Made by a program: the position numbers and the translations under genes | The notes under the pieces: model-generated | Database searches by the model: none | What the model was told of the DNA's origin: nothing | Seen by the model: only the letters and a program-made list of their open reading frames with translations | NCBI RefSeq assembly: GCF_029910235.1 | Contig: NZ_CP112874.1 | Location: 1,054,001 to 1,118,000, forward strand | Length of the DNA: 64,000 nucleotides | Reading direction: 5' to 3' | Origin: Pseudanabaena galeata CCNP1313 | Lineage (GTDB): Bacteria > Cyanobacteriota > Cyanobacteriia > Pseudanabaenales > Pseudanabaenaceae | Part shown: positions 1 to 64,000 of the stretch, in pieces | Numbering within the stretch: position 1 is the first letter of the stretch | Layout: the number at the start of each line of letters is the position of its first letter

Positions 1-132
1 TATAACTGGCTAATAAGGTTATTAGAGGCGATCGCCTAAGAACCCATTTAAGAATGGTCTAGATCCCCCCAGCCCCCCTTAAAAAGATGTCATTTATTTG
101 GGTTTTATATCCTAAGCAAAAGTTACTAAACT

Positions 133-175
133 CCAGAAGCGAGTGGCGGCGCGAAGCGCCGCCACTCGCTTCTGG
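133..175. repeat. Perfect palindrome with GGCGGCGC core
   Basis: Two 20-base arms pair perfectly around a GAA loop. The core GGCGGCGC/GCGCCGCC recurs in many intergenic regions here, while the outer arm CCAGAAGCGAGT is particular to this copy. Bases 1-132 hold no gene that I can see; bases 60-120 include a half-copy of a related repeat (TTGGGTTTTATATCCTAAGC). Confidence 0.85.
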
Positions 176-200
176 TCTTATTTGCTATAGATATAAAAAC

Positions 201-237
201 GCAATGAAGTGCCGAGCGTCGCTCGGCACTTCATTGC
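201..237. terminator. Hairpin after cimA
   Basis: Two 17-base arms pair perfectly around GTC, 11 bases past the cimA stop codon on the minus strand. The position fits a transcription terminator, but only short T-runs are present, so it may simply be one of the dispersed palindromes. Confidence 0.5.
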
Positions 238-247
238 CCAAAAGTTT

Positions 248-1858
248 TTAAACTTTGGTATAACGCACTGCGGAGAGCAGACCATACTCGATACCTTCGC
301 CAAGGGCTTTACAAGAAGCATCGATAATATTGTTTGATACTCCCGCCGTTGACCAGCGCCTTTTGCCATTACTGAATTCGATTAAGACTCTAGTGGTTGC
401 TTGAGTTCCAGAATCACTATTGAGAATCCGTACTTTATAATCGGTGAGATAGAAATTCGCGATTTCAGGATAGAAGCTAATCAGGGCTTTGCGAAGGGCA
501 ACATCAAGCGCCGCCACGGGGCCATTACCTTCGGCGGCGGTGAGATGCTCTTCATCTTTGACCATTACCTTTACTGTGGCTTGAGAATTCACACCTCCAT
601 CAATGTGGGTAGCATCGGTGGTGCAGTAAACATGAAAACTACTGATTGTAAAAAATTTGGGGCGATCGCCTAAAGCTTCGCGGACTAATAATTCAAAACT
701 TGCCTCGGCTGACTCAAACTGATAGCCAATTTGTTCGAGTTCTTTAGTCTTTTGCAAGATTTGCCGACAGGCGGGATCTTCTTTACGTAGACAAATACCA
801 AAGGTTTCCACTTTGGAGATCACATTGCTGAGTCCCGCTTGCTCAGAGATGACGATACGGCGATGGTTGCCGATACTTTCGGGAGTGATGTGTTCGTAAG
901 TCAGAGGATTGCGCTGTACGGCACTGACATGAATGCCACCCTTATGGGCAAAGGCAGAAGCACCGACAAAGGGAGCATGGTCATCGGGCGCAAGATTGAC
1001 GATTTCGCTGACTTGACGGGAGACTTCGGTAAGTTGCGATAACTTAGCAGGAGCGATGCATTCATAGCCCATTTTTAGCTGCAAATTGGGGATCACGGTG
1101 CAGAGATTGGCATTGCCGCAGCGCTCACCATAGCCGTTAATCGTGCCTTGTACCATCGTCGCACCATATTGCACAGAGGTGATCGCATTGGCAACAGCTA
1201 AGCCAGCATCGTTATGGGTATGAATGCCAATTTGCGGTGAGTTGCTACCCCATTGACGCAATGAGTCATACACAACTTCTGTAATTTGCGCCACTTCATC
1301 GGGCATCGTGCCACCGTTAGTGTCACAGAGGACAAACCATTCGGCTCCAGCTTTAAAGGCGGCTTTTAAGGTTTGGATGGCATAGTTAGGATTATGTTTA
1401 TAGCCATCAAACCAATGTTCGGCATCGTAGATTAGGCGGCGATCGCAACTTTTGAGATAAGCGATCGTATCCCTGATCATCTCCAGATTTTCCTCAAGGG
1501 TGGTGCGTAAGCCTTCAATCACATGCAGATCCCAAGATTTACCAAAAATAGTGATCCACTTAGTTTCTGCCGCCAGAATTGGCACGAGCATCGGATCGTC
1601 CTGAGCTTTGATTCCTGCGCGTCTGGTCGAGCAGAAAACCACAAGTTCGGCACTACTAAGACGATACTCCTGCATACGTCGAAAAAATTCGCCATCCTTA
1701 GGGTTTGCGCCTGCCCAACCACCTTCGATAAAGGCGACTCCCATGAGATCGAGGCGATCGGCGATGCGTACTTTATCTTCCACAGACAGGGACAACCCTT
1801 CGCGCTGAGTCCCATCGCGAAGGGTTGTGTCGTAGATCAAAATATTTTGATTTTCCAT
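248..1858 (-). CDS. cimA: (R)-citramalate synthase
   Basis: This 536-residue protein belongs to the alpha-isopropylmalate synthase/homocitrate synthase family, long CimA branch. The HMGL-like TIM barrel starts with DTTLRDGTQREG (residues 10-21), and HTHNDAG (213-219) carries metal-binding histidines; GYGERCGN lies at 242-249. The part after about residue 380 matches the LeuA-type regulatory dimer domain. Known members condense pyruvate and acetyl-CoA to citramalate, a threonine-independent entry into isoleucine synthesis. The length and the internal sequence TQREGLSLSVEDK separate it from LeuA. tatC lies upstream in the same direction with a 52-base gap containing a short inverted repeat, so co-transcription is possible but not shown. 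Confidence 0.92.
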   Translation of the reverse strand: MENQNILIYDTTLRDGTQREGLSLSVEDKVRIADRLDLMGVAFIEGGWAGANPKDGEFFRRMQEYRLSSAELVVFCSTRRAGIKAQDDPMLVPILAAETKWITIFGKSWDLHVIEGLRTTLEENLEMIRDTIAYLKSCDRRLIYDAEHWFDGYKHNPNYAIQTLKAAFKAGAEWFVLCDTNGGTMPDEVAQITEVVYDSLRQWGSNSPQIGIHTHNDAGLAVANAITSVQYGATMVQGTINGYGERCGNANLCTVIPNLQLKMGYECIAPAKLSQLTEVSRQVSEIVNLAPDDHAPFVGASAFAHKGGIHVSAVQRNPLTYEHITPESIGNHRRIVISEQAGLSNVISKVETFGICLRKEDPACRQILQKTKELEQIGYQFESAEASFELLVREALGDRPKFFTISSFHVYCTTDATHIDGGVNSQATVKVMVKDEEHLTAAEGNGPVAALDVALRKALISFYPEIANFYLTDYKVRILNSDSGTQATTRVLIEFSNGKRRWSTAGVSNNIIDASCKALGEGIEYGLLSAVRYTKV

Positions 1859-1880
1859 ATTTAAAATTTTCGATTTTTAT

Positions 1881-1905
1881 GAAAGTCTGCTAGCAGAAGA
1901 CTTTC
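1881..1905. repeat. Short inverted repeat between tatC and cimA
   Basis: GAAAGTCT and AGACTTTC flank a short loop in the 52-base gap between the two minus-strand genes. It could attenuate tatC transcription or process the message; no T-run terminator is evident. Confidence 0.5.
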
Positions 1906-1910
1906 ATTGG

Positions 1911-2732
1911 TTATTTACCCATAGCTTTGACTAAGAAAATGCCACCAAAGTACAAAATACCCACAGCACCCGCCAATAAACTTTGAGTCATCGGATCGGT
2001 TGATGGGGTCAGGACTGCGCCAAGGATCACTGCGCCAAGAACAACATAGCGCCAACCTGCGAGCATTCTTGCCGAGTTGACAATACCAGTCATTGCTAAT
2101 AGTGCTTGAATTACAGGAATCTGGAATGCTAGCCCTGTACTAAATAACAGCAACAGTACAAATTCAAAATAGCGATCAATTGACCAAAACTGCTCAACTA
2201 CGTCACCGCCATAGCTGATAAAGAAATTGAGGGCGGCAGGGATTAGCAACTCGTAAGCAAATACAATCCCTAAAACAAATAAAATGCTAGAGCCAAAGAC
2301 AATCGGCGCGATCACGCGTTTTTCCTTACGTGTTAGTCCTGGCAAGATAAATCGCACGATTTGGTACAAGATCGCAGGACTTGCTACTAGTAAGCCGCTA
2401 TAGCCAGCAACTTTGATCGATACAAAAAAGTATTCCCCAGGGGCAAGTTGCAAAAATTTCACTCCTTGAGCAGGAATTTCTAATAGAGCGACAATTTTAT
2501 TGACGAAGGCAAAGCAACCAACGATCGCCACAAAAATGGCAATTAAGGCATAGAAAATTCGCGATCGCAGTTCTTCCAGATGATCGAACAGGGACATCTC
2601 GACATCTTCAATAGATTCGAGATCGTCATCAACAGGAGGATCGACAATGGCGATCGCAGACTCATTTACGTCCTCAATAGGTTGTGTGGACAAATCCTGT
2701 GGTTGCTCTGCTTCACTTACCGTCTCTAGCAT
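1911..2732 (-). CDS. tatC: Sec-independent (Tat) protein translocase subunit TatC
   Basis: The 273-residue protein has a TatC core with about six hydrophobic segments, starting with the family motif [11 protein letters not shown] near residue 48. TatC is the membrane receptor that recognises twin-arginine signal peptides, in cyanobacteria in thylakoid and plasma membranes. The first 45 residues form an acidic extension rich in E, D and P that is longer than in typical TatC and may be cytoplasmic. No tatA/B gene lies beside it, as is usual in cyanobacteria. The lipoprotein at 14939 has a twin-arginine-like signal and could be a client. Confidence 0.93.
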
Positions 2733-2853
2733 GGTGTCGTTACTAAAATCTACTTGTCGATTGCTTAACCCGATTGCTTAACAAACTTATCAAATAATCG
2801 AAGCCTATCGATACTATAGCAACCAAATCCGACTTTGGCGTTTTGAGGCTGAT

Positions 2854-2927
2854 ATAAAGTAAGCCTAATATAGCCATTTGCGGCGTGCAAAGCACGCCGC
2901 AAATGGCTATATTTAGGCTTACTTTAT
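2854..2927. repeat. Long palindrome sharing a hairpin with the IS982-type MITEs
   Basis: Arms of about 35 bases pair around AAA with a single-base bulge. The inner part (ATATAGCCATTTGCGGCGTG) is the same as the first hairpin of the 113-base MITEs at 6647, 50478 and 51779, but the outer ends (ATAAAGTAAGCCT) are different. The same inner hairpin therefore sits in two different end contexts. Confidence 0.85.
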
Positions 2928-3040
2928 GTGAACTTTCTGACATTTATCTGTGTCTAAACACCTAGAATGTTAGATTTAATTATGGGATTAGAGAAATGTT
3001 TCATGTTGTGTATCACCATGTAAAATTTCGGGGTATGTAA

Positions 3041-3436
3041 ATGGCTTCATTCAAAGTTTTAGGATTATTGGCGATCGCTGGTTCTGTATTTTCCTTAGAT
3101 GCAGCAAGTATTAACGCTCAAGTGACTATTGGTGCTAGTCAACCTAGGGACTTGTCACCTGCTCAGCAAATTCTCATGGATATGCGACAGACCAATTCCC
3201 CTACTGTTGGTGGTGGGAGTATGCAGTTATTACGGTTTACAGAGAATAACGTCTCATTCGCCCCTCTAGAAGGTTTAGATCGATTGTTTAATTGGCAAAC
3301 TTCAGAAGACACAGGAACTACCGCAGAGAAAACACTGGGCGATCGCGTTGAAGAATTTAAGCTTACTCAACGTCAGCAGATAGTCTCTGATAGTGAGATG
3401 TTTGAAGCTATTAAGCGCATTCAAAGCAAAAATTAA
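3041..3436 (+). CDS. Secreted hypothetical protein
   Basis: I do not recognise a family. The 131-residue protein begins with a plausible signal peptide: K5, a hydrophobic stretch LGLLAIAGSVFSL, and possible cleavage after INA near residue 26. The mature part is polar and ends in a probable helix (GDRVEEFKLTQRQQIVSD...). It has no cysteines or known catalytic motifs. It is transcribed away from tatC and is followed by a weak hairpin and two strong palindromes. It may be periplasmic or thylakoid-luminal. The start ATG is preceded only by a weak GGGGTATGTAA-like purine stretch. Confidence 0.55.
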   Translation: MASFKVLGLLAIAGSVFSLDAASINAQVTIGASQPRDLSPAQQILMDMRQTNSPTVGGGSMQLLRFTENNVSFAPLEGLDRLFNWQTSEDTGTTAEKTLGDRVEEFKLTQRQQIVSDSEMFEAIKRIQSKN

Positions 3437-3512
3437 CTAAAGTCCCTCAAAAAAGCATGGTGCTTTGGAAAGTTTTTTTGGATTCTCTTACTACATAGCA
3501 ATTCTCATTATT

Positions 3513-3575
3513 AAAATAAAATCAATTTTTTGAAAGTTCGCCGTTGGCGAGCTTTCAAAAAATTGATTTTATTTT
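3513..3575. repeat. Palindrome with AT-rich arms
   Basis: Arms of about 24 bases (starting AAAATAAAATCAATTTTTTG) pair perfectly around an inner GTTCGCC/GGCGAGC-like core. The preceding bases AGCAATTCTCATTA also precede the palindrome at 32514, suggesting a common element end. The 387-base gap 3437-3823 otherwise holds only this repeat and the next one. Confidence 0.8.
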
Positions 3576-3605
3576 TGCTAAGTAGATGGGCATAATTAAT
3601 TACAA

Positions 3606-3658
3606 ACCCAAACCCGTAAAGTTGCGCCCCTGCGGGGCGCAACTTTACGGGTTTGGGT
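3606..3658. repeat. Perfect palindrome, 25-base arms
   Basis: The arms pair without mismatch around TGC. A very similar palindrome (CCCGTAAAGTTGCGCC versus CCCATAAAGTTACGC) lies at 50360-50410, so this is one of few cases where the arm sequence is shared by two distant copies. Confidence 0.85.
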
Positions 3659-3823
3659 AATTTATTCTGCACAGGTACTTAGCACCTTCGGCGCTGGCAA
3701 CAATAAAATTGATTTCATATTGAGAATTGCTGCTTACTACAATATTTGTGCCAAAATTGTGTCGAAATCTGAGAAAATTAGGTTTATATTTTTTATTAAT
3801 TTTTTTTAGGCAGTTTAACAAAT

Positions 3824-4051
3824 ATGTTTGATGTTCCAGAATTGACCTCGATCGCAGAGGCAACACCTCAAGAATTAGCAGAGATGATTTCTGAGTTAGA
3901 GCAGTATCGTGAAAGAATTGTAAATGAAACGCTAGCTACCGCCCAACGCGCTAAAATCATGAAGAATCAGGCTTTAGCAACCTTAGAGCCAAACTTAGCC
4001 AAAATTGATGCCACTCTTCAGTCACTGCGTCAACAACAAAGTAAAGCTTAA
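3824..4051 (+). CDS. Small coiled-coil hypothetical protein
   Basis: The 75-residue product is nearly all helix-forming, with heptad-like spacing in QELAEMISELEQYRERIV and NLAKIDATLQSLRQ. It has no signal peptide, membrane segment or cysteine. I do not recognise the family; short cytosolic proteins of this kind are common in cyanobacteria. It lies 85 bases before the HEAT-repeat gene in the same direction, separated by an inverted repeat at 4078-4105, so an operon is possible. Confidence 0.6.
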   Translation: MFDVPELTSIAEATPQELAEMISELEQYRERIVNETLATAQRAKIMKNQALATLEPNLAKIDATLQSLRQQQSKA

Positions 4052-4136
4052 AAATTTTTCGCTAAACGTATAGATTACGATGGGCGATACTTCGCACCGC
4101 CCATCATAATTGCAGAAATTTTATCTACATTTAACA

Positions 4137-5006
4137 ATGGATAATCCAGTTCTAGATATTCAATCCGCTAACGATATTCTGATTCAGCAGGTAAACGATC
4201 AAATTTCCCTCGGTACTTTCGACAATAGCGATCGCCAACTCATCTCTCAATTGATTGAAGGATTGGGTGACCCTAGAGGGATGGTCAGACTCAGATTTGC
4301 GGAAACCCTCGGTGAAATTGGTGAATTAGCCACTCCATTTCTAACAGAAGCGCTTACCAATCATCCCAATGTCGTCTTACGAAGAGCAGCAGCTAAAACT
4401 CTGACAATTATTTCTGATCCCAGTGCTGTACCAATCTTACTTAATTCCTTTCTCAACGATCCAGATACCGTTGTAAGAAGTTCATCGGCGGGAGCCTTAG
4501 CTAGAACTGGAGAGGCTTCGGCTACAGCCTTGTTAGGGATCTTGGAATCACCTGAGCAACCCCAAGATATTAAAGGGCAAGCTGCATGGGCTTTAGCATT
4601 TATTGGTGCTGATGCGGCGGAACATCTATATAAAGCTTTGAATTCCGAATCCCTAGATGTGCGCTGTGCTGTCATTGGCGCACTTGGTCACGTTGCCCAA
4701 GAGCAGCTAGATGAGAAGTCTTGCAATATCCTTATTTCTGCGCTCACTGATCCTGAGCCAATTATTCGCACTGAAGCAGCGGCGGCTTTTGGGCAAGTTG
4801 AATACCCTAAAGCGATTCCTCATCTAATTTTGGCTCTACAAGATTCTAACCTTGGTGTTCGGAAAGCAGCCATTAATTCCCTTGGGAAGATTGGGAATTC
4901 GAGTGTAATCAACTCTTTACAACCATTGCTAAATGATGAGCAAGAAGCAGTGCGAGTACTCGCAAAATTAGCGATCGCCCAAATCAATCGACAATCTCAA
5001 CAATAA
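4137..5006 (+). CDS. HEAT-repeat protein of the phycobilin lyase-like (CpcE/NblB) type
   Basis: The 289-residue protein consists of roughly eight HEAT-like repeats with the PBS-lyase signature, for example DPRGMVRLRFAETLGEIG, DPDTVVRSSSAGALARTG and DSNLGVRKAAINSLGKIG. This family includes bilin lyases and the NblB phycobilisome-degradation factor; without a search I cannot choose between a scaffold, an NblB-like role and a lyase. ATG 4137 is preferred over the upstream TTG at 4110, because repeat sequence begins just before it. A T-rich hairpin follows directly. It is not part of the cpc block at 25.6-28.7 kb. Confidence 0.8.
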   Translation: MDNPVLDIQSANDILIQQVNDQISLGTFDNSDRQLISQLIEGLGDPRGMVRLRFAETLGEIGELATPFLTEALTNHPNVVLRRAAAKTLTIISDPSAVPILLNSFLNDPDTVVRSSSAGALARTGEASATALLGILESPEQPQDIKGQAAWALAFIGADAAEHLYKALNSESLDVRCAVIGALGHVAQEQLDEKSCNILISALTDPEPIIRTEAAAAFGQVEYPKAIPHLILALQDSNLGVRKAAINSLGKIGNSSVINSLQPLLNDEQEAVRVLAKLAIAQINRQSQQ

Positions 5007-5034
5007 AAAAAGGTGCTTTGCGCTTTTTTTATTG
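5001..5034 (+). terminator. Probable terminator of the HEAT-repeat gene
   Basis: CAATAAAAAAAGGTGC and GCGCTTTTTTTATTG form a stem overlapping the stop codon, ending in seven T residues. Geometry and position fit a Rho-independent terminator. Confidence 0.65.
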
Positions 5035-5117
5035 CTGAGAGTAATTGATTGTAATGCCAATGCACGAAAGTGTTGCAACACTTTTGAGCATTGGTATTAA
5101 GTAGTTCACCATAATTA

Positions 5118-5188
5118 AACGTGAGTTCGACGAAAGCGAAAAATGGCAAGAATCGCTAAGCGATTCTTGCCATTTTTCGCCATTTGCG
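5118..5188 (-). mobile_element. Truncated copy of the IS982-type MITE
   Basis: AACGTGAGTTCGACGAAAGC begins a sequence matching the right half of the 113-base MITEs in reverse orientation, including the hairpin built on AAGAATCGCTAAGCGATTCT. The match stops after CGCCATTTGCG, next to the stop codon of the MAPEG gene, so the other half is lost. A separate inverted repeat lies at 5056-5100. Confidence 0.8.
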
Positions 5189-5191
5189 TTG

Positions 5192-5596
5192 CTATAAAAG
5201 ACTTGCTGAAAATAATCCGCCAATGCAAACCATGCTGATTGCCCACATTGGCGATCGCAACCAAGGCAAGTCGAGAATATAAAACAAACTAAATAAAAAT
5301 CTCGCTGCTAAAAAAACAAACACATAAAGCGAAGTTTGCTCGGAAGCGACATCACTAACATAGGTAGTAAGAGCCGCCGCCACAAATAAGGCAAATACTT
5401 CAAAGGAATTTTGGTGCGCCCATGTGGCCCGTTTGGCATAGTCAGGCAAGCGATCAAACATTGCTCTTGGAGCATTTACATCGTAGCCAACGCTCAATCG
5501 TCCGTAGGCAACAAGAATATAAGGCAAATACACCAGTCCCGCCGCGATCGCAATACCGTATAACAATATCTGTGATGAAGAAAAAGTCAAATTCAT
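5192..5596 (-). CDS. MAPEG family membrane protein
   Basis: The 134-residue protein has four predicted membrane helices, and features such as YGRLSVGYDVNAPRA, followed by RATWAHQNSFEVFALFVAA, match MAPEG proteins (membrane-associated glutathione/eicosanoid metabolism). Bacterial members are largely uncharacterised; a glutathione-linked role is only a family inference. ATG 5596 is chosen because the longer reading frame adds nine residues not typical of the family. The stop codon lies four bases from the truncated MITE at 5118-5188. Confidence 0.8.
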   Translation of the reverse strand: MNLTFSSSQILLYGIAIAAGLVYLPYILVAYGRLSVGYDVNAPRAMFDRLPDYAKRATWAHQNSFEVFALFVAAALTTYVSDVASEQTSLYVFVFLAARFLFSLFYILDLPWLRSPMWAISMVCIGGLFSASLL

Positions 5597-5720
5597 TGTG
5601 GGTTTGATCAAGCAATTAAACACTTCTTCTATTTTAAGGCTTATAGCCTTGAATCTCGTCTATACAACAAAAATCCGACGATGGCAACATCGGATTTTGT
5701 TGAATCGTAGAACTCTTATC

Positions 5721-5773
5721 AAAACCAAAAAAATGGAGGTGGTGCTTAGCACCACCTCCATTTTTTTGGTTTT
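5721..5773. repeat. Perfect palindrome, 25-base arms
   Basis: The arms start AAAACCAAAAAAATGGAGG and pair around TTA. The outer AAAACC/GGTTTT ends are shared with the palindromes at 21764 and 40791. A smaller inverted repeat at 5666-5700 (AAATCCGA/CGGATTT) precedes it. Confidence 0.85.
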
Positions 5774-5814
5774 GATTTTGCTATAGTGAAGGAATTTCTT
5801 TAGGGTATCCCTTG

Positions 5815-6648
5815 ATGAGTATTGATGCAGAGCGATCGCTGTTAAATAGTCTCCATGCCTATGTAAACCGTTTTGACACCTCGAATTCCCCTGAAGAGAT
5901 CCTAGCGATCGCAAGTTCAATTTTCACCTTTCAACAAAAACAAGGAAGTAGCATCAAGATCGAGTCTAATCAAGCTGAAGCTTTAATTCAGCATGTAGTC
6001 AATCAGTTTCAATCAGAACCTCTATCTTCTGTTACTGATGCAACTACTGACACATTGGCACAAGAAGTAAACCAATGGAGGCATTCTTTAGAAGATCAAG
6101 TACTCAATACCCTTAAAGCCTATGCGCGGAAGGTTCATCCCAATCAAATCCAGAATTTACTGCCAGAGACAATTTTATCTATTCTCCCATTAGTTGAGAA
6201 TGCCCAACTGCGTAAATCAGAAGCTGAATCTCTAATTCGGCAGATAGAATCAAAATTTAATTGGAATAGCGCATTAGCGCAAGTAATTGATCCTAAATTC
6301 TTAGCGATCGCTGACAAATTGGTACAGTTATCAAAGTTTGGCGACTTAAAGAATTTACTACAAGATTCTCTCTTAGGAAATCGCGACCTCATCAATAACA
6401 CTCTTGAGAATGTAACCGAATCTTTTGTAGAACGTGAACTAGCTAAAATTCTTGGCAGTAATAATACCTTGCATATGGATATCGACGTTGATGCTCAGAA
6501 ACTAATGGTTAAGCAGGTAACGCTAAAGCTTAATGTTTTGCATTCTTCGGCAATACCTTCAAAGAGTAATGAGGAAATTGCTACCCAAATGGATGCCGAA
6601 ATTGATCGTTTCAAAGCATCTCGACTACTTCCATTTCGTTTGTTTTAA
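5815..6648 (+). CDS. Hypothetical soluble helical protein
   Basis: I do not recognise a family. The 277-residue product is hydrophilic and rich in predicted helix, without signal peptide, membrane segment or cysteine. ATG 5815 is preferred over the overlapping TTG at 5812. The stop codon TAA (6646-6648) takes its last two bases from the end of the MITE inserted at 6647, so the ancestral protein may have been longer or had another ending. The last residues are LPFRLF. Confidence 0.65.
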   Translation: MSIDAERSLLNSLHAYVNRFDTSNSPEEILAIASSIFTFQQKQGSSIKIESNQAEALIQHVVNQFQSEPLSSVTDATTDTLAQEVNQWRHSLEDQVLNTLKAYARKVHPNQIQNLLPETILSILPLVENAQLRKSEAESLIRQIESKFNWNSALAQVIDPKFLAIADKLVQLSKFGDLKNLLQDSLLGNRDLINNTLENVTESFVERELAKILGSNNTLHMDIDVDAQKLMVKQVTLKLNVLHSSAIPSKSNEEIATQMDAEIDRFKASRLLPFRLF

Positions 6649-6759
6649 CGTGAGTTCGATATAGCCATTTGCGGATTGCTTCGCACGTCGCAAATGGCAA
6701 AAAATGGTAAGAATCGCTAAGCGATTCTTACCATTTCTCGCTTTCGTCGAACTGACGTT
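6647..6759 (+). mobile_element. IS982-type MITE, full-length copy A (113 bp)
   Basis: The left end is AACGTGAGTTCGATATAG and the right end is CTTTCGTCGAACTGACGTT, matching the right and left terminal repeats of the IS982-type element at 11551-12555. Two internal hairpins lie between. Its length is identical to copies at 50478 and 51779. The flanks GTTTT and GTGTT form only an imperfect direct repeat. The left end supplies the stop codon of the gene at 5815. Confidence 0.85.
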
Positions 6760-6771
6760 GTGTTAGCATTC

Positions 6772-6918
6772 ACAGCACTTTGCCCTCAAAACTAAACCAA
6801 GGAAGGAAAACGTTGAAAGCTTTACAAAGCTTTCAACGTTTTCCTTAAAGCTCGTTTGAAAATACTGTTCCGCTTGCAAAGTTGGCGGAACAATCTCAAG
6901 CTTTTGGAAACTGCTGCT
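6772..6918. repeat. ACAGC/CAAAC-ended element, variant copy
   Basis: It starts ACAGCACTTTGCCCTCAAAA, has a 44-base palindrome at 6803-6846 (AAGGAAAACGTTGAAAGC arms), then GCTCGTTTGA and ends near CTGCTGC. It matches elements at 53706 and 62264 but has about 45 extra bases near its right end. Together with the MITE it fills the 305-base gap between the hypothetical gene and ppsA. Confidence 0.7.
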
Positions 6919-6953
6919 AAAAAAATAGAATAGTGCCTCTTAGTGTCACTTTT

Positions 6954-9389
6954 TTATTTTTTTGCGAGTTCGAGCATTGTCTTCAAGACAGAATCAGGAT
7001 TGAGGCTGATCGAGTCAATGCCTTGCTCGACAAGGAACTTAGCAAACTCAGGATAATCGCTCGGAGCTTGACCACAAATGCCAATCTTGCGATGATTTGC
7101 CTTAGCCTTTTGAATCACCGTGCGAACCATGGACTTAACTGCTTCATTGCGCTCATCGAAAATATGGGCAACAAGGGCAGAATCACGATCTAACCCAAGA
7201 GTCAACTGAGTGAGGTCATTGGAGCCGATGGAGAAGCCATCAAAGACCTGTGAAAACTCATCCGCTAAGATAACGTTACTAGGGATTTCGCACATCACAT
7301 AGACTTCCAAACCATTTTCACCACGCTTCAAGCCATGTTTTTCCATCTCTGCAAGCACCTTTCGACCTTCTTCAGGAGTGCGACAGAAAGGAATCATCGG
7401 AATCACGTTGGTTAAGCCCATGTCATCGCGGACGCGCTTGAGGGCTTGACATTCTAAACCGTAGGCTTCGCGATATTTAGGATCGTAGTAGCGGGATGCG
7501 CCACGCCATCCGATCATCGGGTTTTCTTCGGTGGGTTCAAAGGCGCGACCACCGAGCAGATTAGCGTACTCATTGCTCTTGAAGTCAGACATCCGCACGA
7601 CAACGGGCTTGGGATAAAATGCAGCGGCGATCGTGCCGATACCATGCGCCAGCTTATCTACAAAGAAATCAGCCTTGTTTTCATAGCGTGCTGTCAGTTG
7701 CGAGATTTCCCATTTTGCGGCTTTGTCTTCGAGGGTGTCGAAGTTCATCAGGGCGAGAGGATGCGCTTTGATGTGGTTGGCAATGATAAATTCCATACGC
7801 GCTAAGCCAACGCCATCGCAGGGAATGGAAGATAATCCAAATGCTTCTTCGGGGTTGCCCACGTTCATCAAGATTTTGGTGGAGAGTTTGGGTAAATTAT
7901 CAAGGGAAGTTTCGATTATTTCAAAGGAAACTAGCCCTGAATAGACTTTACCTTCTTCTCCTTCAGCACAGGAGATGGTGACTTCTTGTCCAGTTTTGAT
8001 CAAGCCTGTAGCATTTCCGCAGCCAACGATCGCAGGAATACCCATCTCTCTTGCAATGATCGCCGCGTGGCAGGTGCGTCCACCTTGATTGGTGACGATC
8101 GCACTAGCCTTCTTCATGATTGGTTCCCAGTCTGGGTCAGTCTTATTGGTGACTAGCACTTGCCCTGCTTGGAAATCATCAATATTGTGAACTTCTAGAA
8201 TCACATTGGCGCTACCTTGACCGATCATTTCGCCTACAGCACGACCTGTAATCAAGATTTCACTAGAGCCATTTAGTTTGTAGTTCTTGAGAATGTTGCC
8301 TGACTTTTGCGACTGAACGGTTTCGGGACGGGCTTGAACGATAAACAATTCGCCAGTTTTACCATCCTTAGCCCATTCAATGTCCATCGGTGATAGTTTA
8401 CCGCGTACTTCTGAATAGTGATCTTCAATAATGCAAGCCCATTCTGCGAGTTTGAGAATTTCGTCATCGGTAATTGCAAACTTGACTCGTTCGGAAACGG
8501 GGACAGGAATATTCTTGGTCAGCTTACCGCCGCCAATGTCATAGACCATCTTGATTTCCTTTGTCCCGAGACGTTTTTCGAGAATAGGACGGAAGCCTTG
8601 TTTGAGAGTTGGTTTGAAAACAAAATACTCATCGGGATTGACTGCACCCTGCACCACGTTCTCACCCAAACCATAAGCTGCCGTGATTAACGCTGCATTT
8701 TTGAAGCCTGTCTCGGTGTCGATGGAGAACATTACTCCAGAGGAGGCGAGGTCAGAACGTACCATCTTTTGTACGCCGACGGAGAGCGCGATATCGAAAT
8801 GATCGAAGCCGTTGATGGTGCGGTAGGAAATGGCGCGATCAGTGAATAGTGAGGCAAAGCAGCGATGGCAAGCATCGACAACTTCATTCGCACCATAAAC
8901 ATTGAGATAGGTTTCCTGTTGTCCCGCGAAACTGGCATCAGGCAAGTCTTCGGCGGTAGCACTGGAACGGACAGCCACATCAGTATCTTCTTCTGAACCG
9001 TAGAGACTGCATAGTTTTTTGTAGGACATGGCGATCGCCATTTGCAGATCGTCAGGAAATGGCGTGCTGAGCATCAAGGCTCTTGCCATTCGACCGCGAT
9101 CGCGCAGGTTATTCATGTCCTCAATATTGAGACCGACGAAGAGTTCGCGCAGTTTTGCTTCTAATCCAGCCTTCTCAATAAAATAACGGAATGCATAGGC
9201 TGTAGTCGCAAATCCATTAGGAACATTTACTCCTTTAGGTTGTAGTAGCTGAATCATCTCTCCCAACGAAGCATTTTTTCCACCCACAAGGGGAATGTCA
9301 GCAATTCCCACTTCTTCAAACCAAAGTATTAAAGCCTGCTCTTTAGGAACATTTCTAGATGTTTCCGAGGCAAAAATTGAGCTAGTCAT
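6954..9389 (-). CDS. ppsA: Phosphoenolpyruvate synthase (pyruvate, water dikinase)
   Basis: The 811-residue protein has the full three-domain layout. The N-terminal ATP-grasp part contains LVGGKNASLGEM (34-45) and RSSATAEDLPDASFAGQQE (141-159). The swivelling phosphohistidine domain has GGRTCHAAIIAREMG with catalytic His441. The C-terminal PEP-binding barrel ends with GICGQAPSDYPEFA. The enzyme makes phosphoenolpyruvate from pyruvate, ATP and water for gluconeogenic flux. It is monocistronic, with mutM over 240 bases upstream on the same strand. The 245-base leader 9390-9634 is AT-rich and shows no clear feature. Confidence 0.95.
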   Translation of the reverse strand: MTSSIFASETSRNVPKEQALILWFEEVGIADIPLVGGKNASLGEMIQLLQPKGVNVPNGFATTAYAFRYFIEKAGLEAKLRELFVGLNIEDMNNLRDRGRMARALMLSTPFPDDLQMAIAMSYKKLCSLYGSEEDTDVAVRSSATAEDLPDASFAGQQETYLNVYGANEVVDACHRCFASLFTDRAISYRTINGFDHFDIALSVGVQKMVRSDLASSGVMFSIDTETGFKNAALITAAYGLGENVVQGAVNPDEYFVFKPTLKQGFRPILEKRLGTKEIKMVYDIGGGKLTKNIPVPVSERVKFAITDDEILKLAEWACIIEDHYSEVRGKLSPMDIEWAKDGKTGELFIVQARPETVQSQKSGNILKNYKLNGSSEILITGRAVGEMIGQGSANVILEVHNIDDFQAGQVLVTNKTDPDWEPIMKKASAIVTNQGGRTCHAAIIAREMGIPAIVGCGNATGLIKTGQEVTISCAEGEEGKVYSGLVSFEIIETSLDNLPKLSTKILMNVGNPEEAFGLSSIPCDGVGLARMEFIIANHIKAHPLALMNFDTLEDKAAKWEISQLTARYENKADFFVDKLAHGIGTIAAAFYPKPVVVRMSDFKSNEYANLLGGRAFEPTEENPMIGWRGASRYYDPKYREAYGLECQALKRVRDDMGLTNVIPMIPFCRTPEEGRKVLAEMEKHGLKRGENGLEVYVMCEIPSNVILADEFSQVFDGFSIGSNDLTQLTLGLDRDSALVAHIFDERNEAVKSMVRTVIQKAKANHRKIGICGQAPSDYPEFAKFLVEQGIDSISLNPDSVLKTMLELAKK

Positions 9390-9634
9390 GATGATTTAAC
9401 TCCCTAACCAAATTAACGATTAGATCAGTGCATGGATCGTATTTGAAACCTTAAATCTTAATCAATATAATTTCGATAATTTATCGAAGCATAAGTTTTG
9501 CTGTCAAAGCTTTATATTTGGTATAGACAACTTATTGAAAGCCTTGATACTTCATAATTATAGCGACTATGAAAGCACTATATTTGTAAGGCATTACATT
9601 TATTCACTAAGCTTCGCAAAGATTGACATTCTCG

Positions 9635-10504
9635 CTATAAGCTCTGACATTGGGTGCAAAAGTGTGTCGATCGCCCTCCCAGCTTGATCCGTGAAATTAC
9701 TGTGCCACAGATATTACAAGGCTGTCCAGTACGTCGAAACACCCAAGCCGTATCAATATAGTTTCCCTTTAAACCTGCTACATTTTGAAAAGAACTAAAA
9801 GTTGTTCCACCCTTGGCAATGCCGTCGCTAAGAGAACGAATAATTCCTTGATGTAAAGCTTTGACCTGTTCTGAATTTAGAGAATTTGCTGCTTTTTGAG
9901 GATGGATTTTACCAAGAAATAACGATTCATCAGCATAGATATTTCCAATCCCAGCAACGATTTCTTGATCAAGTAACACCGTTTTAATTGGGCGACCACT
10001 ACGACTTAGCTTTACCCCCAAATGCTCTGGTGTAAACTCAATATCAAAAGGTTCCAAACCTAACTTTTGCAAACCTGTAATAATCGATTCTGTAGCTGTA
10101 TTCGATGGAACCCCCCAAAGTTTGCCAAAAGTCCTCTGATCGTCAAACCGTAACTCCTTCAATCCCCTGTTTTTTCCCTTTTTCCTTTTTCCTTTTTCCT
10201 TTAAAAACAATCTCACCCTTGTATGTTTACCCACAGCCGTATCGCGATCGCACCAAAGCAAGCTCCCCGTCATCCGTAAATGCACCCCTAATTGATGTCC
10301 CTGTGAAAGTTGTGCGATTAAATATTTCCCTCGGCGCTGCCACTCGATAAACTCTGCCCCAATCAAAGCATCTAAAAAAGCCTGTGGCTGATCAGGATAG
10401 GCGATCGCACGGGGCAGCAATACCTCACCGCCTTCAATCAGCCAGCCTAGTGTATTTTCATTTAAACCGATACGGACTGTCTCAACTTCTGGTAATTCGG
10501 GCAT
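9635..10504 (-). CDS. mutM: Formamidopyrimidine-DNA glycosylase (Fpg/MutM)
   Basis: The start at 10504 gives the required N-terminus PELPEVE after Met removal, with Pro2 as the catalytic nucleophile. The 289-residue protein has the Fpg N-terminal domain, the helix-two-turn-helix segment with a KTVLLDQEIVAGIGNIYADE motif (read in parts), and a C-terminal zinc finger (CNIC...CTQC). It removes 8-oxoguanine and other oxidised bases, which matters in a photosynthetic cell. A lysine-rich stretch, KEKGKRKKGKNRG, near residue 117 is encoded by CCTTTTT heptamers at 10177-10202. A second heptamer tract (AGTAAAA) lies just upstream of the start. Both are unusual for this gene. Confidence 0.92.
   Translation of the reverse strand: MPELPEVETVRIGLNENTLGWLIEGGEVLLPRAIAYPDQPQAFLDALIGAEFIEWQRRGKYLIAQLSQGHQLGVHLRMTGSLLWCDRDTAVGKHTRVRLFLKEKGKRKKGKNRGLKELRFDDQRTFGKLWGVPSNTATESIITGLQKLGLEPFDIEFTPEHLGVKLSRSGRPIKTVLLDQEIVAGIGNIYADESLFLGKIHPQKAANSLNSEQVKALHQGIIRSLSDGIAKGGTTFSSFQNVAGLKGNYIDTAWVFRRTGQPCNICGTVISRIKLGGRSTHFCTQCQSL
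10177..10202. repeat. CCTTTTT heptanucleotide repeat inside mutM
   Basis: Three full CCTTTTT units and a partial fourth lie in the coding sequence. Heptamer short tandem repeats are a known class in cyanobacteria. Since seven is not a multiple of three, gain or loss of one unit would shift the mutM frame. Confidence 0.85.
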
Positions 10505-10510
10505 TTGGCA

Positions 10511-10531
10511 AGTAAAAAGTAAAAAGTAAAA
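10511..10531. repeat. AGTAAAA heptanucleotide repeat in the mutM leader
   Basis: Three tandem AGTAAAA units end seven bases before the mutM start codon, where a ribosome binding site would be expected. No Shine-Dalgarno sequence is visible, so unit number could alter translation. Confidence 0.8.
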
Positions 10532-10549
10532 AATAGTTTTCAGATCCAT

Positions 10550-10588
10550 AAAAAGAAGAAGGGGCGCAAAGCGTCCCTTCTTCTTTTT
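10550..10588. terminator. Hairpin between psaE and mutM
   Basis: AAAAAGAAGAAGGGGCGC pairs with the opposite arm around AAA, with one mismatch, and ends in five T residues on either strand. It lies just past the psaE stop and probably ends that transcript. Confidence 0.65.
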
Positions 10589-10608
10589 GGGTTTTGAGTT
10601 AGAAGAAT

Positions 10609-10800
10609 CTAGGCGACTTCTTCGACTTCATCGATCGCAAAGTTGTTAGTTGCGATATTGGAGTAGTTTACGCTGTCGAAACGAACGATCACTGGGTAAA
10701 TGATGCCGCTCTTATCAACGGAAGCCACAGTACCGACTTCGCGATACCAGTAAGACTCTTTACGCAAAATGCGAACCTTAGAACCACGTGCAACTGCCAT
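10609..10800 (-). CDS. psaE: Photosystem I reaction centre subunit IV (PsaE)
   Basis: The 63-residue sequence matches PsaE over its whole length: [19 protein letters not shown] at the start, then [10 protein letters not shown] and [11 protein letters not shown]. PsaE is a small SH3-like barrel on the cytoplasmic face of photosystem I that helps dock ferredoxin and supports cyclic electron flow. An AAGGAT Shine-Dalgarno-like sequence lies before the ATG. It is monocistronic, bounded by a hairpin at 10550-10588. The upstream region 10801-10920 contains a short GC-rich inverted repeat (GAGGCG/CGCCTC). Confidence 0.97.
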
Positions 10801-10923
10801 AGTTTTATCCTTATTCCTAAAGACTGTAATGTGAAAAATAAAATGATTACAGATATCTCCTCTAGGTTACTGCGAGGCGCTCGCCTCTGTCTATTTCTAG
10901 CTCGTTAAGTTTTATTTAGCAAA

Positions 10924-11433
10924 TTAACGCACGACCACAGGTGTACCCACAGAAGCCCATCGGTAAAGCCAAGCCGCATGATCAGGCGCAACATTCGTAC
11001 AGCCACGACTGATCGGAATCCCAAAGCTACGATGCCAATATGCCCCATGAATAGCATAATGTCCACTGTAGTACATCACATGGGGAACATCAGGTATGTT
11101 GTAGTCTTCGCCTTGCATTCTCGCTGTAGGGTATTTAGTTTGAACGTTAAAAATACCTTTAGGGGTAGGTGTAGCACTTTTGCCAGTAGATACAACTACT
11201 GCATAAACGAGTCGATTGCCTTGCCATGCTAATAGGCGCTGACTACGCAGGCGAATTTCAATCCAGCGTTGCCCTGAGCGCCTTAGACGTTCAATGTCTT
11301 GATCGCGGACAGAGCGCGATGATGTTTGCGCGATCGCCACATCTAAATTAATTAAGTTAATCCAACCACCAGATCCCAACAGAAATAAAGTGGTTACTAG
11401 GACACTGGATAGAGTTTGCCAATACTTAAACAT
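10924..11433 (-). CDS. L,D-transpeptidase (YkuD family), exported
   Basis: The start at 11433 gives a normal signal peptide (MFKYWQTLSSVLVTTLFLLG). The mature protein is a single YkuD domain with the catalytic motif HGAYWHRSFGIPISRGCTN, in which Cys145 is the nucleophile. Such enzymes form 3-3 peptidoglycan cross-links or attach proteins to peptidoglycan. The protein has 169 residues and no LysM or peptidoglycan-binding domain. The longer frame from 11502 places 23 polar residues before the signal and is unlikely. Confidence 0.88.
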   Translation of the reverse strand: MFKYWQTLSSVLVTTLFLLGSGGWINLINLDVAIAQTSSRSVRDQDIERLRRSGQRWIEIRLRSQRLLAWQGNRLVYAVVVSTGKSATPTPKGIFNVQTKYPTARMQGEDYNIPDVPHVMYYSGHYAIHGAYWHRSFGIPISRGCTNVAPDHAAWLYRWASVGTPVVVR

Positions 11434-11550
11434 TTTGATTGCAAGTTGATTGCAAGGTTGCTTATCAGCAATTATGCCCAAAATTTGAGTTAAATATACC
11501 AAAATACGTTATTTGTATCTGCCATCTATCTCCTATAGCAATCCTAACCA

Positions 11551-12555
11551 AACGTCAGTTCGACGGAGTAGACAAAAGCAAAAGAAAAGCTGAGACTAGG
11601 TTTGACAAACTAAAAGCCTCAGCAATATGAACAGTATCGTATCGCACTTGGATATCACGCGAATCTTCTGTGAAGTGGATGATTTTTGCCAAAGCTTTGA
11701 AAAACACTGGCAAGAGCAACCAATGTTGCCATCAATGCAGGGAGAAAGGAAAAGTCGCTCAAGAATGAGGTTGAGTGAAGTGATGACCATCGCGATCGCC
11801 TTTCATGGGTCAGGATACAAGACCTTCAAAGACTTCTATACCCTAACTGTAATACCGTTTTGGCGGAAAGCATTTCCCCACTTGGTAAGCTACACCCGCT
11901 TTGTCGAGCTAATGCCTTGGACAATGATGTTGTTATGTTGCTTTCTGCATACCCGCAAAGGCGAAGTGACAGGAATATCATTCATCGACTCCACACCGAT
12001 CAATGTCTGTGTACCATGCCGTGCCCATGCCCATAAAGTATTCAAAGGTATGGTCAATTGGGGCAAAAACTCAGTGGGATGGCACTTTGGCTTCAAGCTA
12101 CATTTGATTATCAATGACAAAGGGGAATTGCTTGCCTTCAAGCTCACACCAGCCAATATTGATGACCGACAACCTGTGCCTGAGATGGCTCAAGACCTCT
12201 TTGGTCAATTGTTTGGTGACCGTGGTTATATCTCCCAAAAGTTGTTTGAGAAGCTCTATGAACAAGGTTTACAACTGATTACTAAGCGCAAGAAAAATAT
12301 GAAAAACTGTTTGGTCAAGTTGATTGATAAGATTTTGCTGCGTAAGCGCGCAATTATTGAGTCCGTCAATGACCAACTCAAAAACATTTCTCAGATTGAG
12401 CATTCAAGACATCGCAGTTTTTTTAATTTTCTTGTCAACCTTTTAGCTGGGTTGGTTGCTTATACATATCGAGAGACTAAACCTGCTTTAGATCTTCTCT
12501 TCAAAGGCTTGCCTGCTCTTCCTCCTGCCATCTTTTAGTGCGTCGAACTCACGTT
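11551..12555 (+). mobile_element. IS982-type insertion sequence
   Basis: The element is 1,005 bp with terminal repeats AACGTCAGTTCGACG (left) and CGTCGAACTCACGTT (right), 14 of 15 matching when inverted. It contains one transposase gene with an intact reading frame. The flanks AACCA and AAATT do not form a direct repeat, so this copy may have recombined since insertion. Its ends are the same as those of the 113-base MITEs in this window. Confidence 0.9.
11627..12538 (+). CDS. IS982 family transposase
   Basis: The 303-residue protein matches the IS982 DDE transposases: an N-terminal helical segment, then GISFIDSTPINVC with the first catalytic Asp, FGFKLHLIINDKGELLAF, and FGDRGYISQKLFEKL with the second Asp. 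The final acidic residue is probably in the segment RAIIESVNDQLKNISQIEHSRHRS. The gene is uninterrupted and could be active. Ends matching the non-coding MITEs suggest that this protein, or a relative elsewhere in the genome, moves them. Confidence 0.9.
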   Translation: MNSIVSHLDITRIFCEVDDFCQSFEKHWQEQPMLPSMQGERKSRSRMRLSEVMTIAIAFHGSGYKTFKDFYTLTVIPFWRKAFPHLVSYTRFVELMPWTMMLLCCFLHTRKGEVTGISFIDSTPINVCVPCRAHAHKVFKGMVNWGKNSVGWHFGFKLHLIINDKGELLAFKLTPANIDDRQPVPEMAQDLFGQLFGDRGYISQKLFEKLYEQGLQLITKRKKNMKNCLVKLIDKILLRKRAIIESVNDQLKNISQIEHSRHRSFFNFLVNLLAGLVAYTYRETKPALDLLFKGLPALPPAIF

Positions 12556-12651
12556 AAATTACTATTGGGATTAAAGATATAGTTGCAAAAATCTGATACA
12601 TTTGGCTTAATCTGAAAAATATTTTTAGGATCAGCGTCTGAGGTTGATGCC

Positions 12652-13500
12652 ATGACTCAAAATCCACTAGTTGAACAAGCCAAACAAGGTAACGTTAATG
12701 CGATCGCCTCGCTCATGAATCGATTGCTTAAGTCTCAAGCAATGTTGGCAAACGTTGAGCGTGATGGCGATCGCTTAGAAATTTTGATTGAGTCGGATTT
12801 GCGATCGCTAGACGATGAGATGCGAATTCCTAATCGGCAAGTGCTAGTGGGAATGCTCAAAAAATGGTTCATCACCCTTGAAGTAAAAACAGTTTCTCGG
12901 ATCACCGTGTCTTGGCAACAAACAGGATTTGATGAACCTGCATGGACAGAGGAAATTTACTTAGTTGAGCAGGAATCTCTGAATATTAGGGAAAATGGCG
13001 GAATCACTGAGACTAAACAAAGTCCTAGAATACCTCCTTTACCAGTATTCCCACCCAAATCTATGCTAGAGCGAAATGATCCCAGCGATCGCGCCAATAG
13101 AGAAACAAATTCCGTAGCATCTAGTCCCGATCTAGATGAAATGTTTGGAGAAACTAGTGTTCCCAAACAATTGCCAAATCTTAGTTCCACTAACTATCCC
13201 AATTCTGATTTAGATAATACGCGAACCTCTCAAGATTCAGAGTTACTATTTCTTTCTGATATCCCTGTAATTCCTGACTCCGAAGAAATCAGAGGTTCTC
13301 AAACTGAGGAGCAAACCTTCGCAAATAAAATTTCTTGGCAAGCTTTAATTAAAACCCCAATTTTTGCAATCCAATTTGCTCAATATTTAGTTGTTTGTGT
13401 GATTATTATTGCCACCTTGAGAGGAATTCATGCAGTCTTTGGCGGTAGCAAGGCTCCTAAAACTACATCTATGACACCCCAATTGGTGCATTATAGGTAG
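12652..13500 (+). CDS. Membrane-anchored hypothetical protein
   Basis: I do not recognise a named family. The N-terminal 100 residues are folded-looking (NAIASLMNRLLKSQAMLANVERDG, then IPNRQVLVGMLKKWF). They are followed by a low-complexity linker rich in S, P, D and N, and a single membrane segment near residues 238-258 (YLVVCVIIIATLRGI). The tail is short and basic. This suggests a cytosolic N-terminal domain tethered to a membrane. A purine-rich sequence and ATG at 12652 give a plausible start. It follows the IS982-type element and precedes a repeat. Confidence 0.6.
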   Translation: MTQNPLVEQAKQGNVNAIASLMNRLLKSQAMLANVERDGDRLEILIESDLRSLDDEMRIPNRQVLVGMLKKWFITLEVKTVSRITVSWQQTGFDEPAWTEEIYLVEQESLNIRENGGITETKQSPRIPPLPVFPPKSMLERNDPSDRANRETNSVASSPDLDEMFGETSVPKQLPNLSSTNYPNSDLDNTRTSQDSELLFLSDIPVIPDSEEIRGSQTEEQTFANKISWQALIKTPIFAIQFAQYLVVCVIIIATLRGIHAVFGGSKAPKTTSMTPQLVHYR

Positions 13501-13645
13501 GACTTACGCACACCAAGAACTCAAGTTCTTGTCTAAAAGCTTAAGTCCACTGAAGTGGACTTAAGAATAATTTCAAGTAAACCCTTTCAACGGGGTTAAT
13601 CTTTGAGCAGCGCACTTGAGCACAGGGCTGCTGCGTAAGCAAATC
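13498..13645. repeat. GACTTACGCA-ended element
   Basis: Begins TAGGACTTACGCA at the stop codon of the preceding gene and ends CTGCGTAAGC, giving inverted ends. Inside are palindromic segments CTTAAGTCCACTGAAGTGGACTTAAG (as two arms) and an AACCC/GGGTT pair. Elements of this look are widespread in cyanobacterial intergenic DNA. Confidence 0.65.
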
Positions 13646-13677
13646 ACCGTCAGAAAGCTTGTTTAGTAGGGATTATT

Positions 13678-14787
13678 GTGTCAACTCAATTCCATGTCTG
13701 TATTACTTTAGGAACTCGTCCAGAAGCAATTAAACTTGCCCCGATCATTCATCTATTTAGAAATAATCCTCAGTTTCAAACTTCAGTGATTCTAACTGGA
13801 CAACATCGGGAAATGGTGGAACAAGTAATGCAATTGTTTGAACTCAAAGCAGATTATGATTTGGATATCATGCAGCCGAAGCAAACGCTTACCCAGATTA
13901 CTTGCAATAGTTTGATCGGTTTAGAGAAGTTATACAAAGAAATTCAGCCAAATATTGTTTTAGTTCAAGGTGATACGACCACCGCCTTTGCTGCCGCTTT
14001 AGCCGCTTTTTACCAGCAAGTTCCTGTAGGTCATGTAGAAGCTGGACTCCGCACCGACAATCTATTTAATCCATTTCCTGAAGAAGCCAATCGTCGCTTA
14101 GTGTCGCAAATCGCTCAGCTTCATTTTGCCCCTACTTCAGCCTCAGTGGAGAATCTCAAAGTTTCTGGTGTCAAAACAGGCATTCACAATACAGGCAATA
14201 CCGTAATTGATGCGCTGTTATACGTTTCAGAGCGATCGCCAAACTGTGAGATTAAAGGCTTAGATTGGAAGGCTCATCGCGTCATCTTAGCAACCGTTCA
14301 TCGTCGGGAGAATTGGGGAGAACCCTTAGCCCAAATCATCCAAGCATGGTTACAGATCTTGGCGGATTTCCCTGATGTGGCTCTGGTGTTGCCGATGCAT
14401 CTCAATCCTGTAGTAAGAGAACCTTTAATTGCGAAATTGGGCAATCATCCGCGCATTTTCTTAGTTGAGCCTCTGGACTATGAACAATTAGTTGGGGCTA
14501 TGCAGCGCTGTTATTTGATCATGAGTGACTCAGGCGGCTTGCAAGAAGAAGCGCCCAGTCTCGGTAAACCTGTTTTAGTATTACGCTCTACCACTGAGCG
14601 TCCAGAGGCGGTTGCCGCAGGTACAAGCAAACTAGTCGGGACTGAAACTGCGGATATTGTGGCGGCAGCTTCCCAATTACTAGGCGATCGCCGTGCTTAT
14701 GAGCAAATGGCAAATATTGCTAATCCCTTTGGCGATGGCAAATCCAGTCAGCGTATCCTAGATATAGTCCATTCATTTTTAAGCTAA
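13678..14787 (+). CDS. wecB: UDP-N-acetylglucosamine 2-epimerase (non-hydrolysing)
   Basis: The 369-residue protein has the family motifs GTRPEAIKLAPI at the start, GHVEAGLRT, HRRENWG and SDSGGLQEEAPSLGKP. It interconverts UDP-GlcNAc and UDP-ManNAc in the cytosol to supply surface polysaccharides. The start is GTG at 13678; no upstream ATG is in frame. The TAA stop codon overlaps the left end of a repeat element (14785). No other polysaccharide genes are adjacent. Confidence 0.93.
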   Translation: MSTQFHVCITLGTRPEAIKLAPIIHLFRNNPQFQTSVILTGQHREMVEQVMQLFELKADYDLDIMQPKQTLTQITCNSLIGLEKLYKEIQPNIVLVQGDTTTAFAAALAAFYQQVPVGHVEAGLRTDNLFNPFPEEANRRLVSQIAQLHFAPTSASVENLKVSGVKTGIHNTGNTVIDALLYVSERSPNCEIKGLDWKAHRVILATVHRRENWGEPLAQIIQAWLQILADFPDVALVLPMHLNPVVREPLIAKLGNHPRIFLVEPLDYEQLVGAMQRCYLIMSDSGGLQEEAPSLGKPVLVLRSTTERPEAVAAGTSKLVGTETADIVAAASQLLGDRRAYEQMANIANPFGDGKSSQRILDIVHSFLS

Positions 14788-14921
14788 GTAGGTCATAAAA
14801 GAAACCTGTAAAAGCCCAGATCCCCGACTTTTTTTGTGAATTTGCAAATTACCTTTGGTAGCTTAGAAAAAGTCGGGGATCTTAATCTCTGCTTTTTTAG
14901 TTTTTTATGCCTAGCTAATTA
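14785..14921. repeat. TAAGTAG-ended element, copy 1
   Basis: The left end TAAGTAGGTCAT and right end ATGCCTAGCTAATTA are imperfect inverted repeats. Inside is a stem AGATCCCCGACTTTTT paired with its complement around a loop of about 33 bases. Copies lie at 18688 and 39658. The wecB stop codon is formed by the first three bases. Confidence 0.8.
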
Positions 14922-14938
14922 CCAACAGATCAAATGTT

Positions 14939-16294
14939 ATGAAACTTTCTAGACGTAAGATCCTAACTAGTTTTGGCATAGCAGCAAGTACACTCTTGCT
15001 GAGTAACTGTACGTCACGACCTATATCTAACCAACCCTTTCAGATTAAAACTGATACCAAGGTGTCGGATAGCCCTGAAGTACCATCGGTACGACTTGGT
15101 ATTATTCCATCCATCGAAATCGCTCCTCTTTTAGTTGCCAAGAACAAAAAACTATTCGCTAAATATGGCATGACTAATGTGGAACTGGTTCCATTTCAAT
15201 CGTGGAAAAGTATCTGCGATCGCACGGAAATAGGCACTAAGTTTGGCACAAATAATCAGGGTATTGATGGTGGACATTTTTATAGTCCTTTGCCAGAACT
15301 ATTGAATGAGGGCTTGATTAATCGACATACAAGTAAAACTGCTATGTATGTGTTGATGCGTCTGCATACGCATGGCGGCTATATTGTTGTGTCTAAAAGA
15401 CTTAAGCCCTTTGGCATTCAACTGAAACGAGCAACCTTTTCGCCTTGGCAAGATATTGCCAAATTGTTTGGGAAACCAATGAATGGAGCGATCGCAGAAC
15501 TTGGTAGTAATTATGATCTATGGCTCAGATATTGGCTAGACTCAATGGATGTGATTCCTCAAAAGAGTATCGATATTCTGGAGATTCCATTTGATCAGAT
15601 CATTCCCCAAGTAAAACAGAATAGAGCTGATCTACTTTGTTTAGATAGCTGGCATAGTCTGCAATTAATTGAAGCAAATCTAGCTGATCCTGCGATCGCG
15701 ATCGGAGAAATCTGGCGTAATTATCCAGGGGAAATTCTTGCCATACGGGCTGATTGGGTTGATAAATATCCGATCGCTACTCAAGCTCTGATCCAAGCAA
15801 TTATGGAAGCGCAGATCTGGTGTGATGATCCAGCCAATGCCCAAGAATTAGACACGATTTTAGCCTTGAGCTTCAATGATAGCCGCAATCTTATATCGCA
15901 GCCAATTAAGATATTTTCTCAGCTTTTTAAAAATAGTCCTAAACAAAAAATGAGAAGACTAAAAATAGATAACTCTAATCCCATCAAGTATTGGTCAAAT
16001 GATGGGATTTCCGTTTCTTATCCTTACAAAAGTCATGATCTCTGGTTTCTCACTGAATATCGTCGATGGAATAATTTGCCTGCTGATTTTGAGACTAAAG
16101 AAATCATTGATGCCGTAAATCGTGAAGATCTTTGGAAAAATGCAGCTAAGGCGATCGGGGTTCCTGATACGAATATCCCTATTTCAACTTCAAGGGGAAT
16201 AGAAACTTTTTTTGATGGTTTCAAGTTTGATCCTGAACGTCCCATAAAACAGGAAAGAGGGCTTGGAGACCAAGCCCCTACTATCAAAATGTAG
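14939..16294 (+). CDS. NrtA/CmpA-like ABC transporter substrate-binding lipoprotein
   Basis: The 451-residue protein starts with a twin-arginine-type lipoprotein signal: SRRKIL, then a hydrophobic run and the lipobox LLSNC (Cys24). The mature part matches the nitrate/bicarbonate-binding family: VRLGIIPSIEIAPLLVAK, then GIDGGHFYSPLPELLNEG and ETFFDGFKFDP near the end. It would bind nitrate, bicarbonate or a similar small solute outside the membrane. No permease or ATPase gene is beside it, so it is an orphan. The last 13 residues (ERGLGDQAPTIKM) and the stop are encoded by the palindromic repeat at 16259. Confidence 0.85.
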   Translation: MKLSRRKILTSFGIAASTLLLSNCTSRPISNQPFQIKTDTKVSDSPEVPSVRLGIIPSIEIAPLLVAKNKKLFAKYGMTNVELVPFQSWKSICDRTEIGTKFGTNNQGIDGGHFYSPLPELLNEGLINRHTSKTAMYVLMRLHTHGGYIVVSKRLKPFGIQLKRATFSPWQDIAKLFGKPMNGAIAELGSNYDLWLRYWLDSMDVIPQKSIDILEIPFDQIIPQVKQNRADLLCLDSWHSLQLIEANLADPAIAIGEIWRNYPGEILAIRADWVDKYPIATQALIQAIMEAQIWCDDPANAQELDTILALSFNDSRNLISQPIKIFSQLFKNSPKQKMRRLKIDNSNPIKYWSNDGISVSYPYKSHDLWFLTEYRRWNNLPADFETKEIIDAVNREDLWKNAAKAIGVPDTNIPISTSRGIETFFDGFKFDPERPIKQERGLGDQAPTIKM

Positions 16295-16313
16295 GGGCTT
16301 GGTCTCCAAGCCC
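16259..16313. repeat. Palindrome with GGTCTCCAAGCCC arms, overlapping a gene end
   Basis: GGGCTTGGAGACCAAGCCCC and its complement flank a short AT-rich loop, and each arm is itself partly palindromic. A related copy is at 50596-50652. The element supplies the C-terminus and stop of the substrate-binding protein. Confidence 0.8.
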
Positions 16314-16471
16314 AAGTCTTTGTTTAGTACATCTATAACTCGTAACACAGAATACGGAAAAGGTTTATTATTTGTAACAAGATTATTAAATAAATCCAAA
16401 AATTTTGAATTCAAGTGCAATCAGGCTTCACTAAATTGGATAGATAGAAATAAGACATAGGATCGTAGGCA

Positions 16472-16915
16472 ATGAAATTTGAGACACCCATCCAGCAAGC
16501 TTGTTACGAAAAGATTCAGCCTTGGCTAAAAGACTTATACAAAGATGTCTACTCGCCTCCCTACGATATGCCTGTGTTTGTGTTACCCCTTGGCTCAGCC
16601 ACAGCCACAGTCGAAGTATTACCTTGGGGAAATACAGAAGCGATCATTTCTACTTGGTCCTATGTAGTAACTGGAGCAGAAATTACTCAAGATCTGATGA
16701 AATTCCTGCTTAAAAAAAATTCTGAGCTGCAATTTGGGGTGTTTAGTATTGATGACGATGGTGATATTCGTTTTCATACTACCTTAGTTGGCTCCACCTG
16801 CGATCGCGACGAATTACAAACCTCAGTATCCTCAGTTCTCCAGACTGCTGATAAATATGATGATGCGATCGTTGAGGCTTGGGGTGGAGAAAGAGCTTTA
16901 GAGCGAAGTCTCTAA
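16472..16915 (+). CDS. YbjN-like protein, paralogue 1
   Basis: The 147-residue protein resembles the YbjN / type III secretion chaperone-like fold: an N-terminal helix (YEKIQPWLKDLYKDVY), a beta sheet (VFVLPLGSATATVEVLPWG) and central helices around ITQDLMKFLLKKN, followed by FGVFSIDDDGDIRFHTTL. Its role in cyanobacteria is not established; chaperone-like peptide binding is a family inference. A paralogue follows at 17031 with the same layout. The gap between them holds an inverted repeat (GGTATTGCG/CGCAATACC, 16919-16953). Confidence 0.75.
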   Translation: MKFETPIQQACYEKIQPWLKDLYKDVYSPPYDMPVFVLPLGSATATVEVLPWGNTEAIISTWSYVVTGAEITQDLMKFLLKKNSELQFGVFSIDDDGDIRFHTTLVGSTCDRDELQTSVSSVLQTADKYDDAIVEAWGGERALERSL

Positions 16916-16918
16916 AAA

Positions 16919-16953
16919 TTGGTATTGCGATGCGAAGCGCCCGCAATACCAAT
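16919..16953. repeat. Inverted repeat between the YbjN-like paralogues
   Basis: ATTGGTATTGCG and CGCAATACCAAT pair around a loop containing GCGAAGCGC. It may terminate or attenuate transcription between the paralogues. Confidence 0.6.
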
Positions 16954-17030
16954 GGTTTTGGTTTAAGTGCAAAGCCCTGTAATTATGCGGTAAACTCTTA
17001 AAGGTTTTAAGTAAATGGTAAGTTGCAGGC

Positions 17031-17480
17031 GTGAACTTTCAATCAGAAGCACAACAAGACTGTTATCACAAAGTAGCTGCTTGGCTACCAGATATTTGCG
17101 ATCGCGTATCCAATCCTGTTACCCATAATCCCATTTTTAGTTTGCAGTTTGGTTCCGCAACTGTACTTGTGGAGATCAGACCGTTTCGTGATTCAGAATC
17201 TATCATTTATATTTGGGCTTATGTTGCGACAGATGTTGAAGTAAGTGATGACCTCATGCTCTATTTGCTCAAACAGAATGATGTTTTCCGCTTTGGCGGC
17301 TTTAGTATGGAAGATGAAGGGGATATCAGGTTTCATGTAACTTTACTGGGTGCGTCTTGCCAACAAAATGAATTTAAACTGTCTCTAACTGAGGTCTTAG
17401 AGAGCGCTGATCACTATGATGATCTAATCGTGCAGCGTTGGGGTGGTCGCAGAGCAGCAGATGCTTTATTTGACATTTAA
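17031..17480 (+). CDS. YbjN-like protein, paralogue 2
   Basis: The 149-residue protein aligns with the product of 16472 along its length: QQDCYHKVAAWLPDIC at the start, FSLQFGSATVLVEIRPF, then DDLMLYLLKQNDVFRFGGF and EGDIRFHVTLLGASC. The start is GTG at 17031. The following gene begins 12 bases after the stop, so the two are probably co-transcribed. Function is not established; the pair looks like an old tandem duplication. Confidence 0.75.
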   Translation: MNFQSEAQQDCYHKVAAWLPDICDRVSNPVTHNPIFSLQFGSATVLVEIRPFRDSESIIYIWAYVATDVEVSDDLMLYLLKQNDVFRFGGFSMEDEGDIRFHVTLLGASCQQNEFKLSLTEVLESADHYDDLIVQRWGGRRAADALFDI

Positions 17481-17492
17481 GAAATTCAGTTA

Positions 17493-18128
17493 ATGTTTGT
17501 ACCTTTGTCTCAATCTAGACGCGATCGCCATCCCCAACATCTTGCTGAAGTTGTGGCAACTTCTACCACTGAATTTTTAGCTCAATGCCTTGAACCTGAC
17601 AATCTTGATTTCCCTTTGATGCCAGCTTTTGGTAGTTGGGTAAAGTCACAACAGGATGAAAATAGCGATGTAATTGCCTATGGTGTGGTTTATCATGCGA
17701 CGACAGCACCGATTGATTCTGTTCACCGTGCTGTGGCACTAGGACTAAGCCTACAAGAGTTACGCGAACAACAACCCCAAATTTTTGCTATGCTCCGTTC
17801 CGAAATCAAAGTTGTCCTACTGGGCTTTAGTTCCGTTGGTAATATCTATCAGCACTTACCTTCGCAACCACCCCAAATCCATCAAGCGGTTTATGGTTGT
17901 GAAGAATTAGAAATTGAGAACTTTACGGAAGAGTTAAACTTTTTAAGAACCTTAGTCCAAATGACGAATGCGCCTGTGGATGAGTTAATTGCCGCAGTAT
18001 TACGTAATGTCTATCAAGTGAGAAAATGCGATCGCAATTGGTTAGTTCAGGCAGGTCGCAAGCTGAGCATTTTATTAAAGGATGACTACGATCGCCTTGG
18101 CGCAATCTTAGGACAAGTTCATCCATGA
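17493..18128 (+). CDS. HAS-barrel-like conserved cyanobacterial protein
   Basis: The 211-residue protein resembles cyanobacterial proteins annotated with a HAS-barrel, the small beta barrel found at the N-terminus of HerA-type ATPases. Supporting features are HLAEVVATSTTEFLAQC near the start, FGSWVK and VYHATTAPIDSVHRAVALG. There is no Walker motif, so it is not itself an ATPase. I assign the fold from memory of similar proteins and with moderate confidence. It follows paralogue 2 by 12 bases, which suggests a shared transcript. Confidence 0.6.
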   Translation: MFVPLSQSRRDRHPQHLAEVVATSTTEFLAQCLEPDNLDFPLMPAFGSWVKSQQDENSDVIAYGVVYHATTAPIDSVHRAVALGLSLQELREQQPQIFAMLRSEIKVVLLGFSSVGNIYQHLPSQPPQIHQAVYGCEELEIENFTEELNFLRTLVQMTNAPVDELIAAVLRNVYQVRKCDRNWLVQAGRKLSILLKDDYDRLGAILGQVHP

Positions 18129-18661
18129 CTAGGAAAAAGAAAACAGTTGTTTGTGGCGAAGCTTCGCCACAAACAACTGTTTTCTTTGCAAAAGAGTAGA
18201 GGTACCTTCATGTAATATTTCTTGATAAATCACTGATTCTTTCATGATGTCGCTCCTGAGTAATCTTTTGATGATTTCTTTGCTTAGGGCTATACCAGAT
18301 ATTATAGCGGTCGAGGCGGCGACGTTACTTTGGAGTTGTTTATCGGCAATATTTTCGATTTGCCTTGCCACTTGTCTTAAGGTTTCTTCGGGGGGCGCTG
18401 GTTTGGGATAGGGTGGCAAAGGGTAATAGTCCTTAGTCGGTCATGCGGAAGGGGATATTTTGATTGGGTTCGGTCTGAAATTCGATGTGTAGGATGATTG
18501 ATTTCGGCTGATTCGAGAAATATTACGGAGTCGGCACGAATTGGCTCGACTGCGAGTTCGGATTGTTCGATTTTGGTTAGGGTGATGGGTTTGCCTAGTA
18601 GCCAACTGGCAAAATCAGTGGAGTAGCTTTCTGCGAGGAATTTACAAACGTTATCGATCAT
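18129..18661 (-). pseudogene. Decayed Rpn/PD-(D/E)XK-type nuclease gene
   Basis: Two pieces in different frames resemble the start and end of the Rpn family (recombination-promoting nuclease / putative transposase) that is abundant in cyanobacteria. The 5' piece (18661 down to about 18480) begins MIDNVCKFLAESYSTDFASW and contains KPITLTKIEQSELAVEPIRA. The 3' piece (about 18419 to 18180) reads EETLRQVARQIENIADKQ, SNVAASTAIISG and DIMKESVIYQEILHEG. The central catalytic half is missing, and the frame changes between the pieces. The last codons are replaced by the palindrome at 18137. It is almost certainly inactive. Confidence 0.75.
18137..18188. repeat. Perfect palindrome, 26-base arms
   Basis: AAAGAAAACAGTTGTTTGTG begins an uninterrupted palindrome without a loop spacer. 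It lies between the convergent HAS-barrel gene and the decayed nuclease gene and has run into the latter's 3' end. Confidence 0.85.
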
Positions 18662-18687
18662 TGCGGGGGGTGATCATTTCACAAGAA

Positions 18688-18828
18688 TTAAGTAGCTAGG
18701 CATAAGAAAACTTAAAAAGCTTAGGTTGAGATCCCCGACTTTTTTTGTGAATTTGCAAATAGCCTTTGCTAGCTTAGAAAAAGTCGGGGATCTGTGCATT
18801 TACAGGTTTCTTTTGACGATCTACTTAT
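18688..18828. repeat. TAAGTAG-ended element, copy 2 (inverted ends)
   Basis: It begins TTAAGTAGCTAGGCATAAG and ends TTTTGACGATCTACTTA, the reverse order of copies 1 and 3. The loop between the GATCCCCGACTTTTT stems nevertheless reads in the same direction as in copy 1. This fits inversion of the loop relative to the ends. It fills most of the gap before the CHAT gene. Confidence 0.8.
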
Positions 18829-18958
18829 ATCACCTAGTAGATAGTTTCGATTTTGGGTTGGTTATATTTTTTGTAACGAATACCTATTTCTCGGAATATC
18901 GCTTTATGCTGGCTGGTAGGTAACTGCGGGTTTTGATGTAAATGTGAGGATGTGGGCG

Positions 18959-21724
18959 ATGAATAAGGTTGTTGGGATTGCGATGTTGACTTTTTTGGCT
19001 TGTGGGCAAGTGCAGATAGTGATGAGTGAAAGCATTCAAGCGCAAACAAATCAAGGTCGCAAAGCAAAAGCAGATCGGCTACTGCAACAAGGGATTCAGC
19101 AATATCAAATTAGCCAGTTTGAAGCCGCATTTCAGTCATGGCAGCAAGCATTGACAATTTATAGAGAAATCAAAGACCGTAGCGGAGAGGGAGCAGCGCT
19201 AGGAAATCTGGGACTCGCTTACTATTCCCTCGGCAAATATGACAAAGCGATCGAGTTCCATCTGCAAAGATTAGCGATCGCGCGGGAAATCAAAGACCGT
19301 AGCGGTGAGGGACAGTCGCTGGGAAATCTGGGAATTGTTTACTATTCCCTCGGCAAATATGACAAAGCGATCGAGTTCCATCTGCAAAGATTAGCAATCG
19401 CGCGGGAAATCAAAGACCGTAGCGGTGAGGGACAGTCACTGGGAAATCTGGGAATTGCTTACGATGCCCTCGGCAAATATGATAAAGCGATCGAGTTCCA
19501 TCTGCAAGCTTTAGTAATCTTACGAGAAATTAAAGACCGTAACGGAGAGGGAGCAGCGCTAGGAAATCTGGGACTCGCTTACTATTCCCTCGGCAAATAT
19601 GACAAAGCGATTGATTACCAACTGCAAAGATTAGCCATCTCAAGGGAAATCAAGGATAGACTAGGTGAAGGACAGTCGCTGGGGAATCTAGGTGTCGCTT
19701 ACCAAGCCCTCGCTAAATATAACAAGGCGATTGACTACTTACAGAAAGTATTAGTGATCGTGCGGGAAATCAAAGACCGTAGCGGTGAGGGACAGTCGCT
19801 GGGAAATCTGGGACTTGTTTACTATTCCCTCGGCAAATATGACAAAGCGATCGAGTTCCATCTGCAAAGCTTAGCGATCGATCGAGAAATCAAAGACCGT
19901 CGTGGCGAAGGAATTTCTCTGGGAAATTTGGGGATTACTTACCAAGCTCTCGGCAAATATGACAAAGCGATCGAGTTCATTCAGCAAAGCTTAGCGATCA
20001 CGCGGGAAATTAAAGACCGTCTCGGTGAGGGACAGTCACTGGGAAATCTGGGACTCGCTTACGATTCCCTCGGCAAATATGACAAAGCGATCGAGTTCCA
20101 TCTGCAAAGTTCAGAAATCAAACGTGAAATCAAAGACCGTCTCGGTGAGGGAAATTCGCTGGGAAATCTGGGGAACGCATACTATTCCCTCGGCAAATAT
20201 GACAAAGCGATCGAGTTTCATCAGCAAAGCTTAGCGATCGCGCGGGAAATCAAAGACCGTCGCGGTGAAGGAAATGCGCTCAATAATCTTGGGGTTGTTT
20301 TTAAAAACCTTAAGCAACCCGAACTCGCGATTCTCTTTTACAAACAATCGATCAACGTCCGCGAAGCAATCCGCAAAGATATCCGCAAACTCGATAAAGA
20401 CATCCAAAAATCTTATTTAGAAACGGTCTCTAGCAGCTATAAACGCCTAGCCGACCTCCTGATTCAGCAAGGACGCATCATCGAAGCTCTGCAAGTCCTC
20501 GACCTCCTCAAAGTCCAAGAACTTGAAGACTATCTCAAAAACATCAAAGGCAGTGACAGATCGGCGCAAGGTGTCAGACTTTTATCACCAGAGAAAGCGA
20601 TTAGCGATAAGCTATTAGCGGTTAGCTTTGACAATAGTCCTGAAATTAATAGCCAACTTGCTAAGCAGATCCAACAACTTCCCAAATCAGAAATCAACAA
20701 AGTACCCGACTATCTCCAAAAAATCCCTCAAGGCACAGCCTTACTTTATCCCTTGATTTTAGATGACAGACTCGAAATTATCCTCTTCACACCTAATACC
20801 ATCCCCATCAGCCGCACCGTCAAAATCTCTCAAAAAGAACTAGAAACCCTAGTGATTGATTTTAGAGCGGGACTCCTTGATGCTGGCTCTGAAGATGTAA
20901 AAGAACCTGCGGCACAACTCTATCAATTGTTAATTAAACCCATCGAAATCGAACTCACCCAAGCCAAAGTCACCACCATTCTCTATGCACCCGATGGCAT
21001 CTTGCGATATATTCCTATCGCCGCACTCTATGATGGAAAACAATGGTTAGCAGAGAAATATCGCATAAGTAATCTGATCGCCTATAGTCTCTTCGACTTT
21101 ACCCCAAATCAAAAGATACAACCCAACATCCTTGCAGGAGCATTTGGTGGTAAAGCAGGAGAGAAGAAGTTTGGACAAACAGCTTTACCCGCAACCCTTA
21201 AGGAAGTCCAATCGATCGCCAATTCTTTTCAAAACTCAGTCACTTTAACCGAAGAAAACTTTAGCCGCCAAGCGATCGAGTCCAAATTCAAAAATCATAA
21301 TATTCTGCATCTCGCCACCCATGCCGAATTTAATACTGGTGTACCAGATAACTCCTTCATCATCTTCGGCAATGGCGACAAAATCCGCTTAGGTGAAATC
21401 ACCGATTGGCAAATTCCGAATATAGATTTGATAGTGCTGAGTGCTTGTCAGACTGGTGTTGGCAAACTTGGTGATGGCGTAGAAATCTTGGGATTTGGCT
21501 ATCAAGTGCAGAAAGCTGGAGCAAAACAGGCGATCGCTTCTCTCTGGAAAGTCGATGATGCAGGTACACAAGCACTCATGACTGCTTTTTATGGTGAACT
21601 TCAAAAAGGTGATGTCACAGTTACGGAAGCATTACGTCGAGCGCAAGTTGCCTTGATCAAATCCACACAATACAATCATCCTAATTACTGGTCAGCATTC
21701 TTTGCGATCGGTAATGGACTGTAA
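18959..21724 (+). CDS. TPR-CHAT caspase-like protein with signal peptide
   Basis: The protein has about 921 residues. A GAGG sequence nine bases before ATG 18959 supports this start, which gives a signal peptide (VVGIAMLTFLACGQ). Next come a degenerate TPR and ten 40-residue TPR/kinesin-light-chain-type repeats (consensus EIKDRxGEGxSLGNLG, then LGKYDKAIEF). A helical linker follows. The C-terminal CHAT domain has the caspase-like dyad HLATH (His788) and SACQT (Cys830), then ASLWKVDDAGT. CHAT proteins are cysteine peptidases; some are activated through TPR partners, but the target here is unknown. The repeats are nearly identical at DNA level, showing recent expansion. Alone in its transcript, it lies between repeat elements. 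Confidence 0.9.
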   Translation: MNKVVGIAMLTFLACGQVQIVMSESIQAQTNQGRKAKADRLLQQGIQQYQISQFEAAFQSWQQALTIYREIKDRSGEGAALGNLGLAYYSLGKYDKAIEFHLQRLAIAREIKDRSGEGQSLGNLGIVYYSLGKYDKAIEFHLQRLAIAREIKDRSGEGQSLGNLGIAYDALGKYDKAIEFHLQALVILREIKDRNGEGAALGNLGLAYYSLGKYDKAIDYQLQRLAISREIKDRLGEGQSLGNLGVAYQALAKYNKAIDYLQKVLVIVREIKDRSGEGQSLGNLGLVYYSLGKYDKAIEFHLQSLAIDREIKDRRGEGISLGNLGITYQALGKYDKAIEFIQQSLAITREIKDRLGEGQSLGNLGLAYDSLGKYDKAIEFHLQSSEIKREIKDRLGEGNSLGNLGNAYYSLGKYDKAIEFHQQSLAIAREIKDRRGEGNALNNLGVVFKNLKQPELAILFYKQSINVREAIRKDIRKLDKDIQKSYLETVSSSYKRLADLLIQQGRIIEALQVLDLLKVQELEDYLKNIKGSDRSAQGVRLLSPEKAISDKLLAVSFDNSPEINSQLAKQIQQLPKSEINKVPDYLQKIPQGTALLYPLILDDRLEIILFTPNTIPISRTVKISQKELETLVIDFRAGLLDAGSEDVKEPAAQLYQLLIKPIEIELTQAKVTTILYAPDGILRYIPIAALYDGKQWLAEKYRISNLIAYSLFDFTPNQKIQPNILAGAFGGKAGEKKFGQTALPATLKEVQSIANSFQNSVTLTEENFSRQAIESKFKNHNILHLATHAEFNTGVPDNSFIIFGNGDKIRLGEITDWQIPNIDLIVLSACQTGVGKLGDGVEILGFGYQVQKAGAKQAIASLWKVDDAGTQALMTAFYGELQKGDVTVTEALRRAQVALIKSTQYNHPNYWSAFFAIGNGL
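19163..20362 (+). repeat. 120-bp tandem repeat array encoding TPRs
   Basis: Ten units of 120 bases are arranged head to tail. The segment GAAATCAAAGACCGT and the segment CTCGGCAAATATGACAAAGC recur almost unchanged from unit to unit. The high DNA identity points to unequal recombination or gene conversion. Confidence 0.92.
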
Positions 21725-21763
21725 ACAGATATATAGCAACGCAAGAGATAGATAGGACAAATC

Positions 21764-21818
21764 AAAACCAAAAAGATGAGTGGCGGCGCTTCGCGCCGCC
21801 ACTCATCTTTTTGGTTTT
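21764..21818. repeat. Perfect palindrome with GGCGGCGC core
   Basis: The 26-base arms begin AAAACCAAAAAGATGAGTGG and pair around TTC. The flanks GGACAAATC (left) and ATTTCC (right) resemble those around 40791. The IS30-type element starts 13 bases after it. Confidence 0.85.
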
Positions 21819-21831
21819 ATTTCCTAAGCAA

Positions 21832-22917
21832 CGCCAATTCAAGGATGAAATGCAACGGGTTCTGATGAAGCAAAGAATACTTCGTAAGGAGTACGATAGT
21901 CAAGTGATTTTCTGGGTCTGTGATTGATCAAATTCACTGCCTTCTGAAAGTCCTCTTCTTTCACGATTTTAAAGTTTGTACTTTTGGGATAGAACTCTCT
22001 AATTAATCCATTGGTGTGTTCATTCAATCCACGTTCCCATGAATGATATGGATTCGCAAAGAAGGTCTCTAGTTTCAATCTTTCAGATAGCTTCTCATGC
22101 CCACAGAATTCTCTTCCATTATCAAAGGTCATTGTCTTTCGAGATGTTATTCTATAGGCTCAAATAGATTGAATGTCACTCTGTTTATCTCGTCCATCGT
22201 CTTGTTCTTAGCTAGTCCAGCAAGTAAATACTTCGATGCTTTATCAACATGCGTAACTACGATACCTGTGTGGTTGCACCCGATTACCGTATCACTTTCC
22301 CAATGTCCAATCTCTGTTTTTAAATCTGCAATCTTCGGTCGATTCTCTATCCCTACCCTATTGGGAATGCCACCTCGCTTCTGATGGCGACCTTTGCGCC
22401 TTCGTTGCTTTTGCTTCTGCCTCAGATATTGTTGATATATTCCCATCTCTTGATGGTTTGCATAGATCATCAGATAAATCGTCTCATAGCTGATTTTACC
22501 TAGCCCCTCCCTTTCCATTCTCCCTGCTAGTTGCTCTGGGCTGTGGTGTTGCTCTAACCGTTGTTTGACTTCGGCGATCGTCTCAGCACTGATGCTCTGA
22601 AATCTTGCCTTTGCTTGTTTCCGTCTTGCTTTCATCAGGGCAACCGCAGTATCTGGCAAATAGCCAATCTGTCGCTCGTCTGTATTGCGCGATAACTCTC
22701 TTGAAATCGTACTTTTGTTTCGCTTCAAGCGACGACCTATCTCTGATACAGATAATTGCTCAATTACTCTTAGTTTATACAGTTCACTTCTTTCTGTGGT
22801 GGTAAGATGGACAAAGCTCATGAGGGTATCCTAATTATTGTGATTAATATCAGAATATCCTTATGAGTCCCTTTACGCAAAGATCTCTAGGTGTTGCATT
22901 TCATCCTTGAATTGGCG
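21832..22917 (-). mobile_element. IS30-type insertion sequence
   Basis: Perfect inverted ends of 25 bases (starting CGCCAATTCAAGGATG) lie at 21832-21856 and 22893-22917. The element is 1,086 bp and is flanked by CAA on both sides, fitting the 2-3 base target duplications known for IS30. It contains one transposase gene broken by a frameshift. It sits in intergenic repeat DNA between the CHAT gene and livG. Confidence 0.9.
21839..22821 (-). pseudogene. IS30 family transposase, frameshifted
   Basis: The N-terminal frame (22821-22147, 224 residues) has the IS30 helix-turn-helix (SVSEIGRRLKRNKSTISREL) and the first DDE residues in GHWESDTVIG. It stops after NLFEPIE. The rest, in another frame (22132-21839), has TFDNGREFCGHEKLSE with the second catalytic Asp, then NPYHSWERGLNEHTNGLIR, including the catalytic Glu. 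Together they cover a normal IS30 transposase, so one indel near 22140-22160 broke the gene. No slippery sequence suggesting programmed frameshifting is obvious. A sequencing error is an alternative. Confidence 0.85.
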
Positions 22918-22990
22918 CAAAACTTACATTGCTATAGTGTTTTGCCAATTTAATTTTCATTGTGCCGTAGGCACAATGAAAGCCTCTATA

Positions 22991-23094
22991 ATACCAAAAC
23001 ACAAAATGGCATAGCCATTTTGTGTTTTTAAAACCCTTACTGGGCTTGGCTTTTAATTCACGGAAGTGTTGTTACGCTTCCGTGAATTGGCATA
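22991..23094 (-). repeat. Double-hairpin element, reverse copy
   Basis: Contains a hairpin CACAAAATGGC-ATA-GCCATTTTGTG, a linker matching (reversed) ACCAAACCCAGTAAGGGTTT, and a second hairpin AATTCACGGAAG/CTTCCGTGAATT. The same two-hairpin layout with the same linker is at 58238 and partly at 34484. A smaller hairpin (TTTCATTGTGCC/GGCACAATGAAA) lies just upstream at 22953-22981. Confidence 0.75.
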
Positions 23095-23212
23095 AAAGCA
23101 AATGGCCTATAATATGGTGAAACCTATTCAGAAACACAGGAACATAGTTGGGCTATCTTAATTACCATAAGTCTTCTCTCGCAATATAGCGCCGCTCAAA
23201 ATCAAAAAATTT

Positions 23213-23989
23213 ATGAATATAAGTCAATCAACTTTAGCTATTCAGCAAGTAACTCGCCGATTTGGGGGCTTAGTGGCGGTGAATGAAGTGTCCTTTGATG
23301 TACAGGAAAATGAAATCTTTGGTGTGATTGGTCCCAATGGAGCAGGCAAAACGACTTTGTTCAATACAATTACAGGACTAATTGCTCCTAGTAGTGGCAA
23401 GGTTCTCTACGGTGGTCAAGAAATCACTAATCGTCGTCCCTACCAAATTGCAAAATTTGGAATTGCTCGCACATTTCAGAATATCCGTTTATTTGGTGAA
23501 CTTTCGGCTTTAGAGAATGTGGCGATCGCTCGACATCTTAGAACTACTTCAGGTATTTGGAATGGAGTTTTAGGTCTACCACCAACTCATAAAGAAGAAA
23601 AGCTAACCTATGATCGCGCCCTAGAACTATTAGAACTAGTGGGCTTAAGAGATCGTGCTGATGTCAAAGCCAAAAACTTCTCCTACGGTGATCAGCGTCG
23701 TCTGGAGATTGCTCGCGCCCTTGCCCTACAACCAAGGTTATTACTGCTAGATGAACCCGCCGCAGGGATGAATCCCAATGAAAAAGGACAACTTAGTGAT
23801 TTTATCCGCAGTTTGCGCGATCGCTTTGCCCTAACAATTTTGCTCATCGAACATCATGTTCCCCTAGTTATGGGACTTTGCGATCGCATTGCAGTTTTAG
23901 ACTTTGGACAGTTAATTGCGATCGGCAAACCTGAAATTGTCAAAAGCGATCGGGCAGTGATTGAGGCTTATCTTGGCGATGAAGGTTAA
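23213..23989 (+). CDS. livG: Branched-chain/neutral amino acid ABC transporter ATP-binding protein LivG
   Basis: The 258-residue ATPase has Walker A GPNGAGKTTLFN, the LivG-type segment FGIARTFQNIRLFGELSALENV, signature NFSYGDQRRLEIARALA and Walker B LLLLDEPAAGMNP. LivG energises uptake of branched-chain amino acids; the cyanobacterial counterparts are the Nat neutral amino acid systems, whose genes are usually scattered. The partner livF is at 59950, and no permease or binding-protein gene is nearby. The 3' end overlaps the convergent DsbA-fold gene by four bases. Confidence 0.9.
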   Translation: MNISQSTLAIQQVTRRFGGLVAVNEVSFDVQENEIFGVIGPNGAGKTTLFNTITGLIAPSSGKVLYGGQEITNRRPYQIAKFGIARTFQNIRLFGELSALENVAIARHLRTTSGIWNGVLGLPPTHKEEKLTYDRALELLELVGLRDRADVKAKNFSYGDQRRLEIARALALQPRLLLLDEPAAGMNPNEKGQLSDFIRSLRDRFALTILLIEHHVPLVMGLCDRIAVLDFGQLIAIGKPEIVKSDRAVIEAYLGDEG

Positions 23990-24663
23990 CACCATGAATG
24001 CTCACCCGCAGGATTGTGAAGCAACTCGCGAATGTTGGCTTCGATAACGCGATAGCCGACATTGCCATTGAGTCTTTGCCTACCTTCATTAAAGATAAGG
24101 GTGGGACTGACAGTAACATTATGCTCTTTCACTAATTCCATATCTTTAAATAGACTGGCATAGGCTTCACCACTATCAATAATGGATTGAATTGCTTTTT
24201 TGGGTAATTTGAGTTTTTTGGCAATTTCTAACTGAATGTGGCGATCGCTGATATTGGCAAGTTGAGTAAAAAATGCTTCGCGAAATGCCCAAGCTGTCTT
24301 TTCTAGTACCTTGTCCGACTTTGGTACTAATCCTTTCACTTCTAGCAATTGCACAGCACGCAGAAATAAATGTGCTGACAGGGAAGAATCAGGAATCTCT
24401 TGAGTCCAAACATCAGGATGAACAGAGATATGTTCAAACTTACTTGCAGTCTCTTTAACATGATTGCTATAACCAGTTAATCCTCCGCGATCACGCCATC
24501 CCTTCTCTAGTTTTTCATGGGCATTTCCAAATACGGAAACAAAGTGATATTCAATTTCAATATTGTCAGGGAAGGCAAGCTTTAGTTCTTCTAAACGAAT
24601 TTGAGCAATGTAAGCCCAAATACAAAGTACATCTGAGAAATAGAAAATACGAATTGGTTTCAT
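23986..24663 (-). CDS. DsbA-fold protein (FrnE/HCCA isomerase-like)
   Basis: The 225-residue protein has a DsbA-type thioredoxin fold with an inserted helical domain. The N-terminal motif FSDVLCIWAYIAQIRLEEL has CIWA in place of the redox CXXC, so the first cysteine stands alone. The C-terminal segment VSPTLIFNEGRQRLNGNVGYRVIE holds the cis-Pro loop and VGYRV typical of this group. Disulfide isomerisation is therefore uncertain; a glutathione-dependent isomerase-like role is possible. Expression is cytosolic, as no signal is present. It overlaps livG by four bases tail to tail. Confidence 0.75.
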   Translation of the reverse strand: MKPIRIFYFSDVLCIWAYIAQIRLEELKLAFPDNIEIEYHFVSVFGNAHEKLEKGWRDRGGLTGYSNHVKETASKFEHISVHPDVWTQEIPDSSLSAHLFLRAVQLLEVKGLVPKSDKVLEKTAWAFREAFFTQLANISDRHIQLEIAKKLKLPKKAIQSIIDSGEAYASLFKDMELVKEHNVTVSPTLIFNEGRQRLNGNVGYRVIEANIRELLHNPAGEHSWC

Positions 24664-24953
24664 AGTGATTATTTTGGCATAATCTAAATTTTACGGCGAT
24701 TTGCGTTTAAGCCGAATTCAAAAAATTTCTTATACTTAGCTTGACTAATAATTGCTGTAGAGCCAGCGGTCTTTAGCGCTGTCCATCTTAGTGGTTGTAA
24801 GGAAGTTTTGATGATGCCCCTTTATGTGGCAAGGGCTTTAGCCTCTTGTTTATTCTGCCTATAAGGGCGATCGCTATAATTAGTATAAAATCGTTCAGTA
24901 ATGTTAGATTAACACCCTTTCTAAAAATCTAACAAAATTGTTGATAGTAAAAG

Positions 24954-25373
24954 ATGCCACCAAGGTTACAGGTCAAAAACGAAGATTGCTCACCGCTAGG
25001 GCTATATGTTCTTCAATATTTAGAAGAACAAGACATTAGTATGAACCATCTCGCCGAGTTGGCTGGTGTACCACAACCACGACTACGTGGTGCTTGCTTT
25101 AAAGGAACTTGCCCTACGCCTGAGACATTGCGAAAATTAGCCAAAATCATGGGCAAGCATCATTTAGAGCTATATACCTTGGCTTATCAAGGCAGGATTG
25201 AGCAGGTTCCAGAAGATGTGGATGATAACTTGCTGGATATTTTAATTAGGCAAATGCTGGAAACAGCAAGGGAGCTTAATTTAGCTATGCCCAAGGTTCA
25301 GCCTTCTAAAGCAAAAATCCGTAAGGCTTTAATGGAGCTAGGTTTTAGAGAAAAACGTGAGGAAATTCCTTGA
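24954..25373 (+). CDS. HTH (XRE-like) regulator
   Basis: The 139-residue protein has an N-terminal helix-turn-helix of the Cro/C1 type: LYVLQYLEEQDISMNHLAELAGVPQPRLRG (read in parts), followed by CPTPETLRKLAKIMGKHH, typical of XRE domains. The C-terminal part is a charged helical region with no recognised ligand-binding domain. Its targets are unknown. It stands alone: 290 bases of AT-rich leader with a short repeat at 24810-24860 upstream, and a palindrome after the stop. Confidence 0.75.
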   Translation: MPPRLQVKNEDCSPLGLYVLQYLEEQDISMNHLAELAGVPQPRLRGACFKGTCPTPETLRKLAKIMGKHHLELYTLAYQGRIEQVPEDVDDNLLDILIRQMLETARELNLAMPKVQPSKAKIRKALMELGFREKREEIP

Positions 25374-25387
25374 GGATTACTGACGTT

Positions 25388-25430
25388 ATACCAAAACACA
25401 AAATGGCGTAGCCATTTTGTGTTTTGGTAT
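25388..25430. terminator. Palindrome after the HTH gene
   Basis: Arms of 20 bases (starting ATACCAAAACACAAAATGGC) pair perfectly around GTA. The arm matches one hairpin of the double-hairpin elements at 22991 and 58238. It lies 14 bases after the stop codon and could end that transcript. Confidence 0.55.
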
Positions 25431-25432
25431 TA

Positions 25433-25582
25433 ATTACTGATGTTCCGTGGAACCCTCATCCCCCAACCCCTTCTACCGCAGGAGAAGGGGAGCAAAACCC
25501 ATATTATTTTCTTTTTCCCCTCTCCTTCGGGAGAGGGGCTAGGGGTGAGGGCTTTACAGACCTCCGCGTAACACCAGTTAAT
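25433..25582. repeat. TTACGTGGAAC-ended element, copy 1
   Basis: It begins ATTACTGATGTTCCGTGGAA and ends CCGCGTAACACCAGTTAAT, an imperfect inverted repeat of about 20 bases. The inside holds two GC-rich hairpins (around AGAAGGGGAG and CTCTCCTTCGGGAGAG). Related elements lie at 50420 and 55477. Confidence 0.75.
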
Positions 25583-26426
25583 TATTTGTCTCGGTGATCG
25601 CTGCGGCTAATTGCTGAAACCGACGTGGATCGCCTTCACTGCCAGAATTAATGCGCTCTTGTCGCTTAATTTCATAAAGTTGATTGAGAATATCTTGCCA
25701 ATCATTAGAAGTTAGCGGTGATTTTTTCTCTTCAGTCTCTGATATTTGTGTAGACTCATGAGTATTAATAGATTTAACTTGTTGAATTTTTTGCTGAAGC
25801 TTTTGTTGAGCTAGCCAAACCCGACCACGAATGGCGAGAACTTCATCATTACAAGACATCAAATTGAATTGCGTTTGAATTTCTGCTAGCCATGTGGGAT
25901 GTACATCAGCGATCGCGATCGCCAAAGACTGTAAGCCCACCACTGAGGCATAGCGCACCACCCATTCTTCATCTTGTTGCGCTACAAATAATAAAGCATC
26001 TAAGGCTTCTTCTTGAGCGATTTCCCTTAGTTCATCAGGGAACCAATGCCATTTCATTGTACCTAAACCCTTAACGGCGGCGCGACGTACACTCATCGCA
26101 AAGTCCGCAGTTGCCACTCCAAGCAAAGTTACCAAACCCCGTGGGTCACCAATCCCTGCTAAAGCTCGAATAGCCCATGCGCGTGCTGTGTAATTATGCA
26201 TATCTAGGAGTTCGAGCAAAGACGGTACAGCAGCGCTTCCCAGTAAAATTAGCCCATCCACAGATGCAACTGCGGCTCCTGGATTGTTATAACTTAGTGC
26301 CTCAATCAATATGGGGATAGCACCTTCTAAACGAGCCGCCGCCAGATTTTGTACTGCTTCGAGCAATAGTTTGGAAGAATCTGCTTCTTCTACGGCTTGG
26401 ATAAGTTGGGAAAGGCGATCAGTCAT
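25578..26426 (-). CDS. cpcF: Phycocyanobilin lyase subunit CpcF
   Basis: The 282-residue protein consists of HEAT/PBS-lyase repeats. Its body strongly resembles CpcF: AAIPILIEALSYNNPGAAVA-like sequence, TARAWAIRALAGIGDPRG, RRAAVKGLGTMKWHWFP and DEEWVVRYASVVGLQSL. With CpcE it forms the heterodimer that attaches a bilin to Cys84 of CpcA. It is longer than typical CpcF (about 210-230) by a charged C-terminal tail after the WLAQQKLQQK segment. It is fourth in the cpc block, after two palindromes and a duplicated cpcE tail, which may lower its expression. Confidence 0.9.
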   Translation of the reverse strand: MTDRLSQLIQAVEEADSSKLLLEAVQNLAAARLEGAIPILIEALSYNNPGAAVASVDGLILLGSAAVPSLLELLDMHNYTARAWAIRALAGIGDPRGLVTLLGVATADFAMSVRRAAVKGLGTMKWHWFPDELREIAQEEALDALLFVAQQDEEWVVRYASVVGLQSLAIAIADVHPTWLAEIQTQFNLMSCNDEVLAIRGRVWLAQQKLQQKIQQVKSINTHESTQISETEEKKSPLTSNDWQDILNQLYEIKRQERINSGSEGDPRRFQQLAAAITETNN

Positions 26427-26466
26427 ATAGATAGGTTAGAGAAGCTCTTTGCGCTCCTCTACTCTA

Positions 26467-26505
26467 CAATAAATCATCCATCAGTACCAAAACTCTAATT
26501 GCTTC
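26467..26505 (-). pseudogene. Duplicated 3' tail of cpcE
   Basis: Read on the minus strand, this segment encodes EAIRVLVLMDDLL followed by a stop. The genuine cpcE ends GAIRVMALMDELL and stop at 26632. The two tails are about 130 bases apart, with two hairpins between them. This looks like a relic of a duplication or a displaced ancestral gene end. Confidence 0.8.
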
Positions 26506-26511
26506 ATAAAA

Positions 26512-26552
26512 AAACAAATAAAAGGGTCGCATAGCGACCCTTTTATTTGTTT
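26512..26552. repeat. Palindrome between cpcE and cpcF (1)
   Basis: The 19-base arms (AAACAAATAAAAGGGTCGC) pair perfectly around ATA. It lies between the cpcE tail copy and the next hairpin and may attenuate transcription into cpcF. Confidence 0.8.
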
Positions 26553-26571
26553 GCCGTCACTATAAGAAAAC

Positions 26572-26610
26572 AAGAAGAGAAAGTGGCGCTTCGCGCCACT
26601 TTCTCTTCTT
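26572..26610. repeat. Palindrome between cpcE and cpcF (2)
   Basis: The 18-base arms (AAGAAGAGAAAGTGGCGC) pair perfectly around TTC. It lies 22 bases past the cpcE stop codon. Confidence 0.8.
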
Positions 26611-26631
26611 AGGTAATATGCTTGGCGATAG

Positions 26632-27447
26632 CTATAACAACTCATCCATCAACGCCATGACTCTAATTGCTCCTTCGGTCAAATCTGGGGGAGTCGCTAG
26701 AACTATTTGTTTTTCTAACAAACCTTTAAGAGAAATTAACTTCAGGCTATTCTCAGCCATCGTATTACCGATCGCTTCTGCTGCCGATAAATAACCGATC
26801 GCCCCTAAGTCCGAAAGAACTGTCCGTCGTAGTTGTAAGTCATCATTGGCAAGAGCCGAAACTAAGCGATCGCCATATTGATCGGCAACCGCAGGCTCCG
26901 AAAGCTGATACATCGCTCTAGCCGCAGCATATTGCACTTTAGGAATCGGATGATCTAAAAATGGCAAAATGTGCGGAATCGCTTTGACTGCACCTAATGT
27001 TCCCAATGCTTCGAGAAATGCATCGTAAGGATGTTCTGGTTCTGAGTCGGCGCTAGCTTCAGAGTTAGGATTTTTGATTAACTCAATTAGGTAAGGTATG
27101 CAGGAATCATCGCCCAACATTTCTAACGATTGAGCCACAGCTTCACGCACATAAAAGTCATCGCATTCCAAAGATTTAATTAGAGCCGTTACAGCACGGC
27201 GATCGCCCAATTTCCCCAACGCCCTTGCTGCATTGCGTCGTAATGGATAGCCACCTGCCTCAGTGCGATCGGCTTCGTCGGCTAAAGCATCAATTAAAAG
27301 ATCGATCGCTTCTGGTACATTCACCCGAAAACGCCCTAACCACCAAGCCGCATAAACCCGTAACCCCAAGTCTTCACTTTGGAGATTTGCGATCGCTTGT
27401 TCAATGGTTAATAAATTATCGTCTGGAATACCAGTTTCTTCATTCAT
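26632..27447 (-). CDS. cpcE: Phycocyanobilin lyase subunit CpcE
   Basis: The 271-residue protein matches CpcE in length and sequence: LTIEQAIANLQSEDLGLRVY, AAWWLGRFRVNVPEAIDLL, YPLRRNAARALGKLGDRRAV and ECDDFYVREAVAQSLEMLGD. It is the catalytic partner of CpcF in joining phycocyanobilin to the alpha subunit of phycocyanin at Cys84. It lies 118 bases after cpcA, behind a palindrome and a terminator-like hairpin, which fits lower expression of the lyase than of the structural subunits. Confidence 0.93.
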   Translation of the reverse strand: MNEETGIPDDNLLTIEQAIANLQSEDLGLRVYAAWWLGRFRVNVPEAIDLLIDALADEADRTEAGGYPLRRNAARALGKLGDRRAVTALIKSLECDDFYVREAVAQSLEMLGDDSCIPYLIELIKNPNSEASADSEPEHPYDAFLEALGTLGAVKAIPHILPFLDHPIPKVQYAAARAMYQLSEPAVADQYGDRLVSALANDDLQLRRTVLSDLGAIGYLSAAEAIGNTMAENSLKLISLKGLLEKQIVLATPPDLTEGAIRVMALMDELL

Positions 27448-27473
27448 AATTTTAATAAAGCTTTGTAGTACAT

Positions 27474-27512
27474 AATAAGCAAAAGCGGCGCGAAGCGCCG
27501 CTTTTGCTTATT
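27474..27512. repeat. Palindrome between cpcA and cpcE
   Basis: The 18-base arms (AATAAGCAAAAGCGGCGC) pair around GAA; the GGCGC/GCGCC core places it with the dispersed palindromes. Confidence 0.85.
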
Positions 27513-27523
27513 GGATTTAACAC

Positions 27524-27550
27524 AAAAAGCACCCCATTGGGGTGCTTTTT
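27524..27550 (-). terminator. Terminator/attenuator after cpcA
   Basis: AAAAAGCACCCC pairs with GGGGTGCTTTTT around ATT, giving a GC-rich stem and T-run on the minus strand 16 bases past the cpcA stop. It probably terminates most cpcBA transcripts, with partial read-through to cpcEF. Confidence 0.8.
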
Positions 27551-27565
27551 GGTTCTTAGAAAAAA

Positions 27566-28054
27566 TTAGCTAAGTGCATTGATTGCATAGTCGATGTAGG
27601 AGTTTGCTTCAACAGCAGAGTCTCCAGACAAACCATGGTTAGCCTTAACATACTTAAGAGCTTCAACGTACCAGCTAGGAGAAAGATCAAAGGTGCGGTT
27701 GATTTCTGCAATACCAGCAACCAAGTAATCATCCATTGGACCTGTACCACCAACTACGCAGCAGTATGTAACCATACGGATGTAGTAGCCGATATCACGT
27801 ACACACTTGTCTTTACCAGTTTGGGTAGAAGCGTAGTTAGCACCAGTCATGGAGGTGGTGTAAGGGAACTTGCTGTATACAGCGTTAGCTGCGCCAGAAG
27901 CCAAAGAATCAGCCTTTTCGCTCAAAGCCTTAGCAGCAGCTAGACCAGAGGTAGCTTGACGGAAACGACCAAAAGCAACTTGAACTTCGGTAGAGCTGAG
28001 GAAGCGACCTTGAGAATCGGCGGCGGATACTGCTTCGGTTAAAGGGGTTTTCAT
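27566..28054 (-). CDS. cpcA: C-phycocyanin alpha subunit
   Basis: The 162-residue protein starts [18 protein letters not shown] and has the bilin attachment Cys84 in [14 protein letters not shown], as in C-phycocyanin alpha. It is the normal length. With CpcB it forms the trimers and hexamers of phycobilisome rods. A GGAGAAC ribosome site precedes the ATG. It is second in the operon, 104 bases after cpcB. No rod-linker genes (cpcC, cpcD) follow; the lyase genes come next. Confidence 0.97.
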
Positions 28055-28158
28055 TGTGGGATGTTCTCCAAAAATAAGTTTGTTAAGTGAGGTTTGGTCT
28101 AAAGACCAATTAATTTGTCGTAAAAATACTTGCTGACTGAAAACTGGACAAGACCAGA

Positions 28159-28677
28159 CTAGGCAACAGCAGCAGCAGCCTTGTCGAAGTAGCTACCGAT
28201 TTCACTCATAAGAGCAGAACAATCGCCACGGGTTACGCCGTTAGGATCGTTAGCAATTGCGATCGCTGCATCCTTCATTTTGCCGATACCTACAGCAACG
28301 GAAGCGCCAGGAGTACCAAGAGCCAAGTAGGTTTCTCTCAAACCATTGAGGCAACGATCTTCCAAGATGCTTGCATCGCCAGAGTAGATAGCGTAGGTCA
28401 CATAGCGCAAGACGATTTCCATGTCACGCAAGCAAGCTGCCATACGACGGCTGGTGTATGCATTTCCACCAGGAGCGATCAAAGCAGGTTGTTCAGCGAA
28501 CAAAGCACGAGCAGCATTAGCCACGATTGCAGAAGAGTTGCTGGTGATGCGGTTTACAGCATCTAAACGCTTGCTGCCATCGGCAACCATTGCGTTAAGA
28601 GCATCAATTTGGGAAGCACTGATATAAGCGCCTCTGGAATCAGCTTGGGATACTACCTTTGCAAATGCGTCGTACAT
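28159..28677 (-). CDS. cpcB: C-phycocyanin beta subunit
   Basis: The 172-residue protein has both bilin attachment sites of phycocyanin beta: Cys82 in [14 protein letters not shown] and Cys153 in [12 protein letters not shown]. Asn72, the residue methylated by CpcM in this family, is in [10 protein letters not shown]. It is first in the block, and its ATG is preceded by a GGAG site (CTGGAGATAACAG). In known systems Cys82 and Cys153 are served by the S/U and T lyases, which are not in this window. Confidence 0.97.
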
Positions 28678-29163
28678 AATACTGTTATCTCCAGTTATTG
28701 AGTAATTATCTTTTATTTTTTTAGACAGTCAACAATCTCAAACCAACTAATGCAGTCCTTTAATTGTTAATAGCTATTTTAATTGTTTCTGATTTTCTCT
28801 GTTGAGAAATTTAGAAAAACTTTGTTTTTATAAATAGCTAGTTTGTTCACCCTTGACTTACAAATGAGCGGCAAATGATTGCTGTTCATTTATTTCATTG
28901 GTTTAATTTCTAACCTATTTGTTTATACTATGTCGTTGGATCATTTTTTATTACAGATTGTCACAATATATGACGGCTTGTTTCGAGAGCTCGTTTTTGG
29001 GCTACTGATCGCCATTGATCCCACGTAAAAAGGCGGTTCTAGCTATGACAGCCGTACCTTTTTCATTCTTGTTTTAAAATTTGCTGTATTTTCAGCAACA
29101 ATTGCTGGATCTGCTTGAAGTAGGCGCAAAAGCAGATTTTTGATCAAAAAATATGTTTTTTGT
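28678..29163 (-). promoter_or_regulatory. AT-rich upstream region of cpcB
   Basis: About 490 bases without a gene precede cpcB. The sequence is unusually AT-rich up to 28930 and then contains TTGTGACAATCTG and several TATAAT-like hexamers on the minus strand (for example near 28926). A strong promoter with a long leader is expected for cpcBA, but I cannot fix the start site. The segment 28985-29050 contains an AAAAAGG/CCTTTTT-like pair (AAAAAGGCGGTTC). Confidence 0.45.
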
Positions 29164-29177
29164 ATAGCTAGGACATC

Positions 29178-29222
29178 AACCCCAAACAGTGGCGGCGCTT
29201 TGCGCCGCCACTGTTTGGGGTT
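29178..29222. repeat. Perfect palindrome with GGCGGCGC core
   Basis: The 21-base arms (AACCCCAAACAGTGGCGGCG...) pair around TTT. It separates the cpcB upstream region from the kinase relic. Confidence 0.85.
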
Positions 29223-29229
29223 TCCTTTT

Positions 29230-29510
29230 GTTTAGATAATTTGCAACAAATCTACGTCAAGATCCGTATTTTTAGTCTTCCCATAGACACGATCAATGAT
29301 GGGACGGGTGTACCATGACCCAAATAAAATGCTGATACGTCCCTTTGGTGCTAAGACTCGTCAGAGTCGTCAACTCTGGACGTTCACGCTCTTCATCAGA
29401 AGCGGCTCCAAAGGCATGGGTTTCTAGATAATGTGGATCTATCCATCCATAGAGCAAATTAACAGTTTCCCCCTTGCCAGCACCATCTACACCACCAAAT
29501 GAGAATAATC
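29230..29510 (-). pseudogene. Relic of a polyphosphate kinase 2-type (polyphosphate:AMP phosphotransferase) gene
   Basis: The minus strand encodes FGGVDGAGKGETVNLLYGW, then IDPHYLETHAFGAASDEERE in one frame, and WYTRPIIDRVYGKTKNTDLD in another. These match the Walker A region and the following segment of the PPK2/Pap family, which transfers phosphate between polyphosphate and nucleotides. The middle part is garbled and the frame changes near 29300-29320; no start or end of the gene remains. It is a decayed fragment covering about 90 codons. Region 29511-29663 shows nothing recognisable. Confidence 0.75.
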
Positions 29511-29663
29511 ACTGGAAAGGAAGCAGTTTGGATATAAACCCAGTTTAGCGATATTAAAGCTACCCAAACAATTTGTAAGTCTGTGGTAGGAATAACTGCA
29601 TAGGTTCAAATCATTTTGGACATTGGGTTTGAGATGAAGATGAATGATATAAATCGTAACAGA

Positions 29664-30410
29664 CTAGACTTGTTCCAATTTGCGCTCTAGGTCAAACAAA
29701 AATCCATGAATATACTCTTCTGTCCACTCAGATCCATAGAACCGAGTAAACATACCCCTAGCAGGATCTTTTTCCGCTCGATATCGTAAATATCTGAGTT
29801 GAGCCTCTCTAATTTCGGCTAACTTCTGTGGATCAGTTACAGGCTCAGCGCGATCGCAAAAATCTAGATAAGCCTGAAGGTAATCTTTGAAAGCATTAAA
29901 TACATGGGTTTGCACCACTTCATTCTCTTTGGGGCGAGTCCAGAGAAACGCAGGGGAGAAAAACTGACTTGCTTCTTCAGGGAAATCACCACCCCAAGTT
30001 AGATGCTGTTGATAGGATGCAAAGATCGGTAGGATCGACTTTGTGTATTTGTCCTGATAGTCAGGATCATCACGAAATAATGGTTGCATATCCAGCGCAA
30101 TCAAATGCCCCCCAGGAAGAGTCACCAGATCGCCCCCAAAGAATGGCAAGTCATAGTGCAAATGTGGAAAAATCACAAAGTTTAAAACCTGAAGGGAACT
30201 TCCACCCTGCACATGAGCTGCCCGAATTTGTCGTAGCTTCGATGACTGATAGCCATGACTAGTGGTCAAAACTTCGTTCTGATGGCTGCCCTTGCCCACG
30301 ATCGCCGATTTCGACTCGAAGCCTTCGGGGATTGGATAAGAATGTAAATCGGGCAATCGCTCTTTTAAATAGGCGATCGCATGATCTAAAAAAGGTTGAT
30401 ATAGAGTCAT
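29664..30410 (-). CDS. pebB: Phycoerythrobilin:ferredoxin oxidoreductase
   Basis: The 248-residue protein belongs to the ferredoxin-dependent bilin reductases. The core has [20 protein letters not shown] and later [20 protein letters not shown], with spacing typical of PebB. In the two-step pathway, PebB converts 15,16-dihydrobiliverdin from PebA to phycoerythrobilin. The start codon lies directly after the pebA stop, so translation is probably coupled. Its presence implies phycoerythrin, or another PEB-carrying protein, encoded elsewhere. Confidence 0.9.
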
Positions 30411-31136
30411 TTAAGCGGTCACTGCTAGGGGCTTGGCATCTTCAAACAAAAATCCATACAAAAACTTCTCTGACCATTCATGACCAAAGTAACTACTGAA
30501 AAGTCCAGAGGCTGGATCGCGATCGGCGCTGTATTGGTCATAGTCTTTCTGGGCTTTGACGATTCGCTGAATATCTGACTGATCTACTAGAGGTTTCGCA
30601 TCGTCAAGCATTGTCCAATAGAGATTCAAATAATCTTTGAATGCTTCTAGTACTCTAGTTCTCACGGTTTCAGGATCGGTCTTTGCAAACAATAAATATT
30701 TGGAGAAGTATTGATTGGCATCATAAAACTTCATTTCCAGATTTTGAGCTAAGTCTGGATACTTATCGTGCAAAGTTTTGAGAGGATAAATGTATTTTTC
30801 TAAATAGCCCCGATCTTGAAATAATGGCTGAAAATCCATCACAATTAAATTCTTGACTGATCCAAAAGACAAGAAATCAATCCCTAGTAATGGCAAGTCA
30901 TAGTTATGACTAGGATAGATGACGCTATTAAAAATTTGGGCGCTTGCACCTGCATCAATGTATGTATAGCGAATTTTCCGAAGTTCTGGACATTGGTAGC
31001 ACCAACTGCGAATCGTTGCAGGGTTACGACCGCGATCGCTGACACAAGACTCTAAACCTGCTGGTATCAAACGGCTTTGCAAGTCAAACCTTTGAAATAG
31101 AGACTGTTCTAGGTAGTCAAGAAAAGGTTTATACAT
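30411..31136 (-). CDS. pebA: 15,16-dihydrobiliverdin:ferredoxin oxidoreductase
   Basis: The 241-residue bilin reductase has IYPSHNYDLPLLGIDFLSFG in the substrate pocket and SGLFSSYFGHEWSEKFLYGF near the end, the pattern of PebA. It reduces the C15=C16 bond of biliverdin IXalpha using ferredoxin and passes the product to PebB. It is the first gene of a two-gene unit. I distinguish PebA from PebB and PcyA by remembered sequence features and gene order, not by a search. Confidence 0.9.
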   Translation of the reverse strand: MYKPFLDYLEQSLFQRFDLQSRLIPAGLESCVSDRGRNPATIRSWCYQCPELRKIRYTYIDAGASAQIFNSVIYPSHNYDLPLLGIDFLSFGSVKNLIVMDFQPLFQDRGYLEKYIYPLKTLHDKYPDLAQNLEMKFYDANQYFSKYLLFAKTDPETVRTRVLEAFKDYLNLYWTMLDDAKPLVDQSDIQRIVKAQKDYDQYSADRDPASGLFSSYFGHEWSEKFLYGFLFEDAKPLAVTA

Positions 31137-31283
31137 GAATTTTATGAAAAACTACAAATTTGTAAAAATCGTTTTTAAAGTCTTAATCCATGACAATACG
31201 AGATCAGTTCTTTATCCAAGGTGAATATGAGAAACTAGTTAATAATCCTTAACAAAAGAAGCTACAGCAACGTAAAAACATAA

Positions 31284-31336
31284 AACTCACGTTAAATGAA
31301 TGCGGCGCAAAGCGCCGCATTCATTTAACGTGAGTT
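31284..31336. repeat. Palindrome bounded by IS982-type ends
   Basis: AACTCACGTT, then a palindrome ATGAATGCGGCGC-AAA-GCGCCGCATTCAT, then AACGTGAGTT. The outer ends are those of the IS982-type MITEs while the inside has the GGCGC core, so the two repeat classes are combined here. It shares its right end with the next element. Confidence 0.75.
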
Positions 31337-31395
31337 CGATATCGCCATTTGCGGCGTGCCAAGCACGACGCAAATGGCGATATCGAACTCACGTT
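31327..31395. mobile_element. Short palindromic IS982-type MITE (69 bp)
   Basis: It begins AACGTGAGTTCGATATCGCC and ends with the complement of the same sequence, a near-perfect 69-base palindrome. It corresponds to two copies of the left end of the 113-base MITE joined head to head around the GCGGCGTGC hairpin. Together with the flanking palindromes it fills the 368-base gap between pebA and glyQ. Confidence 0.8.
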
Positions 31396-31430
31396 CATTT
31401 ATTTGGGTTTTGAATTGCTATAGCAATACT

Positions 31431-31467
31431 TAATAAAAAAGTCAGCCTATGGCTGACTTTTTTATTA
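31431..31467 (-). terminator. Terminator hairpin downstream of glyQ
   Basis: TAATAAAAAAGTCAGCC pairs with its complement around TAT, giving a stem with T-runs on both strands. A second hairpin (AAAGAGAATAGC/GCTATTCTCTTT, 31474-31500) lies closer to the glyQ stop. Together they probably end glyQ transcription. Confidence 0.75.
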
Positions 31468-31504
31468 AAAAGCAAAGAGAATAGCGGCGCTATTCTCTTT
31501 GGTG

Positions 31505-32419
31505 TCAGGTTGAGACTGCTAGCTCAGCACCTAAAGGAAATCCTAGTGCTTCTCTTTGGGCGTAATAAAGTTTGGCAACTTGGCGAGCTAAATTGCGAAT
31601 ACGTCCGATATAGCGCACCCGCTCAGTCACCGAAATTACGCCTCTCGCATCCAACAAGTTAAAGGAATGCGAACATTTCAACACGTAGTCAAAGGCTGGT
31701 AAAACTAGTTCAGACTCTAATAAATTTCCTGCTTCCTTTTCGTATTGCAAGAACAATTGGAACAGTAAGTCAGAATCCTGCGGCTTGCCGCCGAAGTTGC
31801 CGAAGTTGTAGCCGCTATGCTCGACTTCACCTTGGTGATGCACCTGTCCATATTTAATGTCGCCTAGCGTTGGATGCGATCGCCACACAATGTCGTATAC
31901 CGAGTCCACCCCTTGCAAGTACATAACTAGACGCTCTAGCCCATAGGTGATTTCCGCAGAAACGGGGCGACAGTCTAAGCCGCCAACCTGTTGAAAATAT
32001 GTAAACTGGGTGACTTCCATTCCATCTAGCCACACTTCCCAACCGACACCCCACGCACCGAGGGTCGGTGATTCCCAATCATCTTCAACAAAACGTACAT
32101 CATGATCGGCGGGATCAATGCCCAAATGTTTGAGGCTATTGAGATATAGATCCAGCACATCATCGGGGGATGGCTTGAGAATTACCTGAAATTGATAGTA
32201 ATGTTGCAAGCGATTTGGATTTTGTCCATAGCGTCCATCGGTGGGACGACGGCATGGCTCGACATAGGCGACGCTCCAAGGCTCAGGACCGATCGCTCTC
32301 AAGAAAGTATGTGGACTCATTGTGCCTGCACCCTTCTCGGTGTCGTAGGGTTGAGCAATCAGACATCCGCGATCGCTCCAATATTTTTGCAACGCCAAAA
32401 TAACCGACTGAAAATCCAT
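31505..32419 (-). CDS. glyQ: Glycine--tRNA ligase alpha subunit
   Basis: The start at 32419 gives the conserved N-terminus [19 protein letters not shown], and the product has 304 residues, the usual length. Further family segments are [40 protein letters not shown] and [20 protein letters not shown]. It forms the catalytic part of the heterotetrameric bacterial enzyme that charges tRNA-Gly; the beta subunit gene glyS is not adjacent. The open frame continues 54 codons upstream through a palindrome, but that part is repeat-derived and not expected to be translated. Confidence 0.95.
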
Positions 32420-32513
32420 GCTGTACAGGGCAATAACACTAGTGTTTTTTATCCTATCAGCGATCGCACCGCAAATCTTCCCTCTCCTAATTATTCCAGC
32501 AATTCTCATTATG

Positions 32514-32607
32514 AAAACGAGTTTAATGTTTCCAGAGCCTTTGGCGCTGGAAACATTAAACTCGTTTTTTTGAATTAACAAAAGTGTTGCTACACTTTCG
32601 TTAATTC
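32514..32607. repeat. Two adjacent hairpins upstream of glyQ
   Basis: First hairpin: AAAACGAGTTTAATGTTTCC arms around an imperfect GCC/GGC core (32514-32569). Second: AATTAACAAAAGTGT/ACACTTTCGTTAATT (32574-32607). The preceding AGCAATTCTCATTA also precedes the palindrome at 3513. The second hairpin resembles the AAAAGTGT hairpin of the double-hairpin element at 58238. Confidence 0.75.
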
Positions 32608-32619
32608 ATATACTTGATA

Positions 32620-34374
32620 TCACTTGATAGCAGTTTCAAGTTTGTGCTGATTCCAGAGCTTCTGATAAAGTTGAGACTCAGCCAGTAACTCGGCGTGAGT
32701 ACCTACTTGGACAATTTTACCTGCATCCATAAGCATAATGCGATCGCAGGTTGAAGCAGCCGATAGATTATGTGTAATAAATAACACGGTCTTATTGGCA
32801 GGAAAATTTCCTAAAATCCCTGTGGCAGTCTGATTATCTACACTAGAAAGCGCATCATCTAATACCAAAATTGGGGTATCGACTAGCAAAGCTCTAGCTA
32901 AGGCTGTACGTTGTCTCTGCCCCCCAGACAATGTAATGCCACGCTCCCCAACAAGGGTGTCATATTGCTTCGGAAACTTGAGAATCTCTTGTTCGATACG
33001 CGCCTGATTGGCAAAGTTCTCAACTTCATGGTCGAAAGCTTGGGGTTTGCCATAGCGAATGTTGTCGCGCATCGTTGCGCTGAATAGGAAACTATCCTGC
33101 GGCACGAAAGATATAATTGCGCGGAGATCCTCAATCCGCATTTTTGTAATATCAATACCATCAATAAAAATTTGATTGGATGGAACTTCTACTAAACGCA
33201 TCAAAGCACTAGCAAGAGTGGACTTCCCTGAGCCTATAGTCCCCAAAATAGCAATAGTTTCACTGGGATAAATTGTGAAGTTGACATTATTGAGCGCAGG
33301 TTGGCTAGCACCAGCATAGATGAAAGTGAGATCGTGAGCTTCAATTTTTCCTGTAACTTTCTCTTTATTAAGGGCGATCGCATCTGATTGATCCGTGATC
33401 GCTGGTGGCATATCGAGAATACCTTGAATGCGCCCAATACTTACTAATCCACGCTGATAAGTCACCATCACAAAGCCCAAAATTGCCGTTGGGAAAATTA
33501 GTCTTTCCACATAAATGATCAGGGTCAGTAAATCACCTATTTTGAAAGTTGTATTTACTGGGTTTGCTAACTTTTCGCCTCCAAACCAAATCAATACCAA
33601 GAAGCTAATGCTGGCAATTCCACCCAGTAATGGAAATAAAATATTCCGACTGCGTGCCATTCTCAGATTTGCATCTAGTAGGCGATCGTTTAATTTCCCA
33701 AAAGCTCCCCGTTCATTCTCCTCCTGAGCATAGGTTTTGATCAAAGCCATGCCATTGAGATCTTCTTGTAAAAGCGAACTGACATTTGATAGTTCTTCTT
33801 GCACTTCTAATTGTTCATCACGCAACTGACCGCTAAATCTCTGCACGATCACCAACATGATCGGATAAACAGAAACTGATAGCAAAGTCAGCATCGGATC
33901 GATCGCAATCATCGCTGGCAAGGTCAGACTATATACAAATACTGAATTGATGATGCTAAGTAGGGCAAATCCCATTAGGCGGCGAATATTTTCCACATCG
34001 CTTGTGACAATGCTGATTGTCTCGCCTGCGGAATTGTTGGCAAAATAAGTCGGTGGTAGCTTGAGTAAATGCTCAAAAATTTGTTGCTTGAGGCTGTATT
34101 CAATTTTGCGACCAATCCCAAAAATCCATACACGCGATACCATGCGGATGACCCACATCAGGGACGACAAACCAATAATCAGCCACACATAATGCATCAG
34201 GTTTTGAGAATCCATAGCCTGAATCTTACTAAGATCGTCAACTGAGACTCTGATCAGCCAAGGGATATATGTGCCGAGCATGTTTGCCAAAAGTAAGGCA
34301 ACCGTACCGATAGCTAGGTCACTCCAGAAAGGACGGAGGTAATTTGTGAGATTTTTAAATTGCGATCGCGCCAT
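32620..34374 (-). CDS. ABC exporter (fused membrane and ATPase domains)
   Basis: The 584-residue protein is a half-transporter: six membrane helices in residues 1-320, then an ATPase with Walker A LGTIGSGKSTLAS, signature LSGGQRQRTALARAL and Walker B ILVLDDALSSVD. Segments such as AFGKLNDRLLDANLRMARSR fit the MdlA/MdlB-like and lipid/drug exporter group. It would work as a dimer; no partner gene is adjacent, so a homodimer is likely. The substrate cannot be read from the sequence. Confidence 0.9.
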   Translation of the reverse strand: MARSQFKNLTNYLRPFWSDLAIGTVALLLANMLGTYIPWLIRVSVDDLSKIQAMDSQNLMHYVWLIIGLSSLMWVIRMVSRVWIFGIGRKIEYSLKQQIFEHLLKLPPTYFANNSAGETISIVTSDVENIRRLMGFALLSIINSVFVYSLTLPAMIAIDPMLTLLSVSVYPIMLVIVQRFSGQLRDEQLEVQEELSNVSSLLQEDLNGMALIKTYAQEENERGAFGKLNDRLLDANLRMARSRNILFPLLGGIASISFLVLIWFGGEKLANPVNTTFKIGDLLTLIIYVERLIFPTAILGFVMVTYQRGLVSIGRIQGILDMPPAITDQSDAIALNKEKVTGKIEAHDLTFIYAGASQPALNNVNFTIYPSETIAILGTIGSGKSTLASALMRLVEVPSNQIFIDGIDITKMRIEDLRAIISFVPQDSFLFSATMRDNIRYGKPQAFDHEVENFANQARIEQEILKFPKQYDTLVGERGITLSGGQRQRTALARALLVDTPILVLDDALSSVDNQTATGILGNFPANKTVLFITHNLSAASTCDRIMLMDAGKIVQVGTHAELLAESQLYQKLWNQHKLETAIK

Positions 34375-34483
34375 AATATATCCATATTACTTGATTTTGA
34401 CAAAAGCTTTCCTAGTAAGCCTTTGCGAAAATAAAGTATTGTTTTTCGTACTGTTGGCGGTAGTTAGTACGAAAAGTATAGCC

Positions 34484-34590
34484 ACACTTTTGTGAATTAA
34501 AAACCAGATCTAGCAAGGGTTTTCAAAACTAAAAATGGCGATGACATTTTTAGTTTTGAAATTAGTGGTGCGGCGCAAAGCACCACTAAT
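34484..34590. repeat. Partial double-hairpin element and palindrome
   Basis: The right arm ACACTTTTGTGAATT and linker AAAAACCAGATCTAGCAAGG match the element at 58238, followed by a hairpin TTCAAAACTAAAAATG/CATTTTTAGTTTTGAA. A further palindrome ATTAGTGGTGC/GCACCACTAAT follows at 34561-34590. These fill much of the 323-base gap between the exporter and chlD; 34591-34697 is the chlD leader. Confidence 0.7.
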
Positions 34591-34697
34591 TCTTTGGTGG
34601 GAAAGGAGTAGCTACTTACTAAACGCTATAATTGGCTCGAAGCTTAAAATTTCATCTCCTAAAACTTTTATATTTCTCAACCTAATAACTCGATCGC

Positions 34698-36743
34698 ATG
34701 GTATCTTCGCTGCCCCTAACCACAAACATCTCCAACACACCCATCACATTTCCTCTAGCTGCTGTGGTCGGTCAAGAAGCGATTAAAACCGCCTTACTGC
34801 TAGCAGCGATCGATCCTGCGATCGGTGGCATTGCCCTCGCAGGTAGACGCGGCACTGCCAAATCCGTCCTTGCTCGTGGGATTCATGCACTGCTGCCTCC
34901 CATCGAAGTTGCTGTTGAGTCGCTTAGTAACTGTGATCCTACTAAGCCCGACACATGGGACGATGCTCTAGTCAAGGCTATGAAGGACAAAGACAAGAGT
35001 GAAATTGTCACCAAAGTTATTCCTGCGCCATTCATCCAAATTCCGTTGGGAATTACCGAAGATCGGCTGATTGGTTCTGTGGATGTGAGTCGCTCGGTGC
35101 GCGAAGGTCAGACTGTATTTCAGCCAGGGATTTTAGCAGAAGCCCATCGTGGCGTTCTCTATATTGACGAGATTAATTTACTCGATCCTCAGATTTCTAA
35201 TTTGTTGCTTTCCGTTCTCTCCACAGGCTATAACCAAGTCGAACGCGAAGGCATCAGCTACCAACATCCTTGTCAACCTTTGCTGATAGCAACCTATAAC
35301 CCTGAAGAGGGCATTTTAGGCGAACATCTGATGGATCGGATTGCGATTAATCTTTCGGCTGATGGAGTTCTCTCCCTCGATCAACGAGTGGAAGCTGTAG
35401 ATATGGTACTGGGCTATGCCAATTCTCCTGAAGCATTTTTGAGTAGTTATGACTCGGATATTGACGATCTGCGGACACAGATTATTTTGGCGAGAGAATG
35501 GCTCACTGATGTGACCATTTCTAGGGCGCAGATTCAGTATCTCGTTGCCGAAGCAGTGCGGGGTGGAGTGCAAGGACATCGTGCTGAGTTATTTGCTTTG
35601 CGGGTAGCGAAGGCGGCGGCGGCTCTTGAAAGTCGGACTCAAGTTAATGCAGATGATTTGCGTCAAGCAGTGGAACTAGTAATCGTGCCGCGATCGCCTC
35701 TTTCGCCAGAGCAGCAACAACCCGAACAACAACAGCAGCAACAAGCCCCGCCACCGCCTCCAAATCAAGATGATGGCGAACAGGAGCAGGATGATAATCA
35801 GGAGGATCAGGAACAAGATCAAGAGCAGGAAGATGAATCTCCTGAAATTCCTGAAGAGTTTGTCTTTGATCCTGAAGGTGTAATTCTCGATCCTGAAGTT
35901 CTGTTTTTTGCTCAGTCGATGCAAAAGCAAGGGCGATCGGGTACGCGCAACGTCATCTATTCCCAAGAGCGTGGGCGTTACATCAAGCCAGTTTTGCCTC
36001 AAGGGAAAAGCGATCGCATCGCAGTAGATGCTACCCTCCGCGCCTCGGCTCCCTATCAAAAAGCGAGAAGATTGCGTCAACCCCATCGCAAAGTGATCGT
36101 TGAGGATGTGGATATCAGAGCAAAGAAGCTAGCGCGTAAGGCAGGAGCGCTGACGATTTTCTTAGTAGATGCATCTGGATCGATGGCATTAAATCGGATG
36201 CAATCAGCTAAGGGTGCGGCTTTGCGGATGTTGACCGATAGCTATCAAAACCGTGACCAAATTTCGCTAATTCCCTTCCGAGGTGAAAAAGCCGATGTGC
36301 TTTTACCGCCCACCCGTTCCATTGAGGCGGCTCGTCGTCGTCTCGATACCATGCCCTGTGGTGGTGGTTCGCCTCTAGCCCATGGATTGACTCAGGCGGT
36401 GCGGGTGGCGATGAATGCTAGACAGTCGGGCGATGTTGGCTCGGTGACGATTGTGGCGATTACGGATGGGCGCGGCAATGTACCACTGGCGCGATCGCAG
36501 GGTGAACCCATCGATCCTGAAAATAAGCCTGATATCAAAGCTGAATTAATCGATATTTGTCGTAAGATTCGGGCGTTGAATTTGGGGCTGTTGGTGATTG
36601 ATACGGAAAACAAATTCGTATCTACTGGTTTTGCCAAAGAACTCGCCGCCGCAGGTGGTGGTAAGTATTACCATTTGCCTAAGGCGACTGATCAAGCGAT
36701 CGCTAGTGTTGCGCTAAATGCGATCGCCGATCTGCGTAACTAA
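34698..36743 (+). CDS. chlD: Magnesium chelatase subunit ChlD
   Basis: The 681-residue protein has the full ChlD layout. An N-terminal AAA+ domain includes [15 protein letters not shown] (48-62). The linker at about 335-395 is very rich in Q, P, D and E. A C-terminal von Willebrand A domain has the MIDAS motif DASGSM near residue 491. With ChlI and ChlH it inserts Mg2+ into protoporphyrin IX, the first committed step of chlorophyll synthesis. It is monocistronic, ends in a terminator hairpin shared with the converging Uma2 gene, and lies in the cytosol. Confidence 0.96.
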
Positions 36744-36774
36744 AAAGAAAGGGTGCAAAGCACCCTTTCTTTTT
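36742..36774. terminator. Bidirectional terminator between chlD and the Uma2 gene
   Basis: AAAAAGAAAGGGTGC pairs perfectly with its complement around AAA. It overlaps both stop codons of the convergent genes and ends in T-runs on either strand. Confidence 0.8.
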
Positions 36775-37448
36775 TATGGCTCAATTCCTAATTCTCTAAG
36801 TTTTGCCGCAAGGCGATCGGCACGTTGTTTTTCTGAGTCGGCACGTTGACGCTCCTTTGCTAGCAAGTCTTGGATTTCGGCATAATTTAAGAAAGGATTA
36901 CCGTCAGCATGAAACATTTTTAAGGTTTCATCATTAATTTCAAACTGAATTCCTAATCTAGGGCTTTGCCAACCACGAACAATAACGAGAGGCGCTAGAC
37001 TGTCACCCTGTCTTAGCCACACTAATAAGCGATTAGCTTCATAGTCATAAATATAATACTCTTCCACTCCATAGCGATCATAGAACAGGAGTTTCTTATC
37101 CATTTCTTCTTGAGTATTAGAGGGAGAGAGAATCTCAAATACAACTTGTGGCGGAATATTATCTTCTACCCATTGTTTGTAAGAGCCTCGATGTCCTCTT
37201 GGTCTACTGATCGCTACCATGATATCAGGAGCAGTCGAGAGATCGTTACGACCTTGGACGGGATACCACAACAAATCGCCTGCAACAAAAATCTTCAGAT
37301 CACTATTTTGATTTTGACTAAAAAACCAGTCAAGATTTTCTTTGATTGTGACAATCCAAATGAAATGCGTTGTATTACTTGCCATGGGCTGACCATCGCT
37401 TTCAGGGTAAATAATTTCAGTTGATGGGATGGTTAGCTGCGAAACCAT
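36774..37448 (-). CDS. Uma2 family (DUF820) nuclease-fold protein
   Basis: The 224-residue protein has the Uma2/DUF820 pattern: LSTAPDIMVAISRPRG, PPQVVFEILSPSNTQEEMD and KLLFYDRYGVEEYYIYDYE, with the PD-(D/E)XK-type acidic residues D and E. The C-terminus is a charged coiled coil with LLAKERQRADSEKQRADRLA. Cyanobacteria carry dozens of these; their biological role is not established. It is convergent with chlD. The 142-base upstream gap contains a long palindrome at 37497. Confidence 0.85.
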   Translation of the reverse strand: MVSQLTIPSTEIIYPESDGQPMASNTTHFIWIVTIKENLDWFFSQNQNSDLKIFVAGDLLWYPVQGRNDLSTAPDIMVAISRPRGHRGSYKQWVEDNIPPQVVFEILSPSNTQEEMDKKLLFYDRYGVEEYYIYDYEANRLLVWLRQGDSLAPLVIVRGWQSPRLGIQFEINDETLKMFHADGNPFLNYAEIQDLLAKERQRADSEKQRADRLAAKLRELGIEP

Positions 37449-37496
37449 AGCACAACTCCATAGGAAGGTAATTAATTTGTTTTATTTTACATTACA

Positions 37497-37545
37497 CTAA
37501 CTTTGAGGATGGGCGGCGCAAAGCGCCGCCCATCCTCAAAGTTAG
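37497..37545. repeat. Perfect palindrome with GGCGGCGC core
   Basis: The 23-base arms (CTAACTTTGAGGATGGGCGG...) pair around AAA between two divergent genes, so it lies in the shared promoter region of the Uma2 gene and the TIGR02117-type gene. Confidence 0.85.
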
Positions 37546-37596
37546 CATTAACACATTATGATAATTGGAGCATAGACAATATTTTTAAAATTGCCC

Positions 37597-38274
37597 ATGA
37601 CCCGTAAGCAGAAAACTGCAATATTTCTAGGAATATTACTGGGGATTTTGATCGCGATCGCCAGTTATTTTCTCTATTGCCCTAGTCCACCTGCGGGGCT
37701 ATTTCCTCCTGCACCAAACGTAAAAACTCGCACGATTTATTTTGTCCAGCATGAATGGCATTCGGGCTTAGCATGGGCGCAACAGCGAGGAGAAAACTTT
37801 GGTGTAGAAGAATGGAAAGACTCTCCATTTGTGGAAGTGGGATGGGGCGATCGCCAGTTTTATTTTGCGGGTGATCAGTCGATTCCTTCGATGCTGAGGG
37901 CTGTTTTTATTCCATCGGATAGCGTGATGCATGTGACAAGCTTTGCAGAAGCACCTGAGAAATTTTTTAAATTTCCTATTTTGCCGATAGAGCTATCAGA
38001 GGCGGGATTTCAAAATTTATTTGCTCATGTGAAGCAGACCTTTGCAGTTAATGAAAAAGGTGATCGCTCAGCAGCGATCGGGAAAGGTCAATATGGAGTG
38101 AGTAGTTTCTATGCGGCTGTGCCGAGATATTTCTCGGCTTTTAATTGCAATACATGGGCTGCTGAGGCTTTACGCAATGCAGGAGTTTCCGTTTGTCCTA
38201 ATCGGGCAATTTTAGCGAAAAATCTTGGTGAGCAAATCAAATCTTTACAAAACACAAGTAAGGGCAATTCATGA
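37597..38274 (+). CDS. TIGR02117/DUF2459 family membrane-anchored protein
   Basis: The 225-residue protein has an N-terminal membrane segment (AIFLGILLGILIAIASYFLY) and a periplasmic-looking domain with VQHEWHSGLAW, VEVGWGDRQFYF and FNCNTWAAEALRNAG, which match the uncharacterised TIGR02117 family. Conserved His and Cys residues hint at a papain-like (NlpC/P60-related) fold, but this is inference. ATG 37597 is preferred over the TTG at 37591. A palindrome at 38308 follows. Confidence 0.75.
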   Translation: MTRKQKTAIFLGILLGILIAIASYFLYCPSPPAGLFPPAPNVKTRTIYFVQHEWHSGLAWAQQRGENFGVEEWKDSPFVEVGWGDRQFYFAGDQSIPSMLRAVFIPSDSVMHVTSFAEAPEKFFKFPILPIELSEAGFQNLFAHVKQTFAVNEKGDRSAAIGKGQYGVSSFYAAVPRYFSAFNCNTWAAEALRNAGVSVCPNRAILAKNLGEQIKSLQNTSKGNS

Positions 38275-38307
38275 ATTGCCTTTAAGTCTTTAAAATAAGA
38301 ACCCGAT

Positions 38308-38340
38308 TTTTGATGGCGCGGCAAAGCCGCGCCATCAAAA
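38308..38340. repeat. Palindrome after the TIGR02117-type gene
   Basis: TTTTGATGGCGCGGC pairs with its complement around AAA. The arm is nearly the same as that at 57351-57403, one of the few arms used twice. Confidence 0.8.
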
Positions 38341-38356
38341 TTAAATTGCAGAACCC

Positions 38357-39628
38357 TTACGTAAATTCTTTTAAAGCCGATCGCAAGATTTCCGCAGTTT
38401 CATAGTTCTGTTGTTGCTCGTGGAGTTGGATTGCTCTGGTGAAGGAGGCGATCGCTTCTGGGAAATAGCCTACTTTCATCAGTACTACACCTAAATTCTG
38501 ATATGCATCGGCATAATTAGGCTCAAGGGAAATTGCTCTTTGATAGGCAGCGATCGCATCGGTAAAACGTCCTGATGTTTTGAGCGCAATTCCGTAATTA
38601 AAATGTCCTTGGGCAAAATTGGGAGCGATTTGAGTTGCCTTTTCAAAATAGGCGATCGCTTCTTTTTGTTGATGTTCTTGATAGATATTGCCTAGATTGA
38701 GATAAGCCGAAAGCTTCACAAGATTGGGAACATCTAGCGCGATCACTTGTTCATAGGCGCTCTTGGCTGGTTCCCAATCTCCATTTTGTTGATAGGCAAG
38801 TCCCAAATGGTAATAGAGTTCACAACGAATTAACTTTTGTTGTTCTGGTTCATCAATTAACGTTAGTCCTTTTTGTAACAGTTCAATTCCTAAATTGCGA
38901 TCGCTGTTTTGATTGCTACTGATGTACAAAGCGCCCAGTTTATTGAGCATATAACTATCATCAGGAAAGGCTGCTAAATGCTTGTGCATTAATTGTTTGG
39001 CAAATTCGAGCTTATGCTTTAGTAGGATTTCGCTATCCGTATAGCCATAATGCAGTAAAACTGGAACTTCTATATTTAGGACTTGCCAATGGGTTTCTTG
39101 AGTTTGTAAAGATACCACTGATTGATCGATGGATTCATGATAGAGTCCTGTAAAAGTAATCGCAGGATGATTGCGAAATAGTCGTAATACTAAGGAATAG
39201 GGGGATTGCTTTGCCTCTATTTCCGAGCGCAAAAGATTGACGGCTAAACAATCATCTCGCTGCATCACCTCTTGCAAAATAGCGATCGCACTTTGCTCCA
39301 AAACTTCATCGGCATCAATTACTAAAATCCATTTGCCCTTAGCCTGTGCGATCGCATAATTCCGCGCCTGTGAGAAATCATCACACCACTCAAAATGAAA
39401 TACTCGTGCCTGATATTTTTTGGCAATGGCTACGGTGCGATCGCTCGATCCTGTATCGACAACAATAATTTCATCAACAAGTGCCTTTAGACTCTCCAAG
39501 CATTTTGGTAAGCGCTGCTCCTCATTTTTGACAATTAGGCAAGCGCTTAACTCGATGGATATTGGCGATCGGGCAAATCCTTTCTTGGCAGATTTAGCTA
39601 CAGGTTTAGATGTTTGGGTGCGGGACAT
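38357..39628 (-). CDS. Family 2 glycosyltransferase with C-terminal TPRs
   Basis: The 423-residue protein starts with a GT-A glycosyltransferase domain: LSACLIVKNEEQRLPKCLES, VDEIIVVDTGSSDRTVAIA and KWILVIDADEVLE, where DAD is the metal/nucleotide site. Residues from about 225 onward are TPRs (for example YHLGLAYQQNGDWEPAKSAY and NYADAYQNLGVVLMKVGYFP). This fusion is common in cyanobacteria, with unknown acceptor. It is divergent from the ABC-2 permease. There is no signal peptide, so the enzyme is probably cytosolic. Confidence 0.88.
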   Translation of the reverse strand: MSRTQTSKPVAKSAKKGFARSPISIELSACLIVKNEEQRLPKCLESLKALVDEIIVVDTGSSDRTVAIAKKYQARVFHFEWCDDFSQARNYAIAQAKGKWILVIDADEVLEQSAIAILQEVMQRDDCLAVNLLRSEIEAKQSPYSLVLRLFRNHPAITFTGLYHESIDQSVVSLQTQETHWQVLNIEVPVLLHYGYTDSEILLKHKLEFAKQLMHKHLAAFPDDSYMLNKLGALYISSNQNSDRNLGIELLQKGLTLIDEPEQQKLIRCELYYHLGLAYQQNGDWEPAKSAYEQVIALDVPNLVKLSAYLNLGNIYQEHQQKEAIAYFEKATQIAPNFAQGHFNYGIALKTSGRFTDAIAAYQRAISLEPNYADAYQNLGVVLMKVGYFPEAIASFTRAIQLHEQQQNYETAEILRSALKEFT

Positions 39629-39657
39629 GGCGTACAGTTTATTGAGGCTTTAAGTAG

Positions 39658-39796
39658 TAAGTAGGTCATCAAAAGAAATCTGTAAATATCCAGATCCCCG
39701 ACTTTTTTTGTGGATTTGTAAATTATCTTTGCTTGCTTAGAAAAAGTCGGGGATCTTAATCCGTGCTTTTTAAGTTTTCTTATGCCTAGTTACTTA
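39658..39796. repeat. TAAGTAG-ended element, copy 3
   Basis: Starts TAAGTAGGTCATCAAAAGAA and ends ATGCCTAGTTACTTA, with the AGATCCCCGACTTTTT stem inside. Ends and loop are both oriented as in copy 1. It lies in the 307-base gap between two divergent genes; the rest of the gap has a short CAGCGCAAAGCGCTG palindrome at 39857-39871. Confidence 0.8.
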
Positions 39797-39935
39797 CAGA
39801 AATATTTTTAAAAGTGACACGAAACGCCGATGATCAAAAATATCTCTGGGTTTTAATTCAGCGCAAAGCGCTGTAGGAATTTTTGAGTTGTAGTATTACG
39901 GGTTAGGATATTTATCTTAACAGTTGAACTGACCT

Positions 39936-40730
39936 ATGCAGCTTAGATATATATTGCGCGTTACGACGACTTTATTTGCCACCTACTACGCCTATATGCT
40001 CGAATATCGGGCTGAACTTTTCATCTGGTTATTATCCAATTCTTTACCATTTATTTTAATGGGAGCATGGCTAAAGGCATCAGAAACTGGAAGCTTTGGC
40101 TTCACAGCTTTAGAGTTTATTCGTTACTTCTTAGCCGTGTTTGTAGTACGTCAATTCAATATTGTTTGGGTGATTTGGGACTTTGAGAGGGAACTGCTTT
40201 CAGGACAGCTTTCCCATCGTTTATTACAACCAATCGACCCATTTTGGCATCACTTGATGAATCACATCGCAGAACGTTTTGCCAGACTGCCGATGCTAGT
40301 AGTGCTGATTGCTCTATTTTTTGTGCTCTATCCACAATCTTTTTGGATTCCTTCATGGACAACAGGATTACTCGCCATATTTATTGTCACGATCGCCTTC
40401 CTGTTGAGATTCCTGATCCAATATACCTTTGGACTTTTATCATTTTGGACTGAGCGTGCGAGTGCGATCGAGCAACTCTGGTTTTTAGCCTATATATTTC
40501 TATCAGGCATTATTGCGCCTTTGGATGTATTTCCACTGCTTATGCGCGATATTGTGATGTGGACTCCCTTCCCTTATATGGTGTATTTTCCTGCGGCGCT
40601 TTTGGTGGGAAAGGCGATCGCTGTTTGGCAAGGAATTGGGGTAATGGCAGGATGGATGGTCATCTTTTTTGTAGTCAATCGTTGGCTATGGCGTAAGGGA
40701 ATCCAGCAATATTCTGGTATGGGAGCTTAG
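39936..40730 (+). CDS. ABC-2 type permease
   Basis: The 264-residue protein has about six membrane helices and resembles the ABC-2/DUF990 permeases: YYAYMLEYRAELFIWLLSN at the start, WDFERELLSGQLSHRLLQP, and SGIIAPLDVFPLLMRDIVMW in the second half. These work with a separate ATPase in export of unknown substrates; that gene is not adjacent. Cyanobacterial genomes often have two such permeases and one ATPase scattered. The gene stands alone and is followed by a palindrome. Confidence 0.82.
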   Translation: MQLRYILRVTTTLFATYYAYMLEYRAELFIWLLSNSLPFILMGAWLKASETGSFGFTALEFIRYFLAVFVVRQFNIVWVIWDFERELLSGQLSHRLLQPIDPFWHHLMNHIAERFARLPMLVVLIALFFVLYPQSFWIPSWTTGLLAIFIVTIAFLLRFLIQYTFGLLSFWTERASAIEQLWFLAYIFLSGIIAPLDVFPLLMRDIVMWTPFPYMVYFPAALLVGKAIAVWQGIGVMAGWMVIFFVVNRWLWRKGIQQYSGMGA

Positions 40731-40790
40731 TCTCAAAACCTTAGTCTCAAAACCTTAGTATAGCTATAGCTACCTGTATCAGGACAAGTC

Positions 40791-40845
40791 AAAACCCAAA
40801 TAATGTGAGGCGGCGCGAAGCGCCGCCTCACATTATTTGGGTTTT
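40791..40845. repeat. Perfect palindrome with GGCGGCGC core
   Basis: The 26-base arms (AAAACCCAAATAATGTGAGG...) pair around GAA. The left flank AGGACAAGTC and right flank ATGTCCTA match those around 21764, indicating one element family with fixed ends and variable arms. Confidence 0.85.
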
Positions 40846-40886
40846 ATGTCCTAATTAGACCGTTATCTCATCTTGGAGTTTTAGGG

Positions 40887-41489
40887 CTATAAAACACCCT
40901 TTGAGCTAGGAATCATACTGGCGCGACGCGGATCGACTTCTACTGCCATGCGTAAAGCACGAGCAAAAGCCTTGAAAGCAGCCTCGATAATGTGATGGGA
41001 ATTGCCGCTTTCTAAGGGGCGCACATGCAGTGTCATTTGCGCGTGATTAACCACAGCTTGAAAAAACTCACGGATTAGTTCTGTGTCATAGGTTCCCACT
41101 CGTTGATTGGGAATCACTAAGCCATATACCAAATAGGGGCGACCCGAAAAGTCGAGGGCTACCTGTACCAAAGATTCATCTAGTGGCGCAACAAAATGCC
41201 CAAATCTCGCAATCCCCTTGCGATCGCCTAATGCTTGCCCCAGAGCTTGCCCTAACACAATCCCCACATCCTCATTGGTGTGATGATCATCAATGTGTAA
41301 ATCACCTGTTGCTTGCACATCCAAATCAATCAATCCGTGGGAACAAATTTGATGCAGCATGTGATCGAGAAAGGGAATACCAGTATTGATATTGCCTTGA
41401 CCAGTGCCATCAAGATTTAACGCCACAGTGACATCGGTTTCGCCAGTTTTGCGGTGGACTTTGGCAATGCGAGGAGTATCGTAGGACAT
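40887..41489 (-). CDS. hisB: Imidazoleglycerol-phosphate dehydratase
   Basis: The 200-residue protein matches HisB over its length: [16 protein letters not shown] at the start, [39 protein letters not shown], and [20 protein letters not shown]. The two HHT/HH clusters bind manganese. The enzyme dehydrates imidazole glycerol phosphate in histidine synthesis. It is monofunctional, as usual in cyanobacteria, and not linked to other his genes here. Confidence 0.96.
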
Positions 41490-41557
41490 AGCTCAGCAGG
41501 ATTAAAAAAATTTAAGTGAAATAAAGTTTCAAGCTTTACTTTAACCTTAAATCGAGC

Positions 41558-42001
41558 TTAAGTTCTTGGCTGCACTGCAAGAAAGATTTTGAGCTTAAGC
41601 GATTCGCTATAATCATCTTCATAGATTAATGATTTAACGATCTCTTCCAATAGATTTTTACTGATTAATCCTTCTGCTACCCAAACAGCAATATTTTCCA
41701 TTTCCAATACAAATTTTTTCACAACATAGTCGTAGCCATTGATTTTTAAAAAATAGCATCCTAGTTCAATGCTTGAGCGTTTATTCCCATCCATAAAAGC
41801 ATGGGATTTATTTACAGAAAATACCAAGTGAGTCAACTTATCTTCAAGTTCTGGATAGTAATCATCATTTTGAATATGTGCAAGTGGAGCTTCTAGTAAG
41901 CCCAAGTTATTTATCCCAGCAAGCCCTCCCGAATTATTAATGATCCAATCATGCAATACAACAGCGTAATGAATATCAAAATAAAAAAATTTCTTACTCA
42001 T
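41558..42001 (-). CDS. Doc-like (Fic-fold) toxin
   Basis: The 147-residue protein has the Doc layout: GGLAGINNLGLLEAPLAHIQ near the start and HAFMDGNKRS (67-76), which fits the Fic/Doc motif HxFxDGNKR. Phage P1 Doc phosphorylates elongation factor Tu; most related Fic proteins AMPylate targets. It lies three bases after a large HTH protein gene in the same direction, so the two are co-translated. A standard small Phd antitoxin is absent. Activity and target are inferred from the family only. Confidence 0.85.
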   Translation of the reverse strand: MSKKFFYFDIHYAVVLHDWIINNSGGLAGINNLGLLEAPLAHIQNDDYYPELEDKLTHLVFSVNKSHAFMDGNKRSSIELGCYFLKINGYDYVVKKFVLEMENIAVWVAEGLISKNLLEEIVKSLIYEDDYSESLKLKIFLAVQPRT

Positions 42002-42004
42002 TGA

Positions 42005-43018
42005 TTACCGATCCTTGAGACGTTTAAACACAGCCAAAATCTCTGGATCAGCTAGTTGTTCTTCTAAAGATTTACTGGCTTCGCCTAAGAATTTTTCAAA
42101 ATCAGTTTCTGGGACTGTTTGAATGTAAGCCTCTAACTTTTTATGAAGGGCATCTCTAAAACTTAGATCTCGGCTTGCCATTTTTACGCGAGCATCTTCG
42201 ATAATTGGCTTCAGATAAGGATTACTTGCCGCAACTTCCATAAGCTGATCTAGTTCAACATACTGGAGTTTTCGCCCTAATTGCTCTGATTTACTTTTCA
42301 TCTCCTCTGCTAGACCATTTTCCACACTAGCAATCGCCTTTAATACTTCAGCATAAAGAGTATCGCGTATATTGTCCTTGCTCTTTAAATCAAGAATTTG
42401 CCTATATTCTTGAGCATTTTCTTTGAAAACTAGTTGATAGATTTTATTGGTATAGATCCCAAATTTGCCTTTTCCCATATCTAAATAGTTATCTAAAGCA
42501 TTGGTAAAGACTTTACGATAATTAAATTCTTGATATGTTGAAGGTAGGTAATCACAGTCTCGTTGATTAATGTATTTAGTGTGCCCTCCTGATCGCTCAG
42601 CAACCACCTCAATTACAATATCGAGGATGCGTGAACGGATCATTCTGGCGCGATCGCTCTCCGTTAAAAGCATGGCGAGATTAAGTAAAGCTCGAAATGT
42701 AAATATGCCTAAAACTGTTATTTTGCTACCTTCATCAGTGAAGATACCACCGATAGTGTTTAGGAAATCTCTAAGTACTTGCCCGCGTAAAACTTTATAG
42801 CCGTTAGCTTTAAGTTCTTCTGTATGACTAGCAATATATCTTTCGATAGTGCTTTCACTGATCTCAAATAGGGCGACTAGCTGCTGCTTCGTAAATACTA
42901 CAGTATCGTCATAAACAAACCCGCCGAGAGCTAAATGCTCTTCTACTTTTTCTAGCGCATAGCGATTATTTAGAATATTCTGCCGATCTCGTTGGGAGTT
43001 TGTAAGGTCATTAACCAC
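42005..43018 (-). CDS. HTH (RhuM-like) protein paired with the Doc-like toxin
   Basis: The 337-residue protein is not a known antitoxin. Residues 40-70 (FTKQQLVALFEISESTIERY) look like a helix-turn-helix, and the region with YLPSTYQEFNYRKVFTNALD suggests a RhuM-type DNA-binding protein, although I am not sure. The C-terminal third is helical and acidic (GEASKSLEEQLADPEILAVF). It ends three bases before the toxin gene. The arrangement, with the partner first, fits a toxin-antitoxin operon in which this protein neutralises the toxin and represses the operon. Confidence 0.7.
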   Translation of the reverse strand: MVNDLTNSQRDRQNILNNRYALEKVEEHLALGGFVYDDTVVFTKQQLVALFEISESTIERYIASHTEELKANGYKVLRGQVLRDFLNTIGGIFTDEGSKITVLGIFTFRALLNLAMLLTESDRARMIRSRILDIVIEVVAERSGGHTKYINQRDCDYLPSTYQEFNYRKVFTNALDNYLDMGKGKFGIYTNKIYQLVFKENAQEYRQILDLKSKDNIRDTLYAEVLKAIASVENGLAEEMKSKSEQLGRKLQYVELDQLMEVAASNPYLKPIIEDARVKMASRDLSFRDALHKKLEAYIQTVPETDFEKFLGEASKSLEEQLADPEILAVFKRLKDR

Positions 43019-43152
43019 GACAACTATCTCTGAATAACGAATGTAAGGTTGTATTGCTATTTCTTACCATAACATTCTACCTAGTTTAGCGATAGCATAG
43101 ACTCTGATAGGCTTAAGCAGAGTCTGTAGAACCTAGATCGTTGACAACCCCA

Positions 43153-46059
43153 ATGGCAACAAATACAACAACTAAGCAAGTTTGGCACACTTTAACGATT
43201 GATGAGGCGATCGCGGCTTTGGATACAAATCCAGAGTTGGGGCTAGAGTCTTGGCAAGTAAGCGATCGCCAAGCTATCTATGGGCGTAATGAGTTAACTG
43301 GCAAAGCGGGACGCTCCAAGCTAAGTATTTTTGTCGATCAGTTCACCAACATCATGTTGCTGATGCTGATGGGTGTGGCGGTAGTTTCAGCAGGATTAGA
43401 TTTGCGGGTGGGTAATTTTCCCAAAGATGCGGTAGCGATCGCGGCGATCGTTATTCTCAATGGCATTTTGGGCTATGTCCAAGAAAGTCGCGCCGAGGAA
43501 GCACTTGCTGCTTTAAAACGGATGGCGGCTCCCAATGTGAGAGTCCTTCGCGAAGGGAAAGTTACGGAAATCCTCTCAGCAGAACTGGTAGTAGGGGATA
43601 TTGTGTTTGTGGATGCAGGGATGCAAGTTGCGGCAGATGGACGCTTATTAGAGGCGATCAAGCTGAAAGTCAGAGAAGGGGCGCTGACGGGAGAATCGCA
43701 AGGTATAAATAAATTTGCCGATCAAGTATTTCATGAAGACGAATCCTTGGGTGATCGCCGCAATATGCTCTTTCAGGGGACTGAGGTATTGCAAGGACGC
43801 GGGATGATGCTGGTCACATCGATAGGAATGCAAACGGAATTAGGCAAGATTGCCAATCTCCTGCAAGATGTGGAATTGGAAGAAACTCCCTTACAAAGAC
43901 GCATGACCGAACTTTCTAAGGCTTTGGTAGTTGCCTCTTTGGTGCTAGTAGCGATCGTAATTAGCATAGGGCTATGGCGCAATGGTGACTTTGTGAAGTT
44001 GCTCAATACATCCTTAAGCATGGCGGTTGCCGCAGTTCCTGAAGGTTTGCCTGCGGTAATTACAGTAACTCTAGCCCTTGGAACTCAGAGAATGGTGCGC
44101 CGTAATGCACTGATTCGGAAATTGCCTGCGGTGGAAACCCTTGGTTCGGTGACCATGATTTGTTCCGATAAAACAGGAACGCTGACCCAAAATAAAATGG
44201 TAGCCGAAAATATTTTTACTACAAATTATGCTGCCCAAATCAATGGAACTGGCTATGAACCAATTGGCGAATTTTCGCTTTCCCGACTCGCAGGAGACAT
44301 GCTGGCTAGCGATCTCAGCATTTATCAATGTGCAGAATTACAGCTTTTACTAGCGTCAGGTGTAATTTGCAATGACTCCTATCTCCAAAGCAAAACTACC
44401 AATGAGATCAGCAGAACAAGGGGCTTAAGCCCCTTGCCCATTGCTACAAATAGTTCACAGTGGAAAATAATCGGCGATCCTACCGAAGGCGCGTTATTAA
44501 CTTTGGCAGGAAAAGCTAATCTTTGGCAGTCGCACTTTACGCATTATTTCTCAAGAGTTGCGGAGATTCCCTTTACATCTGAGCGGAAAATGATGAGCGC
44601 GATCGCTACCATTAACAGTATGAATGCCGAAGATACACCCGAAGCCCTACGAGCGATCGCGGCACTGTTGCCGAATACACCTTACTTTCTATTTTGCAAA
44701 GGTTCACCAGAGTTAGTTTTAAGTCGCTGCGATCGCATTCAAATCGATAAGCAAATTGGTGTCATTACAACTTCCTATAAAACAGCGATTAACATCCAAA
44801 ACACTCTCCTTGCTTCAAAGGGAATGCGGGTATTAGGATTTGCCTATTTGCCCTTGGAAAAATTACCGACAGAGGAAGAACTCGCCAATATAGAAAATAA
44901 TCTCGTTTGGTTAGGAATAATTGGGATTCGGGACGCGCTCAGGGTTGAAGCGGTGATGGCTGTGCGAACCAGTCGCCAAGCGGGGATTCACACGACGATG
45001 ATTACAGGCGATCATCAACTTACCGCCAAAGCGATCGCTCTTGACTTAAATATTTTTTATCCCGATAGCGATCGCGTTTTAACTGGACAAGAAATTGAGT
45101 TGATGACCGATGATGAACTCACGACTCTCTCTCGACAAACTGCTGTCTATGCCAGAGTTTCCCCTGAGCATAAACTAAGAATCGTCCAAGCATTACAGCG
45201 ATGTGGTGAAGTGGTGGCGATGACTGGGGATGGTGTGAATGATGCCCCTGCACTCAAACAGGCGAATATCGGCATTGCCATGGGAATTACGGGAACAGAT
45301 GTTTCTAAAGAAGCTAGTGACATGATTCTGCTGGATGATAACTACGCGACGATTGTGGCGGCAACTGAGGAAGGACGCACGGTTTACGCGAATATCCGCC
45401 GCTTTATTAAATATATTCTTGGTAGTAATGTCGGTGAAGTGATAGCGATCGCCTCCACTCCATTTCTCGGCGTTAATGCAGTTCCACTCACCCCTTTACA
45501 AATCCTATGGATGAATTTAGTTACGGATGGCGTACCCGCATTAGCTTTAGCTGTGGAGCCATCGGAAGCTGATGTAATGCAAAGACCGCCTTTTAACCCC
45601 CAAGAGAATATTTTTGCAAGGGGATTAGGTTGGTATATCCTGCGAATTGGTGTTGTCTTTGGTTTGCAAACTATTTCCTTAATGGAACTTGTCTACAACT
45701 CTGGTAATCCCTCATGGCAAGAGCATTGGAAAACAATTACATTTACCACTCTCTGTATTGCTCAGATGGGTCATGCCCTCGCCTGTCGTTCTGATTCCAA
45801 ACTGATCATTGAGTTAAATCCTATTTCCAATCCCTATCTATTATTTTCCGTGATTTTTACCACGATCCTGCAACTTGCACTGCTCTACGTGCCAAGCCTA
45901 CGACAATTTTTCGGGACAGATGCTCTTTCGGCTTCAGAGTTGGGCTTATGCTTTGGATTCAGTATGTTGTTGGTTTTGTGGGTGGAATCAGAGAAAATCA
46001 TCCTCAGGTGGTGGAGGAAGTCTCACCCTGCAAAATCCTCTGTAAAACCTCAGTCCTAA
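43153..46059 (+). CDS. P-type cation-transporting ATPase (PacL/Ca2+ type)
   Basis: The protein has about 968 residues (a TTG at 43141 would add four). It has the P-type features: actuator motif LTGES (within [10 protein letters not shown]), phosphorylation site [13 protein letters not shown] near residue 339, and [21 protein letters not shown]-like hinge (as TGDGVNDAP and [10 protein letters not shown]). The N-terminal [14 protein letters not shown] and membrane segments M4/M6 fit the type II Ca2+ pumps such as PacL. A palindrome AAGGGGCTTAAGCCCCTT (44418-44435) inside the nucleotide domain codes for RGLSPLP, a probable repeat insertion. The GTPase gene starts four bases after the stop. Confidence 0.9.
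44418..44435. repeat. Palindrome inside the ATPase gene
   Basis: AAGGGGCTTAAGCCCCTT is a perfect 18-base palindrome. It lies in a poorly conserved loop of the nucleotide-binding domain and keeps the frame. Confidence 0.75.
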
Positions 46060-46063
46060 GCCA

Positions 46064-47596
46064 ATGAAAAGAAAATTTCCTTGGTTGCGATCGCTACTTG
46101 TTTTAGGCTGCTTTGGTCTAGTAATTTCGTTTGTCGTTCCCTTACTAGATCGCATTATTCAAATCTACCAACTTGTCTCCACTTCATCGCCAATCTTAGG
46201 CGGCTTCGTAGTGCTGTTAGTGATGGGAGCATTGGCAGGATTGTTTTTTGTGCTTTGGCGATATCTTAATCTGTTTCAAGCAGAACCATCTGCACCCCGA
46301 CCAATCCCTGAAGTTCCCACCGACAAAATTGAAGCTGCTCAAGATAGTCTCGAAGCTCTAGAGCGTCAAGTTGAGCAGATCCAAGATGAGGTAATGCGGC
46401 GATCGCTTGCTGAGCAAACAGAACAACTCAAAAAGAATTTCATTCGTCAAGAATTGCGTGTGGTAGTGTTTGGAGTTGGCTCCGCAGGTAAGACTTCCTT
46501 AGTGAATGGATTGCTCGATTTAGCACTTCAAGATCCTGAGGTTAGAGGTGAAGTAGGCGCAACTATGGGAACTACACAACTGGGGAAAGTCTATATACCT
46601 GTGAAGTTCCCCAATCTAGATGTACCTGTGCAAATTACTGATTGTCCAGGGATTTTAGAAGCGAGTGCCTTGGGTAGCGATCGCGAACAGGAAGCACGAA
46701 AAATCGCCACAGAAGCAGACTTGATTGTATTTGTGGTCGATGATGACTTACGACGCTCAGAATATGAAGTTCTCAAAGCGCTTACGGAAATCGGCAAACG
46801 AATTGTGCTTGCTTTCAATAAAATTGATCGCCTCACTAAAAGCGATCGCGAAATCATTCAGACTAGTTTGCGATCGCGGGTATTAGACTTGATCGCGCCC
46901 GAAGATGTGGTAGCGATCGCTGCCAATCCTGCCGCAATTACCATCGACTCTGGTGAAGTCGTTACGCCTAAGCCCAAAATTCAACCTTTGCTGGCTCGTA
47001 TGCTCGATATTCTCAGCTATGAAGGCGATGAGCTGGTGGCTGATAATGTGCTATTGCGATCACAAAGGCTAACGGAAGCAACTCGTGAAGCGCTCTCTCA
47101 ACAACAACAAGCAGAAGCCGAAAAAGTAGTTGAGAAGTTCCAATGGTTAGTAGTTGGGGTAGTTTTTGCAACGCCTTTACCAGTGGTCGATCTCCTCGCT
47201 ACAGCCGCAATTAACGCACAAATGGTGGTGGAAATTGGAAAGGTCTATGGTTGCGAAATCAATATTGATCGCGGTAAAGAATTGGCAAATTCGCTCACCC
47301 GCACTCTAGTTAGTCTCGGTATCGTTAAAGGCGTAGTCCAAATCATTACCACAGTCATTTCCGTAACGGTCGTAGGACTAGTTCTCAAGGCGACGATTCA
47401 ATCAGTGACGGCTGCCTATCTCACCCGCATTGCTGGCAAGAGTTTTATCGAATATTTCAGTCGCGATCGCGATTGGGGTGATGGTGGTATCGCGGAAGTG
47501 GTGCAGCGTCAGTTCCAACTAAATCGCCGTGATGAGTTTCTCAAAGTCTTTGTCCAAGATGCTGTCAATCGGGTGATGGTCTTGATGAAGCAATGA
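46064..47596 (+). CDS. Membrane GTPase with DUF697 domain
   Basis: The 510-residue protein has two N-terminal membrane segments (LLVLGCFGLVISFVVPLL and VVLLVMGALAGLFFVLW), then a coiled segment and a GTPase domain: Walker A GVGSAGKTSLVNG (137-149), DCPGILEAS and the base-specificity motif NKID. The C-terminal third (about 345-480) resembles DUF697, seen in YcjF-type and other cyanobacterial GTPases. Its function is not established; membrane organisation or stress response is plausible. It starts four bases after the calcium-type ATPase, so the two are very likely co-transcribed. Confidence 0.85.
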   Translation: MKRKFPWLRSLLVLGCFGLVISFVVPLLDRIIQIYQLVSTSSPILGGFVVLLVMGALAGLFFVLWRYLNLFQAEPSAPRPIPEVPTDKIEAAQDSLEALERQVEQIQDEVMRRSLAEQTEQLKKNFIRQELRVVVFGVGSAGKTSLVNGLLDLALQDPEVRGEVGATMGTTQLGKVYIPVKFPNLDVPVQITDCPGILEASALGSDREQEARKIATEADLIVFVVDDDLRRSEYEVLKALTEIGKRIVLAFNKIDRLTKSDREIIQTSLRSRVLDLIAPEDVVAIAANPAAITIDSGEVVTPKPKIQPLLARMLDILSYEGDELVADNVLLRSQRLTEATREALSQQQQAEAEKVVEKFQWLVVGVVFATPLPVVDLLATAAINAQMVVEIGKVYGCEINIDRGKELANSLTRTLVSLGIVKGVVQIITTVISVTVVGLVLKATIQSVTAAYLTRIAGKSFIEYFSRDRDWGDGGIAEVVQRQFQLNRRDEFLKVFVQDAVNRVMVLMKQ

Positions 47597-47646
47597 TAAA
47601 CAAGAAAAGAGACAAAATTATTTTTACCTTCTTTTGAAAGCAGAAT

Positions 47647-48480
47647 GTGAGTTACATGAACAGTAGTATCAATCCAATTCAGAAAATAGGGCATTTAATG
47701 CGAACAGATCCCGAAGGGTATCTAATTAATGAATGTAATTGGGATTCAATTCAATTGCCTTGGTTAAATCTAGTTGAAGCATTAAGAAGTATCTGTATAG
47801 AAACATTAGGCGATCGCTTGCATAGCATTAATTTACGAGGTTCCGTACCGCGTGGACAGGCTATTTTAAATGTTTCCGATTTAGATAGTATTGTGATTAT
47901 TCAAGGAGAAACCTCCCCTGAACTCATAGCAAAAATCACTGATATTGAGATTCAGCTAGAAAAGCCTTATCCCTTTTGTCAGAAGGTCGAGATTATCCCA
48001 ATCAGTTACAGTGAAATGCAACAGCCAAAATCCCATTGGCAAACTGTTTTACAAACACAGGGTTTATGTATTTATGGCGAAGATTTGCGATCGCAGTTTC
48101 CACAGTTTAAACCGAATCTTGATTTGGTTAGTCACGCTTTCCACCTTGAAGAAGATCTTGCCGAAACTCAAATCATGTTGCGTCAAATTCCTGCAAATAG
48201 CACCCATTTGGAATCCATTGTTAAACAGAAATGTCGGTGGATTAATAAACGCATTGTTCGTACTGGATTTGAGTTGGTAATGCAAAAAGAAAATGCCTTT
48301 ACTCGCGATCTTTATCCTTGCTATGAAAGATTTGCACATCATTTTCCCCATCATGCAAGGTTGATGTACAAGGCTTTAGAATTAGCAATTCAACCATCTA
48401 GTAATCGTGACGGTTTATTAATGTTTCTCAGTCATTTTGGTAAATGCTTGGTAAAAGAAGTAAATCAGAACTTACGCTAA
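47647..48480 (+). CDS. Nucleotidyltransferase-domain protein
   Basis: The 277-residue protein has a pol-beta-type minimal nucleotidyltransferase core: LRGSVPRGQAILNVSDLD, with GS at 65-66 and the two Asp residues at 78 and 80. The C-terminal part is helical, with several conserved-looking His and Arg residues and the sequence YERFAHHFPHHARLMYKALE, perhaps HEPN-like. It could modify a nucleotide, RNA or antibiotic. The start is probably GTG 47647, since GAAAG lies six bases upstream; ATG 47656 is an alternative. It overlaps the convergent JmjC gene by four bases. Confidence 0.75.
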   Translation: MSYMNSSINPIQKIGHLMRTDPEGYLINECNWDSIQLPWLNLVEALRSICIETLGDRLHSINLRGSVPRGQAILNVSDLDSIVIIQGETSPELIAKITDIEIQLEKPYPFCQKVEIIPISYSEMQQPKSHWQTVLQTQGLCIYGEDLRSQFPQFKPNLDLVSHAFHLEEDLAETQIMLRQIPANSTHLESIVKQKCRWINKRIVRTGFELVMQKENAFTRDLYPCYERFAHHFPHHARLMYKALELAIQPSSNRDGLLMFLSHFGKCLVKEVNQNLR

Positions 48481-49625
48481 TCTTTGACAAACAAAATACC
48501 TTCTGTTACTAGGCGGGTTAGTAAGGGAACTACATCTGCATCTAAGTCCAAATTAGGTTCCCAATCAGCCATATCCAAAACACTAAAACTAGACTGTTGA
48601 AATAGCTTTTCAAGTAGATTGAGAGACAAGCCTTTGATGGTTATTTGCTTAGAACCAACCGTAACTTGATAATGATTTTCCTCAAAGATGGCGATTTCTA
48701 TACGTTGTGCTGGCAGTAAGACAAACTCAGCCTCTAAACCATGATCAAAAATATTGAATCCTAACTGTGTAGGCAAAGCAAAAGGTGTAATTGGCTGAGT
48801 TTCATTTTGGCAATTAAGCAGATATTTTTGGATGAGATCGGGCTGTTGTAAGTAATCGATTAAACGTTGCTGTTGTACTTTTAAATGCTGTTCTAAATCT
48901 TGATAATTGCCGTTAATGCTCAAAGGTAAGTTCTGTCGCCATTCCGCTTGTTCTTGTAACTCTAACTGTAGCCACTTAAGCCAATCTATCCCCGTAAAAC
49001 AATCAATTCCAACTGTTAAATGGAGTGAAGGACGATCACCTGATATGGCATAATGCCAATGTCCGCGTGGAATATATAGCAGATCTCCTTGCTCTAAAAC
49101 ACATTGCAGATAAGGAGGCTGGTCTGGAGGAAGATGATCAGGCGATCGCGTCTCGGATGTGGGAAAACTTACTGTTTCAGGAAAAATAAACCATTCTTTA
49201 TCCCCATCAATTTGGAGGATTAATACATCATGGGTATCGTAATGGCAGCTAAACCCACGCTGCTGAGCAGGAGAACAATACAGGTTAATCTGGACGCGAT
49301 GCCCAATTTCATGGCATAGATTTCTGGCTAAATCTGCTAATTCTGGAACGCGCTCATCAACTCCATTAATCACTAAAGTTGCCCCCTGTTGCAAATGGTC
49401 ATGCCAATTGCGGCGATCACTCTTAGATAATGAATGCCCATCTAAGGAAAAATGTAGTTTTGATTCATCTAATTGATGAAAGTTAAGCAAATGATTAAGG
49501 GTATGCCAAGAAAAGAGATGAGCGAATTTGTGGCGATCGCTGGCTGGAATATGCACAGCTTGACGAGTCCAATCTTGGCTTAAAAATTGTTCCACTGCGT
49601 AGGGAGCAAGAAGATCTTTGAGCAT
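48477..49625 (-). CDS. JmjC/cupin-type oxygenase
   Basis: The 382-residue protein matches bacterial JmjC cupin_4 proteins: the HxD iron site is CHYDTHD (His128, Asp130), followed by ILQIDGDKEWFIF, and the distal His lies in YIPRGHWHYA (189 or 191). Relatives such as YcfD hydroxylate ribosomal protein residues using Fe(II) and 2-oxoglutarate. The C-terminal 150 residues are less conserved and end with a winged-helix-like segment. It is a single gene, overlapping the nucleotidyltransferase gene tail to tail. Confidence 0.82.
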   Translation of the reverse strand: MLKDLLAPYAVEQFLSQDWTRQAVHIPASDRHKFAHLFSWHTLNHLLNFHQLDESKLHFSLDGHSLSKSDRRNWHDHLQQGATLVINGVDERVPELADLARNLCHEIGHRVQINLYCSPAQQRGFSCHYDTHDVLILQIDGDKEWFIFPETVSFPTSETRSPDHLPPDQPPYLQCVLEQGDLLYIPRGHWHYAISGDRPSLHLTVGIDCFTGIDWLKWLQLELQEQAEWRQNLPLSINGNYQDLEQHLKVQQQRLIDYLQQPDLIQKYLLNCQNETQPITPFALPTQLGFNIFDHGLEAEFVLLPAQRIEIAIFEENHYQVTVGSKQITIKGLSLNLLEKLFQQSSFSVLDMADWEPNLDLDADVVPLLTRLVTEGILFVKD

Positions 49626-49657
49626 ATCTTAATAATTGAAAACTGCTGAGTAATTAC

Positions 49658-49704
49658 AGAAGCATTTTGAAAGCGGCGCTAAGCGCCGCTTTCAAAATGC
49701 TTCT
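49658..49704. repeat. Perfect palindrome with GGCGC core
   Basis: The 22-base arms (AGAAGCATTTTGAAAGCGGC...) pair around TAA. A fragment TCAGCGCAAATTGCTGTATAGC, resembling ends of the element at 62264, follows at 49713. Confidence 0.85.
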
Positions 49705-49747
49705 AGGTTTCAAGTCAGCGCAAATTGCTGTATAGCCTTTTAGCTGC

Positions 49748-50113
49748 TTAACGCCTGATCTGGATGACGCGAATAGGTATTACCTGCACAGGTATACTTC
49801 TGATCACACGATGATGAGTATTGCCAGAGGTTCTCCGATTATCATGATCTTTAACTTGATCATGATCGCGGTCATTGTTACGACGCTTATCATTATTACG
49901 GCGGTTATCGTTGTTGCGCCTGTCATCACTATTGCGATCGGCGACTAAAGTTGGTTTTGAGCTTTGATTTACGTCTACCACTTCAACTTGGATTGATGGG
50001 GAGCGAGGTGATTGATAAGCAATAGATTCGGGAATTACTGCAAAGGCAGCGATCGGTAGAAACAAAGAAGCCTTGACACCTAAAAATAGGCTCATTAGTA
50101 ATTTTGGGTTCAT
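49748..50113 (-). CDS. Small secreted basic protein, Asn/Arg/Asp-rich
   Basis: ATG 50113 has GGAG eight bases upstream and gives a signal peptide (LLMSLFLGVKASLFLPIAAFA). The mature protein of about 95 residues has a low-complexity core with repeated DRRNNDNRRNND-type units, then a valine/isoleucine-rich tail (VQVIPIRVIQIRR). I do not recognise a family. It may be a periplasmic or cell-wall protein of the RcnB-like Arg/Asp-rich kind, but this is a guess. It is preceded by about 230 bases of AT-rich DNA without a clear feature (50114-50341). Confidence 0.6.
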   Translation of the reverse strand: MNPKLLMSLFLGVKASLFLPIAAFAVIPESIAYQSPRSPSIQVEVVDVNQSSKPTLVADRNSDDRRNNDNRRNNDKRRNNDRDHDQVKDHDNRRTSGNTHHRVIRSIPVQVIPIRVIQIRR

Positions 50114-50359
50114 GTTTTTCTCCAAAAAATTAAAGTTTGCCCACTTTTCTGTTAAGTTAAAATTAACAGGCTTGGCAGATCTAGGCATTCTAGACTTAGT
50201 TAAGTTGATTTTGGTTCCCTATATCTTTGTATAGCTAAAGGCTAGTAAATATAGCTGATTTAAAGCATCAAGCTTGTCTGTAATATGTAGCACTTCTCAC
50301 TGGCTCTTATTTCAGAAATTACCGATCAAGCGAACTACAAGTACTTGGGCAAAAAATTA

Positions 50360-50410
50360 CCAAAACCCATAAAGTTACGCCCCGCAGGAGCGTAACTTTA
50401 TGGGTTTTGG
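50360..50410. repeat. Palindrome, 21-base arms
   Basis: CCAAAACCCATAAAGTTACG and its complement flank a CCCGCAGGA centre. The arms resemble those at 3606-3658. Confidence 0.8.
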
Positions 50411-50477
50411 TTTGTAATTAATTACTGATGTTACGTAGAACAAAGATCGCCATACTGTTTCTATATCATCTTAAAAG

Positions 50478-50590
50478 AACGTGAGTTTGATATAGTCGTT
50501 TGCGGCGTGCGAAGCACGCCGCAAATGGCGAAAAATGGTAAGAATCGTTTAGCGATTCTTACCATTTTTCGCTTTCGTCGAACTGACGTT
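50478..50590 (+). mobile_element. IS982-type MITE, full-length copy B (113 bp)
   Basis: Ends AACGTGAGTTTGATATAG and CTTTCGTCGAACTGACGTT. It is exactly 113 bases and is flanked on both sides by AAAAG, a perfect 5-base direct repeat. The inner hairpins are GCGGCGTGC-GAA-GCACGCCGC and AATGGTAAGAATCG/CGATTCTTACCATT. Confidence 0.92.
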
Positions 50591-50595
50591 AAAAG

Positions 50596-50652
50596 AGGAT
50601 TTGGAGACCAAATCCCTCTATATTGGTTGTAGAGGCTTGGTCTCCAAGCCCC
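50596..50652. repeat. GGTCTCC palindrome, second copy
   Basis: GGATTTGGAGACCAAATCC and a GAGGCTTGGTCTCCAAGCC-type arm surround an AT-rich loop. It resembles the element at 16259-16313, with diverged arms. Confidence 0.75.
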
Positions 50653-50703
50653 ATTCTCAGAGTTCCACGTAACATCAGTTAATTATGCCTAGCTACTTAG
50701 TAA

Positions 50704-51675
50704 CTACTGCACAGAAATAAATCCTAATCTTTGGATAATTTGCTGCCCTTGGGGAGAAAGCGCAAACTCAATAAACTGTTTAGATGCAGGGCTGGTGGTC
50801 TTCTTAACCCCTAAAAACAAATTCCGACTAATTGGATATTGCCCAGCTTTGACAGCATTAACATCCGTAGGCAGAACCCCATCGATCGCCACAATTCTGG
50901 CGATTTCTTGCTTTTCTACCTGTGAGACAGTGGCATAACTAATGCCGTTATCGCCAATATCCCGCAAGATTGCTGTCGTTTCATCTTGTTTCCATGTAAT
51001 GAAGTTAGGGCTATCTGGTGAGAAGTTTTGACCAAGTAATACAATATCTTGAAAAGCTTCTCTAGTTCCGCTTGTGATGCCACGATTGATCACTCTAATT
51101 GGTTGGTTTGCGCCTCCAACTTGCGACCAATTAGTGATTTTTCCCTGATAGATATCGCGTACTTGATCTTTGGTTAAATTTCCTTTAAATGGATTATTAA
51201 TACCAACGAATACGGCGATCGCATCTTTCGCGATCGGTACTAATTGGATTCCTGCTTGGGCTTCGGCAGCTTTGAGAGGACGAGAAGTTGCGGCGATCGC
51301 CACATTACCATCGATTAAATTTTTTAATCCCTGATTTGATCCCGTTGGATTGCCATCGGGAATCCCATAGGTAGATGGGATGTTGGGATTAACTTGACTA
51401 TAAGCATTACGCAAATCCTTGACCAAAGCCACCATCGCCGTACTGCCATCGATCGCCAAAATAGTAGGATTGGGCAAAGATGTATCAAGGTTCAAACTCG
51501 TTGTCGGTGTAGGAGTTGTTGTTCCTATGGTTGCTTGTGGGGATGTTTCAGTCGAAGCGGTAGGAGATACTACTGCTGATTTTGGTTGCGAAAAGAACCA
51601 ATACCCACCTCCTGCAATTCCTGCTGTGACTAGCAATGACAATACTAAAACTGTAGTTTCTTTGCCCTGTGACAT
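50704..51675 (-). CDS. PstS-like phosphate-binding protein, membrane anchored
   Basis: The 323-residue protein has an uncleaved-looking N-terminal membrane segment (TVLVLSLLVTAGIAGGGYWF), a Thr/Ser/Pro linker and a PBP-like domain: LAIDGSTAMVALVKDLRNAY-type start, AATSRPLKAAEAQAG, KITNWSQVGGANQPIRV and SGTREAFQDIVL. It resembles phosphate-binding PstS/SphX proteins. The phosphate-transport genes pstCAB are not adjacent, so a signalling or auxiliary binding role is possible. The start is preceded by a short AT-rich stretch with no clear Pho box. Confidence 0.8.
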   Translation of the reverse strand: MSQGKETTVLVLSLLVTAGIAGGGYWFFSQPKSAVVSPTASTETSPQATIGTTTPTPTTSLNLDTSLPNPTILAIDGSTAMVALVKDLRNAYSQVNPNIPSTYGIPDGNPTGSNQGLKNLIDGNVAIAATSRPLKAAEAQAGIQLVPIAKDAIAVFVGINNPFKGNLTKDQVRDIYQGKITNWSQVGGANQPIRVINRGITSGTREAFQDIVLLGQNFSPDSPNFITWKQDETTAILRDIGDNGISYATVSQVEKQEIARIVAIDGVLPTDVNAVKAGQYPISRNLFLGVKKTTSPASKQFIEFALSPQGQQIIQRLGFISVQ

Positions 51676-51778
51676 GCGTATGTTCCTAAAAATCTCTGTA
51701 ATATTGGCTTAACTTTAGCGTAAATTTAGCCGTACCACTGTATCCCAAGGTCAGATCTAGTTTCTGGCAACCCAAGCT

Positions 51779-51891
51779 AACGTGAGTTCAATATAGCCAT
51801 TTGCGGCGTGCTTTGCACGCCGCAAATGGCGGAAAATGGTAAGAATCGCTTAGCGATTCTTACCATTTTCCGCTTTCGTCGAACTGACGTT
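51779..51891 (+). mobile_element. IS982-type MITE, full-length copy C (113 bp)
   Basis: Ends AACGTGAGTTCAATATAG and CTTTCGTCGAACTGACGTT, exactly 113 bases. It is flanked by AAGCT on both sides, a perfect 5-base direct repeat. It lies 38 bases before the ccs1 start codon, so it must overlap that gene's leader or promoter. Confidence 0.92.
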
Positions 51892-51929
51892 AAGCTAAGA
51901 TCAAAGCTAACTGTAACTATAGATGTGAC

Positions 51930-53288
51930 GTGTTTCAAAAAATCCGATTCCAAGCAAACCAAATTTGGCGACATCAGGTGGTGGCGCTTCTGGCTAACCT
52001 CAAAGTGGCGATAGCCCTATTATTAGCGATCGCTGTATTTAGCATCCTCGGCACAGTGATCGAGCAGGGACAAACCATCGATTTTTATCGCGAAAACTAT
52101 CCTGAACATCCAGCCCTATTTGGATTTTTGTCGTATAAAGTAATTTTGGCGATCGGATTGGAGCATGTCTATGGTAGCTGGTGGTTTCTGGCTTTATTAA
52201 TCTTATTTGGGACAAGCCTCACTGCTTGCACCTTCAACCGTCAATTGCCAATTCTCAAAGCTTCCAAACGTTGGTTTTACTACACCAAGCCCCAAAGCTT
52301 TGTAAAACTTCCCCTTGCGACAGAAATCATTGGTGGTAATTTGAATGATTTGGCGCAGTCTCTACAAAGTAAAAACTATAAGGTTTATCAAGCTGACGAT
52401 CGCCTTTATGCTCGTAAAGGGCTAATTGGTAGAATTGGACCAATTGTGGTTCATGCCAGCATGTTGTTGGTCTTAATTGGTTCAATTTGGGGATCGCTGA
52501 CTGGTTTTATCGCGCAGGAAATGGTTCCTAGTGGAGAGACCTTTCAGGTTAAAAACATCACGGAGGCGGGTGCATGGTCAGCCAATCAAGTTCCCAAAGA
52601 TTGGTCAGTGAGAGTCAATCGCTTTTGGATTGATTACACACCCAAGGGAAGTATCGATCAGTTTTATTCGGATTTATCTGTTCTTGATCGTGATGGTAAG
52701 GAAGTTGATCGCGAAACTATTCATGTGAATAAACCGCTTAAATACAAAGGTGTCAGCTTCTATCAGGCGAACTGGGATATTCACGCGATCAGATTTACCT
52801 TCAACAATAGCCCGATTTTGCAATTGCCTGTAAGTAAATTAGAATCGCAAAATGGCGGTCGTCAAGTGTGGGGAACATGGATTCCGACCAAGCCTGATTT
52901 GAGTGCTGGAATTACATTAATTACGCCCGATTTACAAGGTACTTTTCTGATCTATGACGAGAAGGGAAATCTCCTAACTACGGTACGAACCAATCAAAGC
53001 GCTGAAGTTAACGGTGTGACCTTTACCTTAAAAGAGGCGATCGGTAGTACTGGGTTACAAATCAAAGCTGACCCTGGAATTCCGATTGTTTATGCAGGAT
53101 TTGGCTTATTAATGCTAGGCGTAATCATGAGCTATGTCAGTCACTCACAGGTATGGGCGTTGCAAGTTGGCGATCGCCTCTACGTCGGCGGTAAAACTAA
53201 TCGCGCCCAAGTCAGTTTTGAGTCGGAATTAATCGATGTCACCAATGTAGTCGATCAAAGTGCGATCGCTTCAGGCGTTGCTGCTTAA
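51930..53288 (+). CDS. ccs1: Cytochrome c biogenesis protein Ccs1/ResB
   Basis: The 452-residue protein matches Ccs1 (ResB): [20 protein letters not shown] and [20 protein letters not shown] near the start, then a large luminal domain ([16 protein letters not shown]) and a final membrane helix ([17 protein letters not shown]). With CcsA it forms the system II haem export and cytochrome c ligation complex, which matures cytochromes f and c6. The start is GTG at 51930. MITE copy C lies immediately upstream. Confidence 0.92.
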
Positions 53289-53466
53289 TCCTTTAACGTT
53301 AACGTCACGATTTATTCGACTCCTCCAATGATTTATCGCAACAAAATCGTAGGGGCTTAGCATTTGCGCCACAATTCTCAAACTCCTCACAAAAATCCTG
53401 ATCCGCAAATGCTAAGCCCTCTGTGCTTTTAGGGATTTGCGACTTAATAAAATACCAAATATAAAA

Positions 53467-53507
53467 CCAGAATCAGTGGGGCGGCTCCGCCGCCCCACTG
53501 ATTCTGG
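53467..53507. repeat. Perfect palindrome with GGGGCGGC core
   Basis: The 19-base arms (CCAGAATCAGTGGGGCGGC) pair around TCC. Region 53289-53466 holds only a TTTGCGCC-like stretch and no gene that I can see. Confidence 0.85.
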
Positions 53508-53600
53508 AAAATCTGGATTGGTATCTTATTTTCTTGTAAGCCCCTTCAAACAATTTGTCCCTGCATTGTGAGTTTTTGAGTAGAATTTTTCAGAGAGAGA

Positions 53601-53645
53601 AGCAAAAAAAAGAGTAGGTGCTTTGCACCTACTCTTTTTTTTGCT
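53601..53645. terminator. T-rich perfect palindrome
   Basis: AGCAAAAAAAAGAGTAGGTG... pairs with its complement around TTT in 21-base arms, with runs of eight A/T. It could end transcription in either direction between ccs1 and pgm. Confidence 0.6.
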
Positions 53646-53705
53646 TGACTGACCAATGACTCGTAAAATGAAAACAAGCCTAAAGGTATGGGCGTTTCAG
53701 TATTT

Positions 53706-53806
53706 ACAGCGCTTTGCGCTCAAACCCGAACCAATAATTTTTTGAAAGTGTTGCAAAGCAACACTTTCAAAAAATTATTGTGGTTCGTTTGATCGGAAAT
53801 TGCTGT
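53706..53806. repeat. ACAGC/CAAAC-ended element (101 bp)
   Basis: It begins ACAGCGCTTTGCGCTCAAAC and ends GTTTGATCGGAAATTGCTGT, framing a perfect 49-base palindrome (53732-53780, arms CAATAATTTTTTGAAAGTG...). The same end sequences and layout are at 62264-62368, with a different palindrome. Confidence 0.85.
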
Positions 53807-53833
53807 TAGAGCATTTATTCAGAGCATTTTTAG

Positions 53834-55650
<1,817 letters not shown>

Positions 55651-55691
55651 AAAAGTAAAGGTTCACCCTTTGGGTGCGCCTTTACTTTATA
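55651..55691 (-). terminator. Probable mobA terminator
   Basis: TAAAAGTAAAGGTTCACCC pairs with GGGTGCGCCTTTACTTTATA-type sequence around TTT, overlapping the mobA stop codon. The T-run on the minus strand is short. Confidence 0.55.
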
Positions 55692-56281
55692 GAGCGAAAA
55701 TCATCTGGAGTATTGCAGTTAAATAGCATCTCAAAAGGGACGTTTACAATCTCAGCAACTTCTTGATTAGTTAACCATTTCTGAAACGATCGCCCACCAT
55801 TACTGATAAATTCCCTGAGAGAATCTTGACAAGACCAACGGTAGAAGCCACATAGCGGCTCCCATTGCTTGCGTGAATGCTCATCTACATAACGCGGTAA
55901 ATAGGCGATCGCCGTTTCAGGTAAATTCTCTAACTGACCAGCCCAACTTTGGAGAAGCTCACCTTGCAGATTTGGCAAATCACAGGCAAGTAATAAAATC
56001 CAATCAACAGGACTAGCGATCGCCTGAAGCCCCTGCCAAAAGCCAACTAATGCGCCATCAAGTTGCTGATCCAATACCACTGACAATTGCGATAAATCTG
56101 TGGCGATCGCTTTGTGATATTGATCTTGACTTCGCGTCACTACATAAACATCATCAGAAACTTGTAGAGCCGTTCGACAGGTTTTTGATAACAGAGTTTC
56201 GCCATTAACCTCTAATAAAGCTTTATCCTTCCCCATCCTTGAGCTTTTACCACCCGAAAGAACAATAGCGATGATGTACAT
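55682..56281 (-). CDS. mobA: Molybdenum cofactor guanylyltransferase
   Basis: The 199-residue protein has the nucleotidyl transferase motif IVLSGGKSSRMGKDKALLEV at the start, DWILLLACDLPNLQGELL with the Asp that binds metal, and EPLCGFYRW. It links GMP to molybdopterin for enzymes of the DMSO-reductase family such as nitrate reductase. It is monocistronic on the minus strand, between repeats. Confidence 0.93.
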   Translation of the reverse strand: MYIIAIVLSGGKSSRMGKDKALLEVNGETLLSKTCRTALQVSDDVYVVTRSQDQYHKAIATDLSQLSVVLDQQLDGALVGFWQGLQAIASPVDWILLLACDLPNLQGELLQSWAGQLENLPETAIAYLPRYVDEHSRKQWEPLCGFYRWSCQDSLREFISNGGRSFQKWLTNQEVAEIVNVPFEMLFNCNTPDDFRSIK

Positions 56282-56312
56282 ACGAGTTAAGTAGTTGAGA
56301 TTAATAATTGTC

Positions 56313-56391
56313 CAGATCCCCCCCCAGCCACCCTTAAACAGGGGGGAGAATTAAATTCTTCCCCCTGTTTAAGGGGGATTGAGGGGGATCT
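56313..56391. repeat. GATCCCCC/GGGGGATC palindrome
   Basis: AGATCCCCCCCCAGCC... and a GGGGGATTGAGGGGGATCT arm surround TTAAACAGGGGGG/CCCCCTGTTTAA. Sequences of this kind are common across cyanobacterial genomes. It lies between the hydrolase gene stop and mobA. Confidence 0.75.
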
Positions 56392-56392
56392 C

Positions 56393-57307
56393 TTAGATAA
56401 ACTTAAGAATCTGTTGGGCTGTGATTTCAGGCTGTTCCAGATGCGGCACATGCCCACTATTTTCAATCCAAACGAGCTTGTTATTGGGAATAATTGATTG
56501 GAACTTAGCAGCATCTTTTGTGCCGAGAATGCGATCGCGATCGCCCCAGAGAATTAGAGTTTCCGTTGACAAATACTTTAATTGATCAGCAAAGGAGCCA
56601 TAGCCACCGCTTTTGGTAAATGAAATTAGGGATTCACTCCAACGGGGCATGGCTAAATGTAACGATGCACAAACCTCAGCATCGGTTGTCACAAAACGGG
56701 GATCAGCATAAGCCTTGAGACTAACTTCACGGCGGACTTTGGGACTACGTAAAAAATCCGTTGCCATCCGATCTAACGGTGGCACAAGAAATTTACCAGC
56801 CGCCGTTCCCTTTCGCATCCCTGCACTGCCGATCAAAATCAACTTTTTCACCACATCGGGATAGGTAAGCGTAAAGTCGATCGCTGCTGCACCGCCCATT
56901 GATGCACCGACAAGAATAATTGGTTTAGCGATCGCCGTTTTCCAGAAATAGTAAAGATGCTCCTTGATTAGTGCGGGGCTAACTTGACTATTCACAAGAC
57001 GCTCAGTTAAACCGAATCCAAATAAATCCATCGCCCAAGTTTGTCGTGAAGTTGCCAGTTTTGGAAGTAGTCGGCGAAACTCTAATAGAGAACTGTCAAA
57101 ACCATGCAACAGCAAAATAGGAGAATCTTGATCGTCTTTGCTAACAACATCTTTGCCCAGACCATCACAGACATAGCTAGTCAACACTACTTCACTGGTA
57201 AAGCTAGTGGAGACCAGACAAAATTGGATATTATCGACAAGGTTGATCGAAGTTGCTTCGGTGAGTTGCGATCGCAGTTTGGTAACTTCAGACGGTAAAT
57301 TCGACAT
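56393..57307 (-). CDS. Alpha/beta hydrolase
   Basis: The 304-residue protein is an alpha/beta-hydrolase: oxyanion region LLLHGFDSSLLEFR, nucleophile elbow VGASMGGAAA (Ser), Asp in LWGDRDRILG and His in ENSGHVPHLEQP. It has no signal peptide. Its substrate cannot be read from the sequence; related cyanobacterial proteins are esterase- or epoxide-hydrolase-like. A relic of an IS982-type MITE (57322-57347) lies just upstream. Confidence 0.85.
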   Translation of the reverse strand: MSNLPSEVTKLRSQLTEATSINLVDNIQFCLVSTSFTSEVVLTSYVCDGLGKDVVSKDDQDSPILLLHGFDSSLLEFRRLLPKLATSRQTWAMDLFGFGLTERLVNSQVSPALIKEHLYYFWKTAIAKPIILVGASMGGAAAIDFTLTYPDVVKKLILIGSAGMRKGTAAGKFLVPPLDRMATDFLRSPKVRREVSLKAYADPRFVTTDAEVCASLHLAMPRWSESLISFTKSGGYGSFADQLKYLSTETLILWGDRDRILGTKDAAKFQSIIPNNKLVWIENSGHVPHLEQPEITAQQILKFI

Positions 57308-57321
57308 TAATTCCCTATTTT

Positions 57322-57347
57322 AACGTGTGTTCGATATAGCCATTTGT
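57322..57347. mobile_element. Fragment of an IS982-type MITE
   Basis: AACGTGTGTTCGATATAGCC plus the next bases match the left end of the 113-base MITEs, with one change. The rest is replaced by another palindrome. Confidence 0.7.
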
Positions 57348-57350
57348 GCC

Positions 57351-57403
57351 GAACCAGATTTTTGATGGCGCGGATTAGCCGCGCCATCAAAAATCTGGTT
57401 CCT
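57351..57403. repeat. Palindrome overlapping a gene end
   Basis: GAACCAGATTTTTGATGGCG... and its complement flank GGATTAGCC. Its right arm supplies the stop and last three residues (PDF) of the gene at 57387. Confidence 0.8.
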
Positions 57404-58181
57404 TAATTCCTTCACTTGAAGGTAATGGATAATTAGCATCCACTTTTTCATTGACTTTTGGTAATTTGTGTAGATGCATTTTGACAAGGGTTGCCCCCGT
57501 AATCGTGGCATAAAAAGGAGTAAATCCTAAGAAGAATAGGAAGATTCCGTAGAGATTACCTTGACCGCGAAAAGTGGTGATGAGCGCGACTGACATACAT
57601 GTTACTAAAACCACATTAACCACAATCCATAGAAGCGATCGCCCCTTTAAGAATTTAGGATCAGGAAATTTAGGATTTCGACCGTTCCAAAGGACTAGCC
57701 ATTGCAAAATACCGAGGAAGGTTCCTGCTAAAACCAGCCATAGAGAATTAACTGCTAATAGCGGGATGCGATCAACAATATTACTGGCTGTAAATGAACC
57801 GTCAGGATTGATCACAAATCCAAATTGGGCGGTAAAAGCTAAACTTGTGGCTGCAAAACCAATCCAAGTCCAACCAAAGGTACTTACTAAAATCCACCAT
57901 ACAGGAGATTTAAAAAATCGGCGTAGGACTAGATATTGCATCAAGCTCACAAATGCACCAACGAAGATCGCACCACTGACGATACCTATTGACACAGGAC
58001 AGTTGAGACTCCCAAAGCCTGTATCGCAAACGCGAAGATCCATCAGGCGATCGCTGAGGTAATAAACTCCCGCCAAACAAGCAGCGATCCCAAATATATT
58101 GCCGATCACTGCACCGACTAGGGTTGCCAGTACCCATCGCCACCACAAGCCGACAGCAGATAAAGCACGTTGTTTTTGCAT
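57387..58181 (-). CDS. Hypothetical multi-pass membrane protein
   Basis: ATG 58181 is chosen; the longer frame adds 28 repeat-derived residues. The 264-residue product has about six hydrophobic segments, the first being WVLATLVGAVIGNIFGIAA. I do not recognise a family. The last residues, KEPDF, and the stop come from the palindrome at 57351, so the C-terminus is altered. It is 79 bases upstream of the hydrolase start, on the same strand. Confidence 0.65.
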   Translation of the reverse strand: MQKQRALSAVGLWWRWVLATLVGAVIGNIFGIAACLAGVYYLSDRLMDLRVCDTGFGSLNCPVSIGIVSGAIFVGAFVSLMQYLVLRRFFKSPVWWILVSTFGWTWIGFAATSLAFTAQFGFVINPDGSFTASNIVDRIPLLAVNSLWLVLAGTFLGILQWLVLWNGRNPKFPDPKFLKGRSLLWIVVNVVLVTCMSVALITTFRGQGNLYGIFLFFLGFTPFYATITGATLVKMHLHKLPKVNEKVDANYPLPSSEGIKEPDF

Positions 58182-58237
58182 TGTATATTTTAATTCCGCA
58201 TTGCCTACGAACTCAAAGATTTTTATCGCCGTATTAA

Positions 58238-58340
58238 ATACCAATTCACAAAAGTGTGACGACACTTTTGTGAATTAAAAACCAAACCCAGTAAGGGTTT
58301 TAAAGCATAAAATGGCGTAGCCATTTTATGCTTTGGTATA
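58238..58340. repeat. Double-hairpin element
   Basis: First hairpin AATTCACAAAAGTGT/ACACTTTTGTGAATT, linker AAAACCAAACCCAGTAAGGG, second hairpin AAAGCATAAAATGGC-GTA-GCCATTTTATGCTTT. Versions are at 22991 (reversed) and 34484 (partial). Confidence 0.8.
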
Positions 58341-58346
58341 AATTTT

Positions 58347-59864
58347 TTAGATTAGCTCTTCTGTTACAATCCTACGCAAAATATCGGCAACTGTAGCAGC
58401 CATTCTCGCATCAATTTCTAAAGCTTCACGCACAGGATCTTGAAGATTGAGGACAGCGCGTAAAGTCATATTAACCGATCGCAACTTCGGTAAAGGCAAA
58501 TCTTGGGAATTGGCAAGGCGATCGACAAACTGGATACAAGCGGTATAGGTCAGTTCTGTTTGTTTACGTTGATCGCTGTATCCAAAGCCCATTTTGGAGA
58601 TCACCACGGGATTGTCAATAAAATATGACAATCCCAAAGACACGATCGCCGCATCAACATATCTAGCTGTATCTTGCCCCATTGAACCAATTAAAGTACT
58701 GAGACTATGCCATTGGGCGGCTGGCAGGCGATTGGTAGGAGCAAGATGACGATGCCATGCAATTTGAGAGACAATGCGTGTCAAGTCATAGGCGGAAATC
58801 AAGTTGTCGCCACGATGTTGCTCTCTTACGCCACTAATTATATTTTTACCCGTGGGATCTCGCAAAATCGGCTGTTCAATGTGTGGAACTTCACCATAAC
58901 GTCCCTGAAAAGAGAGCTTTTGATTACCTGTGATTTTTTTGAACCAATCCTGTAAACCTAGGGGTGTCGTAAATTGCTTAAACATTGCTGACAATCCATT
59001 GGAGGTCAAGCCATTGGACTCCTCATACGCACAAATGCGCTGCGCCATTTCCCCAAAGGTACGTGGTGTTTTTTTGCCTTGAGCATCGGCGATCGCACAG
59101 TTGGCGATCGCTTGATTTGGTTGTACTTGATTAGCAGTACAGATGGTGTAAAGCAATGGCACAATTTTGGTAGAACTCCAAAACTGCACATTGCGTAACG
59201 GATTGCGCCCGATCCAACGCGATAGCATTTGTCCATTGACAATGCTACCGATACAAATACAAGCTTCTTGGATGCTGCTATGGAGAAACTCTAAGCCAAT
59301 ATTCTCAATATTGGGAATTACCCCAAGCGCAGGATATGGACGAAAGCGCACGCGCACCTGAGTACCAGCCAACATGGCAACATCCCCATAGGAAACAACA
59401 TTTACCCCGTCAGGCAAACTGGCAAGGCGATCAGGATAGGCGGGGATATGGCTTAACAATGGAGATGGCGCGAAGTTACGGTTGGGCAAACCTTTTTTAG
59501 AACCTGCAATACAGCCATTGATCCCCCGATCAAGAAATCCTAGATAGTTAGAGTCTGCTTGCCCCATATTTACAAAAATGCGCTGAGCGTTGGTAAATTT
59601 GGGAAATAGGCGATCGCCATCGCCAATAATCTTAAGCAAATGCCTTACTGCCGCAGGTATCTGCAAGAGTTCATTGGTAATTAAGCGGGAATTAGCATCT
59701 AAAATCGTATCGATGCTCAGGGCATTGGCAAACTGCACAAAAGCCGCCTCCGATAATCTGCCATAGATGCCATCCACTTCACCGTCATATAGCCCTAACT
59801 TTTGCAAATATGTCTGTGTTTTGATTAGTTCTTCAAATGAAAGCTTTACCTCTACGACTGCCAT
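58347..59864 (-). CDS. Peptidoglycan-binding protein with a serine-hydrolase-like domain
   Basis: The 505-residue protein begins with a peptidoglycan-binding repeat (QTYLQKLGLYDGEVDGIYG). Farther on it contains SSTK (residues 230-233) and later KMG (in VVISKMGFGYSD), which resemble the SxxK and KTG motifs of penicillin-recognising serine enzymes, with SNGL-type sequences between. This suggests a beta-lactamase/PBP-like fold acting on peptidoglycan, but the spacing and third motif are uncertain. No signal peptide is visible at this start. It stands alone. Confidence 0.6.
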   Translation of the reverse strand: MAVVEVKLSFEELIKTQTYLQKLGLYDGEVDGIYGRLSEAAFVQFANALSIDTILDANSRLITNELLQIPAAVRHLLKIIGDGDRLFPKFTNAQRIFVNMGQADSNYLGFLDRGINGCIAGSKKGLPNRNFAPSPLLSHIPAYPDRLASLPDGVNVVSYGDVAMLAGTQVRVRFRPYPALGVIPNIENIGLEFLHSSIQEACICIGSIVNGQMLSRWIGRNPLRNVQFWSSTKIVPLLYTICTANQVQPNQAIANCAIADAQGKKTPRTFGEMAQRICAYEESNGLTSNGLSAMFKQFTTPLGLQDWFKKITGNQKLSFQGRYGEVPHIEQPILRDPTGKNIISGVREQHRGDNLISAYDLTRIVSQIAWHRHLAPTNRLPAAQWHSLSTLIGSMGQDTARYVDAAIVSLGLSYFIDNPVVISKMGFGYSDQRKQTELTYTACIQFVDRLANSQDLPLPKLRSVNMTLRAVLNLQDPVREALEIDARMAATVADILRRIVTEELI

Positions 59865-59949
59865 GAAATCCCTCTACAAAAAAGCCTTAACTTAATAGTG
59901 TATCGACTAGTTAGGCGATCGCAATGTATTCCAGATTTCATCGCAGGGT

Positions 59950-60717
59950 TTACTTTCCAAAATGCCCCATCCCCAGATACAACTCGGCAACTTCAGGATC
60001 GTTCAGTAAATCTGTACCCTTACCCGTAAACTCATCTTTGCCCAAATGCATTACATAACCACGATCAGCGATCGCTAGAGCCTTACGTGCATTCTGCTCC
60101 ACCAAAATTATTGATGTTCCCGTTTGATTAATCTGCTGAATTAAATTAAAAATATCCTGAACCAATATTGGTGATAGTGCTGCCGAAGGTTCATCTAGGA
60201 TCAATAACTTCGGCTCTAACATCATCGCTCGTCCCATCGCAAGCATTTGCCGCTCACCACCCGAAAGTGTCCCAGCCCTTTGATTACGGCGTTTAGCAAG
60301 TACGGGGAAAGTTTCGTAAATCTTGTTTTTAACTGTCGTAATGTTTCCTTCACGGGTATAGGCTCCCATATCGAGATTATCGGAAATGCTCAACGACGGA
60401 AATACATTTGCAATTTGTGGCACATAACTGATCCCATGACGCACAATTTGTTCGGGCTTTAGTCCGATCAGATTGCGATCGCCAAATAAGATTTCCCCTG
60501 AGCGTACTGGCACTAGCCCAAATATAGTTTTTGCTAAAGTCGATTTCCCAGCACCATTAGAGCCTATCACAGTCACAAGTTCGCCTTCATAGACCGACAA
60601 ATTAGCACCCTGTAAGATGTCTACTCCATCAACATATCCTGCCACAATGTCACGGGCTTCAAGAATAAGTTGATTTGAAATTTGGCGAACGGTTGGTTCA
60701 GCTTGACTAGCATTCAT
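59950..60717 (-). CDS. livF: Branched-chain/neutral amino acid ABC transporter ATP-binding protein LivF
   Basis: The 255-residue ATPase has Walker A GSNGAGKSTLAKTIFGL, signature LSGGERQMLAMGRAMM and Walker B LLILDEPSAALSP, with the LivF-type tail ADRGYVMHLGKDEFTGKG. It pairs with LivG (23213) in the same importer, and the two genes are far apart, as is usual in cyanobacteria. The start region has a GGGA sequence just upstream of ATG 60717. Confidence 0.9.
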   Translation of the reverse strand: MNASQAEPTVRQISNQLILEARDIVAGYVDGVDILQGANLSVYEGELVTVIGSNGAGKSTLAKTIFGLVPVRSGEILFGDRNLIGLKPEQIVRHGISYVPQIANVFPSLSISDNLDMGAYTREGNITTVKNKIYETFPVLAKRRNQRAGTLSGGERQMLAMGRAMMLEPKLLILDEPSAALSPILVQDIFNLIQQINQTGTSIILVEQNARKALAIADRGYVMHLGKDEFTGKGTDLLNDPEVAELYLGMGHFGK

Positions 60718-60773
60718 AATTGGGATTTAATCGCTCCGAGCTTAATATTACGCTAAGATTAAGCTTAATCGCA

Positions 60774-62153
60774 TGGGTGCGACCTCAATACAATACAATT
60801 ATTAGACAGCAGCAGGAAACCCATACTGATTGAGATTGTCCCAGAATTGCTCCCAACGAGTAGAAGTTAAAACTAAAGCTCTTAAACTCAAAATTATGCT
60901 CGCCCCCTTGTCCTTCCAACGCATCCCAGAGCAACATAATCGTTGCTTTATTAAAGTCTTGCAAGCAGCTTCGGTCACACCAGAGCCAATCGGATAGGTT
61001 TTCTGTTGGAATTGAGCATAGTCCATTTGCCACAAATGATTGTTAAAGTAAGTAATCGAAGCTTGGAGCTTTTCCCTCATGGTTTCGGTTAGCTTATTTT
61101 CAGTCATCGCCAGTACCATCTGGTTGTAGAATTTTTCGGCACTTCCGATTTCATGTTTGAGTTGATGACAACTATTTTTAAGCCATTCTTTTTGTTCGGG
61201 AATTTGCTTAGGATGTAGAACTTCGGCTAGTATTCCCAAATAACCTGAAGCATGATAAAAATCGAGGATCTGCTCTTCTGTGTGTTCATTTAAGAATTTC
61301 CAGTTGGATTCGGCTCCATCAGCAATTCCTACATAGGTTGCATTAGGATATCGATCTTTTGTTTGTCTGATTTCTCGCTCTAATCGTTCTAAAAATCGCT
61401 TCCTACCATATTCTGGTGTTGCTCCCAGATAGATCGTGTGCTGACGTTCTCCTTCACTATCATATAATGATATCGTCCCTACCATAGCTTCTCGCCAGCC
61501 ATCTTCACACATCAGCATACAGGTTCCATCTAACCCTATACCAACCGATTCAATCTTGACATCTATCTCTGGCGGCTCATAATTGTCACTTTCTTCTTTT
61601 GCTTGCACAATGCTGCCAACCGCTTCGCTCAATCTCTGAATATAGGATACTGCTACCTCACGCCCATGATTATCACGCAAATCTCGTTGTACTTCTCTTG
61701 CTACCCCATTAGCCATTTTCGATGATATTTGTTTGGCGAACTTTGGTGTTGATGTCACAACTATTCGTGCGTTTCTTTCCATGGGGCAATAAGTTTTTCC
61801 CCCACCCGCACTTTGATATACATGCCTTGCTACTACTACCTCGCCGTAAGGAGTTTGATATGCTTTCTCTTCCTCTCCCTTTGTTCGCCATGTTTTCTCT
61901 CCTAGCTTTATTGCTGAACCATCTGTATCTAAATGTTTCATTGCTTCCTTAGCTGCTATACACCCTGCTTCGTTCAATCCTTCTTGAATATTACCTTCAC
62001 TATCTAACATCGATTCACTCAATTCAATTGTAAGTTCGATTTTTACTTTTGTGCCTTCTACACTTATTAACTTTGCCGACATTTTCTTTCTTGATCTCCT
62101 TCGTTATTCTTTCATTGTTCTACAATCTTCGTATTATGTCAAGGTCGCACCCA
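60774..62153 (-). mobile_element. ISKra4-type insertion sequence
   Basis: The element has inverted ends TGGGTGCGACCT (60774-60785) and AGGTCGCACCCA (62142-62153) and is flanked by ATCGCA on both sides, a 6-base direct repeat. It carries one intact transposase gene on the minus strand. It lies between livF and the amylosucrase gene. Confidence 0.88.
60802..62082 (-). CDS. ISKra4 family transposase
   Basis: The 426-residue protein resembles the ISKra4 transposases: an N-terminal Zn-ribbon-like/helical region, PYGEVVVARHVYQSAGGG, then VGIGLDGTCMLMCEDGWRE with a catalytic Asp, YVGIADGAESNWKFLNEHTE with a second, and GSGVTEAACKTLIKQRLCC for the Glu. The reading frame is uninterrupted, so it could be active. 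No accessory gene is present. Confidence 0.85.
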   Translation of the reverse strand: MSAKLISVEGTKVKIELTIELSESMLDSEGNIQEGLNEAGCIAAKEAMKHLDTDGSAIKLGEKTWRTKGEEEKAYQTPYGEVVVARHVYQSAGGGKTYCPMERNARIVVTSTPKFAKQISSKMANGVAREVQRDLRDNHGREVAVSYIQRLSEAVGSIVQAKEESDNYEPPEIDVKIESVGIGLDGTCMLMCEDGWREAMVGTISLYDSEGERQHTIYLGATPEYGRKRFLERLEREIRQTKDRYPNATYVGIADGAESNWKFLNEHTEEQILDFYHASGYLGILAEVLHPKQIPEQKEWLKNSCHQLKHEIGSAEKFYNQMVLAMTENKLTETMREKLQASITYFNNHLWQMDYAQFQQKTYPIGSGVTEAACKTLIKQRLCCSGMRWKDKGASIILSLRALVLTSTRWEQFWDNLNQYGFPAAV

Positions 62154-62263
62154 ATCGCATTCAACCGCCTATCTATGAGTAAATTTATACCAAGCTCATA
62201 CTAACTTTCTGGGTTGATACTCATGCTCTGTCTTTAAGTTGTTAAAGAAAAAACGATATTTCT

Positions 62264-62368
62264 ACAGCGCTTTGCGCTCAAACCCAAACCAAGAGAAGAA
62301 ATTGAAAGCGTTGCTTTGCAACGCTTTCAATTTCTTTTCTTGTGGCTCGTTTGATCAGCAATTGCTGT
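62264..62368. repeat. ACAGC/CAAAC-ended element (105 bp)
   Basis: It begins ACAGCGCTTTGCGCTCAAAC and ends GTTTGATCAGCAATTGCTGT, framing a palindrome built on AAGAAATTGAAAGCGTTGC. Ends are the same as in the element at 53706. Regions 62154-62263 and 62369-62433 show no other feature. Confidence 0.85.
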
Positions 62369-62433
62369 AAGTACGATAGTTTCATATTCACAAAAAAAAC
62401 AGCAAAATCAAACAGCGATCGCCGCTCTCAAAA

Positions 62434-62560
62434 TCAACTTTCGTCAATTAATCCCTCGTATTCGTCATGTAAACCAATCCAAAACCAATAGTAATCATCA
62501 TCTTCTTCTATGGATAGGCGATCGCTGGTTGATTTTTTGAGAGGCGATCGCCATCGTTTT
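62434..62560 (-). pseudogene. Small coding remnant
   Basis: The minus strand encodes DRLSIEEDDDYYWFWIGLHD, then EYEGLIDES and a stop. The run of acidic and aromatic residues looks protein-like, but there is no in-frame start codon and the upstream side runs into the amylosucrase 3' end. It may be the 3' end of a lost small gene, perhaps of a toxin-antitoxin type, though I do not recognise the family. Confidence 0.4.
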
Positions 62561-62564
62561 GATG

Positions 62565-64000
62565 TTATGTTTCTGTCAACCAACAGAACTGATAGCCATG
62601 AAGAACAATGCGTTCATCATGTTGAGATGGCTTTTTACCAGTATATAAATCGATAAATCGGCTATAGGCACTAAAACCCTTATTACTTAAGGCTGACAAG
62701 TCTAAATATTGCGGATTTACATCAAAATTGGCAACTACTAGCACTTTCTCGGATGGACGCTGATGATCGAAACGAATAAAACCGAGCAAATGTTCATTGT
62801 CTAAGTGGAGCAATTCACGATTATTAAAATCGGCAAAGGCTGAGATTTCTTTGCGAATGGAAATCATCTTCTTCATGGCAGTGAAGATTGCATATTGTTC
62901 AGTGCCTTGTTTTTTGCGTAGTTCGGCTTTTTCCCAATCAATTTTCGGACGATGCACCCAACGATTATCACTGCTTTTACTAGGATCTTCGCTAAAGCTG
63001 TAATCATTGAGTACACCGATCGCATCACCGTTATAGATCAAAGGAATTCCCCCAAAGGATAGAATAATTCCATGCAGTAAGAGAATTCGATTAATAGCAG
63101 CAGAAATCAAGTTTTTATCTTCCGATTCTAGAGCTGATTCTAGACCGACTAGAGAAGCCAATGACCCACAGACACGTCCATCTCCCGTAGCTTCATTATG
63201 CATAAATTCTAAACCCCTAGCCGAACCGTCAAACTTACCCCTAAAGTAATCAATCAAAAAGCGTCGGTGGGAATGAGGTTCGTAACCCGCTAAGCGAATA
63301 TCGTTATCGTCAAATCCAAAACCAATATCATCATGACATCGGACATAATTTAGCCAAGTCGCTCGTTCCAATTTATTGGGCAAGCTCTTGATCCCTTGAC
63401 TGAGGAGTTTCGTGTTTTTAGTTGCCACGCTATCCCAGAGTAGAGCCATTAAAGTCGCGTTATAGGCGATTTCACATTCTTTGGCAGCGATCGCATCTTC
63501 TCCAAAATACTTAATTACTTCCACAGGTGCAACGATCGCTTCCGCAATAAATAACACCCCAGGGGCAGAAACTTGGCAGCAGTCCTTCATTAACTGCAAA
63601 ATCAGGTGGGCTTTGCGTTCATTTTGACAAGAAGTGCCAATCTTCTTCCACAAAAAAGCCACCGCATCAAGCCGCAAAATATCCACACCTTGATTTGCCC
63701 AAAACAGAATAATGTCCAGCATCTCAATAAATACCGTAGGGTTACTATAGTTCAAATCCCATTGATAATCATGAAAAACTGTCATCACCCATTTTTCCAT
63801 TTCAGGATTCCAAGTGAAATTACCTGGATCGGTTTCAGGAAATACTTCGGGCATACTCTGCTCGAACATATCAGGAACTTCGCGCCCTTCATAAATGTAG
63901 AAATAGTCTTGAAAGCGACTATCGCCTTTGATGGCTTTCTTAGCCCATTCATGTTCGTCAGAAGTATGATTTAGAACAATATCCAGAACCAACAAAATAT
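62565..64000 (-). CDS. Amylosucrase-type GH13 enzyme (5' end outside the window)
   Basis: The visible 478 codons cover most of a GH13 alpha-amylase-superfamily enzyme of the amylosucrase type. Features are LVLDIVLNHTSDEHEWAKKA (region I), GVDILRLDAVAF (nucleophile Asp), LFIAEAIVAP (acid/base Glu) and VRCHDDIGFGF (region IV). Such enzymes make alpha-glucan from sucrose, or hydrolyse sucrose. The frame remains open at the right window edge, so the N-terminus is missing; an internal Met near the edge is not the start. No partner gene is visible. Confidence 0.88.
   Translation of the reverse strand, partial: ILLVLDIVLNHTSDEHEWAKKAIKGDSRFQDYFYIYEGREVPDMFEQSMPEVFPETDPGNFTWNPEMEKWVMTVFHDYQWDLNYSNPTVFIEMLDIILFWANQGVDILRLDAVAFLWKKIGTSCQNERKAHLILQLMKDCCQVSAPGVLFIAEAIVAPVEVIKYFGEDAIAAKECEIAYNATLMALLWDSVATKNTKLLSQGIKSLPNKLERATWLNYVRCHDDIGFGFDDNDIRLAGYEPHSHRRFLIDYFRGKFDGSARGLEFMHNEATGDGRVCGSLASLVGLESALESEDKNLISAAINRILLLHGIILSFGGIPLIYNGDAIGVLNDYSFSEDPSKSSDNRWVHRPKIDWEKAELRKKQGTEQYAIFTAMKKMISIRKEISAFADFNNRELLHLDNEHLLGFIRFDHQRPSEKVLVVANFDVNPQYLDLSALSNKGFSAYSRFIDLYTGKKPSQHDERIVLHGYQFCWLTET

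Follow-up and report, generated by a model that had tools for sequence, protein, structure and literature searches.

A 111-bp MITE family with IS982-type tips in Pseudanabaena galeata CCNP1313, most likely moved by the resident IS982-type transposase

Three short repeats share a 64,000-nucleotide stretch of the Pseudanabaena galeata CCNP1313 genome (5.84 Mb, 6 contigs) with an IS982-type element. They raise the questions of where such a repeat begins and ends, which enzyme moves it, and what accounts for the two hairpins in its interior. The whole stretch analysed is referred to as the window. The reading favoured here, at a probability of roughly 0.92, is that the repeats belong to a 111-bp non-autonomous MITE family with IS982 tips, moved by an IS982 transposase; the proposal that its hairpins invert as DNA is far less certain.

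An earlier note on this DNA had described the repeats as elements of 113 bases. The three 113-base stretches are present at the coordinates and with the ends given there, whereas the element itself is 111 bp long with tips 5'-AC...GT-3', the outermost A and T being part of the duplicated target (Table 1). In the 113-bp frame, the longest exact repeat was 5 bp in 60 of 107 copies, and these 60 repeats had a T just 5' in 93% and an A just 3' in 92%; the boundaries were therefore moved one base inward, leaving a 111-bp AC...GT element between 7-bp TNNNNNA repeats. The earlier reading, 113 bp with duplications of 5 bp, would agree with the apparent constancy of that frame, in which A and T occupy the outer positions of most copies. 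However, the outermost base was not the usual A or T in 24 of 161 copies, and in 14 of these the flanking 7-mers matched exactly, odd base included (in the remaining 10 they differed at 2-5 places). The AC tips described for IS982 (PMC7335449) and the single 7-mer held by empty sites in relatives also stand against the longer frame, which is left with next to no probability and was dropped once tip-variant copies had been found with an outer base repeated in the opposite flank.

The 5-base repeats previously assigned to copies B (AAAAG) and C (AAGCT) do exist, but as the inner part of 7-mers. Copy B lies between exact duplications, TAAAAGA at 50472-50478 and 50590-50596, and copy C between CAAGCTA (51773-51779) and TAAGCTA (51891-51897). 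The leading C of the former 7-mer is probably a later change, since the left flank of the orthologous copy reads TAAGCTA in both G005 and G012, two genomes counted as close relatives because their matches ranked among the best. Copy A, which had been given no repeat, is flanked by TGTTTTA (6641-6647) and TGTGTTA (6759-6765), identical at 6 of 7 positions. The sequences at 5118 and 57322 had rightly been taken for partial copies, but 31284-31395, regarded as merely a rearranged copy, holds an intact 67-bp palindromic element.

Table 1. Coordinates of the MITE copies and fragments, their hairpins and the IS982-type element in the window.
Feature	Position	Strand	Remarks
MITE copy A	6648-6758	+	111 bp
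MITE copy B	50479-50589	+	111 bp
MITE copy C	51780-51890	+	111 bp
Hairpin 1 of copy C	51796-51830	+	16-bp stem, 3-base loop TTT
Hairpin 2 of copy C	51831-51871	+	19-bp stem, 3-base loop TTA
MITE right-half fragment with G-type tip	5118-5188	-	right half only
MITE first 25 bp	57322-57346	+	then runs into unrelated hairpin
Hairpin-1 fragment without tips	2868-2912	-	
67-bp palindromic short form	31328-31394	+	left end, hairpin 1, inverted left end
IS982-family element	11552-12554	+	1003 bp, tips AC...GT
IS982-family transposase, 303 aa, presumed helper	11627-12538	+	NCBIfam, Pfam

At least 150 full-length copies of the MITE were found in the genome with a covariance model (all 150 candidates scored were returned). 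A 13-mer from its end occurred 409 times, compared with once for a reversed-pattern control, and a two-ended pattern occurred 83 times, compared with 0 for the control. The combination of a 111-bp length, high copy number and the tips of a resident IS is that of an IS-derived non-autonomous MITE, and the element was judged non-coding by its length.

For detailed analysis, 161 distinct copies were taken. Exact duplications of 6-9 bp flanked 105 of them, while shuffled flanks gave a mean of 3.6 and a maximum of 9; the other 56 copies lacked such a duplication. Duplications of exactly 7 bp were found at 85 copies (3.1 with shuffled flanks), with 8 bp at 11, 9 bp at 3 and 6 bp at 6. The preferred target is TNNNNNA, AT-rich and mostly intergenic. 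MITE insertions avoid genes: among the 54 copies with flanks long enough to be counted, 2 lay inside an ORF of at least 150 aa, compared with 218 of 300 random window positions, and 16 lay between convergent ORFs. Transposition of IS200/IS605 elements proceeds through single strands without target duplication, and a palindromic element derived from that group was ruled out by the exact duplications at 105 copies. On plasmid ABRG53d (L371) of Pseudanabaena sp. ABRG5-3, a MITE copy was observed a few bases after the psbA gene, at about position 2000, where it could act on the transcript end.

The outer ends of the MITE are those of the IS982-type element in the window, including the G/C difference between its two ends, as had been noted before. 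They occur in swapped order, with the left tip identical to the right end of the IS over 12 bp and the right tip to its left end over 14 bp (both read by eye). Assignment of the larger element to the IS982 type also held: its 303-aa protein contains a DDE transposase domain (Pfam) and matches NCBIfam NF033520 at 255.7 bits, above the cut-off of 130, and the element has AC tips, a length of about 1 kb and duplications inside the 2-10 bp of the family. The closest named IS record is from Pseudanabaena mucicola (94%).

The genome contains 17 full-length genes for this transposase, 2 of which were left unscored as their tips were not found. The 15 distinct copies scored had duplications of 7 bp (11 copies), 8 bp (2) and 6 bp (1), and the window copy was the only one without a matching duplication (TAACCAA / TAAATTA); it looks as if it had been produced by recombination between two IS copies. 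In 16 hand-chosen IS982 loci from other records, picked from 80 + 1, both tips were present in 14, and an exact 7-bp duplication was found in 10 of these 14, of which 5 belong to one Nostocales genome and 1 to P. mucicola.

The MITE and the IS thus agree in their tips, in a duplication mode of 7 bp and in preference for TNNNNNA, and mobilisation by the resident IS982-type transposase is most likely. The proposal in the earlier note that IS982 or a related transposase moves the MITE is supported by the tips, by duplications of 6-9 bp (mode 7), by the target preference and by empty sites. The transposase would recognise the MITE tips and cut at AC...GT, and insertion into TNNNNNA 7-mers would produce a direct repeat usually of 7 bp (6-9). 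This explanation is weakened by the extent of the shared sequence, the 12 and 14 bp at the tips being all that the MITE and the IS have in common. An origin by internal deletion of IS982 was rejected, as identity to the IS ends stops, by eye, at those same points.

Empty sites in relatives had been set as the test of transposition, and uninterrupted ones were found at five insertions. At the site of copy C the element is present in G005 and G012; G008 (TAAGATA), G010 and G020 (TGAGATA) lack it, each with a single 7-mer. For a joined-flank search, 18 sites were drawn at random from 78 eligible ones, and 6 loci at 4 sites were aligned. Among the matches listed, these 4 further sites were empty in G005 and/or G012, with a single 7-mer in 6 of 6 alignments. 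In the pair at L071, one base of the 7-mer is substituted and the adjoining hairpin has a 3-base indel; the pairs at L094 differ by a 1-base indel further right of the junction. A high-copy hairpin repeat made up most of the matches listed, and those left unaligned include L209, L018 and a partial G012 match at L084.

Across the 58 genomes searched, the MITE was found in 18 (own included), all of the window's genus, 4 of them scored by one or two weak matches; the Pseudanabaena sp. ABRG5-3 plasmid carries it as well. Within the 26 genomes of the genus, the MITE was present in 18 and a close IS match in 16, the latter being the author's reading of matches with short fragments included, and no significant association between the two was observed (13 with both, 5 with the MITE only, 3 with the IS only, 5 with neither; Fisher p 0.19). 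The draft genome G012 holds about ten MITE copies and only distant IS982 genes, a pattern that would be explained either by loss of the IS or its absence from draft assemblies, or by help from other enzymes. The lack of a significant association and the case of G012 are what chiefly speaks against a simple account with a single helper.

These data bear on the alternative that the MITE is moved by another transposase, one with similar tips, and that the tips of the resident IS982 are alike by descent alone. Such an account would suit the 5 of 18 MITE-bearing genus genomes that lack a close IS982 match by the author's reading, as well as the further short families with related tips in the window's genome. 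It is nevertheless improbable, for tips, duplication length and target preference all match those of the intact resident IS, in a comparison that covers IS982 among the genome's transposases.

The 67-bp palindrome is probably a second mobile form and apparently moves in the same way. The window copy lies between exact duplications, TCATTTA at 31321-31327 and 31395-31401. Five exact-ended copies were found in the genome, with exact 7-bp duplications at 3, one mismatch at 1 and none at 1. Furthermore, tips were found within 60 bp of the 161 MITE copies in 19 cases, with a spacing of exactly 7 bp in 7 and 8 bp in 2; two mismatches were tolerated and some pairs were counted from both sides. At L096, in the window's genome, one 7-mer occurs three times around a MITE and a full IS982, as TAATCAA-MITE-TAATCAA-IS-TAATCAA, indicating that elements can insert into the duplicated target of a resident element.

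Other repeats were observed in the same settings. A second short family, about 140 bp by eye, with tips ACGTGAGTTCGGGATAAGC... and ACCTCAGTTCGGGTTAATTTC..., occurs in the window's genome at L229, L232, L234 and L238 and is sometimes one duplicated target apart from a MITE. Two other dispersed repeats, with many matches in other genomes of the genus, lie at 50339-50424 and 50589-50680, the latter adjoining copy B. Intergenic hairpins unrelated to the MITE are located at 57351-57401 and 31297-31325, and hairpins are also present in several insertion-site flanks.

The interior of the MITE consists of two near-perfect hairpins with stems of 16 and 19 bp. Pairing holds in 98.6% of cells across 86 distinct copies. 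Changes on both sides were counted at 15 pairs, a number reached by 0 of 500 shuffles (shuffled value 3.1), in a statistic in which related sequences can exceed such shuffles. Strong stem covariation would be compensatory if the hairpins were a conserved structured RNA or a bidirectional terminator under selection, and the intergenic placement, including the sites between convergent ORFs and the ABRG5-3 copy after psbA, would fit such a role. This explanation is unlikely, as the orientation of loop 1 is random relative to background, inverted loops or paired changes between species were seen at a few hairpins outside the MITE too, and Rfam returned no family at gathering score for window positions 50300-52000 (copies B and C). 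Rfam matches below that score, mostly to microRNA families, were taken as hairpin artefacts.

Loops were counted in 155 copies, all of standard length; the 6 of other length were dropped. Loop 1 reads TTC in 75, GAA in 55, AAA in 16 and TTT in 9. These four sequences make up two reverse-complement pairs, and the six single-base intermediates that lie between TTC and GAA were all absent from loop 1 of these 155 copies. Copy pairs identical outside the loops had opposite loop-1 orientations in 50% of cases, with a random expectation of 49.6% (n = 318 pairs, of which a single group of 25 copies supplied 300), and both orientations occurred in 8 of 14 identical-background groups. Stem pair 28/42 clearly tracks relatedness, being different in 14.5% of comparisons at distance 0 and in 55% at distances of at least 6; pair 53/93 tracks it weakly (20.5% to 32%) and pair 62/84 does not (24% dropping to 14%). 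Faster flipping of loops, relative to change in the stems, is therefore a limited observation, carried by one or two of the three stem pairs. Loop 2 reads TTA in 118 and TAA in 32 of the 155 copies, with an orientation near random; it provides weaker evidence because it is unbalanced and the two forms are one base apart.

Orthologous sites were also compared, and loop-1 orientation differed at one of three orthologous MITE sites. At the site of copy C, loop 1 is TTT in the window, TTC in G005 and GAA in G012. At site L102, loop 2 differs between orthologues and two stem pairs are changed on both sides, while the third site, seen in just G005 and G012, has the same loop 1 in both. Site C and L188-L195 were one-flank matches in this comparison; site C was separately confirmed on both flanks, and L064/L213 were rejected as orthologues on a one-flank match of 85%. 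Sixteen comparisons of orthologous hairpins yielded 7 identical loops, 2 exact inversions, 4 other changes and 3 indels; with 9.4-15.2 kb covered for each species pair, and few hairpins, they give a hint but no rate. The two exact inversions were MITE copy C and a non-MITE hairpin at 53732-53780 (AAA/TTT relative to G005). Hairpins beside MITE sites L071 and L101 look inverted by eye, with extra changes.

An alternative to inversion in place is that every transposition sets the loop orientation anew, or that gene conversion shuffles it among copies. Either course would leave orientation independent of background across insertions, as observed, and inter-copy conversion predicts the similar independence of stem pair 62/84. 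The difference in orientation between G005 and G012 at the orthologous site C speaks against this account, although gene conversion could still explain that site, as does the inversion of the orthologous non-MITE hairpin; the account is rather unlikely, if somewhat less so than a selected RNA. The likeliest reading, on limited evidence, places the events at the DNA level: the hairpins would invert, and one arm would be copied onto its partner, through template switching or cruciform processing. Inversion of this kind would account for both loop orientation and covariation with no RNA function, and gene conversion between copies could contribute to it, or even replace it, for the MITE. The fuller proposition, that the perfect intergenic hairpins of the genus flip in place and have one arm rewritten from the other often enough to bring loop 1 to equilibrium across the MITE family, with stem covariation produced by mutation and not by RNA selection, is tentative, its odds being below even.

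If the hairpin result holds, DNA-level inversion together with copying between arms can produce covariation, the usual sign of functional RNA structure, and the rate of hairpin inversion could readily be measured in a family of more than 150 copies. Were in-place flipping true, every insertion would be a natural reporter of inversion, and if a dedicated flipping activity exists, the genome would hold well over a hundred tiny invertible segments. Template switching is described as a single mutation event that can restore or rewrite both stem arms and so mimic compensatory change (PMC8794818). That work concerns RNA genes and ancestral reconstruction, whereas the present case would be a multicopy family of bacterial DNA that shows loop inversion.

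Several known systems resemble the Pseudanabaena family in part. MITEAba12 (PMC6382973) is similar in that 90% of its copies are 113 bp long and in its two non-identical tips, each matching an end of a resident IS; it differs in its parent, ISAba12, and its 9-bp duplications, and the available portion of its description does not mention IS982. Nezha is likewise a cyanobacterial MITE whose proposed mover is a resident IS, but its proposed parent is ISNpu3-like (PMC3049150, PMC10969869), a distinction made by description and not by sequence. The IS982 family is described as having AC tips, a length of about 1 kb, a single transposase gene and duplications of 2-10 bp, with 6 bp for ISNsp1 of Nostoc (PMC7335449), whereas the IS studied here has duplications of 6-8 bp in 14 of 15 copies, a mode of 7 and a preference for TNNNNNA. 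The term 'MITE' is absent from the main text of that review, and neither an IS982 MITE from a cyanobacterium nor a report of miniature inverted repeats in Pseudanabaena was found in the open-licence literature searched, the former by titles and the openings of abstracts.

An IS982-derived MITE has already been published, namely MITECca01, related to ISCca4 of Cardinium cOegib (PMC9769881). As described there, it shares with the present family IS982-family ends, copies that outnumber the parent IS, a mostly intergenic location and intact parents in the same genome. MITECca01 is about 240 bp long and retains short stretches beside the ISCca4 ends, in contrast to the 111 bp, the interior unlike the IS and the two hairpins of the Pseudanabaena MITE. 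As a kind, the IS982-linked MITE is already known, and the Pseudanabaena family is a new example. Its host is a free-living cyanobacterium, its boundaries are clean, and both the length of its duplications and its preferred target are defined, with empty sites in relatives, for an IS family in which duplications of 2 to 10 bp are reported (PMC7335449).

What the first reader, a model, noticed from the sequence alone, without database searches (positions are those of the whole stretch)
41558..43018. Doc-type toxin with a large HTH partner instead of Phd
A Doc-like protein (HAFMDGNKRS) is encoded three bases after a 337-residue protein with an N-terminal helix-turn-helix. Classical Doc is paired with a small Phd antitoxin. 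The large partner could be a new antitoxin type or a regulator with another activity.
Basis: partly seen in the sequence, partly recalled or inferred. Interest (0 to 1): 0.65.

Follow-up and report, generated by a model that had tools for sequence, protein, structure and literature searches.

The report
Doc toxin with DNA-binding partner (PDC-M59)
A cyanobacterium carries a two-gene cassette, a Doc-type protein-modifying toxin tied to a large DNA-binding partner, that recurs across bacteria and in phage satellites beside other antiviral genes; it is already catalogued as an untested defence candidate, and how the partner controls the toxin is unknown.

Summary
In detail: a 147-residue Doc protein starts three bases after a 337-residue protein, with no room for a hidden Phd. 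The pair is a full-length member of PADLOC's two-gene defence candidate PDC-M59 (E=4.5e-98 and 2.6e-29), so the pairing is catalogued; no functional work on it was found. Pairing is strict: all 38 full-length A genes with enough downstream sequence have the Doc next door, and in 296 Bacteroidota genomes every strong M59B hit lies in a genome with A. Neighbours elsewhere are R-M types I, IIG and III, AbiE, SoFic and Tmn; the pair is cargo of streptococcal satellites and an E. coli satellite-like element; one Doc is fused to a SEFIR domain. Here it replaces an unrelated ORF between hisB and a P-type ATPase. All Docs keep the kinase-type motif HxFxDGNKR. A has no Pfam family; its predicted fold resembles the Deinococcus DNA-binding repair protein DdrC and KilA-N antirepressors. 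Best reading: an abortive-infection toxin-antitoxin pair whose partner holds Doc by its conserved C-terminal segment and releases it on sensing phage-altered DNA. Toxicity, neutralisation and trigger are untested.

The parts
42005..43018 (-). PDC-M59A: 337-aa DNA-binding partner (GTG start). N-terminal wHTH/KilA-N-like domain about 26-135, helical domain about 150-275 (together DdrC-like), conserved C-terminal segment 276-337 modelled with low confidence
41558..42001 (-). PDC-M59B: Doc-family protein, 147 aa, motif H67-AFMDGNKR-75
42002..42004 (-). 3-nt gap (TCA) between the stop of the partner and the ATG of Doc; homologues run from slight overlap to about 8 nt, so one transcription unit is likely
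41510..43081 (.). Segment present here and absent from the nearest relatives, which carry an unrelated 198-codon membrane-protein-like ORF at the same hisB / P-type ATPase junction

Best explanation
A two-gene, horizontally moving toxin-antitoxin-like defence module (PDC-M59). Doc is a Fic-fold kinase that would stop translation by phosphorylating EF-Tu or a similar target. The large partner is made first from the same transcript, binds DNA (autorepression likely) and holds Doc inactive, probably through its conserved C-terminal segment (276-337), which the model leaves poorly ordered, as Phd's C-terminal peptide is without Doc. On infection, phage-altered DNA or a phage antirepressor-like protein engages the partner's DdrC/KilA-N-like body and frees Doc, so the infected cell arrests. 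Shown: obligate pairing, intact catalytic motif, defence and satellite neighbourhoods in other genomes, horizontal acquisition here, the partner's fold class (predicted). Inferred: toxicity, neutralisation, trigger, target.
For: PADLOC M59A/M59B full-length matches. Pairing 38/38 where sequence allows, 33 distinct full-length A sequences; M59B in Bacteroidota is bimodal, 12 hits at E<=1.3e-33, all in genomes that carry A, then nothing until 4.5e-12. A and B distances correlate, r=0.81, 0 of 2000 permutations. Doc motif residues invariant in 31 of 31; K at position 8 marks the kinase type (PMC4177925). Neighbours: type I hsdM/hsdS/hsdR, type III mod/res, IIG R-M, AbiEii, SoFic, Tmn; streptococcal satellites, E. 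coli satellite-like element. Doc-bSEFIR fusion. Fold of A: DdrC Z 13.0/12.7/11.0 against 5.8 for the next entry; KilA-N/antirepressor proteins among viral structures; ORF6N in 4 of 31 homologues. Decay is lopsided: loci with broken A have Doc lost or broken too where it can be read in full.
Against: No experiment on any member was found. The fused-chain model shows no confident A-Doc interface. The window's own copy is not in a defence island and other Pseudanabaena copies sit among ordinary genes. No promoter or operator palindrome was found upstream. DdrC similarity is structural only, on a model of pTM 0.44 with rmsd 12 A over two domains; no sequence similarity to DdrC was found. Two other PADLOC candidates tested in another host gave no defence (PMC12409345).
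Confidence: 0.6

Rival explanations
1. A plain addiction/stability toxin-antitoxin module: A is a large DNA-binding antitoxin that only keeps the cassette from being lost; neighbourhoods with defence genes reflect shared residence on mobile DNA and stabilisation of R-M operons rather than sensing of phage.
For: Obligate pairing and co-inheritance; patchy, mobile distribution; satellite cargo; insertion inside R-M operons.
Against: A is far larger and more conserved (mean column identity 65%, 57 invariant columns) than an antitoxin needs to be; a Doc-bSEFIR fusion points to immunity.
Confidence: 0.25
2. A is an activator or targeting subunit: it binds phage or damaged DNA and switches Doc on or brings it to DNA-bound proteins; free Doc is harmless.
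For: DdrC/KilA-N-like fold implies DNA recognition; strong M59B hits occur only in genomes with A; kept C-terminal segment as a docking arm.
Against: Doc proteins paired with Phd, and TasB, are toxic alone (PMC1626090, PMC4177925); partner-first gene order is the common type II pattern.
Confidence: 0.1
3. A two-piece version of the known RhuM-Doc fusion proteins (BifA-like), with whatever function those have.
For: RhuM-Doc single-chain proteins exist, also in this genus (L067; PMC3710099; PMC1626090; PMC6529018); both start with a similar HTH.
Against: Profile comparison aligns only 32 HTH residues with probability about 10%; Pfam RhuM does not match A.
Confidence: 0.05

Closest known systems
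PDC-M59 (PADLOC-DB v2 phage-defence candidate, genes M59A and M59B)
   Same: Both genes match over full length and in the same order
   Different: Nothing tested here differs; the catalogue gives no mechanism, and no paper in the library mentions it
Phd-Doc (type II toxin-antitoxin of phage P1 and Salmonella)
   Same: Doc fold and kinase-type motif; partner gene first; DNA-binding partner
   Different: Partner is 337 aa, not Phd-like, no Pfam Phd match; neutralisation unproven
RhuM-Doc/Fic fusion proteins (BifA, COG3943-Doc)
   Same: HTH protein joined to a Doc-type domain, reported near R-M genes
   Different: Single chain; A shows no detectable RhuM similarity beyond the HTH
DdrC of Deinococcus
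   Same: Predicted fold of A residues 26-275, both domains in the same order (Z 13)
   Different: DdrC is a stand-alone repair protein without a toxin; A has about 60 more C-terminal residues; no sequence similarity found
KilA-N/ORF6N/antirepressor proteins of phages
   Same: Viral structures similar to A; weak ORF6N hits in 4 of 31 homologues
   Different: No Doc partner known to me for those; A is one conserved family with its own C-terminal part

Membership tests
PDC-M59 (PADLOC candidate) | Full-length match to model M59A | tested here: met
   E=4.5e-98, residues 3-336 on positions 2-334 of 338
PDC-M59 (PADLOC candidate) | Full-length match to model M59B next to M59A | tested here: met
   E=2.6e-29, 1-143 on 1-144 of 159; 3-nt spacing
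PDC-M59 (PADLOC candidate) | Association with antiviral loci in other genomes | tested here: met
   Embedded in or next to R-M I/IIG/III, AbiE, SoFic, Tmn; not in the window itself
Doc toxin (Fic/Doc family) | Fic/Doc domain with HxFx(D/N)(A/G)NKR | tested here: met
   Pfam Fic 3.5e-9, TIGR01550 above cut-off, HAFMDGNKR; invariant residues in 31 of 31
Doc toxin (Fic/Doc family) | Phosphorylates EF-Tu and arrests growth | not testable with these tools
   needs expression and kinase assay
Phd-Doc toxin-antitoxin system | Partner belongs to the Phd/YefM family | tested here: not met
   No Phd match for the partner at E<=1 in Pfam; no room for a hidden phd gene
Phd-Doc toxin-antitoxin system | Partner neutralises Doc by direct binding | tested here: inconclusive
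   Fused-chain AlphaFold model pTM 0.38, A residues 284-319 and 333-341 under pLDDT 50
RhuM family (PF13310) | Match to the RhuM profile | tested here: not met
   No Pfam match; profile-profile similarity only in the HTH, about 10% probability
DdrC-like fold | Two-domain fold similarity | tested here: met
   Foldseek E=3.4e-4, probability 1.00; VIA Z 13.0 over 200 residues, next entry 5.8; caveats: rmsd 12 A, model pTM 0.44
DdrC-like fold | Binds DNA breaks or single strands | not testable with these tools
   needs purified protein

The most novel reading that the evidence does not exclude
The partner is a new class of antitoxin that is itself a DNA-damage sensor: a DdrC/KilA-N-like body reads nicked, broken or phage-replicating DNA and, on binding it, lets go of a Doc kinase held by its C-terminal arm, linking R-M cleavage or phage replication directly to translation arrest.
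Probability: 0.25. Interest if true: 0.8.

Novelty: new member of a known kind. Interest (0 to 1): 0.5.

Why it matters
Doc has been studied mostly with Phd. A second, obligate and widespread partner with a fold like a DNA-repair protein would offer a concrete way to couple the state of DNA to Doc activation, and it makes an uncharacterised defence candidate testable: two genes, about 1.5 kb, also present in E. coli satellite-like elements, easy to clone in laboratory strains. It also gives the candidate a likely effector chemistry and a likely sensor fold.

Tried and rejected
Hidden Phd gene: no room upstream or downstream. Fic-type inhibitory motif [ST]xxx[ED][GN] in A: present in part of the family only, not aligned across it, so not argued. 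RhuM kinship: it looked plausible by eye over the whole protein but profile comparison supports only the HTH; rejected as a filing. Autoregulatory palindrome and promoter: none convincing. Complex prediction by reading through the in-frame stop: folds Doc well but gives no confident interface; earlier alignments misplaced Doc rows and were discarded. Sequence search of solved structures for A: nothing meaningful. The frameshifted Clostridia copies (L014, L016) were considered as recoding; both genes are broken in both, so decay is simpler.

Full report
What is there. On the minus strand the window encodes a 337-residue protein (42005-43018, GTG) followed after three bases by a 147-residue Doc protein (41558-42001, ATG). 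The host is a Pseudanabaena-like cyanobacterium: the closest loci come from named Pseudanabaena genomes at 84-85% identity. The pair lies between hisB and a divergent P-type ATPase; neither flank leaves room for a Phd gene.

Identity. Doc is a true family member: Pfam Fic 3.5e-9, NCBIfam death-on-curing 6.1e-12, PHROG Doc-like toxin 8.3e-16, solved Doc relatives. The partner has no Pfam or NCBIfam family above cut-off. PADLOC names the pair: PDC-M59A, E=4.5e-98, and PDC-M59B, E=2.6e-29. PDCs are candidates found by their embedding within known defence systems (preprint 10.1101/2024.01.29.577857, as described in PMC12988326); validation is pending for most of those discussed there, and no paper in the library names PDC-M59. 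In annotated records the partner is called 'CiaB protein', 'DNA-binding protein' or 'hypothetical protein'.

Pairing. Fifteen related loci came from genome contigs of Cyanobacteria, Bacteroidota, Ignavibacteria, Clostridia, Pontiella and Neisseriaceae. Counting all loci, 40 full-length A genes were found, 38 with enough sequence downstream; all 38 are followed by the Doc. From the other side, in 296 Bacteroidota genomes the Doc model gives 12 hits at E<=1.3e-33, each in a genome that has A, and then a gap to 4.5e-12, where generic Doc proteins and longer fusion proteins begin. Pairwise distances of A and Doc correlate at 0.81 (0 of 2000 permutations as high). The pair is an inherited unit.

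Distribution and mobility. It is patchy: 4 of 292 sampled cyanobacterial genomes, 8 of 38 in the window's own family, 21 of 296 Bacteroidota, the last two including remnants. It is in 14 of 5,426 E. coli genomes, near dinD/yicG at the edge of an element with phage ejection proteins and a primase-like gene, in four streptococcal satellite phages next to the integrase, in an Ilyobacter prophage-like region and on a viral contig. In the window's genome it was acquired by replacement: two near relatives with 99% identical HisB have, at the same junction, an unrelated 198-codon membrane-protein-like ORF, and similarity to the window stops at 41509 and resumes at 43082. Other Pseudanabaena carry the pair elsewhere, inside an ABC-transporter operon.

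Neighbours. Outside Cyanobacteria the pair sits in or beside type I R-M (L006, L008, L010, L011, L015), type III R-M (L021, Ilyobacter, and remnants in L043 and similar loci between mod and res), a type IIG enzyme and a type I restriction enzyme with AbiEii (L007), SoFic (L043) and Tmn (L012). In L012 the Doc carries a C-terminal bSEFIR domain, E=7.9e-51. The window's own neighbours that were tested are not convincing defence genes; the LeoA/LeoBC matches of the GTPase at 46064 are weak.

Chemistry of Doc. H67, F69, D71, G72, N73, K74 and R75 are invariant in 31 Docs. The Doc consensus is HxFx(D/N)(A/G)NKR, and lysine at position 8 forces inverted ATP binding and kinase rather than AMP-transfer activity (PMC4177925). 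Kinase activity on EF-Tu is therefore the expected, untested, activity.

What the partner is. A is well conserved (57 invariant columns in 31 sequences). The AlphaFold model (mean pLDDT 76.6, pTM 0.44) has an N-terminal winged-helix domain, a helical domain and a C-terminal stretch of low confidence. Against solved structures one protein stands out: DdrC of Deinococcus, Foldseek E=3.4e-4 and probability 1.00; VIA Z 13.0, 12.7 and 11.0 over about 200 of 219 residues, the next entry at 5.8. The rmsd is 12 A, so the domains are arranged differently or flexibly, and helical domains can score high by chance; a shared fold does not show a shared function. DdrC binds single- and double-stranded DNA, protects it from nucleases and promotes circularisation of linear DNA (PMC5436757). 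Viral structures similar to A are often KilA-N and antirepressor proteins, and four homologues give weak ORF6N hits. Kinship with RhuM, which is known fused to Doc, was tested and only the HTH aligned.

How it probably works. Gene order, pairing, fold and the poorly ordered but conserved C-terminal segment (276-337) suggest that A represses the operon and holds Doc, and that engagement of A's DNA-binding body by phage-altered DNA or by a phage antirepressor-like protein frees Doc to arrest translation. For comparison, Phd neutralises Doc with a C-terminal peptide that is mostly disordered when free (PMC9207808). Decayed copies fit: where A is broken and the Doc region can be read in full, Doc is lost or broken too (L014-L016, L042-L048), including a deletion that joins A residues 1-102 to Doc residues 92-140 and so removes the active site. 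One genome has A with residues about 158-270 deleted in frame but the C-terminal part kept, with an intact Doc start up to the contig end (L013/L055); an assembly error is not excluded. Toxicity, neutralisation, trigger and target are inferred; the interface was not resolved in silico.

Verdict. What is added here is the strict two-way pairing, the satellite and R-M settings, the allelic replacement in the window's genome, the Doc-SEFIR fusion and a likely fold for the partner.

Noticed in passing
40801-40835: A near-perfect palindrome, AATGTGAGGCGGCGCGAAGCGCCGCCTCACATTA, between two genes; its core GGCGGCGCGAAGCGCCGCC occurs 205 times in this genome (109 forward, 96 reverse) and never in the reversed control, so it is an interspersed REP-like repeat.
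   Followed up: partly
L012:11021-11962: Doc of the M59 pair fused to a C-terminal bSEFIR domain (E=7.9e-51) in a Prevotellaceae bin, with a Tmn-like gene next.
   Followed up: partly
L047:1321-1782: In-frame deletion that joins A residues 1-102 to Doc residues 92-140, removing the Doc active site, between type III mod and res genes.
   Followed up: partly
L013:2810-3514 and L055:284-988: A protein lacking residues about 158-270 in frame but keeping the conserved C-terminal part, with Doc following up to the contig end.
   Followed up: no
L014, L016: Two Clostridia bins with the same frameshifts in both A (after about residue 90) and Doc (after residue 88); decay more likely than recoding.
   Followed up: no
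L067:946-1905: A 320-residue single-chain RhuM-N/Doc fusion in a genome of the same genus.
   Followed up: no
46064-47596: GTPase with weak LeoA/LeoBC matches (E about 1e-12), next to the P-type ATPase.
   Followed up: no
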